Of a DNA stretch of 64,000 nucleotides, positions 1-64,000 are shown in pieces. Numbering within the stretch: position 1 is the first letter of the stretch; every line of letters begins with the position of its first letter. Under the pieces are notes generated by a model. The model saw nothing but the letters and a program-made list of their open reading frames with translations. It was not told the DNA's origin and ran no database searches. Source of the DNA: a virus; the IMG/VR virus record IMGVR_UViG_3300021961_000033, positions 1 to 64,000 of that record. The stretch is one strand, 5' to 3'. The position numbers were made by a program, and so were the translations under genes.

Positions 1-967
1 CAGCAAGCTCCATTGCTTCGTTGCCATCAATGCCGTTTTCTTCTGCCCACTTCATAATGTAGTATGAACGCTGGCTTCCTGGAACTCTTGCAAATTTTGC
101 TACAATCTTGGGATCTGCTTTTGCTTCAGCAATGCCTGCAAGTTTTGCTAGACTCTCTGGTGATTGCCAGTAGTCGAATTCTTCTTGAGACATCCTTTCT
201 TCCCTTGCTGGTTTCTTCTTCTTTTCCATACTACTATGGCCAAAAGTTTTGTGCACTAAATCGTCTAGTGCAACATGGAATTCATCTTCCTCTTCTTTGG
301 AAGCGCCTTGATCTTTGCCTTCTATCATTGTGTCATCCAATCCAAGAGCTTTACTTAGTTCCCAACCGCCACCTATTCTTCTATCTATATAAGGCTTCAA
401 CATTCTAGCCAAACCCTCTAAAGACATAGCTCCCGCTCTTCGGTCCATATCATCTTCGTCGTATGCGTTGTACTTAATGCCTTCTTTTTTAATAATGTAA
501 CCAGGAAATCTTCTTTTCTTACCGAATTCTCCACCTGTTGCAACCCAGTTTAAGTCATCTTTAGGGACTCTTGCTTCATCAAGCTCAACTTCTTCCTCGT
601 TCATTCTCTTATTCATAGCACGTTTTGCCATGTTGTCTACCACTTCTTCAGGAGGAATGTCGCCCTGTGGTTCGCCTAGTGTTTCGCCGTCAGCTTCGTC
701 GCCTTGTCCTACAAATATGATTTCCTCATCATTGAATGTTTGTATAACATTCTTAAGTTCTGGATGAGCATTGTAGTATGCTTTTAAGCCAGCGTAGGAA
801 ATAGGCAGTCCAGCATTGCGTAACTGCATTAGGAAAAATGGAATACTGGTTTTAGCAACCTCATTATCTGCATCCATATCCTTACGCATAAGTTCTGCAA
901 CGCTCATTATAATGGCTGCGGGATTTTCGTCTGCTTCTTTTAGATAGTCTGCAAACAGTTTAGCCAC
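1..967 (-). CDS. Acidic virion-type protein, 3' end outside window
   Basis: The frame is open from a GTG at 967 to the window edge, about 322 codons. The GTG lies inside the stop of the upstream gene (GTGGCTAA), an 8-nt overlap typical of translational coupling. The N-terminus reads MAKLFADYLKEAD; an acidic, low-complexity part follows around residues 90-125, then a lysine/glutamate-rich middle. I recognise no enzymatic motif. Its place next to late virion-type genes and its composition suggest a structural or head-internal protein, which is inference. Confidence 0.72.
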   Translation of the reverse strand, partial: MAKLFADYLKEADENPAAIIMSVAELMRKDMDADNEVAKTSIPFFLMQLRNAGLPISYAGLKAYYNAHPELKNVIQTFNDEEIIFVGQGDEADGETLGEPQGDIPPEEVVDNMAKRAMNKRMNEEEVELDEARVPKDDLNWVATGGEFGKKRRFPGYIIKKEGIKYNAYDEDDMDRRAGAMSLEGLARMLKPYIDRRIGGGWELSKALGLDDTMIEGKDQGASKEEEDEFHVALDDLVHKTFGHSSMEKKKKPAREERMSQEEFDYWQSPESLAKLAGIAEAKADPKIVAKFARVPGSQRSYYIMKWAEENGIDGNEAMELA

Positions 968-1757
968 GGCGTTCTCTGCCTAGCTCTTCGTCACCTGCTT
1001 GTGCGGCATCAGCAGCACCAAAGTCTTCTTCAGCTGGCTGTTCCATGTCCATGTCAGTTGTTGGTTCCATTGCTGGTTCCTCTTCTGGACCCATCATTGC
1101 TGGTGGTGCTTCGCCTTGTAGGATTCTACTTGCTTGGTCAGCAGCGTCGCGACTTGCTCTCATATTTTCAAGTGCGCTAACTACTACCTGTTCCATTGCA
1201 ACTTTAAATTGGTCTGCAACGTCGGTACCCATCTCGTCTCTAATAGCATCTGTAAGAGGACCTAATTGTTCGTTTTGCATCTCGCCTAGATCTTCTACCA
1301 TAGCCTGGATCTTGTCTACCATGTCTTTAGCAGCAAGCACTAGTTCTGAATTTTCAAGTGTGCCTTCAGTAACAACTGATTCTTCTAATTCTAGTGCACT
1401 GATCCAGTTGCTGCCATTAGCATTATGACCGTCATGTTTGCAGTCACAACCTGGCTTTGGATTATCAAATTCACAACCACAATCTTTACAAACCTTACCA
1501 TGCACGCCATGGCCTTCTGCAATAAACTTGTCAATAGCTTCTAAGAAGAGTTTGTTTTGCAAATAACTTCTGTTATTGCCAATCTTAGCACCTAGTTTCT
1601 TTTCAATATGTGCTAGTTTGCCTGCAAAAGATTCACGTAACTTTACCGCCTTGTCGTGATTCAATTTGTCTAAATCAAGTGTGTAGCCAAATGTCTTGCC
1701 TGCAATTTGTGCTACCTTCTTAGCATTGGGAGCCGGAATAAGGTCGTCTAAATTCAT
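960..1757 (-). CDS. Putative virion protein with Cys cluster and acidic tail
   Basis: 265 aa. Residues 1-85 are helical and charged. A cysteine group around residues 90-106 (CKDCGCEF then PGCDCKH) looks like a small metal-binding knuckle. Residues 125-215 form a predicted helical bundle (ELVLAAKDMVDKIQAMVEDLG), and the last 50 residues are Met/Glu/Ala-rich and acidic. It resembles structural proteins of marine T4-like phages as I remember them; no function is known to me. A late-type box and an SD (TTGAGGAAATT) precede the ATG. Confidence 0.72.
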   Translation of the reverse strand: MNLDDLIPAPNAKKVAQIAGKTFGYTLDLDKLNHDKAVKLRESFAGKLAHIEKKLGAKIGNNRSYLQNKLFLEAIDKFIAEGHGVHGKVCKDCGCEFDNPKPGCDCKHDGHNANGSNWISALELEESVVTEGTLENSELVLAAKDMVDKIQAMVEDLGEMQNEQLGPLTDAIRDEMGTDVADQFKVAMEQVVVSALENMRASRDAADQASRILQGEAPPAMMGPEEEPAMEPTTDMDMEQPAEEDFGAADAAQAGDEELGRERRG

Positions 1758-1780
1758 TGTAATTTCCTCAACTATTATTG

Positions 1781-1787
1781 TATTTAT
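1781..1787 (-). promoter_or_regulatory. T4-late-like promoter box
   Basis: Reads GCATAAATAC on the minus strand, 23 nt before the ATG at 1757. It resembles the T4 late box TATAAATA. The same box recurs before other virion genes in this window. Confidence 0.5.
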
Positions 1788-2206
1788 GCTATTTTTACGG
1801 ATTTCAAAGTTAGATCCAGCTCTCGTTTTGTGGACATGAGTTTAGGCTTGAGATCTGATAATCTATTAAATAGATTTATTTTTTTAATTTTGTCTTTTGT
1901 GTTCTTTACACCATTGCTGTACCAGAAATAATCTTCATAAAGTTTGCCTAAATTACTGTCAAGCCGTTGTATTTTACTAGCCAGGCTGGAATTTTTATTT
2001 TCTAAACAAACTGCATATGCTACAGCAGACTTTTTTCTAAAGAAATACTCAGCATTATCTAAAACAAAAAAGTCACCTTCTTGTTTTATTGTTTTATTAT
2101 TAACAAAGATCTTATCTGATTTTTGTAATATTTTTAATGTTGTATTGTTTTCGATTATTTTATTAAGGTTTTGACTTAGAGCTTCTTTGGTATGTAATTT
2201 GATCAT
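1784..2206 (-). CDS. Hypothetical protein, 140 aa
   Basis: Lys-rich protein of 140 aa beginning MIKLHTKEALSQNL, with an SD (AAGGAAAAG) upstream of the ATG. It overlaps the previous gene by 44 nt. The C-terminal half looks helical, possibly coiled coil (residues 75-135). I do not recognise a family. It sits in a run of small late genes. Confidence 0.65.
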   Translation of the reverse strand: MIKLHTKEALSQNLNKIIENNTTLKILQKSDKIFVNNKTIKQEGDFFVLDNAEYFFRKKSAVAYAVCLENKNSSLASKIQRLDSNLGKLYEDYFWYSNGVKNTKDKIKKINLFNRLSDLKPKLMSTKRELDLTLKSVKIA

Positions 2207-2381
2207 TGATTCTTTTCCTTAATAGCAAATCTCGGTTTACAAGTCTGTTTGCTATCTCTGCTTCACGTTCTGATAACTTCTTTTTATACAAAACACCATT
2301 TGCGTCTACATGGTGCAACAAATCTTGCTCTTCATTTGTTATATAGGTACTTGGTCCCTTGGAAAATTCTAAAAATCTCAT
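2163..2381 (-). CDS. Small hypothetical phage protein
   Basis: 72 aa, beginning MRFLEFSKGPSTYITNEE. Residues 35-60 are highly charged and helical (SEREAEIANRLV). No domain recognised. Its 3' end overlaps the following gene, and its start lies 1 nt after the preceding stop, so it belongs to the same operon. Confidence 0.65.
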   Translation of the reverse strand: MRFLEFSKGPSTYITNEEQDLLHHVDANGVLYKKKLSEREAEIANRLVNRDLLLRKRINDQITYQRSSKSKP

Positions 2382-2382
2382 A

Positions 2383-2676
2383 TCAACCCCTCTCTGGAGT
2401 TCCTATGATTCTAGGCGTGCCCTGTATGTCAACAATACTGCCAGGTGGTAGACTACGATCTTTTTCTGCTGGGCTTTTAGGCTGTCTAAATACTAGACCC
2501 TGTGGACTAAATTCTAATACCCAGCCTGTTACATCAATTTTAATAGGTTGGTCTCCACCCTGCGGCACTGCGGTTAACACATTGCCTTCATAATTAATCA
2601 CTTGGTAAGGGGATTCGTTGATAACAACATTACTGCCCTTTTTTAGTTTGGGAGTTAAAACTTCTAAAATTTTCAT
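2383..2676 (-). CDS. Small hypothetical phage protein, beta-rich
   Basis: 97 aa beginning MKILEVLTPKLKKGS. Alternating hydrophobic residues suggest a small beta-rich fold; the sequence ends in a Pro/Gly-rich tail. No family recognised. Its start overlaps the stop of the gene before it by 4 nt, and its stop is followed at once by the next start. Confidence 0.65.
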   Translation of the reverse strand: MKILEVLTPKLKKGSNVVINESPYQVINYEGNVLTAVPQGGDQPIKIDVTGWVLEFSPQGLVFRQPKSPAEKDRSLPPGSIVDIQGTPRIIGTPERG

Positions 2677-2942
2677 CTGCTACTCCTATTAAGGGCTGCT
2701 ACTCTCTTACTAGCAGGATTAACCTTTTTGGTCCTTTTAGACTTTCTGATCATCTTGCTACCTAAACGCATTTTAGTCATCTTTAACTTAATACGCTTTT
2801 GTATGTCAGGTGCAGCAAAACACTGAGCAGGTTTAGCAACAATACGCCCTTTGCGTCTGCCACTAGAACAACGGAACTTACGGACAACTGTATTGCCACG
2901 CTTTGCCCACGCCATAGCTTCTGTAATTTCGCTCGTTAACAT
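2673..2942 (-). CDS. Very basic small phage protein
   Basis: 89 aa from ATG 2942. A longer frame exists, but its extra N-terminus (Cys-rich) looks non-coding, whereas MLTSEITEAMAWAKRGN matches a conserved start I associate with marine T4-like phages. The C-terminus is strongly basic (residues 55-89, many Lys/Arg), compatible with nucleic-acid binding or head-internal packing. A late-type box ends only 5 nt before the ATG and no SD is seen, so the message may be leaderless. Confidence 0.75.
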   Translation of the reverse strand: MLTSEITEAMAWAKRGNTVVRKFRCSSGRRKGRIVAKPAQCFAAPDIQKRIKLKMTKMRLGSKMIRKSKRTKKVNPASKRVAALNRSSR

Positions 2943-2947
2943 ATATG

Positions 2948-2954
2948 TATTTAT
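2948..2954 (-). promoter_or_regulatory. T4-late-like promoter box
   Basis: ATAAATA on the minus strand ends 5 nt before ATG 2942. If used, transcription would start about at the ATG. Confidence 0.45.
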
Positions 2955-2962
2955 GAGTTTTA

Positions 2963-3211
2963 TTAAAGGACTTTTAAAAGTAAAACGCCTACTGCCGCAG
3001 CAAGTGCAGCAATAATACCTGCACCCCAAGCCATTACTTGCTTGTTGCGTCCTTCTTCCATTTTGCTAATACTAGTAGCGATGTGAGTTAGTGTCTTGTC
3101 TTGTTTGTCAAGACGAAGATTTACTGCATCGAGTTTATCGTGCAATGCTTTATACCTTTCAGAGCACAACTCTACGTGTGCTTCTAAACTTTCTTTTTCA
3201 ATGTCTGCCAT
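2963..3211 (-). CDS. XhlA-like coiled-coil membrane protein (holin-associated type)
   Basis: 82 aa. Residues 5-50 form an amphipathic coiled coil with heptad-spaced Leu/Ile (HDKLDAVNLRLDKQDKTL). Residues 58-81 are one membrane span (AWGAGIIAALAAAVGVLLL). This layout matches the haemolysin XhlA/phage holin-associated family. The lysis role is inferred from family resemblance only. Its leader contains an array of TAGGC repeats shared with gp32 and the DnaE-like polymerase gene. Confidence 0.65.
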   Translation of the reverse strand: MADIEKESLEAHVELCSERYKALHDKLDAVNLRLDKQDKTLTHIATSISKMEEGRNKQVMAWGAGIIAALAAAVGVLLLKVL

Positions 3212-3255
3212 TGATTACGGTCTCACCAACTCCTTTGGGTGATGCTTGATTGTAT

Positions 3256-3322
3256 GCCTATTTTTTTGCCTATAATGAGCCTAGTTGTGCCTAATGCATC
3301 ATACATATTTAGTTACCGCCTA
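3256..3322 (-). repeat. TAGGC repeat array in leader (array 1)
   Basis: On the minus strand TAGGC occurs five times, at + positions 3256-3260, 3268-3272, 3279-3283, 3289-3293 and 3318-3322 (the last inside the end of the upstream gene). Spacing of the four intergenic copies is 12, 11 and 10 nt. The same word is arrayed before gp32 and before the DnaE-like gene. Confidence 0.6.
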
Positions 3323-3780
3323 GTCTCACATATTAATAGCACATTTTGTAGTTTAGGGGATATACTAAACACAGGTGGTTGTAGTACTGCATTTTCTGTT
3401 AATCCAGTTATAACAGGCACATTTTCAAACGCATTAAGTAAATTTTTACCGTCAAATTTTTCATGTAAATCAAAAACACCTTCACGCTCTATACCAAAAC
3501 GCCACAACCACACATTTAAATCTGCAAGCATTTCCTGAGTAAAGTCATGGACCTCGCCCCATACCGTGCCTGTGTCTTTAAACCGTCTATGTACTTTACC
3601 CCACTTGTAACTAGAAGGAGGCCCTATTCCAAAAGGCTGTGTTAGCATACCTATTACTTGCTGAACAGTTTCGAAATTACGTTGTTGATTTCTTAATAGT
3701 CCGGTGCCTCTGGTATGTCCAGTTTCTGTAATGTCAACCAGTGTGAGCAGGTGCCATATTTCTTCATACTGTAACGGCAT
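3313..3780 (-). CDS. Hypothetical phage protein, 155 aa
   Basis: 155 aa beginning MPLQYEEIWHLLTLVDITETG. It contains a basic, Gln-rich segment near residues 25-45 and no recognisable catalytic motif. It overlaps the ParB-like gene upstream by 17 nt, so the two are probably co-translated. Function unknown. Confidence 0.7.
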   Translation of the reverse strand: MPLQYEEIWHLLTLVDITETGHTRGTGLLRNQQRNFETVQQVIGMLTQPFGIGPPSSYKWGKVHRRFKDTGTVWGEVHDFTQEMLADLNVWLWRFGIEREGVFDLHEKFDGKNLLNAFENVPVITGLTENAVLQPPVFSISPKLQNVLLICETRR

Positions 3781-4183
3781 TGTGTAGTGGATCCTTGTCT
3801 CTTAAATATACACCTAGCTCGATTAACTGTGCCTGGCCTTTGCATTCTATACAATCAACACTATTATACGACATAAACTTAAGACATTTCAATCTGTTTG
3901 TGCCCATATACACGCCCCATATCATACCATCTTCATTTACTTGGGGAGGATTTATATGCGTCCACATTTCGTGTGAACCTTTGCGTTTGTAGAAACTTGT
4001 GTTCCACCAGTCTAGTGTACATTTATAATATAGTAATGGATACCACAAACCGTCATCCATTATGCGTGGCAAATCTCGCCAGTACCAACGGTTATCTGCA
4101 TGCCAACTCATTGGACTTAGTTTATCGATATCTACTTTATGTATGCCAGGATGATCCTGCCATACGCTTGAACAATGTCTCAT
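3764..4183 (-). CDS. ParB-N-like domain protein
   Basis: 139 aa from the ATG at 4183. A longer frame from 4225 begins inside a transcription terminator and is unlikely. The order VDIDKLSP, then DGLWYPLLYYK, then MGTNRLKCLKFM and SVDCI resembles the ParB/sulfiredoxin-like fold, where a GHRRL-type segment binds nucleotide; here it is GTNRL. This is a fold-level inference. Such domains in phages are often nucleotide-binding regulators. The adjacent overlapping gene may be its partner. Confidence 0.6.
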   Translation of the reverse strand: MRHCSSVWQDHPGIHKVDIDKLSPMSWHADNRWYWRDLPRIMDDGLWYPLLYYKCTLDWWNTSFYKRKGSHEMWTHINPPQVNEDGMIWGVYMGTNRLKCLKFMSYNSVDCIECKGQAQLIELGVYLRDKDPLHNAVTV

Positions 4184-4202
4184 ATTATTATGTATGTAGA
4201 AT

Positions 4203-4234
4203 AAAAAAGGGCGATGTAAAAACACCGCCCTTTT
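4203..4234 (-). terminator. Rho-independent terminator
   Basis: On the minus strand an AAAAGGGCG/CGCCCTTTT stem closes a loop of about 12 nt and runs into TTTTTTATT. It ends the operon whose last gene is at 4254-4559. Confidence 0.85.
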
Positions 4235-4253
4235 AACAGTTTATTTTTAAACC

Positions 4254-4559
4254 TTAGAGAAGGTTGTCAAAGTATGCAACAACTGCCGCTGTTACACCTG
4301 TTGTGCCTTCACCGAAGTCTGAACCTGCTGCTGGAGCAGGACCTTCTGAAAGTACATAAACAACATCACTAACACCAGCGTTAAAGCCACCTGCTGTGTC
4401 GTCACCGATACCGATAACTGTTGCTGTCTTCTGAATGAACTGGATTGCTGCGTCGAGCTCGTCCTGTGTCATGTTGCTCTTTGAGAGACTTGTTAGGGCT
4501 ACCTGACGGTCACCGCTATATGTTTGTGCGTTTCTTACGCCTTCACTTAAATCAGCCAT
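4254..4559 (-). CDS. Small virion-type protein, 101 aa
   Basis: 101 aa beginning MADLSEGVRNAQ. It is Ala/Gly/Thr-rich with few charged residues, typical of a small structural subunit. A glycine-rich loop lies near residues 75-88. It is the last gene before a strong terminator and follows a similar Ala/Gly-rich gene by 20 nt. No named family recognised; a virion role is inference. Confidence 0.72.
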   Translation of the reverse strand: MADLSEGVRNAQTYSGDRQVALTSLSKSNMTQDELDAAIQFIQKTATVIGIGDDTAGGFNAGVSDVVYVLSEGPAPAAGSDFGEGTTGVTAAVVAYFDNLL

Positions 4560-4579
4560 TTGAACTGTTCCCTTTTATA

Positions 4580-4996
4580 TTATACTAGCTCGAAGCCAGG
4601 ATCTGTTACATCGCTGCTTGAGCAGTCGAGGTTGTTAGCGCCAGCAGCACTTAATGTACGAACTGCTGTTTGAAGTGTTGATGCTGTATAAGCACCTGCT
4701 GGGTAAATAGCAACACTAATTTGACCACTTGTGTCGCCCTCAACTTGGTAAATTTCAATGTTACCCTTAAGACCAATGTGACGTAGAATTGCTTCTACAC
4801 CTTCACCTGCGTCTAATTCGTTGCGTAGATCCTCTACGTTACCTGATACATCCTTAACAATGATCTTAAAGAAGTCTAACTGTGGACCATTAAGAATTAC
4901 TGTTTCGTCTGCACTAATTGCACCGCTACCGGCTTCGCCGCGGTCATTGGCTACAACGCCAAAAGCATTACCGTGAACTCTGGTAATTTCTGCCAT
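4580..4996 (-). CDS. Small virion-type protein, 138 aa
   Basis: I place the start at 4996 (MAEITRVHGNAFG), because GGAGAAAGAA lies directly before it; a start 12 nt upstream would use that SD as codons. Beta-rich, Ala/Gly/Ser-rich and acidic, with an almost Lys-free C-terminal half. A late-type box lies 37 nt upstream. This fits a virion component of marine T4-like phages, but I cannot assign it to a named protein. Confidence 0.72.
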   Translation of the reverse strand: MAEITRVHGNAFGVVANDRGEAGSGAISADETVILNGPQLDFFKIIVKDVSGNVEDLRNELDAGEGVEAILRHIGLKGNIEIYQVEGDTSGQISVAIYPAGAYTASTLQTAVRTLSAAGANNLDCSSSDVTDPGFELV

Positions 4997-5033
4997 TTCT
5001 TTCTCCATTGCCCGATCATTTCGAGCTTACTGA

Positions 5034-5040
5034 TATTTAT
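5034..5040 (-). promoter_or_regulatory. T4-late-like promoter box
   Basis: Minus strand GATAAATATC, 37 nt before ATG 4996 and its SD. Confidence 0.5.
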
Positions 5041-5058
5041 CACGGAAAAGTAAAAGTT

Positions 5059-5733
5059 TTAGTCTAGAGCTCTAGAAATTGCATATCCAGCAGCAAAACC
5101 GCCTACAGTAGCAATAGCAGTCTTTGCAGCCAAACTCATTCCTGGCTTTTCTGTGTCAGGAAGTAGTTTATTGTTTTTAATTGTTTTAGCATATGGACTA
5201 AACATATCACTGCGATATTGGCCATCTTGTCTAAATGCATTTACCATTCTAGCACTTACATTAGTACGCTCACTGCCACTAGCCGCAGTATAATCACTCA
5301 TCATGCGTCTTGCCTGGTTGAGTAGACCATTTTTTATGCCTAGATTTTTTTGCATTTTATAAAAGAATGCACGGTCTTGAGCGGGCATATATTTGCCATC
5401 TTTAATATTGCGAAGGTAGCGTTTAAATCCTAGTTCGTCAAATTGTAAGCCACTTGTGCCCATTTTGTCTGCAAATCTAGTTGGATTATTAAGTATGCTT
5501 GCTAGATTGTGCAAATCAGTTGCGCCAGTTCTAACATTGTTAAAGCTCATGTAGCGTAACGTATCACTAGCATACTTCTGAGCATATGCTGGATTTTCAA
5601 AACGCATTTGTTGTAGAACTAATAAATGTTCAAAGAAACTTTCAGCAATACCTTGATCACTACGGCCTACTGTGTCGCGAGGAGATCTAATATACTTTGC
5701 TTCTGTTAATTCTTCTTTTAAAAATTCAAACAT
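5059..5733 (-). CDS. Hypothetical protein with C-terminal hydrophobic segment
   Basis: 224 aa. Residues 1-195 are Arg/Lys/Tyr/Asn-rich and look helical. Residues 201-220 (SLAAKTAIATVGGFAAGYAI) are a likely membrane or buried hydrophobic helix. Its start directly follows the stop of the KxDG protein gene (5734), so the two are co-expressed. It may be a virion or injected protein; no family recognised. Confidence 0.7.
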   Translation of the reverse strand: MFEFLKEELTEAKYIRSPRDTVGRSDQGIAESFFEHLLVLQQMRFENPAYAQKYASDTLRYMSFNNVRTGATDLHNLASILNNPTRFADKMGTSGLQFDELGFKRYLRNIKDGKYMPAQDRAFFYKMQKNLGIKNGLLNQARRMMSDYTAASGSERTNVSARMVNAFRQDGQYRSDMFSPYAKTIKNNKLLPDTEKPGMSLAAKTAIATVGGFAAGYAISRALD

Positions 5734-6981
5734 TTACCATTCCTTGGCAAGCATAAAGTTAGCACGGTTAAATTCCAATCTATCGTTGAATTTAACTGCA
5801 CCACCTTCATGGCCTATTGCCACATAGCCTTCAGGATTAGTAACCTTATAACCAGTATCAGTTTTAAGGAAAGTACCAATACCCTCTACCGTATTTAGTT
5901 TGCTTATTAGGGATAGTTTAGCACCAATTAATTGTCTATAAATGTCAAGCATACTAACAAGTGTACTGAAGTTATCTTTAACAAAGTCGTTCATGGCATT
6001 TATCTTTTCCATGCGACGTTGGCCTGCTGGTGAATCTGCGCCACCTTTTAGTTTCTCTACTTCTTTTTGCATACGGTCTTTATAAAATTGAAGGAATCCA
6101 TTTATAAATGCTTTAGGATCGCCTACCATTTCACCGCTACGCACTCGGCTGTTCATAAAAATATTAAGCATAGCACTTATGTCAGGTTCATTTAAGAACT
6201 TGTCAAAAGTAGCAGGATCTGTCTTTTTAAGTTGGTTGCTAATACCCTGTACCTTGGCTAGCATTTCCTTATTTTCAGCATCAGTTAGTGTGGCTGTGCC
6301 AGTATAATCTTTGTAGTAAGCATCCTCAACCCAAACATCTGAGCTGCCTTTTAAACTGCTTACATCAGCACCAAACTCTGCCTGCATGTCTGCTACACTA
6401 GGGCCTGAGTATGTTGTATGGAATACTACACCTAGTTTAGCACGTTTAATACGATTTGCTAAGTCTGTTCCATCTTTTACAGCATATGTAATTGTGTTAG
6501 GTCTAAAAGTAATATAACTTTCACCATCTATTTCAGATGTTTCAGGAGGCCTTAGTGGGCTAAACAATAGGTCGCCCTGTAGCACACCCTGTATGCCTAA
6601 CTTTTTTAAATAGGTAAAACTTTGTCCCAGTATATCGTGTAATGCTGTACCAGCATAATACTCGTCTAAACTTGCTTTGTCTTTAACTAATTTAGGAGAC
6701 TGAGCAAACACGCTCTTGGTGCCAACAAAAAACTTACCATCTGCCGGATCTGTGCCAGCAAATATAGCAGGTGCACCGTCCCATTTTACTGTTACTTTCT
6801 GCTTGCCGCCACCCTGTGCTAGCATGTCACGCACACCGTTTACATACTGTAGAGCTTTTTGTGCACCAGCATAGCCTTCATCAAACACTAGGTCTTCTAG
6901 ATGAGTTAAGTGGACATTCTTGCCCTCTTTACCCTCAACAAGATACCATGCTTGAGTGAATGCTACTTCATTTATTTTCAT
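5734..6981 (-). CDS. KxDG nucleotidyltransferase/ligase-like phage protein
   Basis: 415 aa. Near residues 63-70 is TVKWDGAPAIF, a match to motif I (KxDG) of covalent nucleotidyltransferases such as DNA/RNA ligases, where the Lys carries AMP. Later, FVGTKSVF, LQGDLLF (about 137) and ITFRPNTITYAV resemble the following motifs. This looks like a conserved hypothetical family of T4-like marine phages (I recall it as DUF6267-type). Ligase activity is inference. It sits among virion genes rather than replication genes, which is odd for a repair ligase. Confidence 0.65.
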   Translation of the reverse strand: MKINEVAFTQAWYLVEGKEGKNVHLTHLEDLVFDEGYAGAQKALQYVNGVRDMLAQGGGKQKVTVKWDGAPAIFAGTDPADGKFFVGTKSVFAQSPKLVKDKASLDEYYAGTALHDILGQSFTYLKKLGIQGVLQGDLLFSPLRPPETSEIDGESYITFRPNTITYAVKDGTDLANRIKRAKLGVVFHTTYSGPSVADMQAEFGADVSSLKGSSDVWVEDAYYKDYTGTATLTDAENKEMLAKVQGISNQLKKTDPATFDKFLNEPDISAMLNIFMNSRVRSGEMVGDPKAFINGFLQFYKDRMQKEVEKLKGGADSPAGQRRMEKINAMNDFVKDNFSTLVSMLDIYRQLIGAKLSLISKLNTVEGIGTFLKTDTGYKVTNPEGYVAIGHEGGAVKFNDRLEFNRANFMLAKEW

Positions 6982-7222
6982 CTGTGTCTGCTCGCTTCAT
7001 GCCCACTATAAAACGCTTGGTGTCACGATTGCGAATACTGTTAATAAATCTGCGCTCAAGATCGCCGGCAGTTTCAGCGTCGTAGTTTCTATAGATTTCT
7101 TCAATAATATTAATTGCACTTTCAATAATATTCTCGCCGCGAGTTTCAATAAGATGCTGACGATCTTTCTTATGAGCTGCTAAACTGAGCTCCTGCAATA
7201 TACTGCGGGTATGCTTTTTCAT
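6968..7222 (-). CDS. Small hypothetical helical protein
   Basis: 84 aa beginning MKKHTRSILQELSLAAHKKD. Strongly charged and predicted all-helical. It overlaps the KxDG gene start by 14 nt and has a late-type box about 21 nt upstream. It heads the minus-strand late operon. No family recognised. Confidence 0.7.
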   Translation of the reverse strand: MKKHTRSILQELSLAAHKKDRQHLIETRGENIIESAINIIEEIYRNYDAETAGDLERRFINSIRNRDTKRFIVGMKRADTDENK

Positions 7223-7243
7223 TCTACTACGCCTATTTTCATG

Positions 7244-7250
7244 TATTTAT
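7244..7250 (-). promoter_or_regulatory. T4-late-like promoter box
   Basis: Minus strand ACATAAATAC, 21 nt before ATG 7222, in the divergent gap between this operon and the lipase gene. Confidence 0.5.
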
Positions 7251-7283
7251 GTTAAATATTATTATAACAAAGGGAGAAGAGCA

Positions 7284-8057
7284 ATGTCTATCACTGAGCA
7301 GAATTTTCAAGAAAGAAGCCTTTTATTTGCAAAACTTGCACAAATAGCATATCTAGACGAGAAAGGCGCCAAAGCCGCTGCAAAAGTTCTAGGATTTACA
7401 ACAACAAAATTTTATAACAGAGATGGCGCACAGGCATATCGTTTTCAAAACAAAGACGATTGTGTTATTGCATGCAGAGGCACACAGCCAACAGAACTTA
7501 ACGACATTAAAGCAGACTTACAGGCAATGCCAGTTGTAGCAGAGACAGTTAGCCGTGTACACCGTGGCTTCAAAGCAGAGGTAGACGAACTTTGGCCAAT
7601 GGTGCTTGAAGATATTCAGAAAACAAAACAAAAACTATGGTTTTGCGGCCACAGTTTAGGTGCAGCAATGGCAACTATTATGGCTAGCCGCTGTCACTTA
7701 TACGAAGGTATTCCAGCAGTAGAAGAACTATACACATATGGGTCACCTAGAGTAGGTTGGAAAAAATATGTAGATAGTTTGGCAGTTACACACCATCGCT
7801 GGGTAAACAATAACGACATTGTTACTCGTGTACCGTTGAGAATTATGGGTTATAGACACCATGGCGAGCAGCACTACTTAAACACCTGGGGTAATGTTCG
7901 TAACCCAACTGGTTTCCAGATGGTTAAGGACAGATTCCGCGGCATGTGGAGAGGTCTACTAGCAGGTAAGATTGATAACTTCGGTGACCATAGTATGGTT
8001 GAATATGTTAAACATCTTGAGAAATATGCTAGAGGAATGGAAACTCTTCAGATATAA
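7284..8057 (+). CDS. Class 3 lipase-like alpha/beta hydrolase
   Basis: 257 aa. The nucleophile elbow GHSLGAAMA (about residues 122-130) with upstream CRGTQ (oxyanion strand) and downstream YTYGSPRVG define the lipase class 3 family (PF01764). Catalytic Ser is in GHSLG; an Asp in NNNDIV and a late His complete a plausible triad. No signal peptide, so it acts in the cytoplasm or in virions. SD GGGAGAAG precedes the ATG. It could attack host membrane lipid or storage ester; substrate unknown. Confidence 0.88.
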   Translation: MSITEQNFQERSLLFAKLAQIAYLDEKGAKAAAKVLGFTTTKFYNRDGAQAYRFQNKDDCVIACRGTQPTELNDIKADLQAMPVVAETVSRVHRGFKAEVDELWPMVLEDIQKTKQKLWFCGHSLGAAMATIMASRCHLYEGIPAVEELYTYGSPRVGWKKYVDSLAVTHHRWVNNNDIVTRVPLRIMGYRHHGEQHYLNTWGNVRNPTGFQMVKDRFRGMWRGLLAGKIDNFGDHSMVEYVKHLEKYARGMETLQI

Positions 8058-8058
8058 G

Positions 8059-16988: not shown

Positions 16989-17743
16989 GGCCTATACAGC
17001 ACTTTACTAAGTGTTCCAGTTGTTGTACTGCGAACAAATTGTATAGCACTGTAAACACCATTCCAACTAAAAGCAACATTATCTGACTGTGCAGTGTAGG
17101 TTTGAGTTGTAATAGTAGTAAAGTCGTCTGCTGTAAGTCCACTACCTCCTGGACTTAAACTGCCTTTGACTGTTAGTGTGCCTGTAAATGCACTTGAAAA
17201 ATAAACTTGTGCGGTGTGTAACGCATTGTTCGAATTAACATATGGATCAATATAAATGATACTTCCATTATCGCCAGCACCAAAATCTTCTAGAGTACTA
17301 GCAGCAAATGTTGGATAAACGCCTTCTATAAGCTCAAGCACACCACCTGCACCATAGTTGTCATCACTATAACCAATTTGTGTTCTGCCTTCGCCGTTAA
17401 CAACTTTAAAAGCATATGTATAATATTTGCCGTCTAGGTTGTACATGTCAACATCTCTGAGTGTAAACTCTGCTGTACCAGCGGCTGGGTTTATACTTGT
17501 AACACTTCTTTGTAGGAGTGTTTTGTTTGTCTCTTTGTCTATCATAACAAAGGTAACAGTTTTATCAGTTAGGCTGACCTTCTTCTGATCCCTGTTAACA
17601 AAGTTTACTCTAACAGGATTATCGATCCCTCTGTAGACTTTGATGTTTGGTGTGTAAAACATACTCATAACATTTCCCACGGTTACATCAGTTGTGGTAA
17701 CCTTAATATTTTGCTCGTATAAGTAACTGGTAATAGTAGTCAT
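16985..17743 (-). CDS. Virion protein, BppU-N-like baseplate/fibre component
   Basis: 252 aa, beta-rich. Residues 35-120 (NIKVYRGIDNPVRVNF, DKTVTFVMIDKET, GTAEFTLRDVD) follow the pattern of phage baseplate upper protein N-domains; the C-terminal half (FTGTLTVKGSLSPGG) resembles a small jelly-roll or sandwich. A perfect late box TATAAATA precedes the ATG by 8 nt, supporting late expression. Exact role unknown. It is a virion-type gene at the head of a replication operon, which is unusual. Confidence 0.65.
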   Translation of the reverse strand: MTTITSYLYEQNIKVTTTDVTVGNVMSMFYTPNIKVYRGIDNPVRVNFVNRDQKKVSLTDKTVTFVMIDKETNKTLLQRSVTSINPAAGTAEFTLRDVDMYNLDGKYYTYAFKVVNGEGRTQIGYSDDNYGAGGVLELIEGVYPTFAASTLEDFGAGDNGSIIYIDPYVNSNNALHTAQVYFSSAFTGTLTVKGSLSPGGSGLTADDFTTITTQTYTAQSDNVAFSWNGVYSAIQFVRSTTTGTLSKVLYRP

Positions 17744-17751
17744 ATCACTAC

Positions 17752-17759
17752 TATTTATA
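17752..17759 (-). promoter_or_regulatory. T4-late promoter box, perfect match
   Basis: TATAAATA on the minus strand, 8 nt before ATG 17743. No SD lies between, so a leaderless message is possible. Confidence 0.6.
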
Positions 17760-17768
17760 GTTTTTATA

Positions 17769-18143
17769 ATGGCAAGAATCAGCGACGAAATAAAAGAAAA
17801 ATATCCGTTTTTAAGCCTTGTTAGTTATGGTGGTGATGAGTATCTAGGAATAATACAAAATTCCGATGATACTGTTTGTAGCATTTACAATTATGAAGCA
17901 CTAAAGACTGAGGACGATAGACAAGAATTTTTGGAATTAGGTGAAACCTGGTGGTGGGAAAGTAACCAAAAAATTCCTATCAACTTATTTCTAAAAGGTG
18001 ATTGGGCAAAGTTCACTTATAGTTTAATTACTCTTAATATTAAAGATGTAGAAATAATATTTGGACCAAGTGTTAACATACTAGAGATGGCCAAAAGTCG
18101 CAGTAAGCGAAAAAATATTACACTAGTTAAGCGAGTCAAGTAA
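17769..18143 (+). CDS. Conserved marine T4-like phage protein, 124 aa
   Basis: 124 aa beginning MARISDEIKEKYPFLSLVSYGGDEY, with ELGETWWWESNQKIPINLF mid-protein. I associate this sequence with conserved hypothetical proteins of marine T4-like phages; function unknown. Beta-rich with a basic C-terminus. Plus-strand gene inside a minus-strand region, convergent with the mini-DnaE gene (21-nt overlap). Confidence 0.78.
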   Translation: MARISDEIKEKYPFLSLVSYGGDEYLGIIQNSDDTVCSIYNYEALKTEDDRQEFLELGETWWWESNQKIPINLFLKGDWAKFTYSLITLNIKDVEIIFGPSVNILEMAKSRSKRKNITLVKRVK

Positions 18144-18686
18144 ATTCATGTGCACGACTACAAGATGTGCATAACTTACACTGTGTGATTTCTTAAAAAA
18201 GTATTTGTCGTTTTCAGGTCGCTGCCAGACAGTTTTGGCAATTTCCGCCCAGGGTTTGTTACGCAAGTGTGCTTTACCTGGCCGCATCACTGCTAAAAAC
18301 ATAGCCATCCTGGGTATACTGTCTGGCTTCATTTGTTTAATTAAATCATAATGATTACCAATGTGTACAATTTGTTCACAAAACTCCCTATCTTCCCAGA
18401 GTCTATTCCACCGAGGTTCTGTAGTCATTAATTCTACTAAATGTACTTCGTCTCTTACCTGATCATATACGCTTACATTGAGCAAATCTAATTTAAAGTA
18501 ACCCAGTTGTTCCGCTTGCTTGTGATCAAAGGTACTCATACCATCACCTGCACTGGGTATGTCAGTAAAGTATACACCAGTGTTATGCTGCCTGCCAGTC
18601 TCTAATCTTGCAGGTGTATGCTCTATAAACTTTAAAATATCAGATCTATTTTTAAAGTCTATATCAATATCAGGCAAGTCAATCAT
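18123..18686 (-). CDS. Mini DnaE-like palm protein
   Basis: 187 aa. Shows an abbreviated DnaE order: LPDIDIDF (4-11), HNTGVYFTD (34-42, like HAAGV), GYFKLDLLNVSVYD (62-75, third Asp D67), MAMFLAVMRPG (127-137, like ALxRPG) and FFKKSHSVSYAHLV (163-176, like FNKSHAxAY). Fingers, PHP and OB parts are missing. All three catalytic Asp are present. It could be a degenerate polymerase, a regulator, or half of a split enzyme with the 572-aa relative. Overlaps its upstream gene by 4 nt. Confidence 0.75.
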   Translation of the reverse strand: MIDLPDIDIDFKNRSDILKFIEHTPARLETGRQHNTGVYFTDIPSAGDGMSTFDHKQAEQLGYFKLDLLNVSVYDQVRDEVHLVELMTTEPRWNRLWEDREFCEQIVHIGNHYDLIKQMKPDSIPRMAMFLAVMRPGKAHLRNKPWAEIAKTVWQRPENDKYFFKKSHSVSYAHLVVVHMNLLDSLN

Positions 18687-19726
18687 GTGCTTATATACCT
18701 ATCAATAAAGGGTTTTACGCAACGTTCCACACTTAATAATGGATTATGGAAATTTTCATAATTTAATTCTAACATATTATGTGCTTCAGAACTATCAAAT
18801 ATGCTACTGTTATTAGAAATATATTCACAACATTTACTAATTTTTTCTATTCTAAGGATATGATCTTCGATACTGTCAAAGTCATTCATAGAATCTGGAC
18901 ATAGTTCTATAATGCTCCTTAATCCTACTTCACGCATTACTTCATAACTACCTGCACCTGCAAATATAATCCAGTGTGTTTTTGCTTTTACACATTTCCA
19001 TGTTTTTTCAGTAATAAATATTTCCCAGTTATAAAAGGTAGTTTCTGGATAAACCATACAACGACTTGTAAAATACTCTGGCAAAGGTTCATAACTTAAT
19101 CTGGTTTGACCAAATTTTCCAAAACTTATTATATTCGTACTAATATGATTGGTAGGTGAATTATCTATGTCATATAAATTGTTACAATAATTTGCAAAGA
19201 TATTATCAGCATTATTATAATATCCAGTTAGATTTGTTTTGATTGTTGACTGACTATTGTTAATTACTAAATCCATATATTTGCTAACTTGATCTAAAAA
19301 ATAATGTCGTACACTTCTGTTTTCGCCATTTATAAAAGTTAAATTTTTATCGCGATGTTGTTTTTTAAATAACAAACTAGTAAAATAAAAAGGACTTGTA
19401 TAAAAAATATTGGAAAGATTAGTACTTCCAGCCATACTAATAGTTCTATCAAATAAGGGATGCTTTTTATGCAGATAACTCCCATATAGTAAATCTGCTT
19501 TTTGTTCGTCTACTAGACGTTTTGCTTTTCCTAAGACAGATAAATGCTCATTTCCATTTTCAACAAAGTAATGATCATAGCCAGGGGGATAATCATCTGT
19601 AACATGATCTATTAGATAAAACTTTTTATCTGTATCAATATTGATATTATTTGCTTTTGCATATGCTGATAAAATGTCAAAAAATTGCATTGTAAAGCAA
19701 TCTTCTATAGTACCCGACACAAACAT
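18683..19726 (-). CDS. Glycosyltransferase, fucosyltransferase-like C-terminus
   Basis: 347 aa. The segment VYPETTFYNWEIFITEKTWKC (about 229-249) followed by HWIIFAGAGSYEVMREVGLRS matches the donor-binding region of fucosyltransferase-like phage glycosyltransferases (SEKTFK..PF...G....L...GF). The N-terminal acceptor domain is not recognised. It lies between a DnaE-like gene and a Zn-finger gene, far from the main glycan island. Related in its C-terminus to the protein at 31818. Confidence 0.65.
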   Translation of the reverse strand: MFVSGTIEDCFTMQFFDILSAYAKANNINIDTDKKFYLIDHVTDDYPPGYDHYFVENGNEHLSVLGKAKRLVDEQKADLLYGSYLHKKHPLFDRTISMAGSTNLSNIFYTSPFYFTSLLFKKQHRDKNLTFINGENRSVRHYFLDQVSKYMDLVINNSQSTIKTNLTGYYNNADNIFANYCNNLYDIDNSPTNHISTNIISFGKFGQTRLSYEPLPEYFTSRCMVYPETTFYNWEIFITEKTWKCVKAKTHWIIFAGAGSYEVMREVGLRSIIELCPDSMNDFDSIEDHILRIEKISKCCEYISNNSSIFDSSEAHNMLELNYENFHNPLLSVERCVKPFIDRYIST

Positions 19727-20463
19727 TATATTTTTGCCTCACTTAGTATATGCTTTACCCATTCAGTATCAGCAACATAGTCCACAAACTTGCGTTTCCA
19801 AAAGTCTGGATCAATATAGGGAAACGCTATCTCAATTTGTTCAGTACTCAACTTGTCCAGCATTTCAATACCAGTACTACTGTTAAACACAACCCAACTG
19901 CTGATGCGTCCCTTGGTAATATCACTTACAATACGATTTTTACTAGCATATAGGAAATAATGATTGTATACACTTTCCTTTTCAGCCGCCCAATCTGCCA
20001 TGGTTTCCAGACTACGCTCCAGTGCATCCTGTACACTCTCTCGTTTTAGATGCATAAACAAGAAGTCCTGGTATACACTGTCCTTGGTCCAGTTATCCAG
20101 CTTCTTGTTTTCCTTAATTACATAGTCTATAAAGCCACTGATGTTTATTGCACGAATGCTCTGACAATGTCTGCCAAACTTCACGAAAGCATTATAGTAT
20201 GGCGATTCACTGAAGTCAGCATATGTTTTTAGTTTAGCACTGCCCTGTGTGAGCTCATAGAAACGCAAATAAGCCTGCATACCAATCTGTACACCAGGTT
20301 CGCGCTCCTGTTGTGCTCTACGTTTAGGCTCACATAGATGCGCTGCTAGAGTGCTTTCTTTACGATACGATCTGCCACAATACTTACATGTATAATCTTT
20401 AGGTTCCATACTATAATTAATTATAGCATCTTTTATAACACTTGTAAAGTCATTCATTTGCAT
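19726..20463 (-). CDS. C2H2 zinc-finger phage protein
   Basis: 245 aa. A C2H2-like finger sits at residues 25-44 (CKYCGRSYRKESTLAAHLC), the last ligand being Cys or a nearby His. The remainder (SAKLKTYADF, PYYNAFVKFGRHC) is helical and conserved-looking, and I recall similar proteins in marine T4-like phages without assigned function. DNA or RNA binding is plausible. TAATG junction with the upstream gene. Confidence 0.72.
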   Translation of the reverse strand: MQMNDFTSVIKDAIINYSMEPKDYTCKYCGRSYRKESTLAAHLCEPKRRAQQEREPGVQIGMQAYLRFYELTQGSAKLKTYADFSESPYYNAFVKFGRHCQSIRAINISGFIDYVIKENKKLDNWTKDSVYQDFLFMHLKRESVQDALERSLETMADWAAEKESVYNHYFLYASKNRIVSDITKGRISSWVVFNSSTGIEMLDKLSTEQIEIAFPYIDPDFWKRKFVDYVADTEWVKHILSEAKI

Positions 20464-21260
20464 TATACGACTTTATTGTTATCCATGGATATATCATATA
20501 CTTTTGTTTTCCATCTAGTGTAATAATATCGGATTTTTTCTGTATCAAAATCATCCAACTTCAGAGCATTATAAAGGGATTTTAGTTCAGTTAAAGTTTT
20601 TTCTACATTTGAAAACCATTGCACATCCCATATATGATCCATATGAACATCTTGTAAAAATGTATCGTTATAATGTTTTCTGTTTGTTATTGCATTATAA
20701 AATGTGGGAAAGTCATTTAGTATTTCCTGTTGAATTTCCTTTGGGAAATCGGAAAATTTTTTAGGTACTACCCTGGGCCAATTGTCACCTTTTATTTCAT
20801 TATATCCTTTTTTAATATTAAAAATTTCGTAATTTCGGCTTGCTGTAAAATTAAAACTATTCTGCAACCCAATTATTTGGCTGTTAGGAAAAATACCAAG
20901 GACATTTTTTAATTGTGCATATGTATGGCAAACAATTGGCATATATATACCACTTTGAAATAATTCTACTAATTTTTCATTATAAATTGCAGTACGATAA
21001 AAAGCAGGACTAAACCCTTTAAATGCATCTAATCCATAAAGTTGTACACAACCTAAATCTAAATCTGACCAATTATTGCTTATTTCATATTGATCTATTC
21101 GTGTTTTTATAAGATTAAACTTGCTAAGACTGTCTAGCGGCGCATCAATATCTTGTATACAAAAGTTTTTGCTTATTCCTAGACAGTTTAAGACAGTCTT
21201 TCCGCCGGCGCCCGGAGGATAGTAAGCAATTACAACTTTATCTGTGTTAAAGTCTATCAT
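20463..21260 (-). CDS. Hypothetical P-loop-like protein
   Basis: 265 aa. N-terminus KVVIAYYPPGAGGKTVLNCLG (about 8-28) is the best P-loop candidate of the three related accessory proteins: GAGGKT fits GxxGK[ST]. The rest is Tyr/Asn-rich and unrecognised. Could be a sulfotransferase- or kinase-type protein; evidence is limited to the loop. Overlaps gp62 stop by 4 nt. Confidence 0.65.
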   Translation of the reverse strand: MIDFNTDKVVIAYYPPGAGGKTVLNCLGISKNFCIQDIDAPLDSLSKFNLIKTRIDQYEISNNWSDLDLGCVQLYGLDAFKGFSPAFYRTAIYNEKLVELFQSGIYMPIVCHTYAQLKNVLGIFPNSQIIGLQNSFNFTASRNYEIFNIKKGYNEIKGDNWPRVVPKKFSDFPKEIQQEILNDFPTFYNAITNRKHYNDTFLQDVHMDHIWDVQWFSNVEKTLTELKSLYNALKLDDFDTEKIRYYYTRWKTKVYDISMDNNKVV

Positions 21261-21691
21261 TGTCCACTAGCCTCAGCCAGTTGTTTTAATTCAGATGCTG
21301 TAGTAATACTGGCTAGTAAGTCTAGTTCATCCTCTTTGTAATTAGGATATAACTCTGCGAGTCTTTTGCGTATGTCCGTATTACTGGACTTTTTCTTTTT
21401 GTTGCCTATCCACTGATGGAACTGATTGCCCATGCCTGGGCTCACGGTACATAACAGTTGCCATACAAGTTTAGGATGCTTACTGAGTGCAAAATAGTTT
21501 ACATTCACACGCTGATTGGTAGCCATGAGATAATAAGCATGCAACTCTGCACTACCTTTCACAATACTCATATATCTGTTTAGTAGAAATGGAGCAATCT
21601 TCTTTTGCTGTTCAGGTGTGCAACGATCCCAGAACTTCATATCCTTTTTATCAAGAGCACCCAATACCTGATTAAGAGGCAGTTCAGTCAA
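21257..21691 (-). CDS. 62: Clamp-loader small subunit gp62
   Basis: 144 aa from a TTG with SD AAAGGAG six nt upstream. Features I associate with marine T4-like gp62: MTELPLNQVLGALDKKD, ALSKHPKLVWQLL, SPGMGNQFHQWI, KKKKSS and YPNYKEDELDLLA. With gp44 it loads the sliding clamp gp45 on DNA. T4 gp62 is 187 aa. Neither gp44 nor gp45 lies next to it here, unlike in T4. Confidence 0.8.
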   Translation of the reverse strand: MTELPLNQVLGALDKKDMKFWDRCTPEQQKKIAPFLLNRYMSIVKGSAELHAYYLMATNQRVNVNYFALSKHPKLVWQLLCTVSPGMGNQFHQWIGNKKKKSSNTDIRKRLAELYPNYKEDELDLLASITTASELKQLAEASGQ

Positions 21692-21953
21692 ATCTTACTC
21701 CTTTACTAGTAATATGTTCTGCTAGAGCCATGTAAAACATATTGCTGTCGTTTAGAGTTTCAAAATGAATCCACATCATACCCTTGCCCTGTGAACTGCG
21801 ATGTATATGTCTAGTTGCTTGAATATCTCTACTCGCAAAAAAATCATTAACCTTACGCTGTACTTCTGCAATAGCATCTCTGTGACTTCTGCTTTGCGGA
21901 TCCACCATATAATAATATACTCTATAATCTTCTCTTACGATAATTTTAGGCAT
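21684..21953 (-). CDS. Small hypothetical protein
   Basis: 89 aa beginning MPKIIVREDYRVYYYMVDP. Mixed alpha/beta with a basic centre (residues 35-55, HIHRSSQGKG). It overlaps gp62 and the Smr-like gene by 8 nt each. In T4 regA lies next to gp62, but I see no RegA signature here. Function unknown. Confidence 0.7.
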   Translation of the reverse strand: MPKIIVREDYRVYYYMVDPQSRSHRDAIAEVQRKVNDFFASRDIQATRHIHRSSQGKGMMWIHFETLNDSNMFYMALAEHITSKGVRFD

Positions 21954-22173
21954 TCTTCTTTAACCAAACACGAAAACTTCCACCATCTTTGTTTAACTCA
22001 ACTTCGCGAATTTTAGGATGGTTTCTTGCCCATGTTGGAAACTCATGCAGCATAAGTCCTTTACCTGTAATTACCTTCATGGACTTAACACCACGCCAAA
22101 AGGCCTGGTCTACTTCATTATTAAAATAAATCCAGCCTTCGTGTATTGTCATACCATGAAGATCTAAACTCAT
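21946..22173 (-). CDS. Smr-domain-like small protein
   Basis: 75 aa. Starts with LDLHGMTIHEG (3-13) and continues MKVITGKGLMLHEFPTWARNHP and SFRVWLKK, matching the Smr (small MutS-related) domain: DLHG motif, then the glycine-rich TGKG loop. Smr domains act as nicking nucleases or RNA cleavers in other systems. It is single-domain and embedded between replication genes, so a DNA repair or RNA-processing job is inference. Confidence 0.75.
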   Translation of the reverse strand: MSLDLHGMTIHEGWIYFNNEVDQAFWRGVKSMKVITGKGLMLHEFPTWARNHPKIREVELNKDGGSFRVWLKKNA

Positions 22174-22670
22174 AACACCTTACTAATGTCTATTATTTCG
22201 TTCTGCTTGTTAATTTCTTTAGCACAATAGACACACCTTGGCTTGGGTCCAGTTTCAATAGGAATAGCTAGTATTTGGCCCTGTTTAATTTTAGGGAAAA
22301 ACCACTTAACATCAGTATACAAATCTACAATGTCAATAGGAAGATAGTCTGCTAAAAACCCGCTAATAGGATTAAAACTAAATGCTTTAAATCCTCTGTC
22401 ATTAAGGCTACTCAGGTTACACATTTCCAGGTCGCCATGCTCAGGTTCGCCAATTAGAATCTTCCAGTCCACTGGCATCTTAATAATATTTCCAGCTATC
22501 CGTAATACAAGTGCTGGCGCATTAAAACTTTCTAGAAATATAAGAGGAATAAAAAAGTAGTCTGGATTTACTGGATCTGAATTATCCAGTACAGCAAAAC
22601 GCAAATCATCTACCTCATCAGGTAGTTCATTCATTTCAAATGCTGCATCTTCAAGTGTTAATATTCTCAC
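22170..22670 (-). CDS. Conserved phage protein, 166 aa
   Basis: Starts at GTG 22670 in a GTGA overlap with the upstream gene; AAAGGG lies 7 nt before. MRILTLEDAAFEMNELP, then PLIFLESFNAPALVL, SLNDRGFKAFSFNP and a C-terminal CVYCAKE. I recall this as a conserved hypothetical of marine phages. The two Cys near residue 148 may bind metal. No function known. Confidence 0.75.
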   Translation of the reverse strand: MRILTLEDAAFEMNELPDEVDDLRFAVLDNSDPVNPDYFFIPLIFLESFNAPALVLRIAGNIIKMPVDWKILIGEPEHGDLEMCNLSSLNDRGFKAFSFNPISGFLADYLPIDIVDLYTDVKWFFPKIKQGQILAIPIETGPKPRCVYCAKEINKQNEIIDISKVL

Positions 22671-23293
22671 CAATCTACCCTTTCATTTAATTTTGTTTTT
22701 ATATAATTGTCTAAATAATGCTTTAAAATTGTATATGACTCTGGCGCATAATGCCTAATACAAGGTTCCAAATTAGCGTCATTATCAAAACTCTCACCGC
22801 CATTGTCATACATATATTGATTGCCGCAAAACTCAAACAGTGGAACAATCCTTGGATTTTCCTGTATCCATTTAAGTTTTTCAAATGCTTTAAATCCGGT
22901 AATATGCACATTTTCAAACTTATTACACTGATCCCAGATCAAATATTTTATACCTTGTTGATCCAACCAACTAGCAAACATTATAATATTCATAAAAAGA
23001 TAGTCCCAGGATCTATAACAACTATCAGATAGTTGACCCTCTATTTTATAATGTTCAAACGGAGCAAGATCATATGCTCCTTCTATAGGTTGATCAACTA
23101 CTACTTTGCTTACTTCAAATCTAGTGCAAACTGTAATAGGTATAAAAACATAGACGGGTTTTCCGTTTACTGCTATCCATTCCATAGTAGTTCTTATACT
23201 TCTATAAAAACTGCCACCACCCCTACTAAGATTTACACCTGGGAAATCCTTCCATGCCGCGCCATAACTACACCCATTTAAAAATAAAGTCAT
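22667..23293 (-). CDS. SGNH-like protein
   Basis: 208 aa. Starts LFLNGCSYGAAWKDFPG (block I, Ser in GCS), LSRGGGSFYRSI (block II) and YVFIPITVCTRFE mid-protein. C-terminal catalytic His not evident to me. Probably a divergent or inactive SGNH family member. Overlaps UvsW stop by 4 nt. Confidence 0.65.
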   Translation of the reverse strand: MTLFLNGCSYGAAWKDFPGVNLSRGGGSFYRSIRTTMEWIAVNGKPVYVFIPITVCTRFEVSKVVVDQPIEGAYDLAPFEHYKIEGQLSDSCYRSWDYLFMNIIMFASWLDQQGIKYLIWDQCNKFENVHITGFKAFEKLKWIQENPRIVPLFEFCGNQYMYDNGGESFDNDANLEPCIRHYAPESYTILKHYLDNYIKTKLNERVDW

Positions 23294-24747
23294 TTCCAGT
23301 CTACTTTCTGTACGTTAAATGGGTATTTTGCTTCAGTATAAAATGCTTTTCTTTTTGTTAGATGTCGTTTTGCAAATCTACAAGTACTTGTAATGTCCCA
23401 GATTTGAACAAAGTCCTTGTCTTCTGCTTTACGAATACCTCGCCCTATAGATTGTATAACTCTAACGAAGCTCTTACCAGGCTCCAAAAGTACGAGATTG
23501 AAAATGCGAGGGATATTAATACCCACAGCGGCAACACCATAAGTGGCCACAATAACCTTATCGCTAGAATCTGCGACTTCGTCATATTCTTGTTTACGAG
23601 CTTGTGCCTTCGTGCCACCGCTGACAAAAACGGCGCCCGGAATCCTCTGGGTAATTTTTGTTCCTGCATTTATCCTATCCACTAATACTAGGGTATTCCC
23701 TGTAAGTCTAATTTGTTCAATTACACCAGCAATGTAATCTATTCTATCTTCCTGCTCTAGTAGGTATTTTAGTTCACTCTGATAGTTTGTGTACTCTTTT
23801 AAGTCTATTAATTGTAACACATTCACTTCGCAATTTGCAAGTACTCCTTTTTCCTGTAAATCAGCAGCACTAATGTGATTAATAACTGGACCTAAACTGC
23901 ACACCAAACTGATCTTTTCAAAGTCTTCCTTGGGTACTGTTCCAGTTAATCCCCAGCGTATGGGTATCTGGCTCATTACGCCAGTGAGTAATGTCTTTAG
24001 TGCATCTGCTTTAGCCATATGCACCTCATCTACCATGATGCACACGACGCCCTCTAGAAACTCTTGTATAGTTATAGGAGCAACCTGGTTCTTTGTATTC
24101 TTAAGAAGTATGTTTAGGCTTTGCCAGGTACAGATGGTATGTGTATGCCCAAACTCTTTACGGTCTCCATAAAACACGCCCACATCTAACCCCATGTTGA
24201 TGTAGTCTGCTTCTGTTTGTGTCACCAAACTCTTGTTGGGCACAATAACAATAGTGCGTCCATGTGCTTCGCATCTGTGACTTAGCACTGCGGTTATAAG
24301 TGTTTTGCCAGCACCAGTTGCTACTTCTTGTAGGCTTTGTGGGTTAGTTAAAAAGTTATTAATAACTTCTACTTGATAGTCTCTGAGTATGATTGGCTGC
24401 CCTGCTGCTGGATGCTTGTCAGGCCATACTTTGTCAGCATAACTATTCTCATCCACTGGCTCCAGCGGATAATCCATCTGATAGTCTCTGACGTCATTAA
24501 GTGTAACATCATAACCGTCACTGCTAAGGATGGGAAGTATCTCAGGCAGCAAGTTAATATAGGTACTGCCGCCTAACTGGAAGAAAGCCATCTTGCCGTC
24601 CCAGCGTCCAAGTCTTACTGCTGGCATGTAACGAGCACCAGGTATCTCATACTTAAATTTATTACTCAACTTGCGGCGAGTATCCAAATCTAAGCCTTCT
24701 ATCTTAACATTAACTTCGTCTTTAACGTGTAATACGCAAGGCTTCAA
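23290..24747 (-). CDS. uvsW: DNA/RNA helicase UvsW
   Basis: 485 aa from a TTG with GGAGAAG about 7 nt upstream. Superfamily 2 helicase: TGAGKT (144-149, Walker A), DEVH (240-243, motif II), LTGT (268-271, motif III), QSIGRGIR (432-439, motif VI). Length near T4 UvsW (503 aa). It unwinds branched DNA and R-loops during recombination-dependent replication. Start overlaps the upstream SGNH-like gene by 26 nt. Confidence 0.92.
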   Translation of the reverse strand: MKPCVLHVKDEVNVKIEGLDLDTRRKLSNKFKYEIPGARYMPAVRLGRWDGKMAFFQLGGSTYINLLPEILPILSSDGYDVTLNDVRDYQMDYPLEPVDENSYADKVWPDKHPAAGQPIILRDYQVEVINNFLTNPQSLQEVATGAGKTLITAVLSHRCEAHGRTIVIVPNKSLVTQTEADYINMGLDVGVFYGDRKEFGHTHTICTWQSLNILLKNTKNQVAPITIQEFLEGVVCIMVDEVHMAKADALKTLLTGVMSQIPIRWGLTGTVPKEDFEKISLVCSLGPVINHISAADLQEKGVLANCEVNVLQLIDLKEYTNYQSELKYLLEQEDRIDYIAGVIEQIRLTGNTLVLVDRINAGTKITQRIPGAVFVSGGTKAQARKQEYDEVADSSDKVIVATYGVAAVGINIPRIFNLVLLEPGKSFVRVIQSIGRGIRKAEDKDFVQIWDITSTCRFAKRHLTKRKAFYTEAKYPFNVQKVDWK

Positions 24748-25381
24748 CTATCTTCTCCGCTACCTTTTGGTGACCTTCTTCAAGTGGATGACCACCAGGG
24801 CCTTGAGGAGTTCTGTAAGACCATTCCACAAGCCCTTCATATGGCCAACCTATAAAGTTATCGGTATCTATCATTTGAACATAGCCGTCACTATGCTTCA
24901 TATATCGTTTATTGCGGCGTTGATTGTCAAATGCTGATACAAATTTATAGTTTACATTATAACATTTTAAAAAGCTCTGTAAAAGAATAACTTGTCGTAA
25001 CCATCTACGGTATTCATGTTCTTCATTATTATAGGCTGTAATGTATTTTATTAATTGCTTACGGTAGGATAGTTTAGGATCTTGGTCAAACACACGACTG
25101 CTACATGCAGGCCAAATATCATATGCTCCCCATTCATCTGCATACTCGCAACGCCCAGCACTAGACCAGGATACTATAACCAAATCAGGCTTTATTTCGC
25201 CAACAGCCTGCATAGTTTTTTTAACCATAAACTCATTACCTACTCCTGGCCGGCCATCATTAATTAATTTATAATCAATGGCGTCTGCTACAAGTCTAGG
25301 CCAACAGGATTTCTCAGGATCGGTTAGTTCCTGTCCAAATGTAAAACTGTCACCTACCGTGTATAAAAGCATATCACTCAT
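24722..25381 (-). CDS. SGNH hydrolase-like protein
   Basis: 219 aa. Starts LLYTVGDSFTFGQELTDPE (block I, Ser in GDS), NDGRPGVGNEF (block II), LVIVSWSSAGR mid-protein and GGHPLEEGHQKVAEKI at the C-terminus with the His. Strong full-length SGNH pattern, similar to 16329. ATG is 5 nt after a -10 box, no SD. It heads the operon carrying uvsW. Confidence 0.78.
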   Translation of the reverse strand: MSDMLLYTVGDSFTFGQELTDPEKSCWPRLVADAIDYKLINDGRPGVGNEFMVKKTMQAVGEIKPDLVIVSWSSAGRCEYADEWGAYDIWPACSSRVFDQDPKLSYRKQLIKYITAYNNEEHEYRRWLRQVILLQSFLKCYNVNYKFVSAFDNQRRNKRYMKHSDGYVQMIDTDNFIGWPYEGLVEWSYRTPQGPGGHPLEEGHQKVAEKIVEALRITR

Positions 25382-25386
25382 ACTTT

Positions 25387-25415
25387 ATTATAATAAAAGA
25401 GTGGCGGTGTGTCTA
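25387..25415 (-). promoter_or_regulatory. Sigma70-type promoter overlapping a terminator
   Basis: TAGACA, 17 nt, TATAAT on the minus strand, then 5 nt to ATG 25381. The -35 box lies in the hairpin at 25403-25432. No SD; leaderless-type. Confidence 0.6.
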
Positions 25416-25432
25416 TTTCTAAACACACCGCC
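25403..25432 (-). terminator. Rho-independent terminator
   Basis: GGCGGTGTGT/ACACACCGCC, perfect 10-bp stem, 10-nt loop, followed on the minus strand by ACTCTTTTATT. It ends the AAA+ ATPase operon. Confidence 0.75.
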
Positions 25433-25500
25433 CAGTGTTAACTGCATCTGGAGGAGGAGAGGAGCAAGTGATACAGCTAACTAACTTGTAGTATACTACA

Positions 25501-26550
25501 TTATACTCGCTTCATGCAAGTACTTTCTGCAAGACTTTTCCACTTTTCTGATATTTTTTTAAGGTCACCAATCTTAAGAGCCATACGCAGGCTCATTTCG
25601 CGGAGTTTGTTGCGGTTAGCATACATAAAGTCTAGGATTTCCTGTTCTCCTTCTGGAGTAAAGCCATAGTCTGCACCCCACAACTTGCCAGTTCTAGCAA
25701 TCTGTTTGATGCGTAGGAACTTGTCACGCATTGTGTCTAGTGTAAGGTCCAGATAGTGGCAGCGTGATTGCAGTGCCTCTAAGTGATCCTGTAACCGTTT
25801 GCTCTTTACATTCTCGAACTTGATGTTTGTAATAAAGCAAGCAGTACCTTTAAACTCAAAGTCACTTGGAATGCCTTCACTACGCAATTTAGCACTGTCT
25901 GCATTCCAGAATATCTTACGCTTCTTTCCTGAGTCTAGTGCAGCCTTAAGAATGTTAAGTGCAAGGTCGTCCATAAGTACACTGTCACAGTCATCGAATA
26001 CCAGTACGCTACCTTTATCGCTGTACTCGTATAGTTTGGCATACAAGCCTAGTGCAGTCATTGCACCCTTGACAACTTCAAACTTACGCTTTTGACTGGC
26101 AACATCTTCAAAGATGCTTTGTGCTTCTAGTGTCTGTGTAACGCCATAGCTCTTGCCTACACCCGGAGGACCTGTAACAATCATTGCACGAATGTCACCG
26201 CTCTTAAGAGCACCTGTCATTTCGTTGAGGATTTCGAAACGCTCCTCAATCTCTTTCATGCGTTGCTCATCTTGAGCTTCTGTAAAGGTCGTTTGCTTTT
26301 TAGCTTTGATATCCCGATTAATGTCTAGTGCAGCCAGCTGACGCTTGTAAGCATCTGCTTCTACAAAGGTTAGATCCTTTTTGCTGCACTTAATACGCAC
26401 TGGGCGAGCATAGTCACTACCAAGGATGCTAGCATCCACAGTAATGTAGGACCCGCGGGCGCCAGTTTTAAAGCCCTTTACTACAGGGAACACTTTGTCT
26501 CTGATTTGCAGTTTTTGATACTGCCCGTCTGCGATAAGAACATAATCCAT
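25501..26550 (-). CDS. AAA+ ATPase
   Basis: 349 aa. Walker A TGPPGVGKS (about 126-134), Walker B SVLVFDDCDS (about 177-186), sensor-1 region CFITN (about 231), and Arg-finger candidate near SRCHYLD. A beta-rich N-terminal domain (1-95) precedes the ATPase core. Similar AAA+ proteins occur in marine T4-like phages without firm role. It is not gp44: motifs and length differ. TAATG junction with the small gene upstream, and an early-type promoter lies before that gene. Confidence 0.82.
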   Translation of the reverse strand: MDYVLIADGQYQKLQIRDKVFPVVKGFKTGARGSYITVDASILGSDYARPVRIKCSKKDLTFVEADAYKRQLAALDINRDIKAKKQTTFTEAQDEQRMKEIEERFEILNEMTGALKSGDIRAMIVTGPPGVGKSYGVTQTLEAQSIFEDVASQKRKFEVVKGAMTALGLYAKLYEYSDKGSVLVFDDCDSVLMDDLALNILKAALDSGKKRKIFWNADSAKLRSEGIPSDFEFKGTACFITNIKFENVKSKRLQDHLEALQSRCHYLDLTLDTMRDKFLRIKQIARTGKLWGADYGFTPEGEQEILDFMYANRNKLREMSLRMALKIGDLKKISEKWKSLAESTCMKRV

Positions 26551-26702
26551 TAGTCTATCTCCACCTCTTCAACGGTGTAACGAACAATACTAGGATCACG
26601 AAGTAATTCAGTGCAGGCGTCGTTCATGCCTTTTACGGTGCCACGTGAAGTTTGGGAATAAGGGCCTTTTTCTGTGTAGGCTGTAATTACGAACTTTATC
26701 AT
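26550..26702 (-). CDS. 50-aa early-type protein
   Basis: 50 aa: starts MIKFVITAYTEKGPY, ends VRYTVEEVEID. SD GAGGAGAGAG before the ATG and a strong promoter upstream. Stop and ATPase start overlap (TAATG), which supports that this short frame is real. Function unknown. Confidence 0.75.
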   Translation of the reverse strand: MIKFVITAYTEKGPYSQTSRGTVKGMNDACTELLRDPSIVRYTVEEVEID

Positions 26703-26725
26703 TTCTCTCTCTCCTCTTTATACCT

Positions 26726-26753
26726 TCATAATAGCACGGATTGCTATTACGTC
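26726..26753 (-). promoter_or_regulatory. Sigma70-type early promoter, extended -10
   Basis: TTGACG, 16 nt ending ATCCGTGC, TATTAT; TGC before the -10 box is an extended -10. Drives 26702 and the ATPase. Confidence 0.75.
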
Positions 26754-26764
26754 AACCATTTTTA

Positions 26765-26959
26765 TCAACTTTTATCCCATTCCCACAAATTTTCTAATTT
26801 GTCATATGGACTATAGTAACCAGCTGGTCTAGGACAGTGCGTACACCGAAAGCATCTGAATTTAGTGTCTATTCCTCCGTGTAAACAGTTAGAACAGTTT
26901 CTATCTGCCTCAACAGGCATACGCAATGCGTCCCAAAACTCTTGTTTTTTATCTTCCAT
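26765..26959 (-). CDS. Cys-rich small protein
   Basis: 64 aa. CSNC then CFRCTHC (CxxC, 11 nt-residue gap, CxxCxxC) suggest a zinc knuckle. Starts MEDKKQEFWDAL. Directly follows the gene ending at 26960, so it shares that gene's promoter. Role unknown. Confidence 0.72.
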   Translation of the reverse strand: MEDKKQEFWDALRMPVEADRNCSNCLHGGIDTKFRCFRCTHCPRPAGYYSPYDKLENLWEWDKS

Positions 26960-27181
26960 TTATGCTCGTGTGATGTCTATTTCACGCTTGTTAGCAAATG
27001 CCAGCAAATCATTTGCAAGTGTACGAGCTTCTTCACGGCTCAGTGTTACATACTGAAAGAATTCGTTACTAGCAAGATTACGGTAAGTGGAGGTGACCTG
27101 TACACAAACACCGCGGTTTTCTCCGCCCCAAAAACGAGTGAGCTGTAAACCTTCTGTGTTGCTTCTTAAATCGGTAGCCAT
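26960..27181 (-). CDS. Small conserved phage protein
   Basis: 73 aa. LQLTRFWGGENRGVCVQVT then YVTLSREEARTLANDLLAFA: a strand-rich half followed by a helix. I have seen similar sequences in several phages; function unknown. SD AGGAGAGAG and its own early-type promoter. Confidence 0.75.
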   Translation of the reverse strand: MATDLRSNTEGLQLTRFWGGENRGVCVQVTSTYRNLASNEFFQYVTLSREEARTLANDLLAFANKREIDITRA

Positions 27182-27210
27182 TTGCTCTCTCCTTTTGTTT
27201 AACTATACCT

Positions 27211-27238
27211 ATATTAACACGAATAACGCAGTTGTCAA
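27211..27238 (-). promoter_or_regulatory. Sigma70-type early promoter, extended -10
   Basis: TTGACA, 16 nt ending TTCGTGT, TAATAT. Followed by AGGTATAGTTAAAC, shared with the next promoters. Confidence 0.78.
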
Positions 27239-27245
27239 CCAGTTT

Positions 27246-27437
27246 TTAAAGTGGCCTTACCTTATTAAAAGGGACAGGATACATTACACCGCCTAGTGCG
27301 GATTCAACTACAGCAGCCTTGTCTGTTACAGCAACTACTGTGCCACAAACGGTGCCTGTGCGTACATCAAACTTTACAAGGTTACCTACATTTGGCAGGC
27401 TTGCAAATAGCTCTTGTACACTAACTTCTTTGCTCAT
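27246..27437 (-). CDS. Small protein, 63 aa
   Basis: 63 aa starting MSKEVSVQELFASLPNVGN. VKFDVRTGTVCGTVVAV and VVESALGG suggest a small beta-barrel, KOW/SH3-like, by eye only. SD CGGAGAGAG and its own early-type promoter. Function unknown. Confidence 0.7.
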   Translation of the reverse strand: MSKEVSVQELFASLPNVGNLVKFDVRTGTVCGTVVAVTDKAAVVESALGGVMYPVPFNKVRPL

Positions 27438-27466
27438 TGCTCTCTCCGTTTTCTTTAACTATGATC

Positions 27467-27494
27467 ATATTAACACGGATAGCCAGAAAGTCAA
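27467..27494 (-). promoter_or_regulatory. Sigma70-type early promoter, extended -10
   Basis: TTGACT, 16 nt ending ATCCGTGT, TAATAT, then ATCATAGTTAAAG. Nearly the same as the promoter at 27211-27238. Confidence 0.78.
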
Positions 27495-27519
27495 CCAAAA
27501 TACAAAAAAAATATCCTGG

Positions 27520-27547
27520 TTGACACCATTAATAGGTGTGTTATCAT
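27520..27547 (+). promoter_or_regulatory. Sigma70-type early promoter, extended -10
   Basis: TTGACA, 16 nt ending GGTGTGT, TATCAT, then AAGTATAGTTAA. Divergent from the promoter at 27467-27494; its -35 box is 25 nt away. Confidence 0.75.
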
Positions 27548-27574
27548 AAGTATAGTTAATTAAAGGATGGACCT

Positions 27575-27820
27575 ATGAATACAATTATGATGGTCACTGC
27601 TGTTGCTGGCACAATAGTTGGCAATGCTTGGTTTACTGACATGGACGAATGTTTGGCTGCTCGCGCAAAGGTGATTTCGCAACCAGACGTAACTGCTAGT
27701 TGTATTATTACCCAGAAAGAAGAAGACAAAAGTGCTGTTATGTTTAGAATGTTTTCGGATATAATGGGCAATATGGCAACTGCACAAGAAGAAGCCCTTA
27801 ACAATAGCAAACCAAGATGA
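27575..27820 (+). CDS. Small exported-type protein
   Basis: 81 aa. N-terminal MNTIMMVTAVAGTIVGNAWF is a short hydrophobic segment of signal-peptide or anchor type. Two Cys (residues 27 and 43) could pair outside the cytoplasm. SD AAAGGA. Overlaps the next membrane peptide gene by 4 nt (ATGA). Function unknown. Confidence 0.72.
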   Translation: MNTIMMVTAVAGTIVGNAWFTDMDECLAARAKVISQPDVTASCIITQKEEDKSAVMFRMFSDIMGNMATAQEEALNNSKPR

Positions 27821-27957
27821 TAGCATTTTTACTATTAGTAATAATTGTTATACTCCTAGCACAATGGTTTCCCGGCGTGCTAGGATTTATCGGCTGGGTA
27901 ATAATTCTAGGCTTCCTAAGCCTGTTAGTATTATTGGTTATTGGATCATTTAGATAG
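27817..27957 (+). CDS. 46-aa membrane peptide
   Basis: 46 aa almost wholly hydrophobic: FLLLVIIVILLAQWFPG then FIGWVIILGFLSLLVLLVIG, two membrane spans. ATGA overlap with the preceding gene shows it is co-translated. Possible envelope-modifying or superinfection-related peptide; inference only. Confidence 0.7.
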   Translation: MIAFLLLVIIVILLAQWFPGVLGFIGWVIILGFLSLLVLLVIGSFR

Positions 27958-29002
27958 TTTTCGCCCAGTTTTCGAATGCTACTAGGTTATTGATATACCA
28001 GGGCCTATTATAATCTGCTGGGTTACCTGATTCGTCTACATAACGAACTTTTCCTGGATAATTATCTATTTTTGCTTTTATAAAATCTGGATGGCAACAT
28101 ATATGTCGTTTGTGATTTGCTGAAGGAAAAGGAAATCCTGGCGTATGTATTCCGCCTACACTGCACGGGTTTGGCATTGTCCAGATTATATTAGTAACTC
28201 CAGCACCCGCAGTACTAATATATTTTTTCATTCCATTAAACAACACTATTTTTTCTGCTAGTGTATAGTTTTCCCCAAAAACTTCTGTATAGCCCAAACT
28301 TGATAAAATATCTACAACTTGATCTTCGTTTGTAAGACCGCGTTTTACAGTATTATCCTCGCCAATAATATCCTTTCGATTTTTTAAAGGATTTGCATGA
28401 GCACGTCTACTTAAATACACCCTTTCTATAGGTGGTAAATTTACTTTTTTATGTGCTAGTTGTATTAAATTATTAAGTTGGGTATATTGTTCTATACTGG
28501 GCCATATACGTTTACCAGTGCCGGGATCGTTACACATAGTATCACCAAAATATACTAATTCATATTGTGTATTTTCATCGGTTAGTTGGTAATCTATTCC
28601 TAACAATTCTAATAGTTCATAAACATAAGGAGGATGCTTTAGTGAACCTCCTTTGGGCGTTGGGCTCTGATTAAACATAAACTGCAAATCTGGTATACGT
28701 TCTTTTAACTCTAAATATCTACAAAGGCATCCAAAACTGTCCAGGAAAGTATGATAATAATTAAAAGTTGGTCTGGTATACCAATAAAAATATTTACCCT
28801 CTTTTTTATTAAACACTGGCTGGTGATCAGATATTTTTAAATGCTGAAGTGCTGCATTCTTATTCTTGCCCAACAATAGGGGATATATATCTTCGCCTTC
28901 TACAAATATTTCTTGTCCAGTTTTACCCAAGTCAAGTATTTGCACTTCCCTAAACAGCGCAATTCCCGTCTTGTCAAATCTTTCTCGTATATTTTGCATC
29001 AT
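27950..29002 (-). CDS. GT61-like glycosyltransferase (DUF563 type)
   Basis: 350 aa. FNYYHTFLDSFGCLCRYLEL (near 100-119), VYLSRRAHAN (about 222-231), and STAGAGVTNIIWTMP (about 271-285) match the GT61/capsular polysaccharide family (DUF563), which transfers sugars such as xylose or GlcNAc. Start overlaps the next glycosyltransferase by 4 nt. Its 3' end overlaps the membrane peptide on the other strand by 8 nt. Confidence 0.8.
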   Translation of the reverse strand: MMQNIRERFDKTGIALFREVQILDLGKTGQEIFVEGEDIYPLLLGKNKNAALQHLKISDHQPVFNKKEGKYFYWYTRPTFNYYHTFLDSFGCLCRYLELKERIPDLQFMFNQSPTPKGGSLKHPPYVYELLELLGIDYQLTDENTQYELVYFGDTMCNDPGTGKRIWPSIEQYTQLNNLIQLAHKKVNLPPIERVYLSRRAHANPLKNRKDIIGEDNTVKRGLTNEDQVVDILSSLGYTEVFGENYTLAEKIVLFNGMKKYISTAGAGVTNIIWTMPNPCSVGGIHTPGFPFPSANHKRHICCHPDFIKAKIDNYPGKVRYVDESGNPADYNRPWYINNLVAFENWAKTI

Positions 29003-29682
29003 GAACTATAAAGGTTAATAACTTCTTTTTTCCAGATGTGATCGTATTCACAATCACGCATGTTTTCGAACCAGGGCCCACCTTCTGTATAGTGTAGGAC
29101 TTTGGGAGTACCATCAGTGCCTTCCTGATAGTGTCCTACTAACCAGTTCCATTCAGGGCCCAGTTCTCCTATTTCACTATCCGAACACCATTCAAAACGA
29201 TGCAAGTATGCACCTGTTTTACTATTAACCGTTTCTAAATCTAATCCCTTACAACTAGGATGCTCGCAGTTAAATATCATCATACTGCTCCAGTTCTTGC
29301 GAGGGTAGGGCAACTGTAACTGGCCGTCCATCTTTATACCTTCAGGAGGGTTGTAGTCATGTTTAACTACATACACTGCTTTAGACGGATCCAACCCTTT
29401 AATTAACTCACACGCATCTGTAAGCCACACCATGTCACTGTCACAAAACACTGCCCATCCAGCGTACTCGTTTAGGTAGGGTACTAAAAATCTTGTAAAG
29501 GTAAATTCAGTACTGGCAAGTTTGTCTATATCTCTCCAGTAGACTTTTTGTTCTCTTAATTCATGCTGTTTAAGTGGAATAACATTTACTTTTTTACGAA
29601 ATGTTCTTCTTAAGATACTATGCTCACATACCTGGTAAGCAATGTCTTCTCTGCTATCCCAGCCAACATATATATTGAACAT
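28999..29682 (-). CDS. GT8-like glycosyltransferase (GT-A fold)
   Basis: 227 aa. NIYVGWDSREDIAYQV at the N-terminus, STEFTFTRFLVPYL (about 59-72), and WAVFCDSDMVWL with the DxD metal site (DSD near 82). C-terminal WNWLVGHY and VLHYTEGGPW complete the family pattern. It transfers a sugar from a nucleotide sugar; acceptor unknown. A perfect late box lies upstream. Confidence 0.8.
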   Translation of the reverse strand: MFNIYVGWDSREDIAYQVCEHSILRRTFRKKVNVIPLKQHELREQKVYWRDIDKLASTEFTFTRFLVPYLNEYAGWAVFCDSDMVWLTDACELIKGLDPSKAVYVVKHDYNPPEGIKMDGQLQLPYPRKNWSSMMIFNCEHPSCKGLDLETVNSKTGAYLHRFEWCSDSEIGELGPEWNWLVGHYQEGTDGTPKVLHYTEGGPWFENMRDCEYDHIWKKEVINLYSS

Positions 29683-29703
29683 TTTTGCGAATTACCTTAT
29701 AAT
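29675..29703 (+). promoter_or_regulatory. Sigma70-type promoter
   Basis: TTGAAC, 17 nt, TATAAT, facing the cytidylyltransferase-cupin gene at 29733, whose SD is AAGGACAAA. Confidence 0.55.
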
Positions 29704-29712
29704 ATACACATA

Positions 29713-29720
29713 TATTTATA
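29713..29720 (-). promoter_or_regulatory. T4-late promoter box, perfect match
   Basis: TATAAATA on the minus strand, 30 nt before ATG 29682. Confidence 0.55.
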
Positions 29721-29732
29721 AGGACAAATCTT

Positions 29733-30497
29733 ATGAAAATAGTTTTAGCAACTGGTGGATTCGATCCCATACATTCTGGCCATATTAGTTATTTTAAAGC
29801 GGCAAGACAGTTAGGCGATCGCCTAATTATAGGTGTTAACAGTGACGCATGGTTAGCAAGAAAAAAAGGCAGAAGTTTTATGCCCTGGCAAGAGCGTTCC
29901 ACCATTGTTGAAAGTTTAAGTGTGGTTGACGAAATTGTTGCCTTTCCTGACGATGATAACTCAGCTATTGGGGCAATACAGCGTGTAAAGGATAAATACC
30001 CTGACGCACAAATTGTATTTGTTAACGGTGGTGATAGGACTGCTGACAACATCCCAGAAATGGTGTTCGATGATGTTGAGTTTGTATTTGGTGTAGGCGG
30101 CGAGAATAAAGCAAATAGTTCAAGTTGGATTTTAGAAGAGTGGAAAGCTCCTAAAACCCAGAGACAATGGGGATATTATCGAGTAGTGCACGAGTATGGC
30201 AGTCATACAAAGTTGAAAGAACTGGCAGTAGATCCAGGCAGCAAACTATCAATGCAAAAGCACCAAGAGCGATCTGAACACTGGTTTGTAGCAGAAGGTA
30301 CTGCTACAGTTTATACAATTAATACAAGTAGTGATTACGAACTGTTTGGAGTTTATAATAAACACCAAAACCTTCATATACCTGTTGGCATGTGGCATCA
30401 GCTCGCCAATGAAACAGATAAACCTCTTAAGCTGGTTGAAATACAATATGGCACCAATTGTGTTGAAGAAGATATAGAACGTTTACCATTAGAATAA
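29733..30497 (+). CDS. Cytidylyltransferase-cupin fusion
   Basis: 254 aa. Residues 1-140: nucleotidyltransferase with GGFDPIHSGH (8-17, HxGH motif), LIIGVNSD and VNGGDRT (103-109 region), as in RfaE/TagD-type enzymes that activate sugar phosphates. Residues 150-245: a cupin (VDPGSKLSMQKHQERSEHWFV, VPVGMWHQL region) like mannose-6-phosphate isomerase type II C-domains. It probably makes an activated sugar for the glycosyltransferases around it; the substrate is unknown. Sigma70-type promoter upstream. Confidence 0.82.
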   Translation: MKIVLATGGFDPIHSGHISYFKAARQLGDRLIIGVNSDAWLARKKGRSFMPWQERSTIVESLSVVDEIVAFPDDDNSAIGAIQRVKDKYPDAQIVFVNGGDRTADNIPEMVFDDVEFVFGVGGENKANSSSWILEEWKAPKTQRQWGYYRVVHEYGSHTKLKELAVDPGSKLSMQKHQERSEHWFVAEGTATVYTINTSSDYELFGVYNKHQNLHIPVGMWHQLANETDKPLKLVEIQYGTNCVEEDIERLPLE

Positions 30498-30500
30498 ATA
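30494..30500 (+). promoter_or_regulatory. T4-late-like promoter box
   Basis: GAATAAATAT on the plus strand, 29 nt before ATG 30530, overlapping the stop of the fusion gene. Confidence 0.5.
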
Positions 30501-30529
30501 TTTAATCGACTAACAGAAAGGAATAGAAT

Positions 30530-30706
30530 ATGTCTAGTCATGACGATATTGTTGCTCAATTTGAAGCATATGTAAAAGAAAGCGAAGCATTCGAAACCAA
30601 AGGTGTAAAGGCTGCGGCTGCTCGTGCTCGTAAAGCACTTGGCGAACTAGGTAAACTAGCAAAAGCTCGCCGTGCTGAAATTCAGGACAAAAAGAACGCA
30701 ATGTAA
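30530..30706 (+). CDS. Histone-H1-like small basic protein
   Basis: 58 aa, starting MSSHDDIVAQFEAYVKESE, then GVKAAAARARKALGELGKLAKARR, Ala/Lys/Arg-rich like bacterial Hc1/H1-like proteins. Found as a conserved small protein in marine T4-like phages as I recall; likely DNA-binding. SD AGAAAGGA upstream. Its stop overlaps the cupin start (TAATG), so a DNA-binding protein sits in a sugar operon. Confidence 0.78.
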   Translation: MSSHDDIVAQFEAYVKESEAFETKGVKAAAARARKALGELGKLAKARRAEIQDKKNAM

Positions 30707-31080
30707 TGTTGCAAGGTAAAGTATGGGGTACTACAGAGAGTTTGTTAGTTACCCCGATGATCGAACTACATCGTATAAATGTTGAGCCACACATGAAGTG
30801 TAGCGAACACAAACATGAGTTTAAATGGAATGCATTTTATTGTGTTAGTGGAAGCATGCAAATTCATGTAAGGAAAAATGCTTACGATTTAACAGACATT
30901 ACAGAAATAACCGCAGGTGAATTTACCACTGTTGCGCCCAATGAATACCATTGGTTTGAAACTGGCACTGAATTTGCACAGGTTTTAGAAATCTATTATG
31001 TAGAGCCCATAAGCACTGACATTGTTAGACGCACTGTTGGTGGGCCTGCTACACAAAAACAAACAATTATGGAAGCATGA
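30706..31080 (+). CDS. Cupin-fold protein
   Basis: 124 aa. KCSEHKHEFKWNAFYCVSGS (about 31-50) holds the cupin motif 1 ligands (H35, H37, E38), and APNEYHWFETGTE (about 76-88) motif 2. Resembles sugar-modifying or metal-binding cupins, and the cupin domain of the neighbouring fusion. Likely isomerase or regulator of sugar metabolism. ATGA overlap with the next glycosyltransferase. Confidence 0.78.
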   Translation: MLQGKVWGTTESLLVTPMIELHRINVEPHMKCSEHKHEFKWNAFYCVSGSMQIHVRKNAYDLTDITEITAGEFTTVAPNEYHWFETGTEFAQVLEIYYVEPISTDIVRRTVGGPATQKQTIMEA

Positions 31081-31835
31081 TTGATATTGTTTGTGTCTGT
31101 GTTGGGGACAAATATCCCCCTGAAATATATGTAGGGCAGCTATACATCGCCGTAAAACGCTTTGTATCAAAGCCCTACATTTTTCATATTATAACAGACA
31201 AACACCATCCTTTTTACCCGACAATAGACGCTCGAGTACATATTGTGCCAGACTGGCCTGAAGCCAATGGCATGAGGAAATACTGGTGGTATAAAATACA
31301 AATGTTTAATCCAGCACACGGATTTAAAGATGTCTTTTACATGGATCTAGACGTTGTGCTTGTAAAAAATATAGACAAGTTCTTTGACTATCAACCTGAT
31401 AAGTTTGGTATATGTCAGGACTTTAATAGTCGCTGGATACCTAACTATAGTGTTAGCAATAGCAGCATTATGCGATACTATGCACCAGACTATACTGATA
31501 TCTATACTAATTTTATACAGGATATACCTGGATATATAAAAAGGTTTTTAGGCGACCAGGACTATATTACCAATTACTTTAAAGATAGATCTGACCTAGT
31601 ATGGTGGCCTAGGACCTGGGCGCAGAGTTTCAAGTGGGATGTTTTTAGGGGCGGTTTAATACAAAGTGGCACTGGATTAGATGAGCATGGCAAATGGCCT
31701 GCTGCTAAAAACAAATACTGTGATCCTGAACAACCCTGGGTAATAGATAAACAGTGTAGCATCGTTGTCTTCCATGGGCAGCCAGACCCTTATGATACTG
31801 ACTTTGGCAAGCAGCATCTACTCCCAAATGTTTAG
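31077..31835 (+). CDS. Glycosyltransferase, GT-A type
   Basis: 252 aa. DIVCVCVGDKYPPEIY start, HIITD strand, and VFYMDLDVVLVKNID with a DxD (DLD near 92-94). WFHG-like end VFHGQPDP is typical of this family. Transfers a sugar; acceptor unknown. Overlaps the cupin by 4 nt and converges with the minus-strand glycosyltransferase (18-nt overlap). Confidence 0.75.
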   Translation: MIDIVCVCVGDKYPPEIYVGQLYIAVKRFVSKPYIFHIITDKHHPFYPTIDARVHIVPDWPEANGMRKYWWYKIQMFNPAHGFKDVFYMDLDVVLVKNIDKFFDYQPDKFGICQDFNSRWIPNYSVSNSSIMRYYAPDYTDIYTNFIQDIPGYIKRFLGDQDYITNYFKDRSDLVWWPRTWAQSFKWDVFRGGLIQSGTGLDEHGKWPAAKNKYCDPEQPWVIDKQCSIVVFHGQPDPYDTDFGKQHLLPNV

Positions 31836-32807
31836 TAACTGTGCTCTAAAGTAAGCAAGTCTATCTGGCCCAAATCTATTAAAGAAATAATCTCTATTAT
31901 AATCTATAACACTCTGATGATAATCTACTAGACCTTGCAACAGTTGCGGTTTTATTAGTGTCAGATAATTTCCATTTGACTCTAGCATTGCATCTATTCT
32001 ATGTGTATTTTGTGCATATTGATATTCTTCATCAAACATGCAGTCCCAGGTTTTAAATCCGAAACTTTTTATGTCATCTAAACAGCTCTGGTGCCCAGCA
32101 ACTAAAAAGGGATGGCCTGCTACAATAGCATTAAAAGTCTTTTCACTTATTATACCCCAGCGTTCCTCATATTGGCTTTCGGATATAATACTAAACATAC
32201 TAGTATTAAAGTTTTGTTTCAAACTTAACAGGTTGCTCAAATTATCATAGGTATTGTTATAGGTTTTGTAATCTAATCCTGGATATTTTAATTCATGGCC
32301 GTGTGTTTGTAAACTAATATTGCCTCTGCTTAGTGACATTAGTTTACTGTATAAGATCTTTCTATGTGGTTTAGATATCCTATTCATACACAGGAAATTA
32401 TACTGAAAGTCCTTGTGTTTTTTATCAAACGCTTCACGTAAAACCTCTTCGCCATTCTTATAGGACTGCCAAGTTTCATACTGATGTGTGCTAAATTCAA
32501 CAAGATGAAATTCTCCATCATACTCATCTGCAAGACGCAGTGGCCAGACTACAACTATTATTTTATTCATATCAGCCCAGGGCTTGTAAAAACTGTGTAT
32601 GCGAGTTAATTCATTTGGAATGCCATCTGGACCCATAGTAAGCATGTCCTGCAGATTAAGAACTAATTTAAAATCAGGTTCATTAAATCTACATTCTGAA
32701 CGTCCTGGCATTTCTACATCCCAGCCCTGTGGCGTTATAGGATACTTTAGAGCAGCATCAACAATTATGCTATTGGGAAATATTTGTCTGACGGTTTGTA
32801 TAAACAT
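31818..32807 (-). CDS. Glycosyltransferase, fucosyltransferase-like C-terminus
   Basis: 329 aa from ATG 32807; an upstream start would lie within the sulfotransferase gene. FSIISESQYEERWGIISEKT, then AIVAGHPFLVAGHQSCLD and GFKTWDCMFDEEY match the C-terminal donor half of fucosyltransferase-like enzymes. N-terminal part IIVDAALKYPITPQG is unassigned. Related to the gene at 18683. Starts 4 nt after the sulfotransferase stop, so they are one operon. Confidence 0.72.
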   Translation of the reverse strand: MFIQTVRQIFPNSIIVDAALKYPITPQGWDVEMPGRSECRFNEPDFKLVLNLQDMLTMGPDGIPNELTRIHSFYKPWADMNKIIVVVWPLRLADEYDGEFHLVEFSTHQYETWQSYKNGEEVLREAFDKKHKDFQYNFLCMNRISKPHRKILYSKLMSLSRGNISLQTHGHELKYPGLDYKTYNNTYDNLSNLLSLKQNFNTSMFSIISESQYEERWGIISEKTFNAIVAGHPFLVAGHQSCLDDIKSFGFKTWDCMFDEEYQYAQNTHRIDAMLESNGNYLTLIKPQLLQGLVDYHQSVIDYNRDYFFNRFGPDRLAYFRAQLLNIWE

Positions 32808-32811
32808 TGTA

Positions 32812-33678
32812 TTATGTCTTTTTAATTTTAACTGATGCCATAAAGTCCTTGAGCCACTGTGGTGCATTTTCATCACCACCTTGATCGACCCATTTTCTAT
32901 TTTCTTCTTCTCGTTTAACCATTATTGGTCTTACAACATTAAAGTCGTCACTTATTGTATATCCTAAACGTCTAAAATCTTCTACAAAATATTCGTGTAT
33001 AGCATCTTTAAGTTTTAAATTTGCTTTTCTACTGTACTGTTTAACTTTACTTCCGCCATAGGCTGTGCCCAGGTATTCAAAAATTTTCTGACTTTCTATT
33101 TTGAAACACTTAACATTTGCCTGAGGTATACCAGCAATCCAATCAACTTGTCGTTCAAACGCCCAGGTAAAATGATTTGGCTCTGGTTCTGCTCTGTACC
33201 AGGTATTATAAAAGTCTCGTCGCTTTCCCAAATTTTTTAAAAAATTAACAAATCCTGTTATTTCTAAGGATTCCAAAGCATCAAGTCTATCTGATAAAAA
33301 CTGTCTTTCCCCTTCATTAAGTTCTACTTTTCCTTGTTCAGCATGTACGAGTTTACGTCTGTCTATATCCTTAAGGAAATTATAGGCACTCATAAATCTT
33401 CCAATAGGATTTCTTACACTTACCAAAAAGTTATTTGTTTCTAAATCTATAAGTTTGCCTATTTCTGCTGATTTACTATGGTTACCAGTTTCTATTGTTT
33501 CCAGTGGTATTTTTGTTTCAAGATGTTTTAAAATTAATACATCTCTAACACTAGTACCTCCACATTTAGGAATATGTATAAAGTATTCTTTGCTTTCAGG
33601 AAGATACAAAACCTGAGTTTTTACTTTCATTAGCGCAGGGTTAGATTTTATTATTTCGTTTACTTGTGGGTGTGCCAT
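32812..33678 (-). CDS. Sulfotransferase (family 2 type)
   Basis: 288 aa from ATG 33678 (TAATG junction with the upstream gene), rather than the longer frame. YFIHIPKCGGTSVRDVL (32-48) is the 5'-phosphosulfate loop, FLVSVRNPIGRFMSAYNF (84-101) the 3'-phosphate site; both bind PAPS. It moves sulfate to a carbohydrate in this family (PF03567). Rare but known type in phage. Its glycosyltransferase neighbours suggest a sulfated glycan. Confidence 0.85.
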   Translation of the reverse strand: MAHPQVNEIIKSNPALMKVKTQVLYLPESKEYFIHIPKCGGTSVRDVLILKHLETKIPLETIETGNHSKSAEIGKLIDLETNNFLVSVRNPIGRFMSAYNFLKDIDRRKLVHAEQGKVELNEGERQFLSDRLDALESLEITGFVNFLKNLGKRRDFYNTWYRAEPEPNHFTWAFERQVDWIAGIPQANVKCFKIESQKIFEYLGTAYGGSKVKQYSRKANLKLKDAIHEYFVEDFRRLGYTISDDFNVVRPIMVKREEENRKWVDQGGDENAPQWLKDFMASVKIKKT

Positions 33679-34595
33679 TAGTCTACTGGCTCCTGATGCT
33701 CGAGTATATGCTGCCACATTTTACCTGACACTATTTCCTTATGTTTATATTGGCAATTGGCTAGCCAATGTAACAGTTTTGCTCTGTTAGGCTCATTGTC
33801 GAATATTTCACTGTCTGTACCTTTATACAAATCTTCTAAGTTAAAACTTATCGGATAAACACTGCAATGTTTGTTTGTTATAACTGGAATACCAAGCATA
33901 GTTGCCTGTAATGCCACACTACTATTATAAGCAATTACTATATTACTCCTAGCCAGATCATATTCTAGTGGTACTTGACTTTCATCTTTGTGTTTTTCTA
34001 ATCTTAATAGATTGCCTGCTTTATCTACAATAGGCTCATTAGGCTTAACTCTTACTTTAATATTTTGATGTTGCTCTGGTGGTAAAATTTCTTTAAGTTT
34101 ATCTACTATTTTTGTAGCCCAGTCGCCAGTGTTAAAATACCATTGCACTGCATGAGTTGGCGGTAAAACTAGGATATTATCGCCTCTCTGTTCTCTTGTT
34201 CGCCATGGATGCACTGGATTGGTTTCTGCAAAAAAGATTTTCCAGCGATCTTTGCTTATGTCTACCTCGGGCAAATAATTCATAGTATGTCTATTTTTAC
34301 TTACTCTTAGCCAACACTTGCCATCGTATCCTGGATTAAAATAACTATGGTCTACATAGTATCTGTCTATGCCTAATGATGCTGCTCTTTGCATTGCAAG
34401 TCCAGTGCCTCTTAGTATTCCTAATACAGCAATAGCATCTGTTGCTCTGGGTATACCTTTGCGTAAAAATTCTTCAATACCGTGATATTCAGCAATCCAA
34501 TTAGTGCCAGAATAATTTACGCCAGCAAAAAAGTCGCTCATTATTTGACTTGTTTTTGGTCTTCCTGTTCCATAAACTACTATTTTTCTTTGCAT
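33678..34595 (-). CDS. Capsule-type GT-B glycosyltransferase-like protein
   Basis: 305 aa. VYGTGRPKTSQIM start, ILVLPPTHAVQWYFNTG, IKVRVKPNEP and SNIVIAYNSSVALQATMLGIPVI (about 215-237) followed by CSVYPISF. This matches capsular-polysaccharide/GT-B-like proteins in which the SVALxxxxLGxPV loop binds donor. Paralogous to the genes at 34580 and 42080. Substrate unknown. Confidence 0.72.
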   Translation of the reverse strand: MQRKIVVYGTGRPKTSQIMSDFFAGVNYSGTNWIAEYHGIEEFLRKGIPRATDAIAVLGILRGTGLAMQRAASLGIDRYYVDHSYFNPGYDGKCWLRVSKNRHTMNYLPEVDISKDRWKIFFAETNPVHPWRTREQRGDNILVLPPTHAVQWYFNTGDWATKIVDKLKEILPPEQHQNIKVRVKPNEPIVDKAGNLLRLEKHKDESQVPLEYDLARSNIVIAYNSSVALQATMLGIPVITNKHCSVYPISFNLEDLYKGTDSEIFDNEPNRAKLLHWLANCQYKHKEIVSGKMWQHILEHQEPVD

Positions 34596-35365
34596 TCTAG
34601 AATCCCGTAGGCCAATCCTGATCTTATTTCTTGTTGAGTAAACTGACAGTAAGCAAGGTGATTAAACCATGATCTCGTGTTAGTCCGTTTAGGCTGTTCT
34701 ATATTACTTAGTAGTGTTTCAGATACTGGTGAAGCAAAACTTTTTACATCACAAAATACAGGCACACCTTCGCTTATTGCTTCTACTGCACACATACTAA
34801 CGCTGGTAACTACAGCCCAAGCATCCTGTATGTCTTCTTTAAAACTATTAATACCTGCAATTTGTGCTGCTACTGGGCCACTAGTTTTGCCTGCTCTAGG
34901 TTTGGGTCTTACTCTAATTGGTCTGTCAGTATACTTTTGTAATTCTGCTATTACACTGGCAGTCCATTCCTTTTCCCCCTGCCCAGTACAATAGCGTGTT
35001 ATGGTGTCACTACTTGGGCAAACAACTATCTCAGACCCACTGTTGCGCCAGGGTTTAACTTTTAAGTTCCATTGATTAAATCTATCATCGGGTCTATTTA
35101 CTATTTGTGTTTCGTGGATTGAGTTTTTACTAACACGCCAATAAAATACATCAGCACCAGGCCGCCAGCGTCCCCAGTAGGGCATATCCCAAAAGTACCA
35201 GTCAGCACCTTGTGCTTGTAAATAACCAATTTGTTTTTGGTTGTCGTTTATAAATCCCCAAAAGTGATGTCCATCACCAGCCCAGCCCACTGCTAGACTG
35301 TCCATTACCCAATTACACTTACTATTGAGACTTTGTTTGTTATAGTATAGAGATGGCAAAGTCAT
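34580..35365 (-). CDS. Capsule-type GT-B glycosyltransferase-like protein
   Basis: 261 aa. ADWYFWDMPYWGRWRPGADVF, EIVVCPSSDTITRYCTGQG, RPIRVRPKPR and VVTSVSMCAVEAISEGVPVFC (about 184-204): same layout as the genes at 33678 and 42080. Overlaps its neighbours by 16 and 26 nt. A sugar-transfer role is inferred from the conserved loop and context. Confidence 0.7.
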   Translation of the reverse strand: MTLPSLYYNKQSLNSKCNWVMDSLAVGWAGDGHHFWGFINDNQKQIGYLQAQGADWYFWDMPYWGRWRPGADVFYWRVSKNSIHETQIVNRPDDRFNQWNLKVKPWRNSGSEIVVCPSSDTITRYCTGQGEKEWTASVIAELQKYTDRPIRVRPKPRAGKTSGPVAAQIAGINSFKEDIQDAWAVVTSVSMCAVEAISEGVPVFCDVKSFASPVSETLLSNIEQPKRTNTRSWFNHLAYCQFTQQEIRSGLAYGILECKEK

Positions 35366-35936
35366 ACTCTTCTAGATGTTCTAGATCTGGCTTTTTTAAC
35401 CCATGCTTGTGTGCTATTGCTTTTTCCCATTCTCTGGGATAAAAAAATTCACTAGGAGAAAATGTAATTTTTAAAGTACGCTGTACTGGGCGTAAACTGC
35501 AAACATCAATAATACGCAAATCTGTAAAGTCAGGATTAACTAGTACATTGGTGCCAGTTCTGTCATCAAAATACCAATGAGTGTCAGCAATAAAGTCTTG
35601 ATGGGCGTTTATTACTCTTTTATAATAAGCAAGGATATTTTTTGGATCTTTAAAATAATCATTATACTCTTTTACCCGCAAGTCTTCATAAAAGTCGCAA
35701 CTACCTCTTATTATTACAGGCTGGAAATCTTCCAGATATTCTGTTAGTATCCATTCTCCACATTCGTATATAGGTATAATGTCATTTTGTTTTTGCGAAT
35801 AATCTAGTACTTGTTGAGGAAGTACTAGCCCGTCAACATTGTAAACTGCAAAGTAAGTTTTATCAGAGTCCTCAAGTATTTGGTAACGCCTGTCGCCTGG
35901 CTTATTCCAGTACTGGAGTTCCTTTATAACTTTCAT
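35340..35936 (-). CDS. Kinase-like-fold protein
   Basis: 198 aa. IYECGEWILTEYLEDF resembles the hinge of kinase-fold enzymes; HWYFDDRTGTNVLV resembles a catalytic loop with Asp and Asn, then LRIIDVCSL where the metal Asp sits. The ATP-binding N-lobe is short. Could phosphorylate a sugar or lipid precursor, as do LPS-core kinases; it may be inactive. Overlaps the gene before it by 4 nt. Confidence 0.6.
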   Translation of the reverse strand: MKVIKELQYWNKPGDRRYQILEDSDKTYFAVYNVDGLVLPQQVLDYSQKQNDIIPIYECGEWILTEYLEDFQPVIIRGSCDFYEDLRVKEYNDYFKDPKNILAYYKRVINAHQDFIADTHWYFDDRTGTNVLVNPDFTDLRIIDVCSLRPVQRTLKITFSPSEFFYPREWEKAIAHKHGLKKPDLEHLEEYDFAISIL

Positions 35937-36130
35937 ACCTTGGCCCTGATGTCCTCTATGCTAGATGCAATGGCATCATGCAGAGCATTGTATGTGTCAT
36001 GATCAATATCAAATCTTAAGTTTTTTAAATGAACATGTACCATTGCATTGCTGTTGTCCTCTACAGTAAGAGTTTCATAACCTGGATCTTGTTCAACGTC
36101 GCCTATAATTTTTTTAACAATATGTCCCAT
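35933..36130 (-). CDS. Small protein, tandem pair member
   Basis: 65 aa starting MGHIVKKIIGDVEQDPG, with VHVHLKNLRFDIDHDTYNAL. The strand HVHL and following helix match the partner at 36130 (IHIHFGQ..), so the two look like a duplication. Possibly metal-binding via the His pair. Overlaps both neighbours by 1-4 nt. Confidence 0.68.
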   Translation of the reverse strand: MGHIVKKIIGDVEQDPGYETLTVEDNSNAMVHVHLKNLRFDIDHDTYNALHDAIASSIEDIRAKV

Positions 36131-36345
36131 TATAGTCTTCCTGCTTTTAGGATTTTGTCTGCAAACTCTACATATTCAGAATATGTAAAATGTAATCTTA
36201 CTAGCCATTTTTTAGGACTGCGTTGGCCAAAATGAATGTGTATAGGAAATTCGTCCCCCACATTATCCTCTATATGAAACTGACTATTACCCGGAACAGG
36301 AAAATTACATTCCCCTCTACCCAAACTTTTAACTACTAGTCCCAT
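36130..36345 (-). CDS. Small protein, tandem pair member
   Basis: 71 aa starting MGLVVKSLGRGECNFP, with FPIHIHFGQRSPKKW and a C-terminal helix FTYSEYVEFADKIL. Similar plan to the 65-aa gene that follows. Unknown role; embedded in the glycan operon and overlapped by its neighbours. Confidence 0.68.
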   Translation of the reverse strand: MGLVVKSLGRGECNFPVPGNSQFHIEDNVGDEFPIHIHFGQRSPKKWLVRLHFTYSEYVEFADKILKAGRL

Positions 36346-36962
36346 TTTATATCACCATATTTTTCAGCAACAAGCAATTCATAAGTTTTATCAGCGTCTG
36401 GCAAAACTTCGCCTATAGTGTTTATTGCTGTTTGTTTATCTACTGTATTTAATAGTTCCTGAATTCGTGTCTTATGTTTTTCTTTCCAAGCACCCTGGTT
36501 GTCTAGTGCACCCCTGCATATTGTAAGAGCAATTTCGTCTTCTGGACTGATTAAATAGTAAAAGTTTTCCAGTCTGCGTCTGCTTAAAACATTATCATAA
36601 TAGCGTTTACTAACAGTCCAATTTGTAGTGTAATCTTCTAGAGGAGACTTAAAATATAAACTGTTGTAAAAATCCACTCTAAATGCCTGATGCTTGTTGG
36701 GTATCCTAGGATCTCGTGGTGCTGTAGTAAAATGTGGCCAGTATTGCATATCACACCATTCTGCATAACCATAATTTTGATGTGTGCCTGGCTTTAAGTA
36801 TTCCCTAGCAATCTTACAAAACTGTTCATACTGATCTGGTCTGACAGTTAAATCAACATCTGTATCAGGAAGGTCAGGCAGTCTTAAAAATCCTCTGAAT
36901 ATTACATAGTCAAAGTCTGCTACTGCTTGAATAAAATCTTTAAACTGTTGTTGATGTGTCAT
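36336..36962 (-). CDS. Nucleotidyltransferase-like protein
   Basis: 208 aa. FDYVIFRGFLRLPDLPDTDVDLTV (17-40 region) resembles the G...D.D start of minimal nucleotidyltransferase folds (two Asp in DTDVD). FRVDFYNSLYF may hold a third acidic residue. Donor and target unknown. Overlaps its neighbours by 4 and 10 nt. Confidence 0.62.
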   Translation of the reverse strand: MTHQQQFKDFIQAVADFDYVIFRGFLRLPDLPDTDVDLTVRPDQYEQFCKIAREYLKPGTHQNYGYAEWCDMQYWPHFTTAPRDPRIPNKHQAFRVDFYNSLYFKSPLEDYTTNWTVSKRYYDNVLSRRRLENFYYLISPEDEIALTICRGALDNQGAWKEKHKTRIQELLNTVDKQTAINTIGEVLPDADKTYELLVAEKYGDIKWD

Positions 36963-37564
36963 AACTCTCTTATTAGTTTAACTACGCTGTTGTTATTTAC
37001 AAATCTTTCTTCCATGTTTTTTTGTAAACATATCCACCATCCTACATGCCCAGGACATAAATCTATATCGTATGGATTCCGCATACGCTCCCTGCGATGC
37101 ATAATAACAAAGTCACTGGCAAATCTATCTTTTAGTCCTTGCTCTACACCTTGCCCGCTGCCATACCCGTAAAGTAGATCCTGCTCATATGCTGCTTGAA
37201 CATCTGCCTGCCAATCGTGCTCGTATAAAACTACATCAGGCCTTACACGAATAATCATGTCATATTCTTCAGGTACTTTGGCTAGACAATGCCAGTGATT
37301 ATACAATTGGTATACACGATCGTGTTGTGTTCTTCCACCATCAAACTTGCGGGAGAACCAAGTCTTGCTAGGATTTCCGTCTGGTAAAGACAGAATATAG
37401 GTATTAAATGCCCGTAAAAAACTTTCTAAATCGGGCAAATCAGGCTGTGGCGTTTCTGCCCAAGTGTGAGTAAACTGATCATAAGGCAAATATTTGCCTA
37501 TACTTTCCAGAACTAATTGTTCGCTGCCTCTATTTTCCCCACTTATGCAGACTGCTATTTTCAT
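36959..37564 (-). CDS. Glycan-biosynthesis-type protein (GT-A-like)
   Basis: 201 aa. Starts KIAVCISGENRGSEQL, with HTWAET, a basic middle, and YDMIIRVRPDVVLYEHDW (about 101-118), then FVIMHRRERM. This is the family found in polysaccharide clusters that begins KIAVCISGQ and keeps IRxRPD. A sugar-transfer role is likely but unproven. ATGA overlap with the following nucleotidyltransferase-like gene. Confidence 0.7.
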   Translation of the reverse strand: MKIAVCISGENRGSEQLVLESIGKYLPYDQFTHTWAETPQPDLPDLESFLRAFNTYILSLPDGNPSKTWFSRKFDGGRTQHDRVYQLYNHWHCLAKVPEEYDMIIRVRPDVVLYEHDWQADVQAAYEQDLLYGYGSGQGVEQGLKDRFASDFVIMHRRERMRNPYDIDLCPGHVGWWICLQKNMEERFVNNNSVVKLIREL

Positions 37565-37567
37565 TTT

Positions 37568-38371
37568 TTAATAAGCCGCACTAGTATGATTGCCCTGTCT
37601 AGTGTCTATGTTAGCATCACTATATTCTGATCTTAATTCAGCGACAACATCATTAACATATCGACCCTGCATAGGAATCTGGAAAGGTTGATCCTTAAGT
37701 TTCCTATATGCTGCTACTAAACTTATATTTTGTGCTCGGCTATCACGCTGATGTAGTTCATCATATGCTCGTTCCAAATCGCTTACAGGGGCTCTTGGTT
37801 TCTTTTGTTCAAAGTTTGCCCAGCCATCCATTGTGGTGGGCATTTCTATATAGCGTCCTGTGTTTTGTGCTAACCATAAAAACTGCCATTCATATCCATT
37901 AGCCGCTGCTATATCTCTAAATAAAGCAGGATGATAATTATAAAAGCCATGATTAATCCAAGGAGCAAAGGGCAGTACACATAACATTACTCCGCCAACC
38001 CTGCATAGATTGTGCATGTTTTCAAACACTGTACGCTGATCAAATATATGCTCTCCTGTACCATTATTGGTCACTAGATCAAATTGTTTAATGTAATTGT
38101 ATTTGTCCCGGAGAATAAAGTTTAAGTCCATGGCTACACTTCGCAACTCTGTGTTAATGTCTATAGCCAAATACTCTGGGAAGCCAATGTCTTCAAAGTA
38201 TTCCCAAACATAATTTACAGGCTTGCGTATAGGTTTACCTGCCCGCTCACTGCACTGTTGCACCCAACTCTCTGTGTAACGGAAACGTTGGTTACCCCAC
38301 TCTACTACAGTGCCTGATGTTGTTTTGCTTATCTCAGCACAGGCTAACTGCATAATATTGTTGAATGCCAT
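37568..38371 (-). CDS. Methyltransferase-like protein
   Basis: 267 aa. VVEWGNQ (22-28) in the position of the SAM loop, YLAIDINTEL with an acidic Asp, FDLVTNNGTGEHIFDQ, then LCRVGGVMLCVLPF (post-motif). Resembles class I methyltransferases, with a weakened glycine loop. C-terminal 60 residues are unassigned. TAATG junction with the fusion gene upstream. Confidence 0.68.
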   Translation of the reverse strand: MAFNNIMQLACAEISKTTSGTVVEWGNQRFRYTESWVQQCSERAGKPIRKPVNYVWEYFEDIGFPEYLAIDINTELRSVAMDLNFILRDKYNYIKQFDLVTNNGTGEHIFDQRTVFENMHNLCRVGGVMLCVLPFAPWINHGFYNYHPALFRDIAAANGYEWQFLWLAQNTGRYIEMPTTMDGWANFEQKKPRAPVSDLERAYDELHQRDSRAQNISLVAAYRKLKDQPFQIPMQGRYVNDVVAELRSEYSDANIDTRQGNHTSAAY

Positions 38372-39603
38372 TATACTTTCCTAAAGTGATAGTATTCTCG
38401 CTGTCCACTTGGACGAGCCTGTCCATGTGCTTCCTGTGTAAACTTTGTTTTAAATGCTGCTAGCATCTTGTTTGTGTGATCTATATTGTTTGGGCGGTTT
38501 TCAAGTTTTTGTGTCTCGTGTACAACAACACCACCAGGCGCTAACAAGTCGTAATAAGCATCAACTATCTCTTGTTCTGTTAATCCGCCAAAGTCACGCA
38601 ATTGAATACTCACTGCTAAACTTAATACAATATCATAGTAGTCAGTTGCTTTGAACTTCATATAGTCATTGAATGTGCCTGTGTACCATTTTACATTGGC
38701 TGGCTTTTTATCATCACGTAACTTTACAAAAGGTTCTACGCCTGTTGCTTTTGCTACATGTGGTGCCATAAGTTTGGTAATGAATCCATCATTGCATCCA
38801 ATATCAATCAATTGTGCATTTCCGTTCCATTGTTGTGCTAGTTCAACAAGTTTCATACGTTGGACTCTATCTTCTGCATCAGCAATGCCATAACGCTTTT
38901 GATATTTGTTCCATTCTTTGACTACTTTTTCTGGTGGTTGTGTAAACATTGTCATATTATCCCATATTTCTCTTGGATTACCTTTGCGTAACTCATCAAA
39001 CTTAGACTTGTCAGATAGTTTAGCCATTAGCTCACTTTCCCAACTTTGTCTTGGATCATCTAGACAAATGTGTAGTGCTTGTCTAAACTCATCCTTGTTG
39101 TAAAAACTGTATAGATATCCTAACCTATCACTTAATCTTTCGTGTGCTAGACTGTTTATTGGACACGACATCTCAAAGTCTATTAAACTTATTTCGCCAT
39201 CCTGTATACAAAAGTTACTTAGCGGAAACTTTGCGAAGTCTTTTGATTTACTTGCTGGATCCATTCCTGGATAGAAATACATTATGTTAGCATGTTCTAG
39301 TTCATTTGCAATACAATCAATTTGATCATGATACTTGGTTAAATTGTGTTCATGCCATGTGTGAAATAAACTTTCGCCAACTAATGTCATTGCTAAACTA
39401 TGATCAGTTTTGTCTGCACCTATCATGTTAGGAAAATGTAGTTTTCCTTGTAGTCTTTGCAAACAAGTTGTTTCTCGTAACCAACAATCATATATGCTAC
39501 CGCGGGCAGGCTTAACACTTTTTTTATTTCTAGTACTGTAACTTTTTACAACATGCTCTCCTGTCATAAAACACCAGCTAGCTTTGCCCATAGTATACTG
39601 CAT
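38371..39603 (-). CDS. Kinase-like/methyltransferase fusion
   Basis: 410 aa. Residues 1-170: kinase-like fold, with GKASWCFMTGEHVVKSYS, ETTCLQRLQG, MTLVGESLF and FCIQDGEISLIDFEMSC (acidic DFE-like site). Residues 240-410: class I SAM methyltransferase with LIDIGCNDGFITKLMAP (about 261-277), GVEPF, DIVLSLAVSIQLRD and LLAPGGVVVHETQ. A two-domain fusion fits phospho-plus-methyl capping of a growing glycan, as in O-antigen chain terminators; this is inference. Confidence 0.72.
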   Translation of the reverse strand: MQYTMGKASWCFMTGEHVVKSYSTRNKKSVKPARGSIYDCWLRETTCLQRLQGKLHFPNMIGADKTDHSLAMTLVGESLFHTWHEHNLTKYHDQIDCIANELEHANIMYFYPGMDPASKSKDFAKFPLSNFCIQDGEISLIDFEMSCPINSLAHERLSDRLGYLYSFYNKDEFRQALHICLDDPRQSWESELMAKLSDKSKFDELRKGNPREIWDNMTMFTQPPEKVVKEWNKYQKRYGIADAEDRVQRMKLVELAQQWNGNAQLIDIGCNDGFITKLMAPHVAKATGVEPFVKLRDDKKPANVKWYTGTFNDYMKFKATDYYDIVLSLAVSIQLRDFGGLTEQEIVDAYYDLLAPGGVVVHETQKLENRPNNIDHTNKMLAAFKTKFTQEAHGQARPSGQREYYHFRKV

Positions 39604-40376
39604 TAGTTTTTAATTTCTTTAACTTTCCACATACGACCTGTACCATTGAACTCGCCAATAATATTAATACTTCTACGAGTATGTTGTGGATTGATTCTTG
39701 GTGTAACACTATGTACACTGTTCTTTACATTAAGGAACATGCAAAAGGTATTGCGCTTATAGGGCACTTGCTTTACTGCATGATGTAAACTGTTGTCCAC
39801 TTGTCTGCCCAGTGTTTTGTTTACTTCAGTTATCTCACCTGTAACTTCATGTATAGTAAAATTACCGCCCACACTTTCGTCACCAGGCTTACGCATATAC
39901 AAGAGCCCAGCATAAATTTCTACTGGGTTGTCAACATGAGGTGTTCTGCTTGTGCCGGTCTCGTCTACTGGCTCATGTACTACAAACTGACAGTCTGTTA
40001 CAAAGTGGCCACTATTGTCTACATCCCTAACTGTCACAGGTTTAGCATATAGTTCTGTTAGCAGTTCAGGATATAGCCTTTCAAGGTGTGGCTCAAATAA
40101 ACTGATACATTCCCCAAAGTAATCAGCACTGGTATGATATTCAAAAAACTCTTGCCATATGGCTGGTATTTTGCCTTCTACTAGTGCTGGATTACTCTTG
40201 TATCTGTAAGTGATGCCACCATCATGTGCAGGTGTACTTGTAACTAGTTCTTCAGGAAAAGTTTCCTCAAGTTCTGCATAAATGTGATCAGGCAGCGCAT
40301 CCTCTACGCAAACATGCGGATAAGGATGAGCAAACACTGTCTTTACATTTTGCAGTACACTGAGAACACCGTTCAT
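39603..40376 (-). CDS. 2OG-Fe(II) oxygenase
   Basis: 257 aa. PHVDNP gives H147/D149, SVHSVTPR gives H222, and an Arg in QHTRRSINI (234/235) binds 2-oxoglutarate. Prolyl-hydroxylase-like double-stranded beta helix. Target unknown; in the glycan operon it could oxidise a sugar or a small molecule. Overlaps the next gene by 4 nt. Confidence 0.8.
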   Translation of the reverse strand: MNGVLSVLQNVKTVFAHPYPHVCVEDALPDHIYAELEETFPEELVTSTPAHDGGITYRYKSNPALVEGKIPAIWQEFFEYHTSADYFGECISLFEPHLERLYPELLTELYAKPVTVRDVDNSGHFVTDCQFVVHEPVDETGTSRTPHVDNPVEIYAGLLYMRKPGDESVGGNFTIHEVTGEITEVNKTLGRQVDNSLHHAVKQVPYKRNTFCMFLNVKNSVHSVTPRINPQHTRRSINIIGEFNGTGRMWKVKEIKN

Positions 40377-41176
40377 GCTGGCAATTTACCTGTGCAACAT
40401 AGACTTGCTGTAACATAGCCAACAAGGCCGGCTACAACTAAACTTGCTGTTTGTGGACTTACATACGCCCAGGGTGCTTCACTAATTGCTAGTCCTAAGA
40501 GTGTAGCAAGAGCGCCAATAAGTGCGTCCTTTTCTCCGCCTACACCTTCTCTTACATCCGGAATAGCCCAAAGTATTTCAACAAAGTAAGCACAAACTGC
40601 ATGACATTCTGTGGCAATTACTGCTTGATCAACTGCACCTGCTGCTGCTGCGGCTGCTGTTTCAGCACACAATGGAGCAAACATTGCTGTTGTTTCTTCT
40701 TCGGTCGCAGGGTTGTTTAGTGTAGCAGCAAATGCGCCTGAGATAGCTGCACTAACAGTAATAGTACAAATATTCTCCGCTAGGTATTCACCCATTGCTA
40801 CAAGATCTTTGCCTACAGCTTCAGCACCTGCTTCAAATGCTTTTCCTGCTGTAACACAACCTGCTGTAAATTCATCACAGCCAATTTGTGCACCTTGTGC
40901 TGCTTTGTTCCAACTGTCTACTGTGCTTTGCGTTGCTGGGCGAAGTACTTGACTGTTAATTGTGTTAATAGCATCTGTGGTTGCTTGGGCGGTTGCATTG
41001 TATGCATCAGTTGCTGTTTTTGCTACTGTGTTAGCGGCATCAACTGTACCATCTGCTACTGTATTTGCTACATCTGTTGCAGTTTTTCCCACAGTGTTTG
41101 TTACTGTTGATGTTCCTTTGGCAATATCATTGCCTACTTTTTGCCAACTTGACTTTTTGAACGGATTCCATCCCAT
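40373..41176 (-). CDS. Repeat-rich, Ala-rich protein with C-terminal hydrophobic part
   Basis: 267 aa. Residues 20-90 repeat a TVxxTAxDAANT-like 11-residue pattern (VAKTATDAYNATAQATTDAI), as in LEA or apolipoprotein-like amphipathic helices. Residues 135-265 are Ala/Val/Cys-rich with likely membrane segments (ITVSAAISGAFAATL, TASLVVAGLVGYVTASL). Starts MGWNPFKKSSW. It could insert into membrane or coat a surface. It overlaps both neighbours by 1-4 nt in the glycan operon. Function unknown. Confidence 0.7.
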   Translation of the reverse strand: MGWNPFKKSSWQKVGNDIAKGTSTVTNTVGKTATDVANTVADGTVDAANTVAKTATDAYNATAQATTDAINTINSQVLRPATQSTVDSWNKAAQGAQIGCDEFTAGCVTAGKAFEAGAEAVGKDLVAMGEYLAENICTITVSAAISGAFAATLNNPATEEETTAMFAPLCAETAAAAAAGAVDQAVIATECHAVCAYFVEILWAIPDVREGVGGEKDALIGALATLLGLAISEAPWAYVSPQTASLVVAGLVGYVTASLCCTGKLPA

Positions 41177-42066
41177 TATTTTAGACCTTTCGATTTGACT
41201 TGTTGTTCTGCATCGTATTCGTGCGGGTTTTTTAATTTTTCCTTACGGATGTCTGCTTTAGTAACATGCCTGAGATCCTGCCACCATTCGCCTGTAGCAA
41301 AATGATCATACTGCCTAGCATATACATCACCCACTAAACTTTTGCCCACTTCCTTGCGGAAGCCTTTTAGATGATCCATATACTTGCCTAGTACACTGTT
41401 AATAAAAACATGACCGCCCATACTTGGACCGCCTAGGTCACGATGCCCTGCATCTGCAAAGTCCTGTACCATTTCTCCAAATATAAAACTATCATGACTC
41501 TCTTCATGATTAAAAATATCGTCGCTTTCGTATATCCAACGCCACTGACTCATAAACTCTTCAAACTGTGGGTGGCGTCTATTAAACATCATCCAACCAC
41601 ATTCTGGCCAGGTTTTGCGTCCTAGGTGTGTAGTAAGTTGTTGTTCACTGGGAGCGATCTCTTGTAAAAATTCCATAGGCATTGGAGTATGTGTACGCAC
41701 ATCACCATCACACCAGATCATAATGTCTGCATCGGTGTGTTTAGCAAAGTGCCAGAGTGCAAACACCTTGTTTGCAAATCTACTTGCATCCCATAGAAAA
41801 CTTTTCTTTGACTTGTCAGCATTCCAACCGTGAGCATGTGGATTATCTTTATGACGTTCTTGCCAGGCTTTAAGGTCTGGCAGTGTAGAGCGTTGATCCA
41901 AAACTTCTATGTTGTCAGCATTGTATGTGTTTGGCTCGTGGTCCTCTGCATAAATTGTTAACTTTACTTCACTAGGCCAGTTTTGTAGGAAGCCCTGTAT
42001 AAAGTGGTTACCGTACTTTTTATAGCCTGTAGGATGCCACGTGGTAAATACTGATAATGTACGCAT
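41176..42066 (-). CDS. Glycosyltransferase, GT-A type
   Basis: 296 aa from ATG 42066; the 5-residue longer frame would run past the divergent start. TTWHPTGYKKYG, then ADIMIWCDGDVRTHTP with a DxD (DGD near 118), ECGWMMFNRRHPQFEEF and DSFIFGEMV. Typical GT-A layout. No SD; a TAAATA box lies 5 nt upstream. Substrate unknown. Confidence 0.75.
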   Translation of the reverse strand: MRTLSVFTTWHPTGYKKYGNHFIQGFLQNWPSEVKLTIYAEDHEPNTYNADNIEVLDQRSTLPDLKAWQERHKDNPHAHGWNADKSKKSFLWDASRFANKVFALWHFAKHTDADIMIWCDGDVRTHTPMPMEFLQEIAPSEQQLTTHLGRKTWPECGWMMFNRRHPQFEEFMSQWRWIYESDDIFNHEESHDSFIFGEMVQDFADAGHRDLGGPSMGGHVFINSVLGKYMDHLKGFRKEVGKSLVGDVYARQYDHFATGEWWQDLRHVTKADIRKEKLKNPHEYDAEQQVKSKGLK

Positions 42067-42079
42067 ATTACTATTTACC

Positions 42080-42937
42080 ATGAAGATATCACACTTCCCA
42101 AATAACTTACCAACAAACCAAAATATGGTTTATCCCCAACTAATTGATGCAATAAAAAGCACAGATGAATTAGTTGAGGGGAACATGGATGCTGATGCTG
42201 CACTTATATGGAGTGTACTTTGGTTTGGCAAGATGAGTGGTAATAAGCGAGTATGGGATCATTATCGTGCACAGGGCAAGCCAGTAGTTGTTATAGAAGT
42301 TGGCGGCCTTATACGCAACGAAACTTGGAAACTAGGTATTAATGGAATAAATCGAGATGCTGATTTTGCACTGGACGTGGGCATAAATCCTGATAGGGTC
42401 AAACAATTAGGTGTCGTAAAGGAGCCCTGGAACTGTGCACAGAAGCCTTACATATTAATATGTGGTCAGCATGCTCATAGTTTACAGTGGGAAGGCATGC
42501 CAGACATGGACACCTACTTCCGCAACACTGTAACTGAAATACGCAAACAGTATGATAATCCTATTGTACTAAGAGCACATCCTCGTTTTAGAGAAAACTT
42601 ACATTTTAGTATAAGTGATCCTGGTTGGTATAAAGAGCAAAACTGTGAATGGAATATTGCAAAGCCTGTACAGAAAACTTACGACAGTTTTGACTTAGAA
42701 GACCAACTTAAAGAAACTTTTTTAACTGTAAGTTTTAGTAGTAACGCCGGCGTAAACAGTATTATAAAAGGTATTCCTAGCATAGTAAGTGAACACAGTT
42801 TAGCCTGGGATATGAGTAGTACTATGCAAGAAGTGCGTTGCTTTGCTCGTAGTGAATGGCTAATCAAGATGTGTAACATTGAATGGCGTGCTGATGAAAT
42901 AGGCACACAATGGCAGCGTTTAAGGACTAAGCTCTAA
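42080..42937 (+). CDS. Capsule-type GT-B glycosyltransferase-like protein
   Basis: 285 aa from ATG 42080, 13 nt from the divergent start at 42066. KPVVVIEVGGLIRNETWKLG, PYILICGQHAHS, PIVLRAHPRF and LTVSFSSNAGVNSIIKGIPSIV (about 216-237). Same plan as the genes at 33678 and 34580. No SD seen. It is the only plus-strand gene between two minus-strand blocks. Confidence 0.72.
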   Translation: MKISHFPNNLPTNQNMVYPQLIDAIKSTDELVEGNMDADAALIWSVLWFGKMSGNKRVWDHYRAQGKPVVVIEVGGLIRNETWKLGINGINRDADFALDVGINPDRVKQLGVVKEPWNCAQKPYILICGQHAHSLQWEGMPDMDTYFRNTVTEIRKQYDNPIVLRAHPRFRENLHFSISDPGWYKEQNCEWNIAKPVQKTYDSFDLEDQLKETFLTVSFSSNAGVNSIIKGIPSIVSEHSLAWDMSSTMQEVRCFARSEWLIKMCNIEWRADEIGTQWQRLRTKL

Positions 42938-43698
42938 CGCTCGTATCTATAATCGTAAACTTGACCATCCATCCAGGTTGTGACTAGGCCCTGATTGGAC
43001 AAGTAACCTTTTTCATATATAATTTCTGACATGTTTGTTGTTAGTAAATCTTTTTCCACTAAATGATACCAAGTTGTATTATAGTCAAGTGGTTCACTGA
43101 CTTTATAAGTCATAACCTCTATCCTGTCTACATATGCTTCTTTCTTCATATAGAAACTTTTAGTATCAAACCCGTTAAGTGCTAGCAGGTATAATAGTTG
43201 AGTAGTAGTAAATGTATTAAAACTAAGCGGCAGTGTATAGTTTGTAAACTGATGGTATAGTACATTTATTGTAGTTGGCACACACAAATAAAGCATGCCG
43301 CCGTCTGCTGTAACCTTATTAACATTATTTAAAAACCACAATGGACTCCAACTGTACTGCATGACATCATGGCACCAAACTACGTCAAACTTCTTTTCAA
43401 ACTCTCCCATGCCTTGTTCAGTATTAAAGTCATGTTTAACTGTTGTTATGTTTTTCTCTACAGGCTGTACTACATCAATTTTGTTAAGTCCAACACAGTC
43501 TATATTGAGGCGACGTCCTGGATTTTCCTCATCAAACTCATCAGTCATATTAGCCCAGTACTTTAGGTCTAATAATTCTTTACCGCAGCCTATATCTAAC
43601 ACACTACTTACACTAGTTTTGAACTCATAATGTTCATTTAACTTTTCTAGCGTTTCTAAACTATGCTCGTGACTTTCTTGCTCACTAGTAAATATCAT
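42934..43698 (-). CDS. SAM-dependent methyltransferase
   Basis: 254 aa. SVLDIGCGKELLDLKYW (33-49), VGLNKIDV, KHDFNTEQGMGEFEKKFDVVWCHDVMQY and MLYLCVPTTIN: class I methyltransferase. Substrate unknown. Converges with the plus-strand gene at 42080 (4-nt overlap). Its upstream neighbour overlaps by 4 nt. Confidence 0.8.
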   Translation of the reverse strand: MIFTSEQESHEHSLETLEKLNEHYEFKTSVSSVLDIGCGKELLDLKYWANMTDEFDEENPGRRLNIDCVGLNKIDVVQPVEKNITTVKHDFNTEQGMGEFEKKFDVVWCHDVMQYSWSPLWFLNNVNKVTADGGMLYLCVPTTINVLYHQFTNYTLPLSFNTFTTTQLLYLLALNGFDTKSFYMKKEAYVDRIEVMTYKVSEPLDYNTTWYHLVEKDLLTTNMSEIIYEKGYLSNQGLVTTWMDGQVYDYRYER

Positions 43699-44015
43699 TT
43701 ATATAATACACCTATCATACTGTACTGTCTAGCATACTGCCAGGTTTCATTAAACATTCTCAAATGATTTTCTATGCTACGAATTTTACCGTCTGTTGGT
43801 CTTTTAACAGCATCTAAACATTCATTATGTGCACTATTTAACTCTCGTTTAGCGTTAGAATAGAACTTTTGGCAATCTCTATATTTGGCCCAGGTCTCTT
43901 TAGATGTTTCTTTGTTACGCATTGCTCTAAGCATTGTATGTTTTTCTTGTTCGAAATCTTCTAAGAACCGTTCTACTTGTTCAAGCAAGTCCATTATGCG
44001 TTGATGCTTATCCAT
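43695..44015 (-). CDS. Small helical hypothetical protein
   Basis: 106 aa. Strongly charged and predicted all-helical, probably coiled coil (QVERFLEDFEQEKHTMLRAM). TAATG junction with the UvsY-like gene upstream and ATGA overlap with the methyltransferase downstream, so it bridges the recombination and glycan genes. Function unknown. Confidence 0.72.
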   Translation of the reverse strand: MDKHQRIMDLLEQVERFLEDFEQEKHTMLRAMRNKETSKETWAKYRDCQKFYSNAKRELNSAHNECLDAVKRPTDGKIRSIENHLRMFNETWQYARQYSMIGVLYK

Positions 44016-44473
44016 TATACCTGGACGTCTTCCATACCAGCAGTGCGTAACCTAACTATGTGTCCGCTCATCCACTGCTTGGAATCCAATCCTTTCATTA
44101 TGCCCAACCACTTGTTGCGTAATAAGGCAACTTCATTAATAAGTGATTCGAAGTCTACCACTTCATCTTCACCATCCACATACTTTTCTGCATCTCTGCT
44201 AGTAAGTGCTCGTGGATAGTTTTCCAGATACTTTACAAAATGTTTACGTCTAATTTTGCGTAATTGTATGTTTAAAAAATTAAGAACGGCTTCAACTTCC
44301 TGCAACTGATTGAATCTAATTTCAGTAATTGCAGGAAGTTCTTTTATACTCTTTTCTACTAAGCCGTGTATGCCTACTTCACGCCTAGCTAATTCTAGCT
44401 CTGCTTCGTAGTAAGTTATGAAATCTGGTATGTTGGCCAGATTGTCTGTAACTTTTGTATACCAGTTTATCAT
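44015..44473 (-). CDS. uvsY: UvsY-like recombination mediator
   Basis: 152 aa against T4 UvsY 137. Helix-rich with a basic middle (NIQLRKIRRKHFVKYL), an acidic DVDG-like part, then LLRNKWLGIMKGLDSKQWMSGHIVRLRTAGM, which resembles the C-terminal part of phage UvsY. UvsY loads UvsX onto gp32-coated ssDNA; uvsX and gp32 lie close upstream. Assignment rests on size, helix pattern and context, so it is tentative. Its ATG is 7 nt from a -10 box. Confidence 0.58.
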   Translation of the reverse strand: MINWYTKVTDNLANIPDFITYYEAELELARREVGIHGLVEKSIKELPAITEIRFNQLQEVEAVLNFLNIQLRKIRRKHFVKYLENYPRALTSRDAEKYVDGEDEVVDFESLINEVALLRNKWLGIMKGLDSKQWMSGHIVRLRTAGMEDVQV

Positions 44474-44480
44474 AATTATT

Positions 44481-44508
44481 ATTATATAGTATTTTGCAAA
44501 TTTGTCAA
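44481..44508 (-). promoter_or_regulatory. Sigma70-type promoter, leaderless type
   Basis: TTGACA, 16 nt, TATAAT; ATG 44473 begins 7 nt after the -10 box, without SD. Confidence 0.75.
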
Positions 44509-44528
44509 GTGCGAAATTGTAGTCAGCA

Positions 44529-44565
44529 AAATACCAGGAAGTTAATTTCTAACTTCCTGGTATTT
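44529..44565 (-). terminator. Strong bidirectional-type terminator
   Basis: Perfect 16-bp stem (AAATACCAGGAAGTTA and its complement) with a 5-nt loop. Ends the DctP-like gene; both sides are A/T-flanked. Confidence 0.8.
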
Positions 44566-44590
44566 AAGTCCATACTTGTTTATTATTAAT

Positions 44591-45535
44591 TTAGTGTGTA
44601 TTACGAATGTTGGCAACAAATCCGGGTGTGAAGAATTCATCAACAACATCATATACTGACTGTGTTAGAGCTTTAAGATTTGTTCTATCTACATCTGTCA
44701 TGCTGGAGATTGTAATACCATTTTTATCACAATCTTGTTCAAACTTTTCACAATCTTCAATAGACCATTTACGTTCTATTGCTGCTGCATTAGCAGCCGC
44801 AACTTTAAATAGCTCTTGAGTTGTTTCATCAAGTTCGTTCCAAAACTTTTTACTGACTGCAATAGTAGTCATAAACATACTATGCTGAGTTTTAAGCACA
44901 TGAGTACCTTTGAAACGCAAATAAGTTGTTTCTGCTGCATCAAGAGAACCCTGTTCAATTTCATCATAGCCATAGCCTAATTCATTATGAGTTTTAGGCT
45001 GTGCGCCAATGTTTTGCATTGTCATAAAGTTTACTGGATTACCATTTACACGCACAGTTGAATCCTGTAAATCATTTAATGAAACAATTGGCTTATTTGA
45101 ACCGATAACACGATACCCGCCACTGTATGTAAATGCGAGACCACGTAATCCTGAACGTTCTGCTAAACTATCACATAGTATTTTACCAATCGGCCCATCA
45201 ACAACTGAGCTTACATGATCATGATCACGGAATAAGAATGGCAAATCTAAAGCATAAAAATCTTTGTTAATTTTGCCAAATGCTGAAACTACTGTTTGGC
45301 TCATTGATATGCGATTATCATCTAATGCATCAAAAATTGACTCATAAGTTCCGCCAGCATCACGCACTGCTTCATCATTGTATTTTTCTACATATTCTGG
45401 TACAGTTAATACTTCAATTTTTAATGCACCTTTTGTAGTTTCTTCGATTTCTGCTGCAAATGCTTCAGCAGTTCTTAGAAACAAATGAATAGGTTCGTGT
45501 GCAATTACCCATTTTACTATTTTTTGAGTTGTCAT
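44591..45535 (-). CDS. TRAP-type solute-binding protein (DctP-like), no signal peptide
   Basis: 314 aa. WVIAHEPIHLFLRTAEAFA opens directly at the first strand, GGYRVIGSNKPI carries Arg142 and LQDSTVRVNGNPVNFM Arg162, the carboxylate-binding pair of the DctP family (PF03480). Then LRFKGTHVLKTQHSMF and ELFKVAAANAAAIE. Bacterial homologs carry a signal peptide and work in the periplasm with TRAP permease; here no signal and no permease genes are seen, so a cytoplasmic or virion role is likely. Late-type box and SD upstream. Confidence 0.88.
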   Translation of the reverse strand: MTTQKIVKWVIAHEPIHLFLRTAEAFAAEIEETTKGALKIEVLTVPEYVEKYNDEAVRDAGGTYESIFDALDDNRISMSQTVVSAFGKINKDFYALDLPFLFRDHDHVSSVVDGPIGKILCDSLAERSGLRGLAFTYSGGYRVIGSNKPIVSLNDLQDSTVRVNGNPVNFMTMQNIGAQPKTHNELGYGYDEIEQGSLDAAETTYLRFKGTHVLKTQHSMFMTTIAVSKKFWNELDETTQELFKVAAANAAAIERKWSIEDCEKFEQDCDKNGITISSMTDVDRTNLKALTQSVYDVVDEFFTPGFVANIRNTH

Positions 45536-45566
45536 AGTATGGAGACTCCTGTATATTAATATAATG

Positions 45567-45573
45567 TATTTAT
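45567..45573 (-). promoter_or_regulatory. T4-late-like promoter box
   Basis: ACATAAATAC on the minus strand, about 31 nt before ATG 45535; SD AGGAG lies between. Confidence 0.5.
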
Positions 45574-46187
45574 GTATTTTTTCTCATTAGGTAGGAGTGT
45601 ACATAAGACTCGTCAAATTGTCTTTCTACTACGGCTGGCAAACTATATCTTGTTATATATGTTTTATCTACTTTTATATTACATGAAAGGTGCCCAGGGC
45701 TACCTAAATTTGTGATATGGTATTCCCAACCCCTATCCCTAGCTTCTATTGGATATCCATCTACAAATACATTAATTCTGTTTTCACTGTATTTATCAGA
45801 TTCAGTACAAAATCTTTTTTCAGAAACATATATCCCGCAAGAGCTTCCAAAGGTTATTTTAGGATCAGTGTAGGTATCAACAGAAGCAACTGTATAATTA
45901 CACTTAATATTAGAATATATTAATTTTCCTGGTGTATTTAGACATATCTCTAATGGTATATTGCCATGCATACTATAGGGCATATTAAACTCAGCCAGAA
46001 CTTTTCTATTAATTGAAATATCCCCCATGAGCTCGTTCCATCTAACATTATAGTCTTCAAATGAAAAGTCTGTTACAACGTTAAAGTTAAACTGACTAGT
46101 ATTAAATTTTACTGTTATATCAACATGGCTGTTGTCTGAAAAAATTGCACCAATAATTTGCCACGTGCGCTCTGAGGGATTTTTCAT
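45570..46187 (-). CDS. Hypothetical protein, 205 aa
   Basis: 205 aa, starting MKNPSERTWQIIGAIFSDNS. Beta-rich, with ISINRKVLAEFNMPY and SSCGIYVSEKRFC. No recognised family; it could be a carbohydrate-binding or structural beta-sandwich. It lies 12 nt downstream of the 72-aa gene and may share its transcript with uvsX. Confidence 0.65.
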   Translation of the reverse strand: MKNPSERTWQIIGAIFSDNSHVDITVKFNTSQFNFNVVTDFSFEDYNVRWNELMGDISINRKVLAEFNMPYSMHGNIPLEICLNTPGKLIYSNIKCNYTVASVDTYTDPKITFGSSCGIYVSEKRFCTESDKYSENRINVFVDGYPIEARDRGWEYHITNLGSPGHLSCNIKVDKTYITRYSLPAVVERQFDESYVHSYLMRKNT

Positions 46188-46198
46188 ATACTTACTTA

Positions 46199-46417
46199 CT
46201 AATAATCCTCATCATCATAATCGTCGGTATCTTGGTCGTTATCGTTATATTCAACTGCTTTTGCTAGAAATTTGTCTTCTGCAGCCATGGCTTCTAGAGT
46301 TTCGTCGCTAACTCCTAAATCTATAAGCTCCCCTATCCAATGGTCGGCTGCATTCTGTTTGTCTTTGATGTACTCTCTTAAAATTATCCACGTTTCAATT
46401 AAGAGTTCATCTTCCAT
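46199..46417 (-). CDS. Small acidic protein
   Basis: 72 aa, strongly acidic C-terminus (NDNDQDTDDYDDEDY). Starts MEDELLIETWIILREYI. TAATG junction with uvsX, so the two are co-translated. A DNA-mimic or UvsX-binding role is possible, unproven. Confidence 0.72.
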   Translation of the reverse strand: MEDELLIETWIILREYIKDKQNAADHWIGELIDLGVSDETLEAMAAEDKFLAKAVEYNDNDQDTDDYDDEDY

Positions 46418-47493
46418 TATATTTCTTCCTCCACGAGTTCAGTTGTATTTTCTATAGGTTCAACTTCCATGGACTTATTTACCAATCCATTGGAAATGTC
46501 ATGCATGATAACTTCTAACTTTTCTCCATCCCAGCCCTTGCGGAACTCTAGGATTTCTTCACCAGCCGCAGTAGTATACTTTAGCCTGTTGCCTTGCTTT
46601 ACGAGTAGGCCTTGCTTTTCAAACATATCCATTAGGCCACTGTAAGGATCCATGCCTGTTTCGTATGGAATCTTAACCTGCACGCCTTCAAAAGGTTTTG
46701 CATAGCGTGTCTTCATAACCTTACACGCTGAACGGATACCATTTACTTCACTTGTCTTGTTGCCATCCAGATCTTCCTTTAACTTGAGCTTACGCATTGC
46801 AACTACAATACTTGAAGCATAGATAAAGCCTTGTCCACCAGAGATCTTGTCATCCGGATCAAACATGTCTTGTGAAGCGTATGTGTGGTTGGTACACACC
46901 ATGCCAACGTTGTAACTACCAATCATGTTTACAGTGTTACGCACAAGAGCAGTTAGTGCTTTGGGCTTACGACCCATGTCACCTTTCATATCACCCTTGT
47001 CAAACTGATCAACGTCTGTTGGTGTGAGTAGCATACCCAAACTGTCAATTACAAACAGGACCTTGGGACGATCCTCGTCAGCCATGCTCTTATAATCCTT
47101 CATGAATGTTGAAATAGTTTTAGCAACATCATCAATCATACTCATGCTCAATTTGAGCAGTTTGCTTTCATCGGTGTCAACACCAAGTGCGTGTAACCAA
47201 CTTTCATCCAGTGCGTTTTCACTATCAATAAGCACAACAAAGATGCCCTGCTCTTGTGCGTTCTTAACAATGTTAGCACTAGCAAAGTAACTCTTGCCTG
47301 CACCAGATTCCCCAGCAAATACTGTAACCTTGCCCATAGGCACACCTTTGTAAAAGTCGCCACTAATAAGGTAGTTTAGAGCATAGTTGCCTGTGCTAAT
47401 CCAATCAGTTGGATCATGGAACCCAATACTAAGTCCATCAATACTTTTAGTAATATCCTTTCGAAACTTACTTACGTCAAACGGTTTTCCCAT
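46417..47493 (-). CDS. uvsX: RecA-like recombinase UvsX
   Basis: 358 aa. Walker A GESGAGKS (61-68), Walker B VLFVIDSLGML (about 145-155), MVCTNHTYA and GGQGFIYASSIVV in the L2-like region. Length fits T4 UvsX (391 aa) slightly shortened. Forms filaments on ssDNA with gp32 and UvsY for recombination-dependent replication. SD AAGGAAAT precedes the ATG. Confidence 0.93.
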   Translation of the reverse strand: MGKPFDVSKFRKDITKSIDGLSIGFHDPTDWISTGNYALNYLISGDFYKGVPMGKVTVFAGESGAGKSYFASANIVKNAQEQGIFVVLIDSENALDESWLHALGVDTDESKLLKLSMSMIDDVAKTISTFMKDYKSMADEDRPKVLFVIDSLGMLLTPTDVDQFDKGDMKGDMGRKPKALTALVRNTVNMIGSYNVGMVCTNHTYASQDMFDPDDKISGGQGFIYASSIVVAMRKLKLKEDLDGNKTSEVNGIRSACKVMKTRYAKPFEGVQVKIPYETGMDPYSGLMDMFEKQGLLVKQGNRLKYTTAAGEEILEFRKGWDGEKLEVIMHDISNGLVNKSMEVEPIENTTELVEEEI

Positions 47494-47508
47494 AGTAATT
47501 TCCTTGCC

Positions 47509-48333
47509 TTAATTAGTTGTTATTATACTATTCTTGTTAAGTTCTTGCAAGTTATTTTTTGCTTGAACTGTAGCCTCATATCCTCTAGTAAAAATTGTTG
47601 GTTCGTACCTGAATGCATTACTTATCCATATTAAACTATTATCCGGAAAGACAGGTGCATCATATAAATCTATTTTTTGAAAATTTACTTTCATTTTATG
47701 CCAATTTGGCCAATTTTCGTATAGATTTAGTGGTGGATTATAAAATCCAGACGTAGGCTGTGCTAAGTTAACAGTTTTAGGTAATTCTGGTTGACTGTGT
47801 AGATATTCAGCAAACTCTAATTGTCTAGCACAGTAATCATATACTGTAATTGTTTTGAAATCTCCCTGCAATGCATAAAGAGCTGTTTTCCAACCACTGG
47901 CTAAACCATAAAGATGAGCACAATTGTGGGTATGAGTTATAGGCGGTTCGTTGTTGTCTAAATACACCAATTTATTACTTCGTATACAAACCTTCAAAAG
48001 ATTTTCAATAATGTATAGTTGTTTAGATCCGGGTTGATAATACCTACGTTTAAAGTCAATCGGTATTTGTTTGTCAAATTTAATAACAAATTCACTATCT
48101 TTTGCATATTTGGTATAATTATGAGAACGAAAATCAGTGGTTAGAAAATCTCCAGTTTCTAAAATTACGTCATTACTGCCTGCTAATTTTTCTGCATTAT
48201 TATAGTCAGGAACAGTAACAATATGATCTACAAAGTCTATTGCTTGATTTTTGGCATCAAACAAGAGTTTTGTTTGCGTAAATCTTAAAAGACTTTCATT
48301 ATCACAATCATGTACTATAAAAGCTGTTCGCAT
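47509..48333 (-). CDS. Hypothetical protein, possible methyltransferase-like fold
   Basis: 274 aa, starting MRTAFIVHDCDNESLLR. GLASGWKTALYAL, ITVYDYCARQLEFAEYL (acidic tip like a SAM strand), NWPNWHKMKVNF and NSLIWISNAFRYE could be a Rossmann-type fold. No canonical GxGxG, so only a guess. Overlaps the hydroxylase by 26 nt, suggesting a functional pair. Confidence 0.62.
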   Translation of the reverse strand: MRTAFIVHDCDNESLLRFTQTKLLFDAKNQAIDFVDHIVTVPDYNNAEKLAGSNDVILETGDFLTTDFRSHNYTKYAKDSEFVIKFDKQIPIDFKRRYYQPGSKQLYIIENLLKVCIRSNKLVYLDNNEPPITHTHNCAHLYGLASGWKTALYALQGDFKTITVYDYCARQLEFAEYLHSQPELPKTVNLAQPTSGFYNPPLNLYENWPNWHKMKVNFQKIDLYDAPVFPDNSLIWISNAFRYEPTIFTRGYEATVQAKNNLQELNKNSIITTN

Positions 48334-48940
48334 AACTATCCTCTAAAATTTTATTACTTATTGTAGTATGCAATATTATATGCAATCTATATTGATCACT
48401 GTTATTAAATACCATATGCCTGTTGCTAGTATCTATTATAAAAGCACTACCAACTTCAAAAGGTATCGTTCCTCTATCTAAAAATCTAAAACAACAACCT
48501 TCTGGTTGGGTAATTGCTACATTTATTTCTTTTAACCCCTGTTCAGATCTATCTGCGTGGGGGAGAATATAGCCGCCTGGTTCAAGCAGCATAAACCTAA
48601 TTCTTTTAGTTTCCTCATTTATTATAAAATTGTCTTTTATCCACTGTGTCGTTTTAGGACATTTATAGGAAAGATAAGTCCAATTATGAGGAAGGTCACT
48701 GTTTGTAGTGATATGAGTATCTACACCATATAATACTGCACTCTTCCAACCTTTATGCGACATATTAGCCCATGAATCCTGTGATCTATGGGAAACCAAA
48801 AATTCTGTATTTTGTTCATATTCTAATAGAATATCATTAACAGGAACATCTATATTAAGTCTAAGCCATGGCAAACCTGTATTATTACGAATGTAATCAG
48901 ATGAAGGTCTAAACTTTAATAATGATTGAATTGCTTTCAA
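48308..48940 (-). CDS. Asp/Asn beta-hydroxylase-like 2OG oxygenase
   Basis: 210 aa. LLEPGGYILPHADRS gives H128/D130 iron ligands, SNRHMVFN gives H175, and DQYRLHIIL Arg185. Matches the aspartyl/asparaginyl beta-hydroxylase family (PF05118), double-stranded beta helix. Target unknown; a protein residue or an amino acid. Overlaps its upstream and downstream genes by 26-32 nt. The Asn-synthetase-like gene and gp32 are close by. Confidence 0.82.
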   Translation of the reverse strand: MKAIQSLLKFRPSSDYIRNNTGLPWLRLNIDVPVNDILLEYEQNTEFLVSHRSQDSWANMSHKGWKSAVLYGVDTHITTNSDLPHNWTYLSYKCPKTTQWIKDNFIINEETKRIRFMLLEPGGYILPHADRSEQGLKEINVAITQPEGCCFRFLDRGTIPFEVGSAFIIDTSNRHMVFNNSDQYRLHIILHTTISNKILEDSYANSFYST

Positions 48941-49700
48941 GTTTAATATTCCTATGCAAAATGCTTTGTACTTGCTCTACAGATTGTTTAAAATTTCCTA
49001 AACCAACAGTATCACCAATCACAGGAAGACTATTTGCTTTACACCATTCATTATATTCTTTAGGAGCTTCTTGGGTATATGGTCTAGTAGTCTTTAGTAG
49101 TAGTTCTCCACTTAGTAAACTAAAGTCATTAGTGTCACTATCTAGTACATTTTGGTCATAAATTTCCCATTTATTGTAGGTATTTCTTCCTAAATTATTA
49201 AACTTAATGCTTACATTGTATCTGTTAAAATTAATAATCTTGTTGCCAAAAATATTATTGCAAAACCACATTCTATATGTATCAAAATTTTTAAACTTGA
49301 AATTTATAGTCTCTAAGTAGTGTATTGTATTATTAATGTCATTAAATTTTTTAAGTAATTTACTATCAGTCTTTGAGAGCAAAGTTGGTATGTGCTTGTA
49401 TTCTATAAGCAATTTTACCCATACCATATGTAAATTATTGAGAATATTCTGATTATATAAATCTATGTTTAGAAATTTACTAAAGGTAGTGTTCTTTAAC
49501 TTTGTGACAAAAAAACTGTCAACGTCAGCTAAACATTCCTGCAAATATTTTATATTGTCAAGTAATTTAGTATTGTCAATAGTAAACTTATTAGTGTTGG
49601 TTTTATTTACAGAGTCTACATAATAATTTACTAGTTCTTGATTAGTATCTATTAAATCTATATAATCGCCAGTATTTTCAAATACCAACTGTAAATTCAT
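48909..49700 (-). CDS. Hypothetical protein, Asn-rich
   Basis: 263 aa from ATG 49700 (SD GGAGTAAAC); the 10-residue longer frame starts inside the terminator after gp32. NLQLVFENTGDYIDLIDTNQELV, then a Lys/Asn-rich helical centre and WEIYDQNVLDSDTNDF. No family recognised. Overlaps the hydroxylase start by 32 nt. Confidence 0.66.
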   Translation of the reverse strand: MNLQLVFENTGDYIDLIDTNQELVNYYVDSVNKTNTNKFTIDNTKLLDNIKYLQECLADVDSFFVTKLKNTTFSKFLNIDLYNQNILNNLHMVWVKLLIEYKHIPTLLSKTDSKLLKKFNDINNTIHYLETINFKFKNFDTYRMWFCNNIFGNKIINFNRYNVSIKFNNLGRNTYNKWEIYDQNVLDSDTNDFSLLSGELLLKTTRPYTQEAPKEYNEWCKANSLPVIGDTVGLGNFKQSVEQVQSILHRNIKLESNSIIIKV

Positions 49701-49719
49701 AAGTTTACTCCGTAAGAAT

Positions 49720-49741
49720 AAGGGCGGCAAAAGCCGCCCTT
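49720..49741 (-). terminator. Rho-independent terminator after gp32
   Basis: AAGGGCGGC/GCCGCCCTT with TTTT loop on the minus strand, then ATTCTT. Lies 9 nt after the gp32 stop. Confidence 0.8.
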
Positions 49742-49750
49742 ACTTTTGCC

Positions 49751-50728
49751 TTAGGACTTTTGTCTTGCGCGAATCATTGCAAGAATGTCATCCGCACTCT
49801 TACCGCCTGACTCTGCTGGTGCTGTTGCTACTGGAGCTGGCTGTGGTGCTGCTTCTACAACTGGTTCAGGTGCAGTCGCAGGTGCTGGCGCTGGAGTTGC
49901 TGCTGGTGCAGGGGTGTCAGACACAGAGGATCCTGCAGGAGCATCAACGCCATATGGGCGATAGTATTGCCCAAAACGCTCAACATCATACGCATCGCCA
50001 TCAACTGATGCTTCAAACATCTCCTTGATAGCATTTAGTTCTACCTCACTAGGACGTTTGGGTAGAAAATCGGACAAATTGTATAAGCCGTGTTCATCAA
50101 TAGCAGCCTTTTGTGCCGCAGTTACAGCGGTTTCTTTGCGAGCCCATTTACTTGTGCTATAATCTGCATACTGACCCTTGGTAGTCTTTGTGATGCGGAA
50201 GTCAAGTCCTGCATCAAGATCAGTTGGTAGCTCCTGGATATCTGGATCCATAAGTGCATCTTTAATAATACCAAAAATGCTTGGACTAATTACAAACCTG
50301 CGAATTGGATTCTCAGGAGTTTCGTCTTCTACCATTGGGTTTTCGTTCACAAAGCCCTGGAAGATATAGCTACGTTTCTTCCAATATTTGCGGCCCATTT
50401 CTTCTAAACTGGAGTCCTTGAACCATCCACGTACTTCACTGAGTACTGGACAGGCATCGTTCCACATTTCTACGCAGGGTACCTGTACTACTACCTGCTT
50501 GCTGTCCATCTGTCCTTTTACACCATTAAATGGTAAACGGATCATTAGACGCTCTTTCCAAAAGAATGTATTGGAAGGATCGCCATCCGCAAGGAATCGA
50601 ACAACTGCTGTTGAGCCTTCTGGGATATTCCAATGTGGGAAAATTGCGTTGTCGCCGCCGCCGCTTGTACGCTCTGTGCGTGTTTCTTGTGCTTTTAGTT
50701 TTGCACGAATTTCTGCTAAAGATGCCAT
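49751..50728 (-). CDS. 32: Single-stranded DNA-binding protein gp32
   Basis: 325 aa. Basic N-terminus (LAEIRAKLKAQETR) for cooperative binding, core with FPHWNIPEGSTAVVRFLADGD, FNGVKGQMDSK and VQVPCVEMWNDACPV, whose Cys may bind zinc, followed by YIFQGFVNENPM. An Ala/Pro linker (about 270-310) precedes the short C-terminus SADDILAMIRARQKS, less acidic than in T4. Coats ssDNA in replication and recombination. The leader holds the TAGGC array. Confidence 0.92.
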   Translation of the reverse strand: MASLAEIRAKLKAQETRTERTSGGGDNAIFPHWNIPEGSTAVVRFLADGDPSNTFFWKERLMIRLPFNGVKGQMDSKQVVVQVPCVEMWNDACPVLSEVRGWFKDSSLEEMGRKYWKKRSYIFQGFVNENPMVEDETPENPIRRFVISPSIFGIIKDALMDPDIQELPTDLDAGLDFRITKTTKGQYADYSTSKWARKETAVTAAQKAAIDEHGLYNLSDFLPKRPSEVELNAIKEMFEASVDGDAYDVERFGQYYRPYGVDAPAGSSVSDTPAPAATPAPAPATAPEPVVEAAPQPAPVATAPAESGGKSADDILAMIRARQKS

Positions 50729-50731
50729 AGT

Positions 50732-50775
50732 GCCTATTCTCCTTTGCCTATTGTTTTAGCCTTTGTTAATGCCTA
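50732..50775 (-). repeat. TAGGC repeat array in leader (array 3)
   Basis: On the minus strand TAGGC at + 50732, 50746 and 50771 and AAGGC at 50759, spaced 14, 13 and 12 nt, ending 3 nt before the ATG. An AAGGAGAAT SD lies between copies. Gp32 of T4 represses its own translation through its leader, so an operator role is possible. Confidence 0.6.
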
Positions 50776-50800
50776 AATCATACTCTACACTAACTCTTAT

Positions 50801-50830
50801 AGTGTATGACATTCGTATTTATCTTGTCAA
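50801..50830 (-). promoter_or_regulatory. Sigma70-type promoter for gp32
   Basis: TTGACA, 18 nt, TACACT; the transcript would carry about 65 nt of leader including the TAGGC array. Confidence 0.55.
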
Positions 50831-50863
50831 CAATTAAATTTAAGTTTTTTTGATATAAAAATT

Positions 50864-51967
50864 TTATAAGATTTTGAAATTTTTGTAATTTTTTTGATTA
50901 CTAATTTTATCTAATTTTTTTGAGTCTAATTTTCTTATTAGCTCTTTATTGATATGTGCACTTTTTGCTTGTTTTATTATTAGGTCTTTACTAGCAGATA
51001 ATATTGTTTCAGATAAAGTAATATCTTTAAAAGGAGTAAAAGTTAGTGTCCTATCTAAATGCCAATGTTGATGATCATTAATATTCATATCTAACACAGA
51101 GTGAAATACGTCATCATTGATGGAGGACGGTATGTCTATATTCTTTTTTTTAAAATAAGTGTAATGATAATCATCTGGAGTAAGAATGTCGTCTAAGGTA
51201 AGTCCCCAATGTTTCAATATCATCGCCAATGCAGTTGGGCCACGTAACATGTTTTCATCGCCGTTGCCGCCGGTAACTAATACACAATCTGCGTCCCATA
51301 AATGTATTTGATTATATGCCCAAAACTGTTTTAATCTCATAACGTTAGATTTATAAAACGGAGTTAATTTAATATAAATGTAATCTAGTAATTCATAGTT
51401 TTTAGTAAAATGATCTATATATGCCCATAAAGTTGTAGTGTCTATACCACCAGTTAAAAAAACTTTTAAAGGTAGTGTATTGTGTGTTAAAAACTGTTCT
51501 ACTGTTGTGCACAGTTTGTTATGTAGAGTTTCAATAACTTGCTCATTAGTCAGTGTATTGTTTGGATATGTAAAAGGTTTATACCATTGCTTGTTTACAG
51601 TCAAATCGGACTGTACTTCAACTATACAGTCAGCCCAAATTTGTTCTTCACTTTCATGTAAATTAGTTAAGTAATCACTTGACACCCATAGGGGAAATCC
51701 TCTATTAGTATCATGAATAAGTCTTACACTATTGCTATCTGCAATGAAAGCACAAAAGTTACCTTTAAAAGTAGGGAAAGACTGCTCCTGTAAATCTCCT
51801 AAACAATCCTCTAATCGACAATGATTTACATAGCCTTTGTATACAAATGTATACTTCTCAATAGTTTTTGTATTCCAGCCATCATCAGTGCTTAAAACCA
51901 AGTTATTTGGTAGCACATAATGGTTAGGAAAATTTTTATCTAATTTTTTAGATAGATTAAAAAACAT
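50864..51967 (-). CDS. Asparagine-synthetase-like protein
   Basis: 367 aa. LTGGIDTTTLWAYI (171-184) is the PP-loop equivalent of SGGLDSS, and LVTGGNGDENMLRG (230-243) the later SGxGGDE-like block. Residues 65-105 (GNFCAFIADSN, NRGFPLW) resemble the glutaminase domain, but residue 2 is Phe, not the Cys nucleophile, so glutamine cannot be used that way. It may use ammonia or another amine, or adenylate a different acid (as in beta-lactam synthetases). ATG is 6 nt from a perfect -10 box. Confidence 0.78.
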   Translation of the reverse strand: MFFNLSKKLDKNFPNHYVLPNNLVLSTDDGWNTKTIEKYTFVYKGYVNHCRLEDCLGDLQEQSFPTFKGNFCAFIADSNSVRLIHDTNRGFPLWVSSDYLTNLHESEEQIWADCIVEVQSDLTVNKQWYKPFTYPNNTLTNEQVIETLHNKLCTTVEQFLTHNTLPLKVFLTGGIDTTTLWAYIDHFTKNYELLDYIYIKLTPFYKSNVMRLKQFWAYNQIHLWDADCVLVTGGNGDENMLRGPTALAMILKHWGLTLDDILTPDDYHYTYFKKKNIDIPSSINDDVFHSVLDMNINDHQHWHLDRTLTFTPFKDITLSETILSASKDLIIKQAKSAHINKELIRKLDSKKLDKISNQKNYKNFKIL

Positions 51968-51973
51968 AATACT

Positions 51974-52001
51974 ATTATAACATATTTGTTCTAGTTGTCA
52001 A
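51974..52001 (-). promoter_or_regulatory. Sigma70-type promoter, consensus, leaderless type
   Basis: TTGACA, 16 nt ending ATGT, TATAAT, then AGTATT and ATG 51967. No SD. Confidence 0.8.
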
Positions 52002-52003
52002 AT

Positions 52004-52027
52004 GAAGAGGCCCTTGCGGACCTCTTC
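52004..52027 (-). terminator. Terminator hairpin with GCAA-type loop
   Basis: GAAGAGGTCC/GGGCCTCTTC with loop GCAA on the minus strand, after the gene ending at 52050. T run is weak, so efficiency is uncertain. Confidence 0.6.
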
Positions 52028-52049
52028 TAGTTTGTTATTTTTGTGTTGA

Positions 52050-54470
52050 TTATTTGCTTTCGATGTCTTGTAGTTTTCTCATTTCTCTAGCAACTATACT
52101 TCTTGGTGTTATTCGATAGCCTGGTTCGCCTTCTCTTAGCCCGTGATTGCTTCTTGCTGTTGACCCTATGCCTGACATGCGTTTAATCCAGTCTAGTTCG
52201 TCAGTGCCTTCCTGTGCTTGTTCTACGCTTTCCATTGGTTCCATATCGTCATAATATTTTTCATCAGATTCCATTCTCTTCTGATCTAGATATTCTTGTG
52301 TAACTACGCCTGGGTGCATTGCCATAATTTCTTCGTCACTTGCACCATCTTGAATCATTTCTTCAACATGCTGGTCAATGTCTCTCATTTTGCCTTCATC
52401 AACCTGGGTTTCGTCTTCTCTCATCTTTCTATGAGGCTTGCCGCAACCTTCGTCCATGCCTTCATCTATAGTGTTGCCTAGTTCTAGTTCACCTTTCCAG
52501 TAGTCTTCCATGTATGCTGCTACTTCACGGCGAACTGATGTATTAAAGATACGATTCCAATCTGTGCCTACACTGTGCTGTTGTGCATAACGCTTGGCAG
52601 CATCTGTTGCCCAGTACATCCAAAGTTTCTTAGCCAACTCGCTGTCGTATACACCCTTTGCCATTTTCCTTGCAAGGTTTTTAACAATTGGTGTAGTGCG
52701 TTGACGATACAAGTCACCATCGTTCTCGCCAAATAGTACTAGCTCATGAGCTTCATCGCTCATAGCAGAAGCATCTGATGAAGTTGCTTCGCCTACTTTT
52801 TTACCCATTGACTTTTTGATTGCCTTGTCACGAGCAGCCATGTAATCATCGCTGTCAATGTCTCCATCACCGTCATGATCCTTGCCTTTTTTCTCGCCGA
52901 TAAGTTCTGACATACTGTCTTCATATTCTGCAAAATAATCTCTGCTGCTTACGCCTGTGACTTCTTGTGCTTTCATATCAATACTCTCTTCTGCTTTTTT
53001 GTGCTGAGCCAAATACATTTTTGCTAATTCAATTGCTTGTTTCTTCTGGCCTTTAAATTCTGGTGTGTCTACCTGTCCAAATGGACCGCCTTGACTACCA
53101 ATTTTTTCTGCCATATCAGCAGCAAAAATACTTACTTCATCATCTACTGCTCTACTCGCAATGTCTACTAGAATCATCTGTAGCACTGCTTTGTTATCTC
53201 TAGCAGTAAACTTTGGCATCTCGCCTGGAATAAGTTTTAGATCACTTGGTACTGTAAATTCACGACCTGGAGCATCGCCACGGTCACTGTCATCCATGTT
53301 AAGTTCTCCATAGCCAGGATTTTTAAATCTACTAGCAACTTTCTGTCCTTCACGGTCCTGCTTGTCCTGTGTAAATGATCCAATCTCTTTGCCAGCTACA
53401 GTTGCAGTAAGTGTAATTGTACCTTTGTCGTCTTCGTCTCTCTGGATTTCTGCACCATTCTTTTTAGCAGCAGCAATGAAATCGTCCATATCGTAATAAT
53501 CACCGCTTTTCTTTTCTTGTAATTTCATTGCTTTACCCACAGCAGATAAACTGCCTTCTAGTCTGTCATCAAATACTGATCTTGTTAATTTAGATTTGAT
53601 ATCATTAATATCATCATCAGATACTTCAACAGCATCTGGTGAGTAGTTTTCAAAATAATCTGTATAGCCTTTTTGTTTGCTAATACTTTCTAGTGTGCTT
53701 TTTAAACCATAATATCTGCCAGTTGCTTTTTCAATAATGTCTTGTGCGTCTTCATTTACATAGTCATTGCGTTTAACACCACGAACAAAATCTTTTAGTT
53801 GTGACATTTCTGCCATGATTTCTGAAATGTGTTCGCCATATTGATCGTTTTGATAACCGCCATTGCTAATATGACGTGCCATTGCTCTAGCACCAGGTAG
53901 GTAGTTGTTTTCAAAACGGAATCGTTCGCCCTGGCCGTTTTCAATATAAATTGCTTTAATGTTTCTACTACGAGCGCCGTGACGTTCTTCATCAACAGTG
54001 CGAGTATGCTGAACAATAAGTTTTGCACCATTTAAATCCTGGTAACTCTTTTGCTTGCTGCCGTAAAGTCTGCTTTCCATAGCAAGTTCTTCCTCTGTCT
54101 TATTCTGATTGGCGAGATATTCGTAATCTTTTTTGTCAAGTCTAGTTTTACTAATGTTTTTTGCTTCATAGTTTAACATGTTAGCAGTAGCAAAATGTTT
54201 TAGTCCTGTAAGGAAATCATAAAATCCTTGTGTAGCGTCTGCATCCTGTTCGGTAACAATGTCGTTGTTAAAATAGACTTTTAGGGCACCTTCATCAACT
54301 AGACTTACTACTACACTGCCTAATTTTTGTCCCTGATTTGTATAATCAAATTCAAAAAATACTGCCTCTTGGGGCATGAGTGTTTGCTGGCCATCTGCTT
54401 TGCCCAGCGTTAGGTTTCCGAATTTTCCACGGAGTTTATTGAATAAGTCTTTTGATGTCGTGTCTGCCAT
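52050..54470 (-). CDS. Large virion-type protein with EF-hand-like site
   Basis: 806 aa. Globular N-terminus (residues 25-130), then long charged helical stretches. Near 527-545, KDHDGDGDIDSDDYMAARD is an EF-hand/dockerin-type calcium loop with the DxDxDG pattern, a hallmark I recall in virion proteins of marine T4-like phages. Late-type box ends 7 nt before the ATG; no SD. Likely a structural or head-internal protein. Confidence 0.72.
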   Translation of the reverse strand: MADTTSKDLFNKLRGKFGNLTLGKADGQQTLMPQEAVFFEFDYTNQGQKLGSVVVSLVDEGALKVYFNNDIVTEQDADATQGFYDFLTGLKHFATANMLNYEAKNISKTRLDKKDYEYLANQNKTEEELAMESRLYGSKQKSYQDLNGAKLIVQHTRTVDEERHGARSRNIKAIYIENGQGERFRFENNYLPGARAMARHISNGGYQNDQYGEHISEIMAEMSQLKDFVRGVKRNDYVNEDAQDIIEKATGRYYGLKSTLESISKQKGYTDYFENYSPDAVEVSDDDINDIKSKLTRSVFDDRLEGSLSAVGKAMKLQEKKSGDYYDMDDFIAAAKKNGAEIQRDEDDKGTITLTATVAGKEIGSFTQDKQDREGQKVASRFKNPGYGELNMDDSDRGDAPGREFTVPSDLKLIPGEMPKFTARDNKAVLQMILVDIASRAVDDEVSIFAADMAEKIGSQGGPFGQVDTPEFKGQKKQAIELAKMYLAQHKKAEESIDMKAQEVTGVSSRDYFAEYEDSMSELIGEKKGKDHDGDGDIDSDDYMAARDKAIKKSMGKKVGEATSSDASAMSDEAHELVLFGENDGDLYRQRTTPIVKNLARKMAKGVYDSELAKKLWMYWATDAAKRYAQQHSVGTDWNRIFNTSVRREVAAYMEDYWKGELELGNTIDEGMDEGCGKPHRKMREDETQVDEGKMRDIDQHVEEMIQDGASDEEIMAMHPGVVTQEYLDQKRMESDEKYYDDMEPMESVEQAQEGTDELDWIKRMSGIGSTARSNHGLREGEPGYRITPRSIVAREMRKLQDIESK

Positions 54471-54477
54471 TATATTG

Positions 54478-54484
54478 TATTTAT
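54478..54484 (-). promoter_or_regulatory. T4-late-like promoter box
   Basis: ATAAATA on the minus strand, 7 nt before ATG 54470; leaderless-type. Confidence 0.5.
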
Positions 54485-54489
54485 TACTT

Positions 54490-56055
54490 TTAAACTATTA
54501 CAAAGGGCATCGGAGCGATGTCTTGATCGCTTCCGTCCCTCATGTGATTATCTAGTTCTGGTAGATAGTTTTTAATTTCTGTAGCCATACGCACTGCTAG
54601 TAGTGTAGCCATAACTAAGTCATCAGTTTCGCCTATCTTTGCAGCATAACTTGTACCATTTGCTATAAAGTTTTTAAGTTCACTAACAAGAAGTTTACTT
54701 TTTACTTTAAGTCTGTCTGTTTCTACCATGGTTTTTAACTTGCTACAATAAGTTAACTTACTTCTCTGTGTGGTGTTAAAGCCTTTTCTGAACCTTCTAC
54801 TGTTGCCATGTGCTTTACTTTCACTTAAAAACACGCCAGTAATGTTTTCTTCGCCACGCTCGTATATGCTAATAAGAGCTGCTTCGCCAAGTGTATTGTT
54901 TTCCACACTGTAGTACACGCTGTTTGAGTCACCAATCTGATCACCTATAAACTTACATATACCTGATAAAATGTCTATTTGCTGTGGTATAGCACTCTTG
55001 TTATGACACCATTCTGCAACTTGTATCATGCTTGGTGCTTCAAATACCTGTATTGCAGCAGGATCACCACCTGTTCCTAAACTGGGATCCAAGGCAACAA
55101 TATATGTGCAGCCACGCTCGGGCATTTTATACCAACGCACTGTGCCCTGCTTGTGTATAGGATCTGTGCCAATCATATTTGTAAGAACAAGACTATCGAT
55201 TAAAGTTTCGTCATTAATAATAAACTCGCAATCATGTTCACGTCTAAAACGCTCCTCACCAATGCGTCCTAATTCTTCTTCTTTCCACTTTTCGTCTCTG
55301 TCAGGATGCTCCCACCAGTAACTGCGATATGCTTTAAAACCGTTTACGCCAATATCTGTTTCGTTACCGTGTGCATCAAAACACTTGTTTGCATCTCTCC
55401 AGATCATAGCAAACTGGTCTTCATCACTGTTAGGCGTGCTTGTAATAATTGCCTGTCCACCAGTAGCAAGTGTAGGAGAAATACTTGTCCAGAATTCTCT
55501 AGCAATACTTGGTCTCACAAACGCAAACTCGTCACAGTATAGCATACTAATACTTAAACCACGTCCGGTATTATCAGTAGTTGCCTGTGCTATAATTCTA
55601 CTACCGTTATCAAACTCTATACTACCCTTATTGTAACTGGTAACACCAGCACGGATATGATTAGGACATAGTTCATATCCATATCTAATACGCTGCATAA
55701 TTTCCTGAGCACCAGAATATTTGTGTGCTGCAATAAGGATAATACTATCTGGCACAAACATAGCACGCCATAACAAGTAACCCGCAGCGGTAGTTGTTTT
55801 ACCAGTTTGTCTAGGTAACATGTTAACATTAAATCTAAAATTATGATAGGTATCTAATAATTTTTGTTGATATTCAAACGGTGTGTATAACAACTTGCCC
55901 TTTGTAGGATGCTGTATATAAAAATAGTTCTCCAAGAAATGCATAGGTCCTGATCTACTATCAGCACATGCTGCAAACTCTTGGATTTGTTTATGGGTAT
56001 AACTTTCTTGTTTATGTGCTTTTTTAATTAAAACGCCATCTAAACTTTTAGACAT
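54490..56055 (-). CDS. 17: Terminase large subunit gp17
   Basis: 521 aa. Walker A PRQTGKTT (81-88), Walker B MLYCDEFAF (171-179), coupling motif ITSTPNS (204-210), then RNase H-like nuclease with Asp323 in ALDPSLG, Glu near 395 in SVENNT, and Asp near 490 in DDLVMATLL. T4 gp17 is 610 aa, so this is shorter at the ends. It cuts and pumps DNA into the head with gp16. SD AGGAT. Confidence 0.95.
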   Translation of the reverse strand: MSKSLDGVLIKKAHKQESYTHKQIQEFAACADSRSGPMHFLENYFYIQHPTKGKLLYTPFEYQQKLLDTYHNFRFNVNMLPRQTGKTTTAAGYLLWRAMFVPDSIILIAAHKYSGAQEIMQRIRYGYELCPNHIRAGVTSYNKGSIEFDNGSRIIAQATTDNTGRGLSISMLYCDEFAFVRPSIAREFWTSISPTLATGGQAIITSTPNSDEDQFAMIWRDANKCFDAHGNETDIGVNGFKAYRSYWWEHPDRDEKWKEEELGRIGEERFRREHDCEFIINDETLIDSLVLTNMIGTDPIHKQGTVRWYKMPERGCTYIVALDPSLGTGGDPAAIQVFEAPSMIQVAEWCHNKSAIPQQIDILSGICKFIGDQIGDSNSVYYSVENNTLGEAALISIYERGEENITGVFLSESKAHGNSRRFRKGFNTTQRSKLTYCSKLKTMVETDRLKVKSKLLVSELKNFIANGTSYAAKIGETDDLVMATLLAVRMATEIKNYLPELDNHMRDGSDQDIAPMPFVIV

Positions 56056-56058
56056 AAC

Positions 56059-56487
56059 TTATCCTATTATTATAGTTTTATGCTTCTTGTGTGTGCAAAG
56101 TGTTATGAAATCTGCAACAAAGTCAAAGTGTGTTGATAGCAAACTAAACACTTCATGACTCATTCGCATACTTGCAATATCATAACTGTTTGACCCTATC
56201 TCACGATAGTATCGTTTATTTAATCCATACCGCCTACCATATTTGGGAAACACCCCACTTAAAAATAGACATGTATCGCCTAGCTCTTTTGCTTGGCTTA
56301 AATCTTTTCTTCTAAGTTTGCTGTAGGCATCAGCAAAACTTCTTTCAGGGAGGAAGTCTGGTTTATCGATGAAACTGGCTAATAAAGCGCCTACATAAAC
56401 TGTAACATCCTCTGGTAATTCATATCCTGTCTCTGTCTGTGTGTTAAGAACTATCTCGTTCATTGGGACAAAATATTCATCACGCAT
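56059..56487 (-). CDS. Conserved phage protein, 142 aa
   Basis: 142 aa starting MRDEYFVPMNEIVLNTQTETGYELPED. CLFLSGVFPKYGRRYGLNKRYY is a Gly/Arg/Tyr-rich conserved-looking segment. Helical C-terminus. Located between packaging genes with SD GAGGAGTAAG. Function unknown; a role in packaging or head assembly is inference. Confidence 0.75.
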   Translation of the reverse strand: MRDEYFVPMNEIVLNTQTETGYELPEDVTVYVGALLASFIDKPDFLPERSFADAYSKLRRKDLSQAKELGDTCLFLSGVFPKYGRRYGLNKRYYREIGSNSYDIASMRMSHEVFSLLSTHFDFVADFITLCTHKKHKTIIIG

Positions 56488-56527
56488 ATCTTACTCCTCA
56501 TATATGAATACTTATCACAAAGTGAAA

Positions 56528-56546
56528 GGGCGGCAAAAAGCCGCCC
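56528..56546 (-). terminator. Rho-independent terminator
   Basis: GGGCGGC/GCCGCCC, five-T loop on the minus strand, then TTTCACTTT. Ends the gene at 56577. Confidence 0.75.
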
Positions 56547-56576
56547 TCTCGAGTAGTTGTTTAGGTATCTAAACTA

Positions 56577-56807
56577 TTACTTACTCTTGTAGATATGGTA
56601 CAAGACCCAGACTGCAACTAGACCAACAAGTCCTTCTGCTGATAAGCCTTTGATAATGCCTGTAACATTAGCAATTACACTCATGTCTGACCAAAACGGA
56701 ACTGAACCTTTGAATAGAACTTCAAGAACAATTCCTAGTGCGATTAGACTTACACCAACGTCTGTTAGTGATGCTGCCCAACCTTTTACTTTTTTAAGAG
56801 CGTCCAT
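56577..56807 (-). CDS. Small membrane protein
   Basis: 76 aa. Two hydrophobic spans: VGVSLIALGIVLEVLF and GLVGLVAVWVLYHIY. Strong SD AAGGAGGAG. Starts MDALKKVKGWAASL. It could be a holin or virion membrane protein; it sits with a second small membrane gene next to the packaging genes. Confidence 0.75.
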   Translation of the reverse strand: MDALKKVKGWAASLTDVGVSLIALGIVLEVLFKGSVPFWSDMSVIANVTGIIKGLSAEGLVGLVAVWVLYHIYKSK

Positions 56808-56834
56808 TTATACTCTCCTCCTTAGAAAAGATTA

Positions 56835-57002
56835 TTAACCTTTTTTAATAATAGTCCAGATACCATAGGCTAAACCTGCCCATGCCACCCATTTAATTAT
56901 TGGACTAGCTATTAAGGCGAGTACGCTGACTGCTATAACTACGCCGCCGTCCCATGATGTACGTTCAGCGAAGCGGTCTTTTACCCAACTTACAATCTTC
57001 AT
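56835..57002 (-). CDS. 55-aa membrane protein
   Basis: 55 aa: MKIVSWVKDRFAERTSWDGG, then VVIAVSVLALIASPIIKW and WAGLAYGIWTII. I recall close relatives as conserved small proteins of marine T4-like phages. SD AAGGAGTAAAAAC precedes the ATG. Function unknown. Together with the 76-aa gene it may form a membrane pair. Confidence 0.8.
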   Translation of the reverse strand: MKIVSWVKDRFAERTSWDGGVVIAVSVLALIASPIIKWVAWAGLAYGIWTIIKKG

Positions 57003-57106
57003 AGTTTTTACTCCTTAGGTATCTGTATTGACAGTGACTATTATGTCACACGCCTGTTGATCCCCTACTTAACTTGAAAAGAGGCTACCTATAACTCGTG
57101 TGTTAC

Positions 57107-58579
57107 TTAATTATCCTTGTTGAGGCTTTCTAAGAAGGCATCATACTTCTTGTAAAAACTTGTAGTGAAGTCTTCTTCTGCTTCAGCTACTTCCTCAATT
57201 TCTCTTGGCTCTTGATCCATTGGATTGTCACCACCTGCCGCAGCTGGATACATTTTCTTAGGACCGTTCATGCCGCCACTTAAACCAATAAGTTGCTCTT
57301 CAGCGTCCATGTATTCTTCTGCTGGATCATTAGCATATTCTTCTACTTTTTCCTGGTAGTCTGTGTAGCCTGCAAGACGCATAAGATCTGCTAGTGTGCT
57401 TACTGGAACTTCTACTGTTTCTTCAACTGCTTCTTCTTCAACTGCATCACATTCCTGTACTTCTGCTTCGTCAATCTCACCATTTATAGCTTGCCAGAAC
57501 TCTTCAGCTCCTTCTTTGGACATACCAAATTCCTCTGCACTATATTCAATAAAATCTTTGAGCTCCATGTCTTCTGCGGCTGCATGCATCATGTCTTTCA
57601 TACTGCCTTCTTCAAGTTCTAAACTTTCAGCAACTATACTAACTGGCTTGTTCATGCCAAGAACGCCACTACGGCCTGCTAATCTTAGAATGTCTTCTAG
57701 TGCAGTATTTTCTTCTTCAGATTCGTATACTTCTTCAATTTCTTCCATTTTAATTGCATCCCTGTTGTATTTTCCTGCAGGCTTTCCCCCACGTTTGAAC
57801 ATTGGCAGTACTGGTTCTTCGCCTGTACCAATGTCACTGTTTGTGCCTGCATTACCGCCTGCTGCTGTAGTTGGTATACCAGTATAACCTTTTCCTGGAG
57901 GCGGAAGTTCTTCTTTATCTACTTTACCTGGAAAAATATTTGCAGTATTTACGGTATCATTGGGATCTTCGCCTGCGCCTATGTCGCTGTTTGTGTTTGA
58001 GTAATCAGCTGATGGTTTACTAGGTTTTGCAGGTTCTTCGTCTGATGCTTTACCTTTAGCTTTGTCATCTAAACCTAAAATGTCTCGCATATCTTTAGCA
58101 AGTTTAGGATTTTTACCAAATGGTAGTTCTGAAGTTACACTTGGTCTAGTAGGTCTACCAGAGTCAGGATATTCATAGTCTACTTTTAGTTTTGCATTAG
58201 ATTCTGCATCTTTTAATTGATCGCCAAATCTTTTTCTAACTACGTCAGGTAACAATCCTTTAGCGGCAAGTGCTTTAGCACTTTTCATATTACCATATCC
58301 TGAAATCTCAGGACCATCGTTGCCCATATAGACATAGTAACCACTTTCAGGATCATACATGCCTGGTAAACTGTGCTTGTCCATAAAATCACCAAGAAGC
58401 TTTGTTCTTGCACGTTCGTTTTTACCAGCCATTGACTTTAGCAAATCTTGATATTCTGATTGAACATCCTCTGTTACTTGGTGTTTACTGGCAGCAGTAA
58501 TACCGCGTTGGATGTCTTCGTTATCATAACCTTTTTCAGCAATCTCTTTTAGTTTCTGCACTACATCAATCATATGCAT
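57107..58579 (-). CDS. Acidic virion-type protein with duplicated motif
   Basis: 490 aa from ATG 58579 (SD AAGGA); the start at 58603 is less likely since it lacks an SD. Helical N-terminus, Pro/Gly-rich middle with the motif TNSDIGxGExP twice (about 196 and 246), then very acidic helices (MELKDFIEYSAEEF). Probable head-internal or structural protein in the packaging cluster. No enzyme motif. Confidence 0.7.
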   Translation of the reverse strand: MHMIDVVQKLKEIAEKGYDNEDIQRGITAASKHQVTEDVQSEYQDLLKSMAGKNERARTKLLGDFMDKHSLPGMYDPESGYYVYMGNDGPEISGYGNMKSAKALAAKGLLPDVVRKRFGDQLKDAESNAKLKVDYEYPDSGRPTRPSVTSELPFGKNPKLAKDMRDILGLDDKAKGKASDEEPAKPSKPSADYSNTNSDIGAGEDPNDTVNTANIFPGKVDKEELPPPGKGYTGIPTTAAGGNAGTNSDIGTGEEPVLPMFKRGGKPAGKYNRDAIKMEEIEEVYESEEENTALEDILRLAGRSGVLGMNKPVSIVAESLELEEGSMKDMMHAAAEDMELKDFIEYSAEEFGMSKEGAEEFWQAINGEIDEAEVQECDAVEEEAVEETVEVPVSTLADLMRLAGYTDYQEKVEEYANDPAEEYMDAEEQLIGLSGGMNGPKKMYPAAAGGDNPMDQEPREIEEVAEAEEDFTTSFYKKYDAFLESLNKDN

Positions 58580-58580
58580 A

Positions 58581-64000: not shown

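Follow-up and report, generated by a model that had tools for sequence, protein, structure and literature searches.

A small gene in the window (the whole 64,000-nucleotide stretch analysed here, which belongs to a 117-kb virus record) almost certainly codes for one half, the C-terminal one, of a split minimal DNA polymerase III alpha. The first palm segment of DnaE, which contains the GRGS motif (E. coli residues 361-364), is absent from the 187-aa product and is found in these phages as a separate protein of ~175 aa (PHROG 11127), with which the 187-aa protein probably acts by reconstitution. The relevant features of the window are listed in Table 1.

Table 1. Replication genes and DnaE motifs discussed in the text (positions in the window; equivalences refer to E. 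coli DnaE)
Feature	Position	Strand	Basis or remark
572-aa single-chain, PHP-less DnaE relative (P0002)	9765..11483	+	Pfam DNA_pol3_alpha 1e-42, finger 1.5e-14
DnaB/gp41-like replicative helicase	12594..13991	-	PHROG 19, E=1e-72; conserved neighbour
DNA primase	14817..15776	-	PHROG 47, E=1e-31; conserved neighbour
124-aa gene, convergent (PHROG 11637)	17769..18143	+	Overlaps 3' end of the C-half gene
Almost certain C-terminal half of split minimal DNA polymerase III alpha, 187 aa (P0001)	18123..18686	-	PHROG 11778; AlphaFold2 model; alignment to DnaE 399-780
KKSHSVSYA, residues 165-173	18168..18194	-	H168 = H760, steric gate; Y172 = Y764, O helix of fingers
RPG, residues 135-137	18276..18284	-	= 639-641, fingers core
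KLD, residues 65-67	18486..18494	-	K65, D67 = K553, D555; third catalytic Asp
PDIDIDF, residues 5-11	18654..18674	-	D6, D8, D10 = D401, D403, D405; metal ligands D401/D403
UvsW-like helicase	23290..24747	-	PHROG 16, E=2e-74; same replication/recombination cluster

The open reading frame begins with ATG, and the best family for its product in a PHROGs search is PHROG 11778 (annotated 'DNA polymerase'; E=2e-54, residues 6-184), with weaker matches to other DnaE families. The Pfam match is marginal (E=0.17), a single-sequence search of PDB sequences returned chance matches only, DnaE not being found, and a profile of the C-half family detected DnaE weakly (E 0.04); recognition of the kinship needed both profile and structure searches. 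On E. coli DnaE the C-half profile aligns in four collinear blocks (399-420, 542-561, 606-641 and 739-767). The motifs of the bacterial enzyme, DFDVDF at 401, KFD at 553, RPG at 639 and KSHS at 758, have their counterparts at residues 6, 65, 135 and 166 of the protein, in the same order, so that equivalents of D401, D403, D405, K553, D555 and H760 are all in place. D401, D403 and D555 are absolutely conserved across the C family, and D405 across the DnaE groups (PMC3919608); H760, on the O helix, has been proposed to act as a steric gate that keeps out ribonucleotides (PMC8485763). Among 43 diverse C-half homologues D6, D8, D10, K65, D67, R135, P136, H168 and Y172 are invariant. The gene has a dN/dS of 0.044 against its closest relative among the IMG/VR matches listed (91% identical), a sign of purifying selection; past that relative the ratio is saturated. 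Because four collinear DnaE blocks are accompanied by the strong PHROG 11778 match and a dN/dS of ~0.04, the likeness is more than a chance resemblance of motifs.

Structural comparison led to the same assignment. The AlphaFold2 model of the 187-aa protein, built with 43 homologues, has a mean pLDDT of 91.3, and VIA-align placed the whole model on DnaE chains, with 183 residues aligned to 3e0d (Z 9.1, rmsd 3.9) and 178 to 2hnh (Z 8.8, rmsd 4.0), where it spans residues 399-780; the corresponding spans are 459-836 in Taq DnaE and 417-806 in Mtb DnaE1. Matches of lower Z were to chains titled 'DNA polymerase' (9qrn, 9qpc), and unrelated rows had Z values of 3.4 or less. Foldseek alone also ranked DnaE chains first for both the 187-aa and the N-half models, but at E values of ~3e-3 and with distorted superpositions, whereas those of VIA-align were clean and full-length. 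Sequence identity to DnaE is only ~20%.

It should be emphasized that the protein is far smaller than E. coli Pol III alpha (187 aa versus 1160 aa). Missing from it are the PHP domain, the thumb, the N-terminal palm segment and a part of the fingers, along with all that follows DnaE residue ~780 (the clamp-binding, OB and C-terminal domains); by the domain limits generally given for DnaE, the spacing of the motifs indicates loss of the thumb as well as of a part of the fingers. A palm-thumb-fingers core in one chain is thus incomplete here, and, judged from its sequence, the 187-aa protein alone is not a DnaE polymerase. The sequence-only reading had proposed a second, reduced DnaE with the motif blocks in order and an intact catalytic Asp, beside a 572-aa relative in the same genome, and all of this holds, as does its view that the small protein lacks a complete polymerase core; the alignments, which place the two proteins on DnaE 399-780 and 315-787, respectively, gave no sign of a non-DnaE fold. 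Its statement that fingers and OB had been deleted was correct for the OB domain and went too far for the fingers, of which RPG, KSHS and the O-helix histidine remain.

The missing palm segment is what PHROG 11127 appears to provide. A profile of this N-half family aligns to E. coli DnaE 319-393 and finds DnaE among PDB sequences (6e-4). The N-half model (pLDDT 91.4) superposes on E. coli DnaE 278-393 (Z 9.7-10.8, 94 residues, rmsd 2.4-2.6), Taq DnaE 295-455 and Mtb DnaE1 306-413. The two halves therefore tile DnaE as adjacent, non-overlapping pieces, with the break between residues ~393 and 399. The G-GRGS motif is invariant in 42 N-halves, and the best 80 of the at least 555 N-half stretches in IMG/VR are all standalone open reading frames that end 35-44 residues after the start of GRGS; the C-halves start no more than a few tens of residues from the DxD motif. 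In the N-half (L161:800-1324 and other PHROG 11127 loci) the first ~78 residues are mostly confidently folded and lie outside all DnaE alignments, and in the models they form an extra N-terminal part.

The occurrence of the two genes together argues for a common function. Sixty-five phage records matched the 187-aa protein by tblastn, 61 of them over at least 80% of the query, and those listed are almost all RaK2-like jumbo phages and relatives (RaK2, 121Q, PBECO4, GAP32, CBB, PA5oct, Paride, Atu_ph07, Phosso, SCTP-2 and XacN1), in which the gene is mostly annotated 'hypothetical protein' or 'DNA polymerase'. The N-half was present in all ten cultured C-half phages checked (RaK2, Paride, Phosso, Atu_ph07, SCTP-2, Vibrio phage 2.275, XacN1, CM1, CBB and PBECO4). 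Both halves also occurred in eight of the ten metagenomic C-half contigs of at least 200 kb (G017, G031, G032, G033, G035, G036, G037 and G041), the N-half not being found in G001 (204 kb) or G002 (210 kb). When the 117-kb record of the window was searched with an enriched profile, no N-half was detected other than the palm contained in the 572-aa protein. The halves are mostly far apart, however (~34 kb separate them in RaK2, for instance, and 237 kb do so in G041), and absence of the N-half from a fragment is thus weak evidence; the 117-kb record, G001 and G002 are probably fragments of larger genomes. Contigs that hold only the N-half are all 191 kb or shorter. The split enzyme is abundant: in IMG/VR at least 476 C-half and at least 555 N-half stretches were confirmed, some of which may be full DnaEs, as the best 80 were kept for each half and the check that every locus is standalone covers the 80 N-half loci.

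The arrangement has been described before. Iyer et al. (2021; PMC7824862) reported that group 2.2 (RaK2-like) jumbo phages, comprising Atu_ph07 and gammaproteobacterial jumbo phages, have a phage-specific split minimal DNA polymerase III alpha, for which two distantly located genes encode an N-terminal NTP-binding and a C-terminal Mg- and template-binding unit alongside a family-B polymerase; a single truncated piece, the 172-aa CBB_328, had been noticed in an earlier genome paper (PMC5259590). We equate these units with PHROG 11127 and PHROG 11778 from the description in that paper and from the phage group. The 187-aa protein resembles the C-terminal unit in being standalone, in carrying the DxD, the third Asp and the template-binding part, and in belonging to the same phage group. 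In contrast with that description, the lineage of the window adds a third, single-chain DnaE relative of 572 aa nearby, and no N-terminal unit was found in the 117-kb record. A search of the open-access literature for biochemical work on the split enzyme found none, and a bench test of the arrangement has apparently never been reported. The 187-aa protein shares about 31-48% identity with PHROG 11778 members of cultured phages (RaK2 ORF124, CBB gp287, Paride_0017 and Phosso 437) and falls in a marine clade whose IMG/VR members are closer to it, up to 91% identical among the matches listed.

Gene order is conserved along with the protein. The four cultured members just named share the gene order, including the convergent small gene, the primase and the helicase, and in cultured relatives the C-half gene lies in a replication/recombination cluster with primase and gp41-like helicase, often together with UvsW, UvsX and a DnaQ-like exonuclease. 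A homologue of the convergent PHROG 11637 gene lies immediately downstream in 114 of the 132 C-half loci with enough flank, a count of loci rather than of independent events, many of them being mutually related; the two genes may be linked functionally or in their regulation. Beyond this place in a replication cluster we found no support for the suggestion that the 187-aa protein binds the clamp or the primase. Elsewhere the window encodes a family 7 extracellular solute-binding protein (44591-45535, minus strand; Pfam DctP, TRAP-transporter type, E=9e-41), an unusual phage cargo. In a 254-aa product (29733-30497, plus strand) a cytidylyltransferase-like domain precedes a mannose-6-phosphate isomerase C-terminal (cupin) domain; with the methyltransferase-like genes at 37568-39603, this product suggests a sugar or glycan module.

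How the split enzyme might work can be read from the parts that each half contributes. The N-half would bring the initial segment of the palm, in which the nucleotide-binding GRGS motif lies, and the C-half would bring the strands bearing DxD and the third Asp, together with the steric-gate helix and a reduced core of the fingers. As the break falls midway through the nucleotidyltransferase fold, an active site would form only by assembly in trans, the two proteins binding to each other and building the site at their interface. The assembled halves would then extend primers by template-directed incorporation of dNTPs. Loss of the thumb and of the clamp-binding and OB regions is expected to make processivity low, and because a family-B replicase is present the role is probably accessory; that it is specifically the role of an accessory DNA polymerase, filling gaps, repairing DNA or bypassing lesions beside the replicase, we regard as an even prospect. 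The family-B enzyme was detected in G017 and in nearly all large related genomes; no DNA_pol_B was found in the 117-kb record of the window.

It could be argued that the enzyme formed by the two halves is active in nucleotidyl transfer without being a template-directed DNA polymerase, and that it makes primers, for example, or tails ends or repairs them. The severe reduction of the DNA-gripping parts fits such an activity, as does the fact that the role of replicase is already filled by the family-B polymerase. The enzyme has, however, kept the steric-gate histidine, RPG and KSHS, with H168, R135 and P136 invariant, which points to selection of dNTPs and to a polymerase-like closed complex, and we therefore consider this alternative unlikely, though the most credible of the rivals.

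Two further alternatives turn on the 572-aa protein. This aligns with E. coli DnaE 315-787, carries a DxD and a third Asp of its own, and extends for ~150 aa at its C terminus past the DnaE match. The conserved family to which it belongs numbers 53 loci in IMG/VR, and a homologue is found in the 484-kb phage LR756508, where the PHROG 11127 and PHROG 11778 profiles match this protein alone. Both proteins have the DnaE palm and fingers without a PHP domain and, unlike the split halves, combine GS, DxD and third Asp in one chain; the 572-aa protein is predicted to be a separate, PHP-less single-chain DnaE. Could it be the partner of the 187-aa protein, as the sequence-only reading had entertained, and provide the N-terminal palm that the small protein lacks? 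The two genes lie within ~7 kb of each other in the window, both occur in 9 of the 16 572-aa contigs examined (including that of the window), and the 117-kb record has no N-half. Against such a partnership, contig G017 contains both halves, the N-half as a standalone protein, together with a 572-aa homologue and a family-B polymerase, and the 572-aa protein owns a complete Asp set. Moreover, the 572-aa gene was not found in any of the three cultured split-enzyme phages searched, a weak match in Paride being the N-half itself. The partnership is thus quite improbable, and the standalone N-half is by far the better candidate partner.

It had also been suggested that duplication followed by loss gave rise to the small protein, and that it might be a decoy; on this reading it would be a decoy or regulator derived from the 572-aa polymerase, its catalytic residues being irrelevant. 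The two genes do share a genome and are both DnaE-derived. In a tree of the concatenated halves, the 572-aa family and full DnaEs, however, the split and 572-aa families formed separate deep clades on long stems (one stem of 2.3 substitutions per site, with weak deep support), and the C-half occurs in cultured phages that lack the 572-aa gene. On this phylogeny a recent duplication linking the two proteins is excluded. A constrained tree joining the two families was not rejected (AU p=0.45), and an ancient common origin would be compatible with that test. A decoy is unlikely given that the equivalents of the three catalytic Asp, K553 and H760 are invariant in the 43 homologues, and the combination of duplication and catalytic irrelevance is more doubtful still. 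Joining of the halves after translation by a split intein, for which cyanobacterial DnaE, also encoded by two genes, is the precedent (cited in PMC3919608), can be dismissed with near certainty, as there is no intein sequence at the break and, with N-halves stopping 35-44 residues past the GRGS start and C-halves starting near DxD, no room for one.

Assembly of a C-family enzyme from the 187-aa protein and its N-half would bear on how these phages are surveyed and on how they may replicate. A survey of marine jumbo phages found that, of the genes unique to cluster PGC_A, PF07733 (Pol III alpha) alone occurs in more than half of the phages (PMC9123017). This domain model detects the N-half, so the PF07733 signal may partly be that of the split enzyme, and the PGC_A marker may often be the split enzyme. 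At slightly less than even odds, phages like that of the window would combine a family-B replicase and a single-chain PHP-less DnaE with a third DNA polymerase system, a C-family enzyme assembled in trans from widely separated genes and gated by its assembly. If active, the split enzyme would have a very small C-family polymerase core, and it is unusual for a polymerase to be broken within its catalytic fold and yet be conserved across hundreds of giant-phage contigs.

Follow-up and report, generated by a model that had tools for sequence, protein, structure and literature searches.

An uncultured giant phage of the T4 type, represented by a 117,201-base fragment (record IMGVR_UViG_3300021961_000033), carries beside its recombination genes a set of about 20 genes, the glycan island, which is predicted from those genes to build and decorate a sugar chain. 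The enzyme set comprises GT61, GT8-like and KpsC-fold glycosyltransferases, a sulfotransferase, a cytidylyltransferase-cupin, three methyltransferase domains and a 2-oxoglutarate (2OG) oxygenase. The island is real as a gene set, is maintained by purifying selection, and has a lineage-wide place that is the same in nearly all sampled relatives. Together with a late-type promoter that many relatives have in common with particle genes, selection and constant place suggest that the island probably sugar-coats new particles; as a late, cytosolic pathway that glycosylates virion proteins with a short decorated glycan, this is our best explanation, with about an even chance of being right. The window analysed here is the first 64,000 nucleotides of the record, and genes are named after their first coordinate (Table 1).

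Gene content of the island

Table 1 Features of the glycan island and its surroundings in the window.
Positions	Strand	Feature	Evidence
27950..29002	-	GT61 glycosyltransferase	PF04577 8.3e-12, above cut-off
28999..29682	-	GT8-like glycosyltransferase, invariant DxD	own Pfam score 0.048; homologue alignment
29713..29720	-	T4-type late promoter core TATAAATA	30 bp before GT8-like gene 28999-29682
29733..30497	+	Cytidylyltransferase fused to ManC-type cupin	PF01050 3e-23, PF01467 5e-14
30493..30500	+	Late-type core AATAAATA	before cupin-glycosyltransferase pair
30706..31080	+	Free cupin, start codon uncertain	PF07883 1e-5, slightly below cut-off
31077..31835	+	Glycosyltransferase, DxD-like motif	PHROG 1962 glycosyltransferase 6e-17; weaker profile class
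31818..32879	-	Putative glycosyltransferase, tentative	no profile match; conserved in relatives
32812..33717	-	Sulfotransferase	PF03567 5e-8; both PAPS-binding motifs
33678..34595	-	KpsC-fold-type GT-B glycosyltransferase, paralogue	alignment with 34580 only
34580..35365	-	KpsC-fold GT-B glycosyltransferase	AF2 model, pLDDT 94.9
35340..35936	-	Kinase-like protein, tentative	sequence pattern only; no Pfam match
36336..36962	-	Nucleotidyltransferase-like protein, tentative	conserved DTDVD motif; no profile match
36959..37564	-	Putative glycosyltransferase, tentative	invariant RVRPD; weak PHROG 13607 match (family of unknown function)
37568..38371	-	Methyltransferase	PF13489 1.2e-4, below cut-off
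38371..39603	-	Kinase-like domain and methyltransferase fusion	PF13489 7e-8; AF2 model
39603..40376	-	2OG-Fe(II) oxygenase	PF13640 5.5e-4
40373..41176	-	Cargo gene, not a glycan enzyme	97% identical copy elsewhere in G001; slot varies among relatives
41176..42081	-	Putative GT-A glycosyltransferase, tentative	DGD invariant in 13 homologues
42041..42937	+	KpsC-fold-type GT-B glycosyltransferase, paralogue with RAHP	alignment with 34580 only
42934..43698	-	Methyltransferase	PF13489 1.1e-6, above cut-off
44015..44473	-	UvsY-like anchor gene	51% identity to Vibrio 2.275.O recombination protein annotated PF11056
46417..47493	-	UvsX anchor gene	PHROG 97, 5.6e-71

The island genes were confirmed at the coordinates of Table 1 and mostly overlap, in line with an earlier, sequence-only reading of the window, in which nearly all of them overlap. 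That reading also counted at least eight glycosyltransferase-type proteins, a fair figure since six of our nine calls are made by profile or structure and the other three (31818, 36959 and 41176) are tentative calls by motif alone. The GT8 profile PF01501 is matched by 13 of 14 homologues of 28999 (best 1.5e-6). Profile searches of the glycosyltransferase families against the PDB returned nothing significant, and for 31818, 35340 and 36336 no informative match came from Pfam, PHROG or NCBIfam. The AF2 model of 34580 has the two-domain KpsC/WbbB fold (Z 12.3 against KpsC, 221 aligned, rmsd 4.4), and its closest solved folds are KpsC, WbbB and KrkA, retaining beta-Kdo transferases of families GT107, GT99 and GT140 in which a conserved QXXXD holds the catalytic aspartate (PMC12887879, PMC10148158). 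The island GT-B enzymes differ in having no conserved QXXXD nucleophile motif at the equivalent strand of their alignments, the QKYTD of the window copy being likewise unconserved, and we have dropped membership of the Kdo-transferase families for this reason. In the same alignments the (K/R)XHP CMP-binding motif, from which KrkA itself deviates, is retained as RAHP in 42041 and reads RxKP in 34580 and 33678.

Among the proposed decorating enzymes, the sulfotransferase is clear by profile, and its PAPS-binding motifs IPKCGGTS and VRNPIGRF are conserved in the homologue alignment. The cytidylyltransferase-cupin is clear by profile as well; the free cupin listed in the earlier reading is also present, with a weaker profile. 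Three methyltransferase-like domains were likewise recovered, those of 38371 and 42934 clearly by profile and that of 37568 (68-87% identical to its relatives) more weakly. The oxygenase call is borne out by its profile match and by an HxD...H...R set that is invariant in 13 homologues. The claim of two kinase-like domains stands in part: 38371 is kinase-like by structure in its N-terminal half (the AF2 model of the whole fusion matches NodS/TylM1 and Ark1/Bud32/Rio2), and 35340 stays a tentative call by motif alone. That 38371 is a kinase-methyltransferase of the WbdD kind is possible but not claimed; WbdD is absent among the matches listed.

Gene 40373, inside the island, is non-glycan cargo. 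Its slot in relatives is often empty or otherwise filled and, given also its near-identical copy in G001, a role as glycan acceptor is unsupported. It scores weakly for transmembrane segments, and strong ones number zero in the island proteins.

The cytidylyltransferase-cupin, matched in the PDB by ethanolamine-phosphate and glycerol-3-phosphate cytidylyltransferases, is a common fusion in environmental viral contigs, yet none of 50,697 named phage records matched it across 80% of its length. Relatives are encoded in 243 genome stretches, the best 80 of which were taken as loci, with listed titles mostly from SAR86 and Pelagibacteraceae. A place in a host polysaccharide cluster was rejected as its setting: other island genes lay near none of these best 80 of 243 loci, bar one weak 38371-like match, and in three genome loci inspected by eye the neighbours look housekeeping-like.

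A conserved island at a fixed place

Conserved gene order in independent contigs and low dN/dS show that the island is not a chance assembly. A second contig has all 18 larger gene families in the same order, seven further contigs share 10-14 of the 18 with order conserved, and dN/dS is 0.03-0.15 in the 12 island genes with unsaturated synonymous sites. Island-family genes directly follow uvsX-uvsY at 43 of 44 uvsX loci, which were chosen without regard to glycan genes and required to have at least 4 kb downstream, and 73 of 80 loci are adjoined by a UvsY-like gene. A near-identity search of named phages with the island DNA gave zero matches.

A late-type promoter core

In this record 27 of the 34 sites of the heptamer ATAAATA fall no more than 250 bp upstream of a gene start on the same strand, where about 15% of positions would be expected, and in relatives 22 of 25 sites do so; in both sets this placement ranks first among the 21 anagrams of the motif. 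The core stands before 53 of 117 cytidylyltransferase-cupin genes, or 48 of 99 once these are clustered at 80% identity, and before 31 of 51 genes of the virion protein 52050, and is found before none of the genes for uvsX (0/125), uvsY (0/132), the AAA protein 25501 (0/20) and uvsW (0/17). The late core before the GT8-like gene recurs in L211, L224, L226, L230, L231 and L232. In the window itself, neither the cytidylyltransferase-cupin nor the main minus-strand run 42934-31818 has a late core immediately upstream. The distance from ATAAATA to the ATG of the cytidylyltransferase-cupin is most often exactly 5 nt, a spacing that suggests a leaderless mRNA. The late-promoter core before locus genes in many relatives favours a late, virion-linked role, without settling the question.

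Possible products of the island

Profiles for flippases, polymerases, initiating transferases and ABC-2 exporters (PF01943, PF02397, PF04932, PF01061) gave zero matches in this record and in the relatives searched, all fragments. This extends the earlier remark that flippase and polymerase are missing, and is consistent with a short, decorated glycan whose synthesis needs no capsule machinery. The accompanying choice, a glycan on a protein or a changed host surface, was left tied in that reading and is tilted towards the virion by the late core.

For virion glycosylation, we propose that sugar donors would be drawn from the host pool, with possibly one CDP- or CMP-type donor tied to the cytidylyltransferase-cupin. 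A short chain would be made directly on a cytoplasmic acceptor protein by GT-A (GT8-like), GT61 and three KpsC-fold GT-B enzymes and then decorated by the methyltransferases, the sulfotransferase, the kinase-like/methyltransferase fusion and the 2OG oxygenase. The acceptor would be incorporated into the particle, where the glycan may shield it or tune adsorption. Substrates, step order and a virion acceptor are our inferences. More tentatively still, the lineage might assemble, in the cytosol of the host, an oligosaccharide that is sulfated, methylated and hydroxylated and put it on particles late. The KpsC-fold transferases doing so would be ones without the known catalytic aspartate, and a leaderless late mRNA would often serve to express the lead gene.

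Alternatively, and possibly, although we doubt it, the host surface glycan (LPS, O-antigen or capsule) is altered during infection, blocking competing phages or stopping progeny from sticking to debris. Cytosolic enzymes would then extend or cap a lipid-linked host glycan ahead of its export by host machinery, and such export would account for the missing phage export genes. The enzymes nearest in fold (KpsC, WbbB and KrkA) synthesise or cap glycans of the cell surface (PMC10148158, PMC9587256, PMC12887879), and Iyer et al. interpret comparable jumbo-phage clusters as host O-antigen modification (PMC7824862); both observations count against a virion target, and late timing is equally compatible with a late change of the host surface. 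On the other hand, late-type promoters stand at many locus copies whereas exclusion of competitors would be most useful early, the aspartate of the KpsC-type QXXXD is unconserved, and the cytidylyltransferase-cupin of SAR86 and SAR11 genomes has no adjoining island genes.

A sugar-containing small molecule (a secondary metabolite or signal) instead of a glycoconjugate is improbable: phage clusters interpreted as metabolite pathways likewise contain methyltransferases, a 2OG oxygenase and cupins (PMC7824862), and some relatives' versions of the island have radical SAM genes, but an oligosaccharide agrees better with eight or nine glycosyltransferase-type proteins plus a sulfotransferase, and profile scans of the island recognised no scaffold-building enzyme. 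Least probable is sugar hypermodification of phage DNA, as by phage DNA glucosyltransferases, for although the island adjoins recombination and replication genes and DNA-modifying phage glycosyltransferases are known (cited in PMC12619734), the thymidylate-synthase-type hydroxymethylase profile (PF00303) had zero matches in nine records, all fragments, and sulfotransferase, GT61 and KpsC-fold enzymes would be unexpected for DNA.

Comparison with known systems

Phage glycan clusters are already known and are usually read as tools for altering the host surface. Those of jumbo phages and cyanophages of the P-SSM2 type, surveyed by Iyer et al. 2021 (PMC7824862), resemble the island: numerous glycosyltransferase genes are grouped with those for a HIGH-type nucleotidyltransferase, a cupin and modifying enzymes. 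Complete jumbo-phage polysaccharide-modification clusters include an NAD-dependent epimerase/dehydratase (PMC7824862), whereas this gene is not found in our 117-kb fragment and lies elsewhere in the relatives G001, G004, G005 and G006, themselves fragments; particular to the island are its fixed place after uvsX-uvsY, late-promoter cores, KpsC-fold enzymes and sulfotransferase. The cluster of Pelagibacter phage Mosig EXVC030M (MT647606) has relatives of 41176, 28999, 34580 (two copies) and 31077 as well as methyltransferases and a sulfotransferase, but is smaller and adjoins a putative RuvC gene; Mosig is not among the organisms matched with the cytidylyltransferase-cupin, and zero ATAAATA motifs stand directly before its cluster. 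Phosso, Atu_ph07 and Vibrio 2.275.O, jumbo phages of the Rak2 type, have the same backbone of TerL, UvsX, UvsY and neighbours, but in the stretches compared have zero island genes between uvsY and uvsW.

Mycobacteriophage capsid and tail proteins are reported to carry glycans (cited in PMC12619734), and phage glycosyltransferases acting on structural proteins are the mechanism proposed here; the island, by comparison, is a far larger, decorated gene set in an unrelated phage, with its glycan predicted from the genes. New here are the fixed place, the probable late control and the enzyme set, which offers a family of KpsC-fold enzymes lacking the known nucleophile and a fusion of cytidylyltransferase and cupin unmatched across 80% of its length in the named phage records. 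Because the place is fixed and the late-type promoter is common with particle genes in many relatives, whether such a cluster serves the virion or acts on the host becomes directly testable.

Conservation and position of the island

The glycan-type genes lie where the sequence-only reading had placed them and overlap for the most part. All 18 of 18 larger island families recur in the same order in IMGVR_UViG_3300025889_000194 (sulfotransferase 58% identical), and seven further contigs have 10-14 of the 18 in common, part of those stretches stopping inside the locus; the relatives compared were taken from close matches. Compared with nearest relatives, dN/dS is 0.03-0.15 for 12 island genes with unsaturated synonymous sites, another five being saturated. 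Between genes 41176 and 39603 (named by window start coordinate) is a slot whose cargo varies between phages. The protein that occupies it in the window appears to move between positions, a 97% identical copy being found at a different place in the relative G001, with neighbours that are DnaJ- and Clp-like by eye.

Island-family genes are downstream of uvsX in 43 of 44 loci collected by uvsX alone; because these are the loci with at least 4 kb downstream among the best 80 uvsX matches, the count speaks for near relatives. In 80 loci collected by the cytidylyltransferase-cupin, a uvsY-like gene is present in 73 and uvsX in 63; the GT8-like enzyme is the adjacent gene in 47, and KpsC-like enzymes are often encoded no more than three genes away. 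Relatives of this fusion are encoded in at least 598 viral stretches, and none of 50,697 named phage records has a match over 80% of the fusion's length. The genome collection gave a pattern match in 417 stretches, 243 of which encode a relative. Among the best 80 of these 243, taken as loci, titles are mainly SAR86 and Pelagibacteraceae, and no other island gene lies near the fusion except one weak 38371-like match (neighbours read individually in three loci).

Features in and near the island and in relatives
Feature	Location	Strand	Remarks
Slot protein	40373-41176	-	267 aa; slot holds an S74 chaperone domain protein in L010, membrane proteins in L171, empty in others
DctP solute-binding protein, TRAP-type	44591-45535	-	Pfam 9e-41; CATAAATA 31 bp upstream; no evident hydrophobic signal sequence; three viral relatives, 46-68% identity
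Second cluster of odd genes around uvsX	47509-51967	-	Includes two unassigned proteins
Asp/Asn beta-hydroxylase-like	48308		In second cluster; Pfam 1.8e-15
Asparagine synthetase-like	50864		In second cluster; by eye only
TctA tricarboxylate transporter membrane protein	L227:5597-6919	-	Relative G015; Pfam 1.4e-64; near AAA protein gene
TctC-like	L227:6931-7818		Next to TctA gene; by eye only
Gram-negative porin	L212:5370-6308	+	Within G001 island version; Porin_4 6.7e-21

Late promoter cores

In this record 27/34 ATAAATA sites are followed within 250 bp by the start of a gene on the same strand (about 15% of positions expected), as are 22/25 in relatives; the motif ranks first among its 21 anagrams in both. 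Within 80 bp of the start, it is present in 53/117 distinct upstream sequences of the cytidylyltransferase-cupin and 31/51 of virion protein 52050 (48/99 and 26/41 after clustering at 80% identity), and in none for uvsX (0/125), the uvsY-like gene (0/132), the AAA protein (0/20) or uvsW (0/17). In viral loci the core most often stands exactly 5 nt from the start codon (88 cases against a control mean of 2.8), and another cluster of distances falls at about 18-26 nt. The 5-nt spacing holds for 55 of 58 cytidylyltransferase-cupin cores and is seen upstream of orthologues of 29733 (the fusion) and 52050, e.g. in loci L018, L020 and L023. For T4 late promoters, 5 nt would set the transcript start approximately at the ATG; the mRNAs would therefore be leaderless, as the spacing suggests across the lineage. 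The case for late promoters, a sequence-based one, is stronger in the relatives than in the window: here TATAAATA lies 30 bp upstream of the GT8-like gene and AATAAATA ahead of the cupin-GT pair, and no core was found immediately upstream of the cytidylyltransferase-cupin or of the main run of minus-strand genes.

Enzymes and proposed role

Profile searches firmly identify the GT61 enzyme, the cytidylyltransferase-cupin, the sulfotransferase (both PAPS motifs retained) and two of three methyltransferase domains. The GT8-like enzyme by itself matches weakly, but 13 of 14 homologues match GT8. The 2OG oxygenase retains its metal and cosubstrate residues. The halves of 38371 match kinase folds (N-terminal; e.g. 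Ark1, Bud32, Rio2) and methyltransferases (C-terminal; e.g. NodS, TylM1). Calls for 31818, 35340, 36336, 36959 and 41176, based on motifs or position, are tentative.

The earlier reading, in which no flippase or polymerase was seen, agrees with the profile searches: those for a flippase, a Wzy polymerase, an initiating transferase, an ABC-2 exporter and a thymidylate-synthase-type enzyme had no match in the records searched, which are fragments. Some relatives encode NAD-dependent epimerases outside the island, and no such epimerase was found in this 117,201-base fragment; part of the sugar donors could therefore come from genes in another region of the phage genome.

The island may be a late, cytosolic pathway without clear membrane parts, for which decoration of virion proteins would be the simplest reading, at roughly even chances. 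A change of host surface, as similar clusters have been interpreted (PMC7824862), has in its favour that KpsC-like folds are those of surface enzymes; we consider it the less likely reading of the two.

Comparison with known systems

The AlphaFold model of 34580 (pLDDT 94.9), with which 33678 and 42041 can be aligned, has a GT-B fold with KpsC, WbbB and KrkA as top PDB matches. Despite this likeness, the QXXXD aspartate described for KpsC-type Kdo transferases (PMC12887879, PMC10148158) is not conserved in the island enzymes, so we do not class them as such.

The record (117,201 bases, the window being 1-64000) encodes terminase, sheath, portal, helicases and primase, and is most likely a piece of a larger T4-type phage, since two relatives are about 350 kb. 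Its UvsX is nearest, among named phages, to those of Phosso and Atu_ph07, followed by other Rak2-type jumbo phages. By annotation and protein comparison, no island gene was found after uvsY in the stretches compared of Phosso, Atu_ph07 and Vibrio phage 2.275.O, although all three have the TerL-UvsX-UvsY backbone and further neighbours in common with the record.

Follow-up and report, generated by a model that had tools for sequence, protein, structure and literature searches.

The amidotransferase domain of beta-lactam synthetase (BLS) has no working glutaminase. Among phage enzymes, CmoY of Synechococcus phage S-B43, a homologue of asparagine synthetase B (AsnB), ligates glycine to 5-carboxymethylcytosine (PMC12783734). 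In RiPP biosynthesis, AsnB-like enzymes of the PesC and TsrC type have been described, and the AsnB-like PesC is a nitrile synthetase (PMC13060819). Here, we describe a phage gene for an AsnB-like ligase whose family, so far unnamed, is a variant of the AsnB superfamily new here, and we compare it with these systems.

Genomic setting of the ligase gene

The analyzed DNA, hereafter the window, is a stretch of 64,000 nucleotides (positions 1 to 64,000) of the 117,201-base IMG/VR record IMGVR_UViG_3300021961_000033, from an uncultivated T4-like phage. The first-pass annotation had placed the open reading frame at 50864-51967 on the minus strand, with an ATG start and 367 aa, and its coordinates, strand, and frame were confirmed. 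The ligase gene is flanked by the virion protein gene on one side and the SSB gene on the other, among the following features:

46417-47493, UvsX, T4-like neighbour
49751-50728, SSB, T4-like neighbour
50864..51967, minus strand, MFF-family AsnB-like ligase gene (open reading frame with ATG, 367 aa; about 70 relatives; full-length AsnB/beta-lactam-synthetase fold in the AF2 model)
52050-54470, virion protein gene, T4-like neighbour
54490-56055, TerL, T4-like neighbour

The UvsX block also includes a gene (44591-45535, minus strand; PF03480, E 9e-41) for a DctP-family TRAP solute-binding protein that has no obvious signal peptide, and a 34% relative of this protein occurs in locus L127.

Identification of the family

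As the sole query, the window protein gave no match in phage isolates, PDB sequences, PHROGs, or viral contigs, and nothing above noise in Pfam, where PF00733 was not matched. The match to Pfam ADI and other weak Pfam matches of the ligase and its family were discarded as chance. The relatives were first reached through TerL synteny, which gave 80 TerL-related loci, four of them with a homologue in the slot between the virion and SSB genes. The alignment of these first relatives was then used in two IMG/VR scans, which retrieved 45 loci in the first round and 69 in the second, at identities as low as approximately 28%.

In total, the family comprises about 70 relatives, all viral except one. 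In one scan of cellular genomes, the single cellular relative (28% identity) was found in a Bacteriovoracales MAG (L149:7869-9092); it also begins with MFF, and its surroundings look chromosomal, with an aminotransferase, a PLD-like protein, and an adenosine deaminase. Isolate phages gave no match by tBLASTn of a distant member either, and no PHROGs model consistently matched the family. Pfam Asn_synthase (PF00733) weakly matched 5 of 37 members, with a best E of 0.0025, below the Pfam cut-off, and NCBIfam TIGR03108 weakly matched ligase residues 120-186.

Predicted fold and catalytic residues

The single-sequence AlphaFold model was unusable (pLDDT 32), whereas the alignment-based model reached a mean pLDDT of 94.5 and a pTM of 0.92. 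The latter matched TsnB9 (Z 20.5), BLS (Z 19.0), AsnB (Z 18.9), carbapenam synthetase (CarA; Z 17.2), and human ASNS (Z 16.8). These AsnB-type matches span approximately 310-324 residues, almost the whole chain, in a predicted two-domain fold of an Ntn and a synthetase domain, whereas other PP-loop enzymes gave a Z of only about 5. The layout shared with BLS, proposed in the first-pass annotation, was thus recovered by structure comparison of the predicted model. Residues 1-129 of this model matched the glutaminase domains of EgtC, GlmS, and PurF, with Z from 7 to 8.8. The predicted model and the motifs together assign the ligase to the AsnB superfamily, with the following parts:

51578..51967, minus strand, degenerate class-II glutaminase (Ntn-type) domain, residues ~1-130 (F2 and K44 in 54/54; fold match)
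50867..51577, minus strand, synthetase domain (PP-loop ATP pyrophosphatase), residues ~131-367 (fold search; weak TIGR03108 match)
51437..51454, minus strand, PP-loop TGGIDT, residues 172-177 (G173, G174, and D176 invariant in 54/54)
51254..51271, minus strand, GGNGDE, residues 233-238, corresponding to AsnB G347-E352 (D237 to D351, E238 to E352)
50891..50893, minus strand, Lys359, putative equivalent of the AsnB catalytic Lys449 (WRQKEQF against SNQKNYK; invariant in 54/54)

Residue conservation was counted over 54 aligned members in which the N-terminus is present. E. coli AsnB was numbered from C1, and equivalences were set by motif position, not by coordinate superposition; a weak profile alignment spanning residues 53-188 backs them. 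Functions were assigned to the ligase residues from the roles of their AsnB counterparts.

The protein starts with MFF and carries the loop FLTGGIDTT at residues 170-178, as previously annotated. M1-F2-F3, the loop glycines, and the loop Asp recur in 54/54 members, which excludes a sequencing accident for Phe2 and the loop. The N-terminal catalytic Cys of AsnB is replaced by Phe in all 54, and the glutamine-binding Asn74 (NGE motif) corresponds by motif alignment to Lys44 (KGY), also in 54/54. Methionine aminopeptidase is not expected to remove the initiator Met before a bulky residue 2, so no N-terminal nucleophile can form.

In the synthetase domain, none of the ATP-binding residues was lost in the alignment (54/54), and the description of an AsnB-like enzyme with an intact ATP site and no glutaminase nucleophile extends to the family. 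The marks of the AsnB superfamily, namely the PP-loop [ST]GGxD and the equivalents of D351/E352 and K449, are invariant in every member counted; within the loop, position 172 is S or T and position 177 is T or S. Judged by its motif position, Lys359 is probably the equivalent of AsnB Lys449. Position 234, which corresponds to AsnB E348 (general base, ammonia step), is Ala, Gly, Ser, or Cys, once Phe, and never Glu. The checked positions invariant in 54/54 were D28, W31, K44, G45, and N102 in the N-terminal part, and G173, G174, D176, G233, G236, D237, E238, R242, P244, D298, Q300, H303, T307, and K359 in the C-terminal part.

Promoter and predicted expression

The promoter, described earlier as near-consensus and leaderless, proved even better than claimed, matching the sigma-70 consensus at 12 of 12 positions. 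Only two such 12/12 sites occur within the 64 kb, listed here with a hairpin near the first:

51974..52001, minus strand, sigma-70 consensus promoter of the ligase gene, TTGACA-16-TATAAT, with an extended -10 (TG before the -10)
44508-44473, minus strand, second perfect TTGACA-16-TATAAT, followed 7 nt downstream by the ATG of a 152-aa open reading frame
52004..52027, minus strand, GC-rich hairpin GAAGAGGTCCGCAAGGGCCTCTTC, separating the ligase promoter from the virion gene

The -10 box of the ligase promoter ends 6 nt ahead of the ATG, and the transcript is predicted to be leaderless. The consensus promoter suggests early expression of the ligase by the host RNA polymerase. The 152-aa open reading frame at 44473, which accompanies UvsX in several loci, is probably another leaderless gene. 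The leaderless geometry is repeated in two further ligase lineages (L021/L092 and L093-L096/L099), and L081, L082, and L087 carry a perfect promoter with a 17-nt spacer, a 27-31 nt leader, and a Shine-Dalgarno-like AAAGGA. The hairpin is a possible terminator of the virion gene, with a weak T tract on the minus strand.

A radical-SAM partner in relatives

When the neighbouring genes were clustered, many loci proved to have a radical-SAM gene as the immediate neighbour of the ligase. Its product belongs to the twitch radical-SAM family NF033640 of NCBIfam (E 6e-54, above the cut-off) and weakly matches several peptide maturases. Twitch radical-SAM genes are abundant in such phages, with up to 19 per record, and NF033640 matches were present in 24 of 27 TerL-reached records without a ligase in the fetched stretch. 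As the family is common in ligase-less stretches too, co-occurrence at the family level is uninformative, and the tests of adjacency and subfamily carry the weight.

In the first of these, a twitch radical-SAM gene immediately adjoined the ligase in 18 of 38 records, against about 2.3 expected from copy number at an assumed 900 bp per gene. In the second, IMG/VR was scanned with the adjacent radical-SAM subfamily, which yielded 33 loci at 41% identity or above, followed by a gap to 28%. The ligase was directly adjacent in 31 of the 33 (23 convergent, 8 co-directional), and the remaining two, L158 and L177, reach a contig edge near the ligase position; this result, 31/31 testable loci, is partly circular, as the query alignment was built from fifteen loci that themselves show the adjacency, and, with several near-duplicates among the paired loci, independent cases number nearer 24. 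No ligase adjoined the radical-SAM gene in any of the 46 more distant loci. A cleaner test is provided by previously unfound records, where 7/7 testable loci were paired (L156, L159, L160, L162, L163, L171, and L178). Additionally, the pairwise protein distances of ligase and partner correlate (r 0.80; 0/20,000 permutations), as expected if the two were inherited as a unit. The radical-SAM subfamily is a dedicated partner of the ligase in many lineages of the family, and the gene pair points to a two-step chemical modification during infection.

A twitch radical-SAM gene of a different type is adjacent to the ligase or one gene away in L116, L124, L104, and L125/L126; in L104, L125, and L126, a MaoC-like hot-dog protein is encoded between the two, downstream of the ligase. 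Three records of 320-332 kb (L113, L131, and L140; G016, G029, and G035) hold 15-19 NF033640 matches each, some in tandem. In many freshwater jumbo-phage loci (for example, L140:7291-8001), the gene immediately upstream of the ligase encodes a ClpP-like protease, and the ClpP-like neighbour cluster covers 20 loci. One record encodes a canonical AsnB of 572 aa (GATase_7 + Asn_synthase; L086:14508-16226) approximately 5.4 kb from the MFF ligase.

The window's own ligase and selection

The partner gene had no match in the window or in the 117-kb record, which may be incomplete, and many other ligase loci are also without it. In the ligase tree, the window member belongs to a group of ten with good support, which includes both paired (L090, L087, L085/L086, and L091) and partnerless members (L081, L082, L092, and L040). 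From this nesting, repeated loss or relocation of the partner is probable, with selection on the ligase maintained. In seven member pairs, dN/dS was 0.10-0.20 whether or not the partner was adjacent; the ligase is under purifying selection, including in lineages without an adjacent partner.

Proposed function and alternatives

The best explanation as a whole, to which we assign a probability of roughly 0.6, is an AMP-forming ligase with a dead glutaminase and, in the paired lineages, a substrate linked to the radical-SAM enzyme. We infer ligase catalysis, its type of reaction, and its timing as follows. In the C-terminal domain, the TGGIDT loop would bind ATP and D237/E238 would bind Mg, and a carboxylate would be activated as an acyl-adenylate. 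An amine, either separate or part of the substrate itself, would then capture this adenylate, the intermediate being stabilized by Lys359, and the resulting amide would contain an amine not derived from glutamine. With Phe2 in place of the Cys and Lys44 in place of the Asn that binds glutamine, ammonia cannot be liberated from glutamine by the N-terminal domain, which may now be structural or bind the substrate. In the paired lineages, the adjacent dedicated twitch radical-SAM enzyme probably produces or modifies the substrate. Because the window's ligase is nested among paired relatives and the partner is absent from its record, its phage may use a different radical-SAM enzyme or have a reduced pathway. 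Expression would be early, from the host-type sigma-70 promoter, with a predicted leaderless mRNA.

A more specific version, which we hold tentatively and at somewhat less than even odds, is a dedicated two-enzyme phage pathway: on a nucleotide, cofactor, or peptide, the twitch radical-SAM enzyme would make a carboxylate or amine of an unusual kind, which the glutaminase-dead ligase would join to a partner. If true, the pathway would give a product or modification that is specific to infection and of a kind so far undescribed. New chemistry is plausible for the ligase given that CmoY is a DNA-modifying ligase and PesC a nitrile synthetase. Moreover, a family that is absent from PHROGs and hardly detected by Pfam is now recorded with a clear partner gene, and the ligase becomes testable together with one subfamily of the large, function-unassigned group of phage radical-SAM proteins.

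Among the alternatives, a RiPP-like route survives best, though we consider it unlikely: the radical-SAM enzyme would alter a ribosomal peptide, which the ligase would cyclize, amidate, or nitrilate, as lasso cyclases and PesC do. AsnB-like enzymes act on peptides in RiPP clusters (PMC13060819), and SPASM/twitch radical-SAM proteins, to several of which the partner has its weak NCBIfam matches, are common peptide maturases. However, no precursor-like short open reading frame was conserved across the ligase loci within 4 kb, where the small frames that recurred encode an acidic protein linked to UvsX and other phage proteins with no relation to it. The precursor could be encoded elsewhere in the genome or could be a virion protein.

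Somewhat less probable still is a ligase of DNA-base hypermodification, by which an amine would be attached to a carboxylated base. The precedent is CmoY, a phage AsnB homologue proven as a DNA-base ligase (PMC12783734), and in the marine clade the ligase gene is located among the SSB, UvsX, and TerL genes. Nevertheless, the C5-cytosine methyltransferase family of the CmoX type (PF00145) was found neither in 27 ligase-bearing records nor in the window's record, and CmoA was not found in the latter; any of these records may be incomplete. A pathway to 5cxmC of the CmoX/CmoA type is therefore unsupported, though some different carboxylated base might serve as the substrate. CmoY also consists of the synthetase domain only (271 aa), and the hhalign alignment of the ligase family to it covered just 17 columns.

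We give little credence to the idea that the protein has lost catalysis and kept its fold as a scaffold or regulator. Every member has a dead glutaminase site and has lost the general-base Glu of AsnB, but the ATP-site residues and K359 remain invariant despite divergence to 30% identity, and dN/dS is low, as given above.

Finally, the first-pass annotation had suggested that the ligase works together with a hydroxylase at 48308. This hydroxylase is real (PF05118, E 1.8e-15; Asp/Asn-type), and it is encoded 1.9 kb from the ligase on the same strand of the window. Its gene forms, with that of a 274-aa protein (p274), a pair of its own (47509-48940, minus strand) that co-occurs in L008 and L079. 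The gene order in L008 is virion, SSB, p273, hydroxylase (86%), p274 (92%), and UvsX, with no ligase gene, and L079 likewise carries the hydroxylase and p274 without a ligase. The ligase-bearing L082, L040, and L091 have SSB, p273, and UvsX with no hydroxylase in the slot, and the PF05118 matches in 27 ligase-bearing records are scattered, none adjoining the ligase. The hydroxylase goes with p274 and not with the ligase, and this genomic distribution contradicts the suggested partnership, which we regard as highly improbable.

Comparison with known systems

BLS and CarA share the two-domain AsnB fold with the ligase over its full length (Z 19.0 and 17.2 with the predicted model). At 367 aa, the ligase is shorter than these enzymes (~500 aa), and the catalytic Tyr348 of BLS, part of a Tyr-Glu dyad, contrasts with position 234 of the ligase, which is Ala, Gly, Ser, Cys, or Phe and never Tyr. 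Unlike BLS and CarA, the ligase is phage-borne and, in relatives, has a radical-SAM partner. The likeness to E. coli AsnB lies in the fold (Z 18.9), the SGGxD loop, the GxGxDE motif with D351/E352, and the putative K449 equivalent; unlike AsnB, the ligase has no equivalents of the N-terminal Cys, Asn74, and Glu348 and falls below the Pfam cut-off.

Like the proposed ligase, CmoY is a phage-encoded AsnB homologue using an amine other than glutamine-derived ammonia, and its E348 position is Ile, so that the Glu is absent there from both. CmoY is a good Pfam match (E 4e-15) with the synthetase domain only, whereas the ligase has two domains; CmoY also sits with CmoA and CmoX, whereas neither of their families was found in the window's record, nor PF00145 in the 27 ligase-bearing records. 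PesC and TsrC resemble the ligase as AsnB-like enzymes beside other tailoring enzymes, but PesC takes its nitrogen from glutamine, whereas the ligase glutaminase is dead and no precursor peptide was found near its gene. The partner, in turn, belongs to the same NCBIfam family as other NF033640 proteins but forms a distinct subfamily found only beside the ligase.
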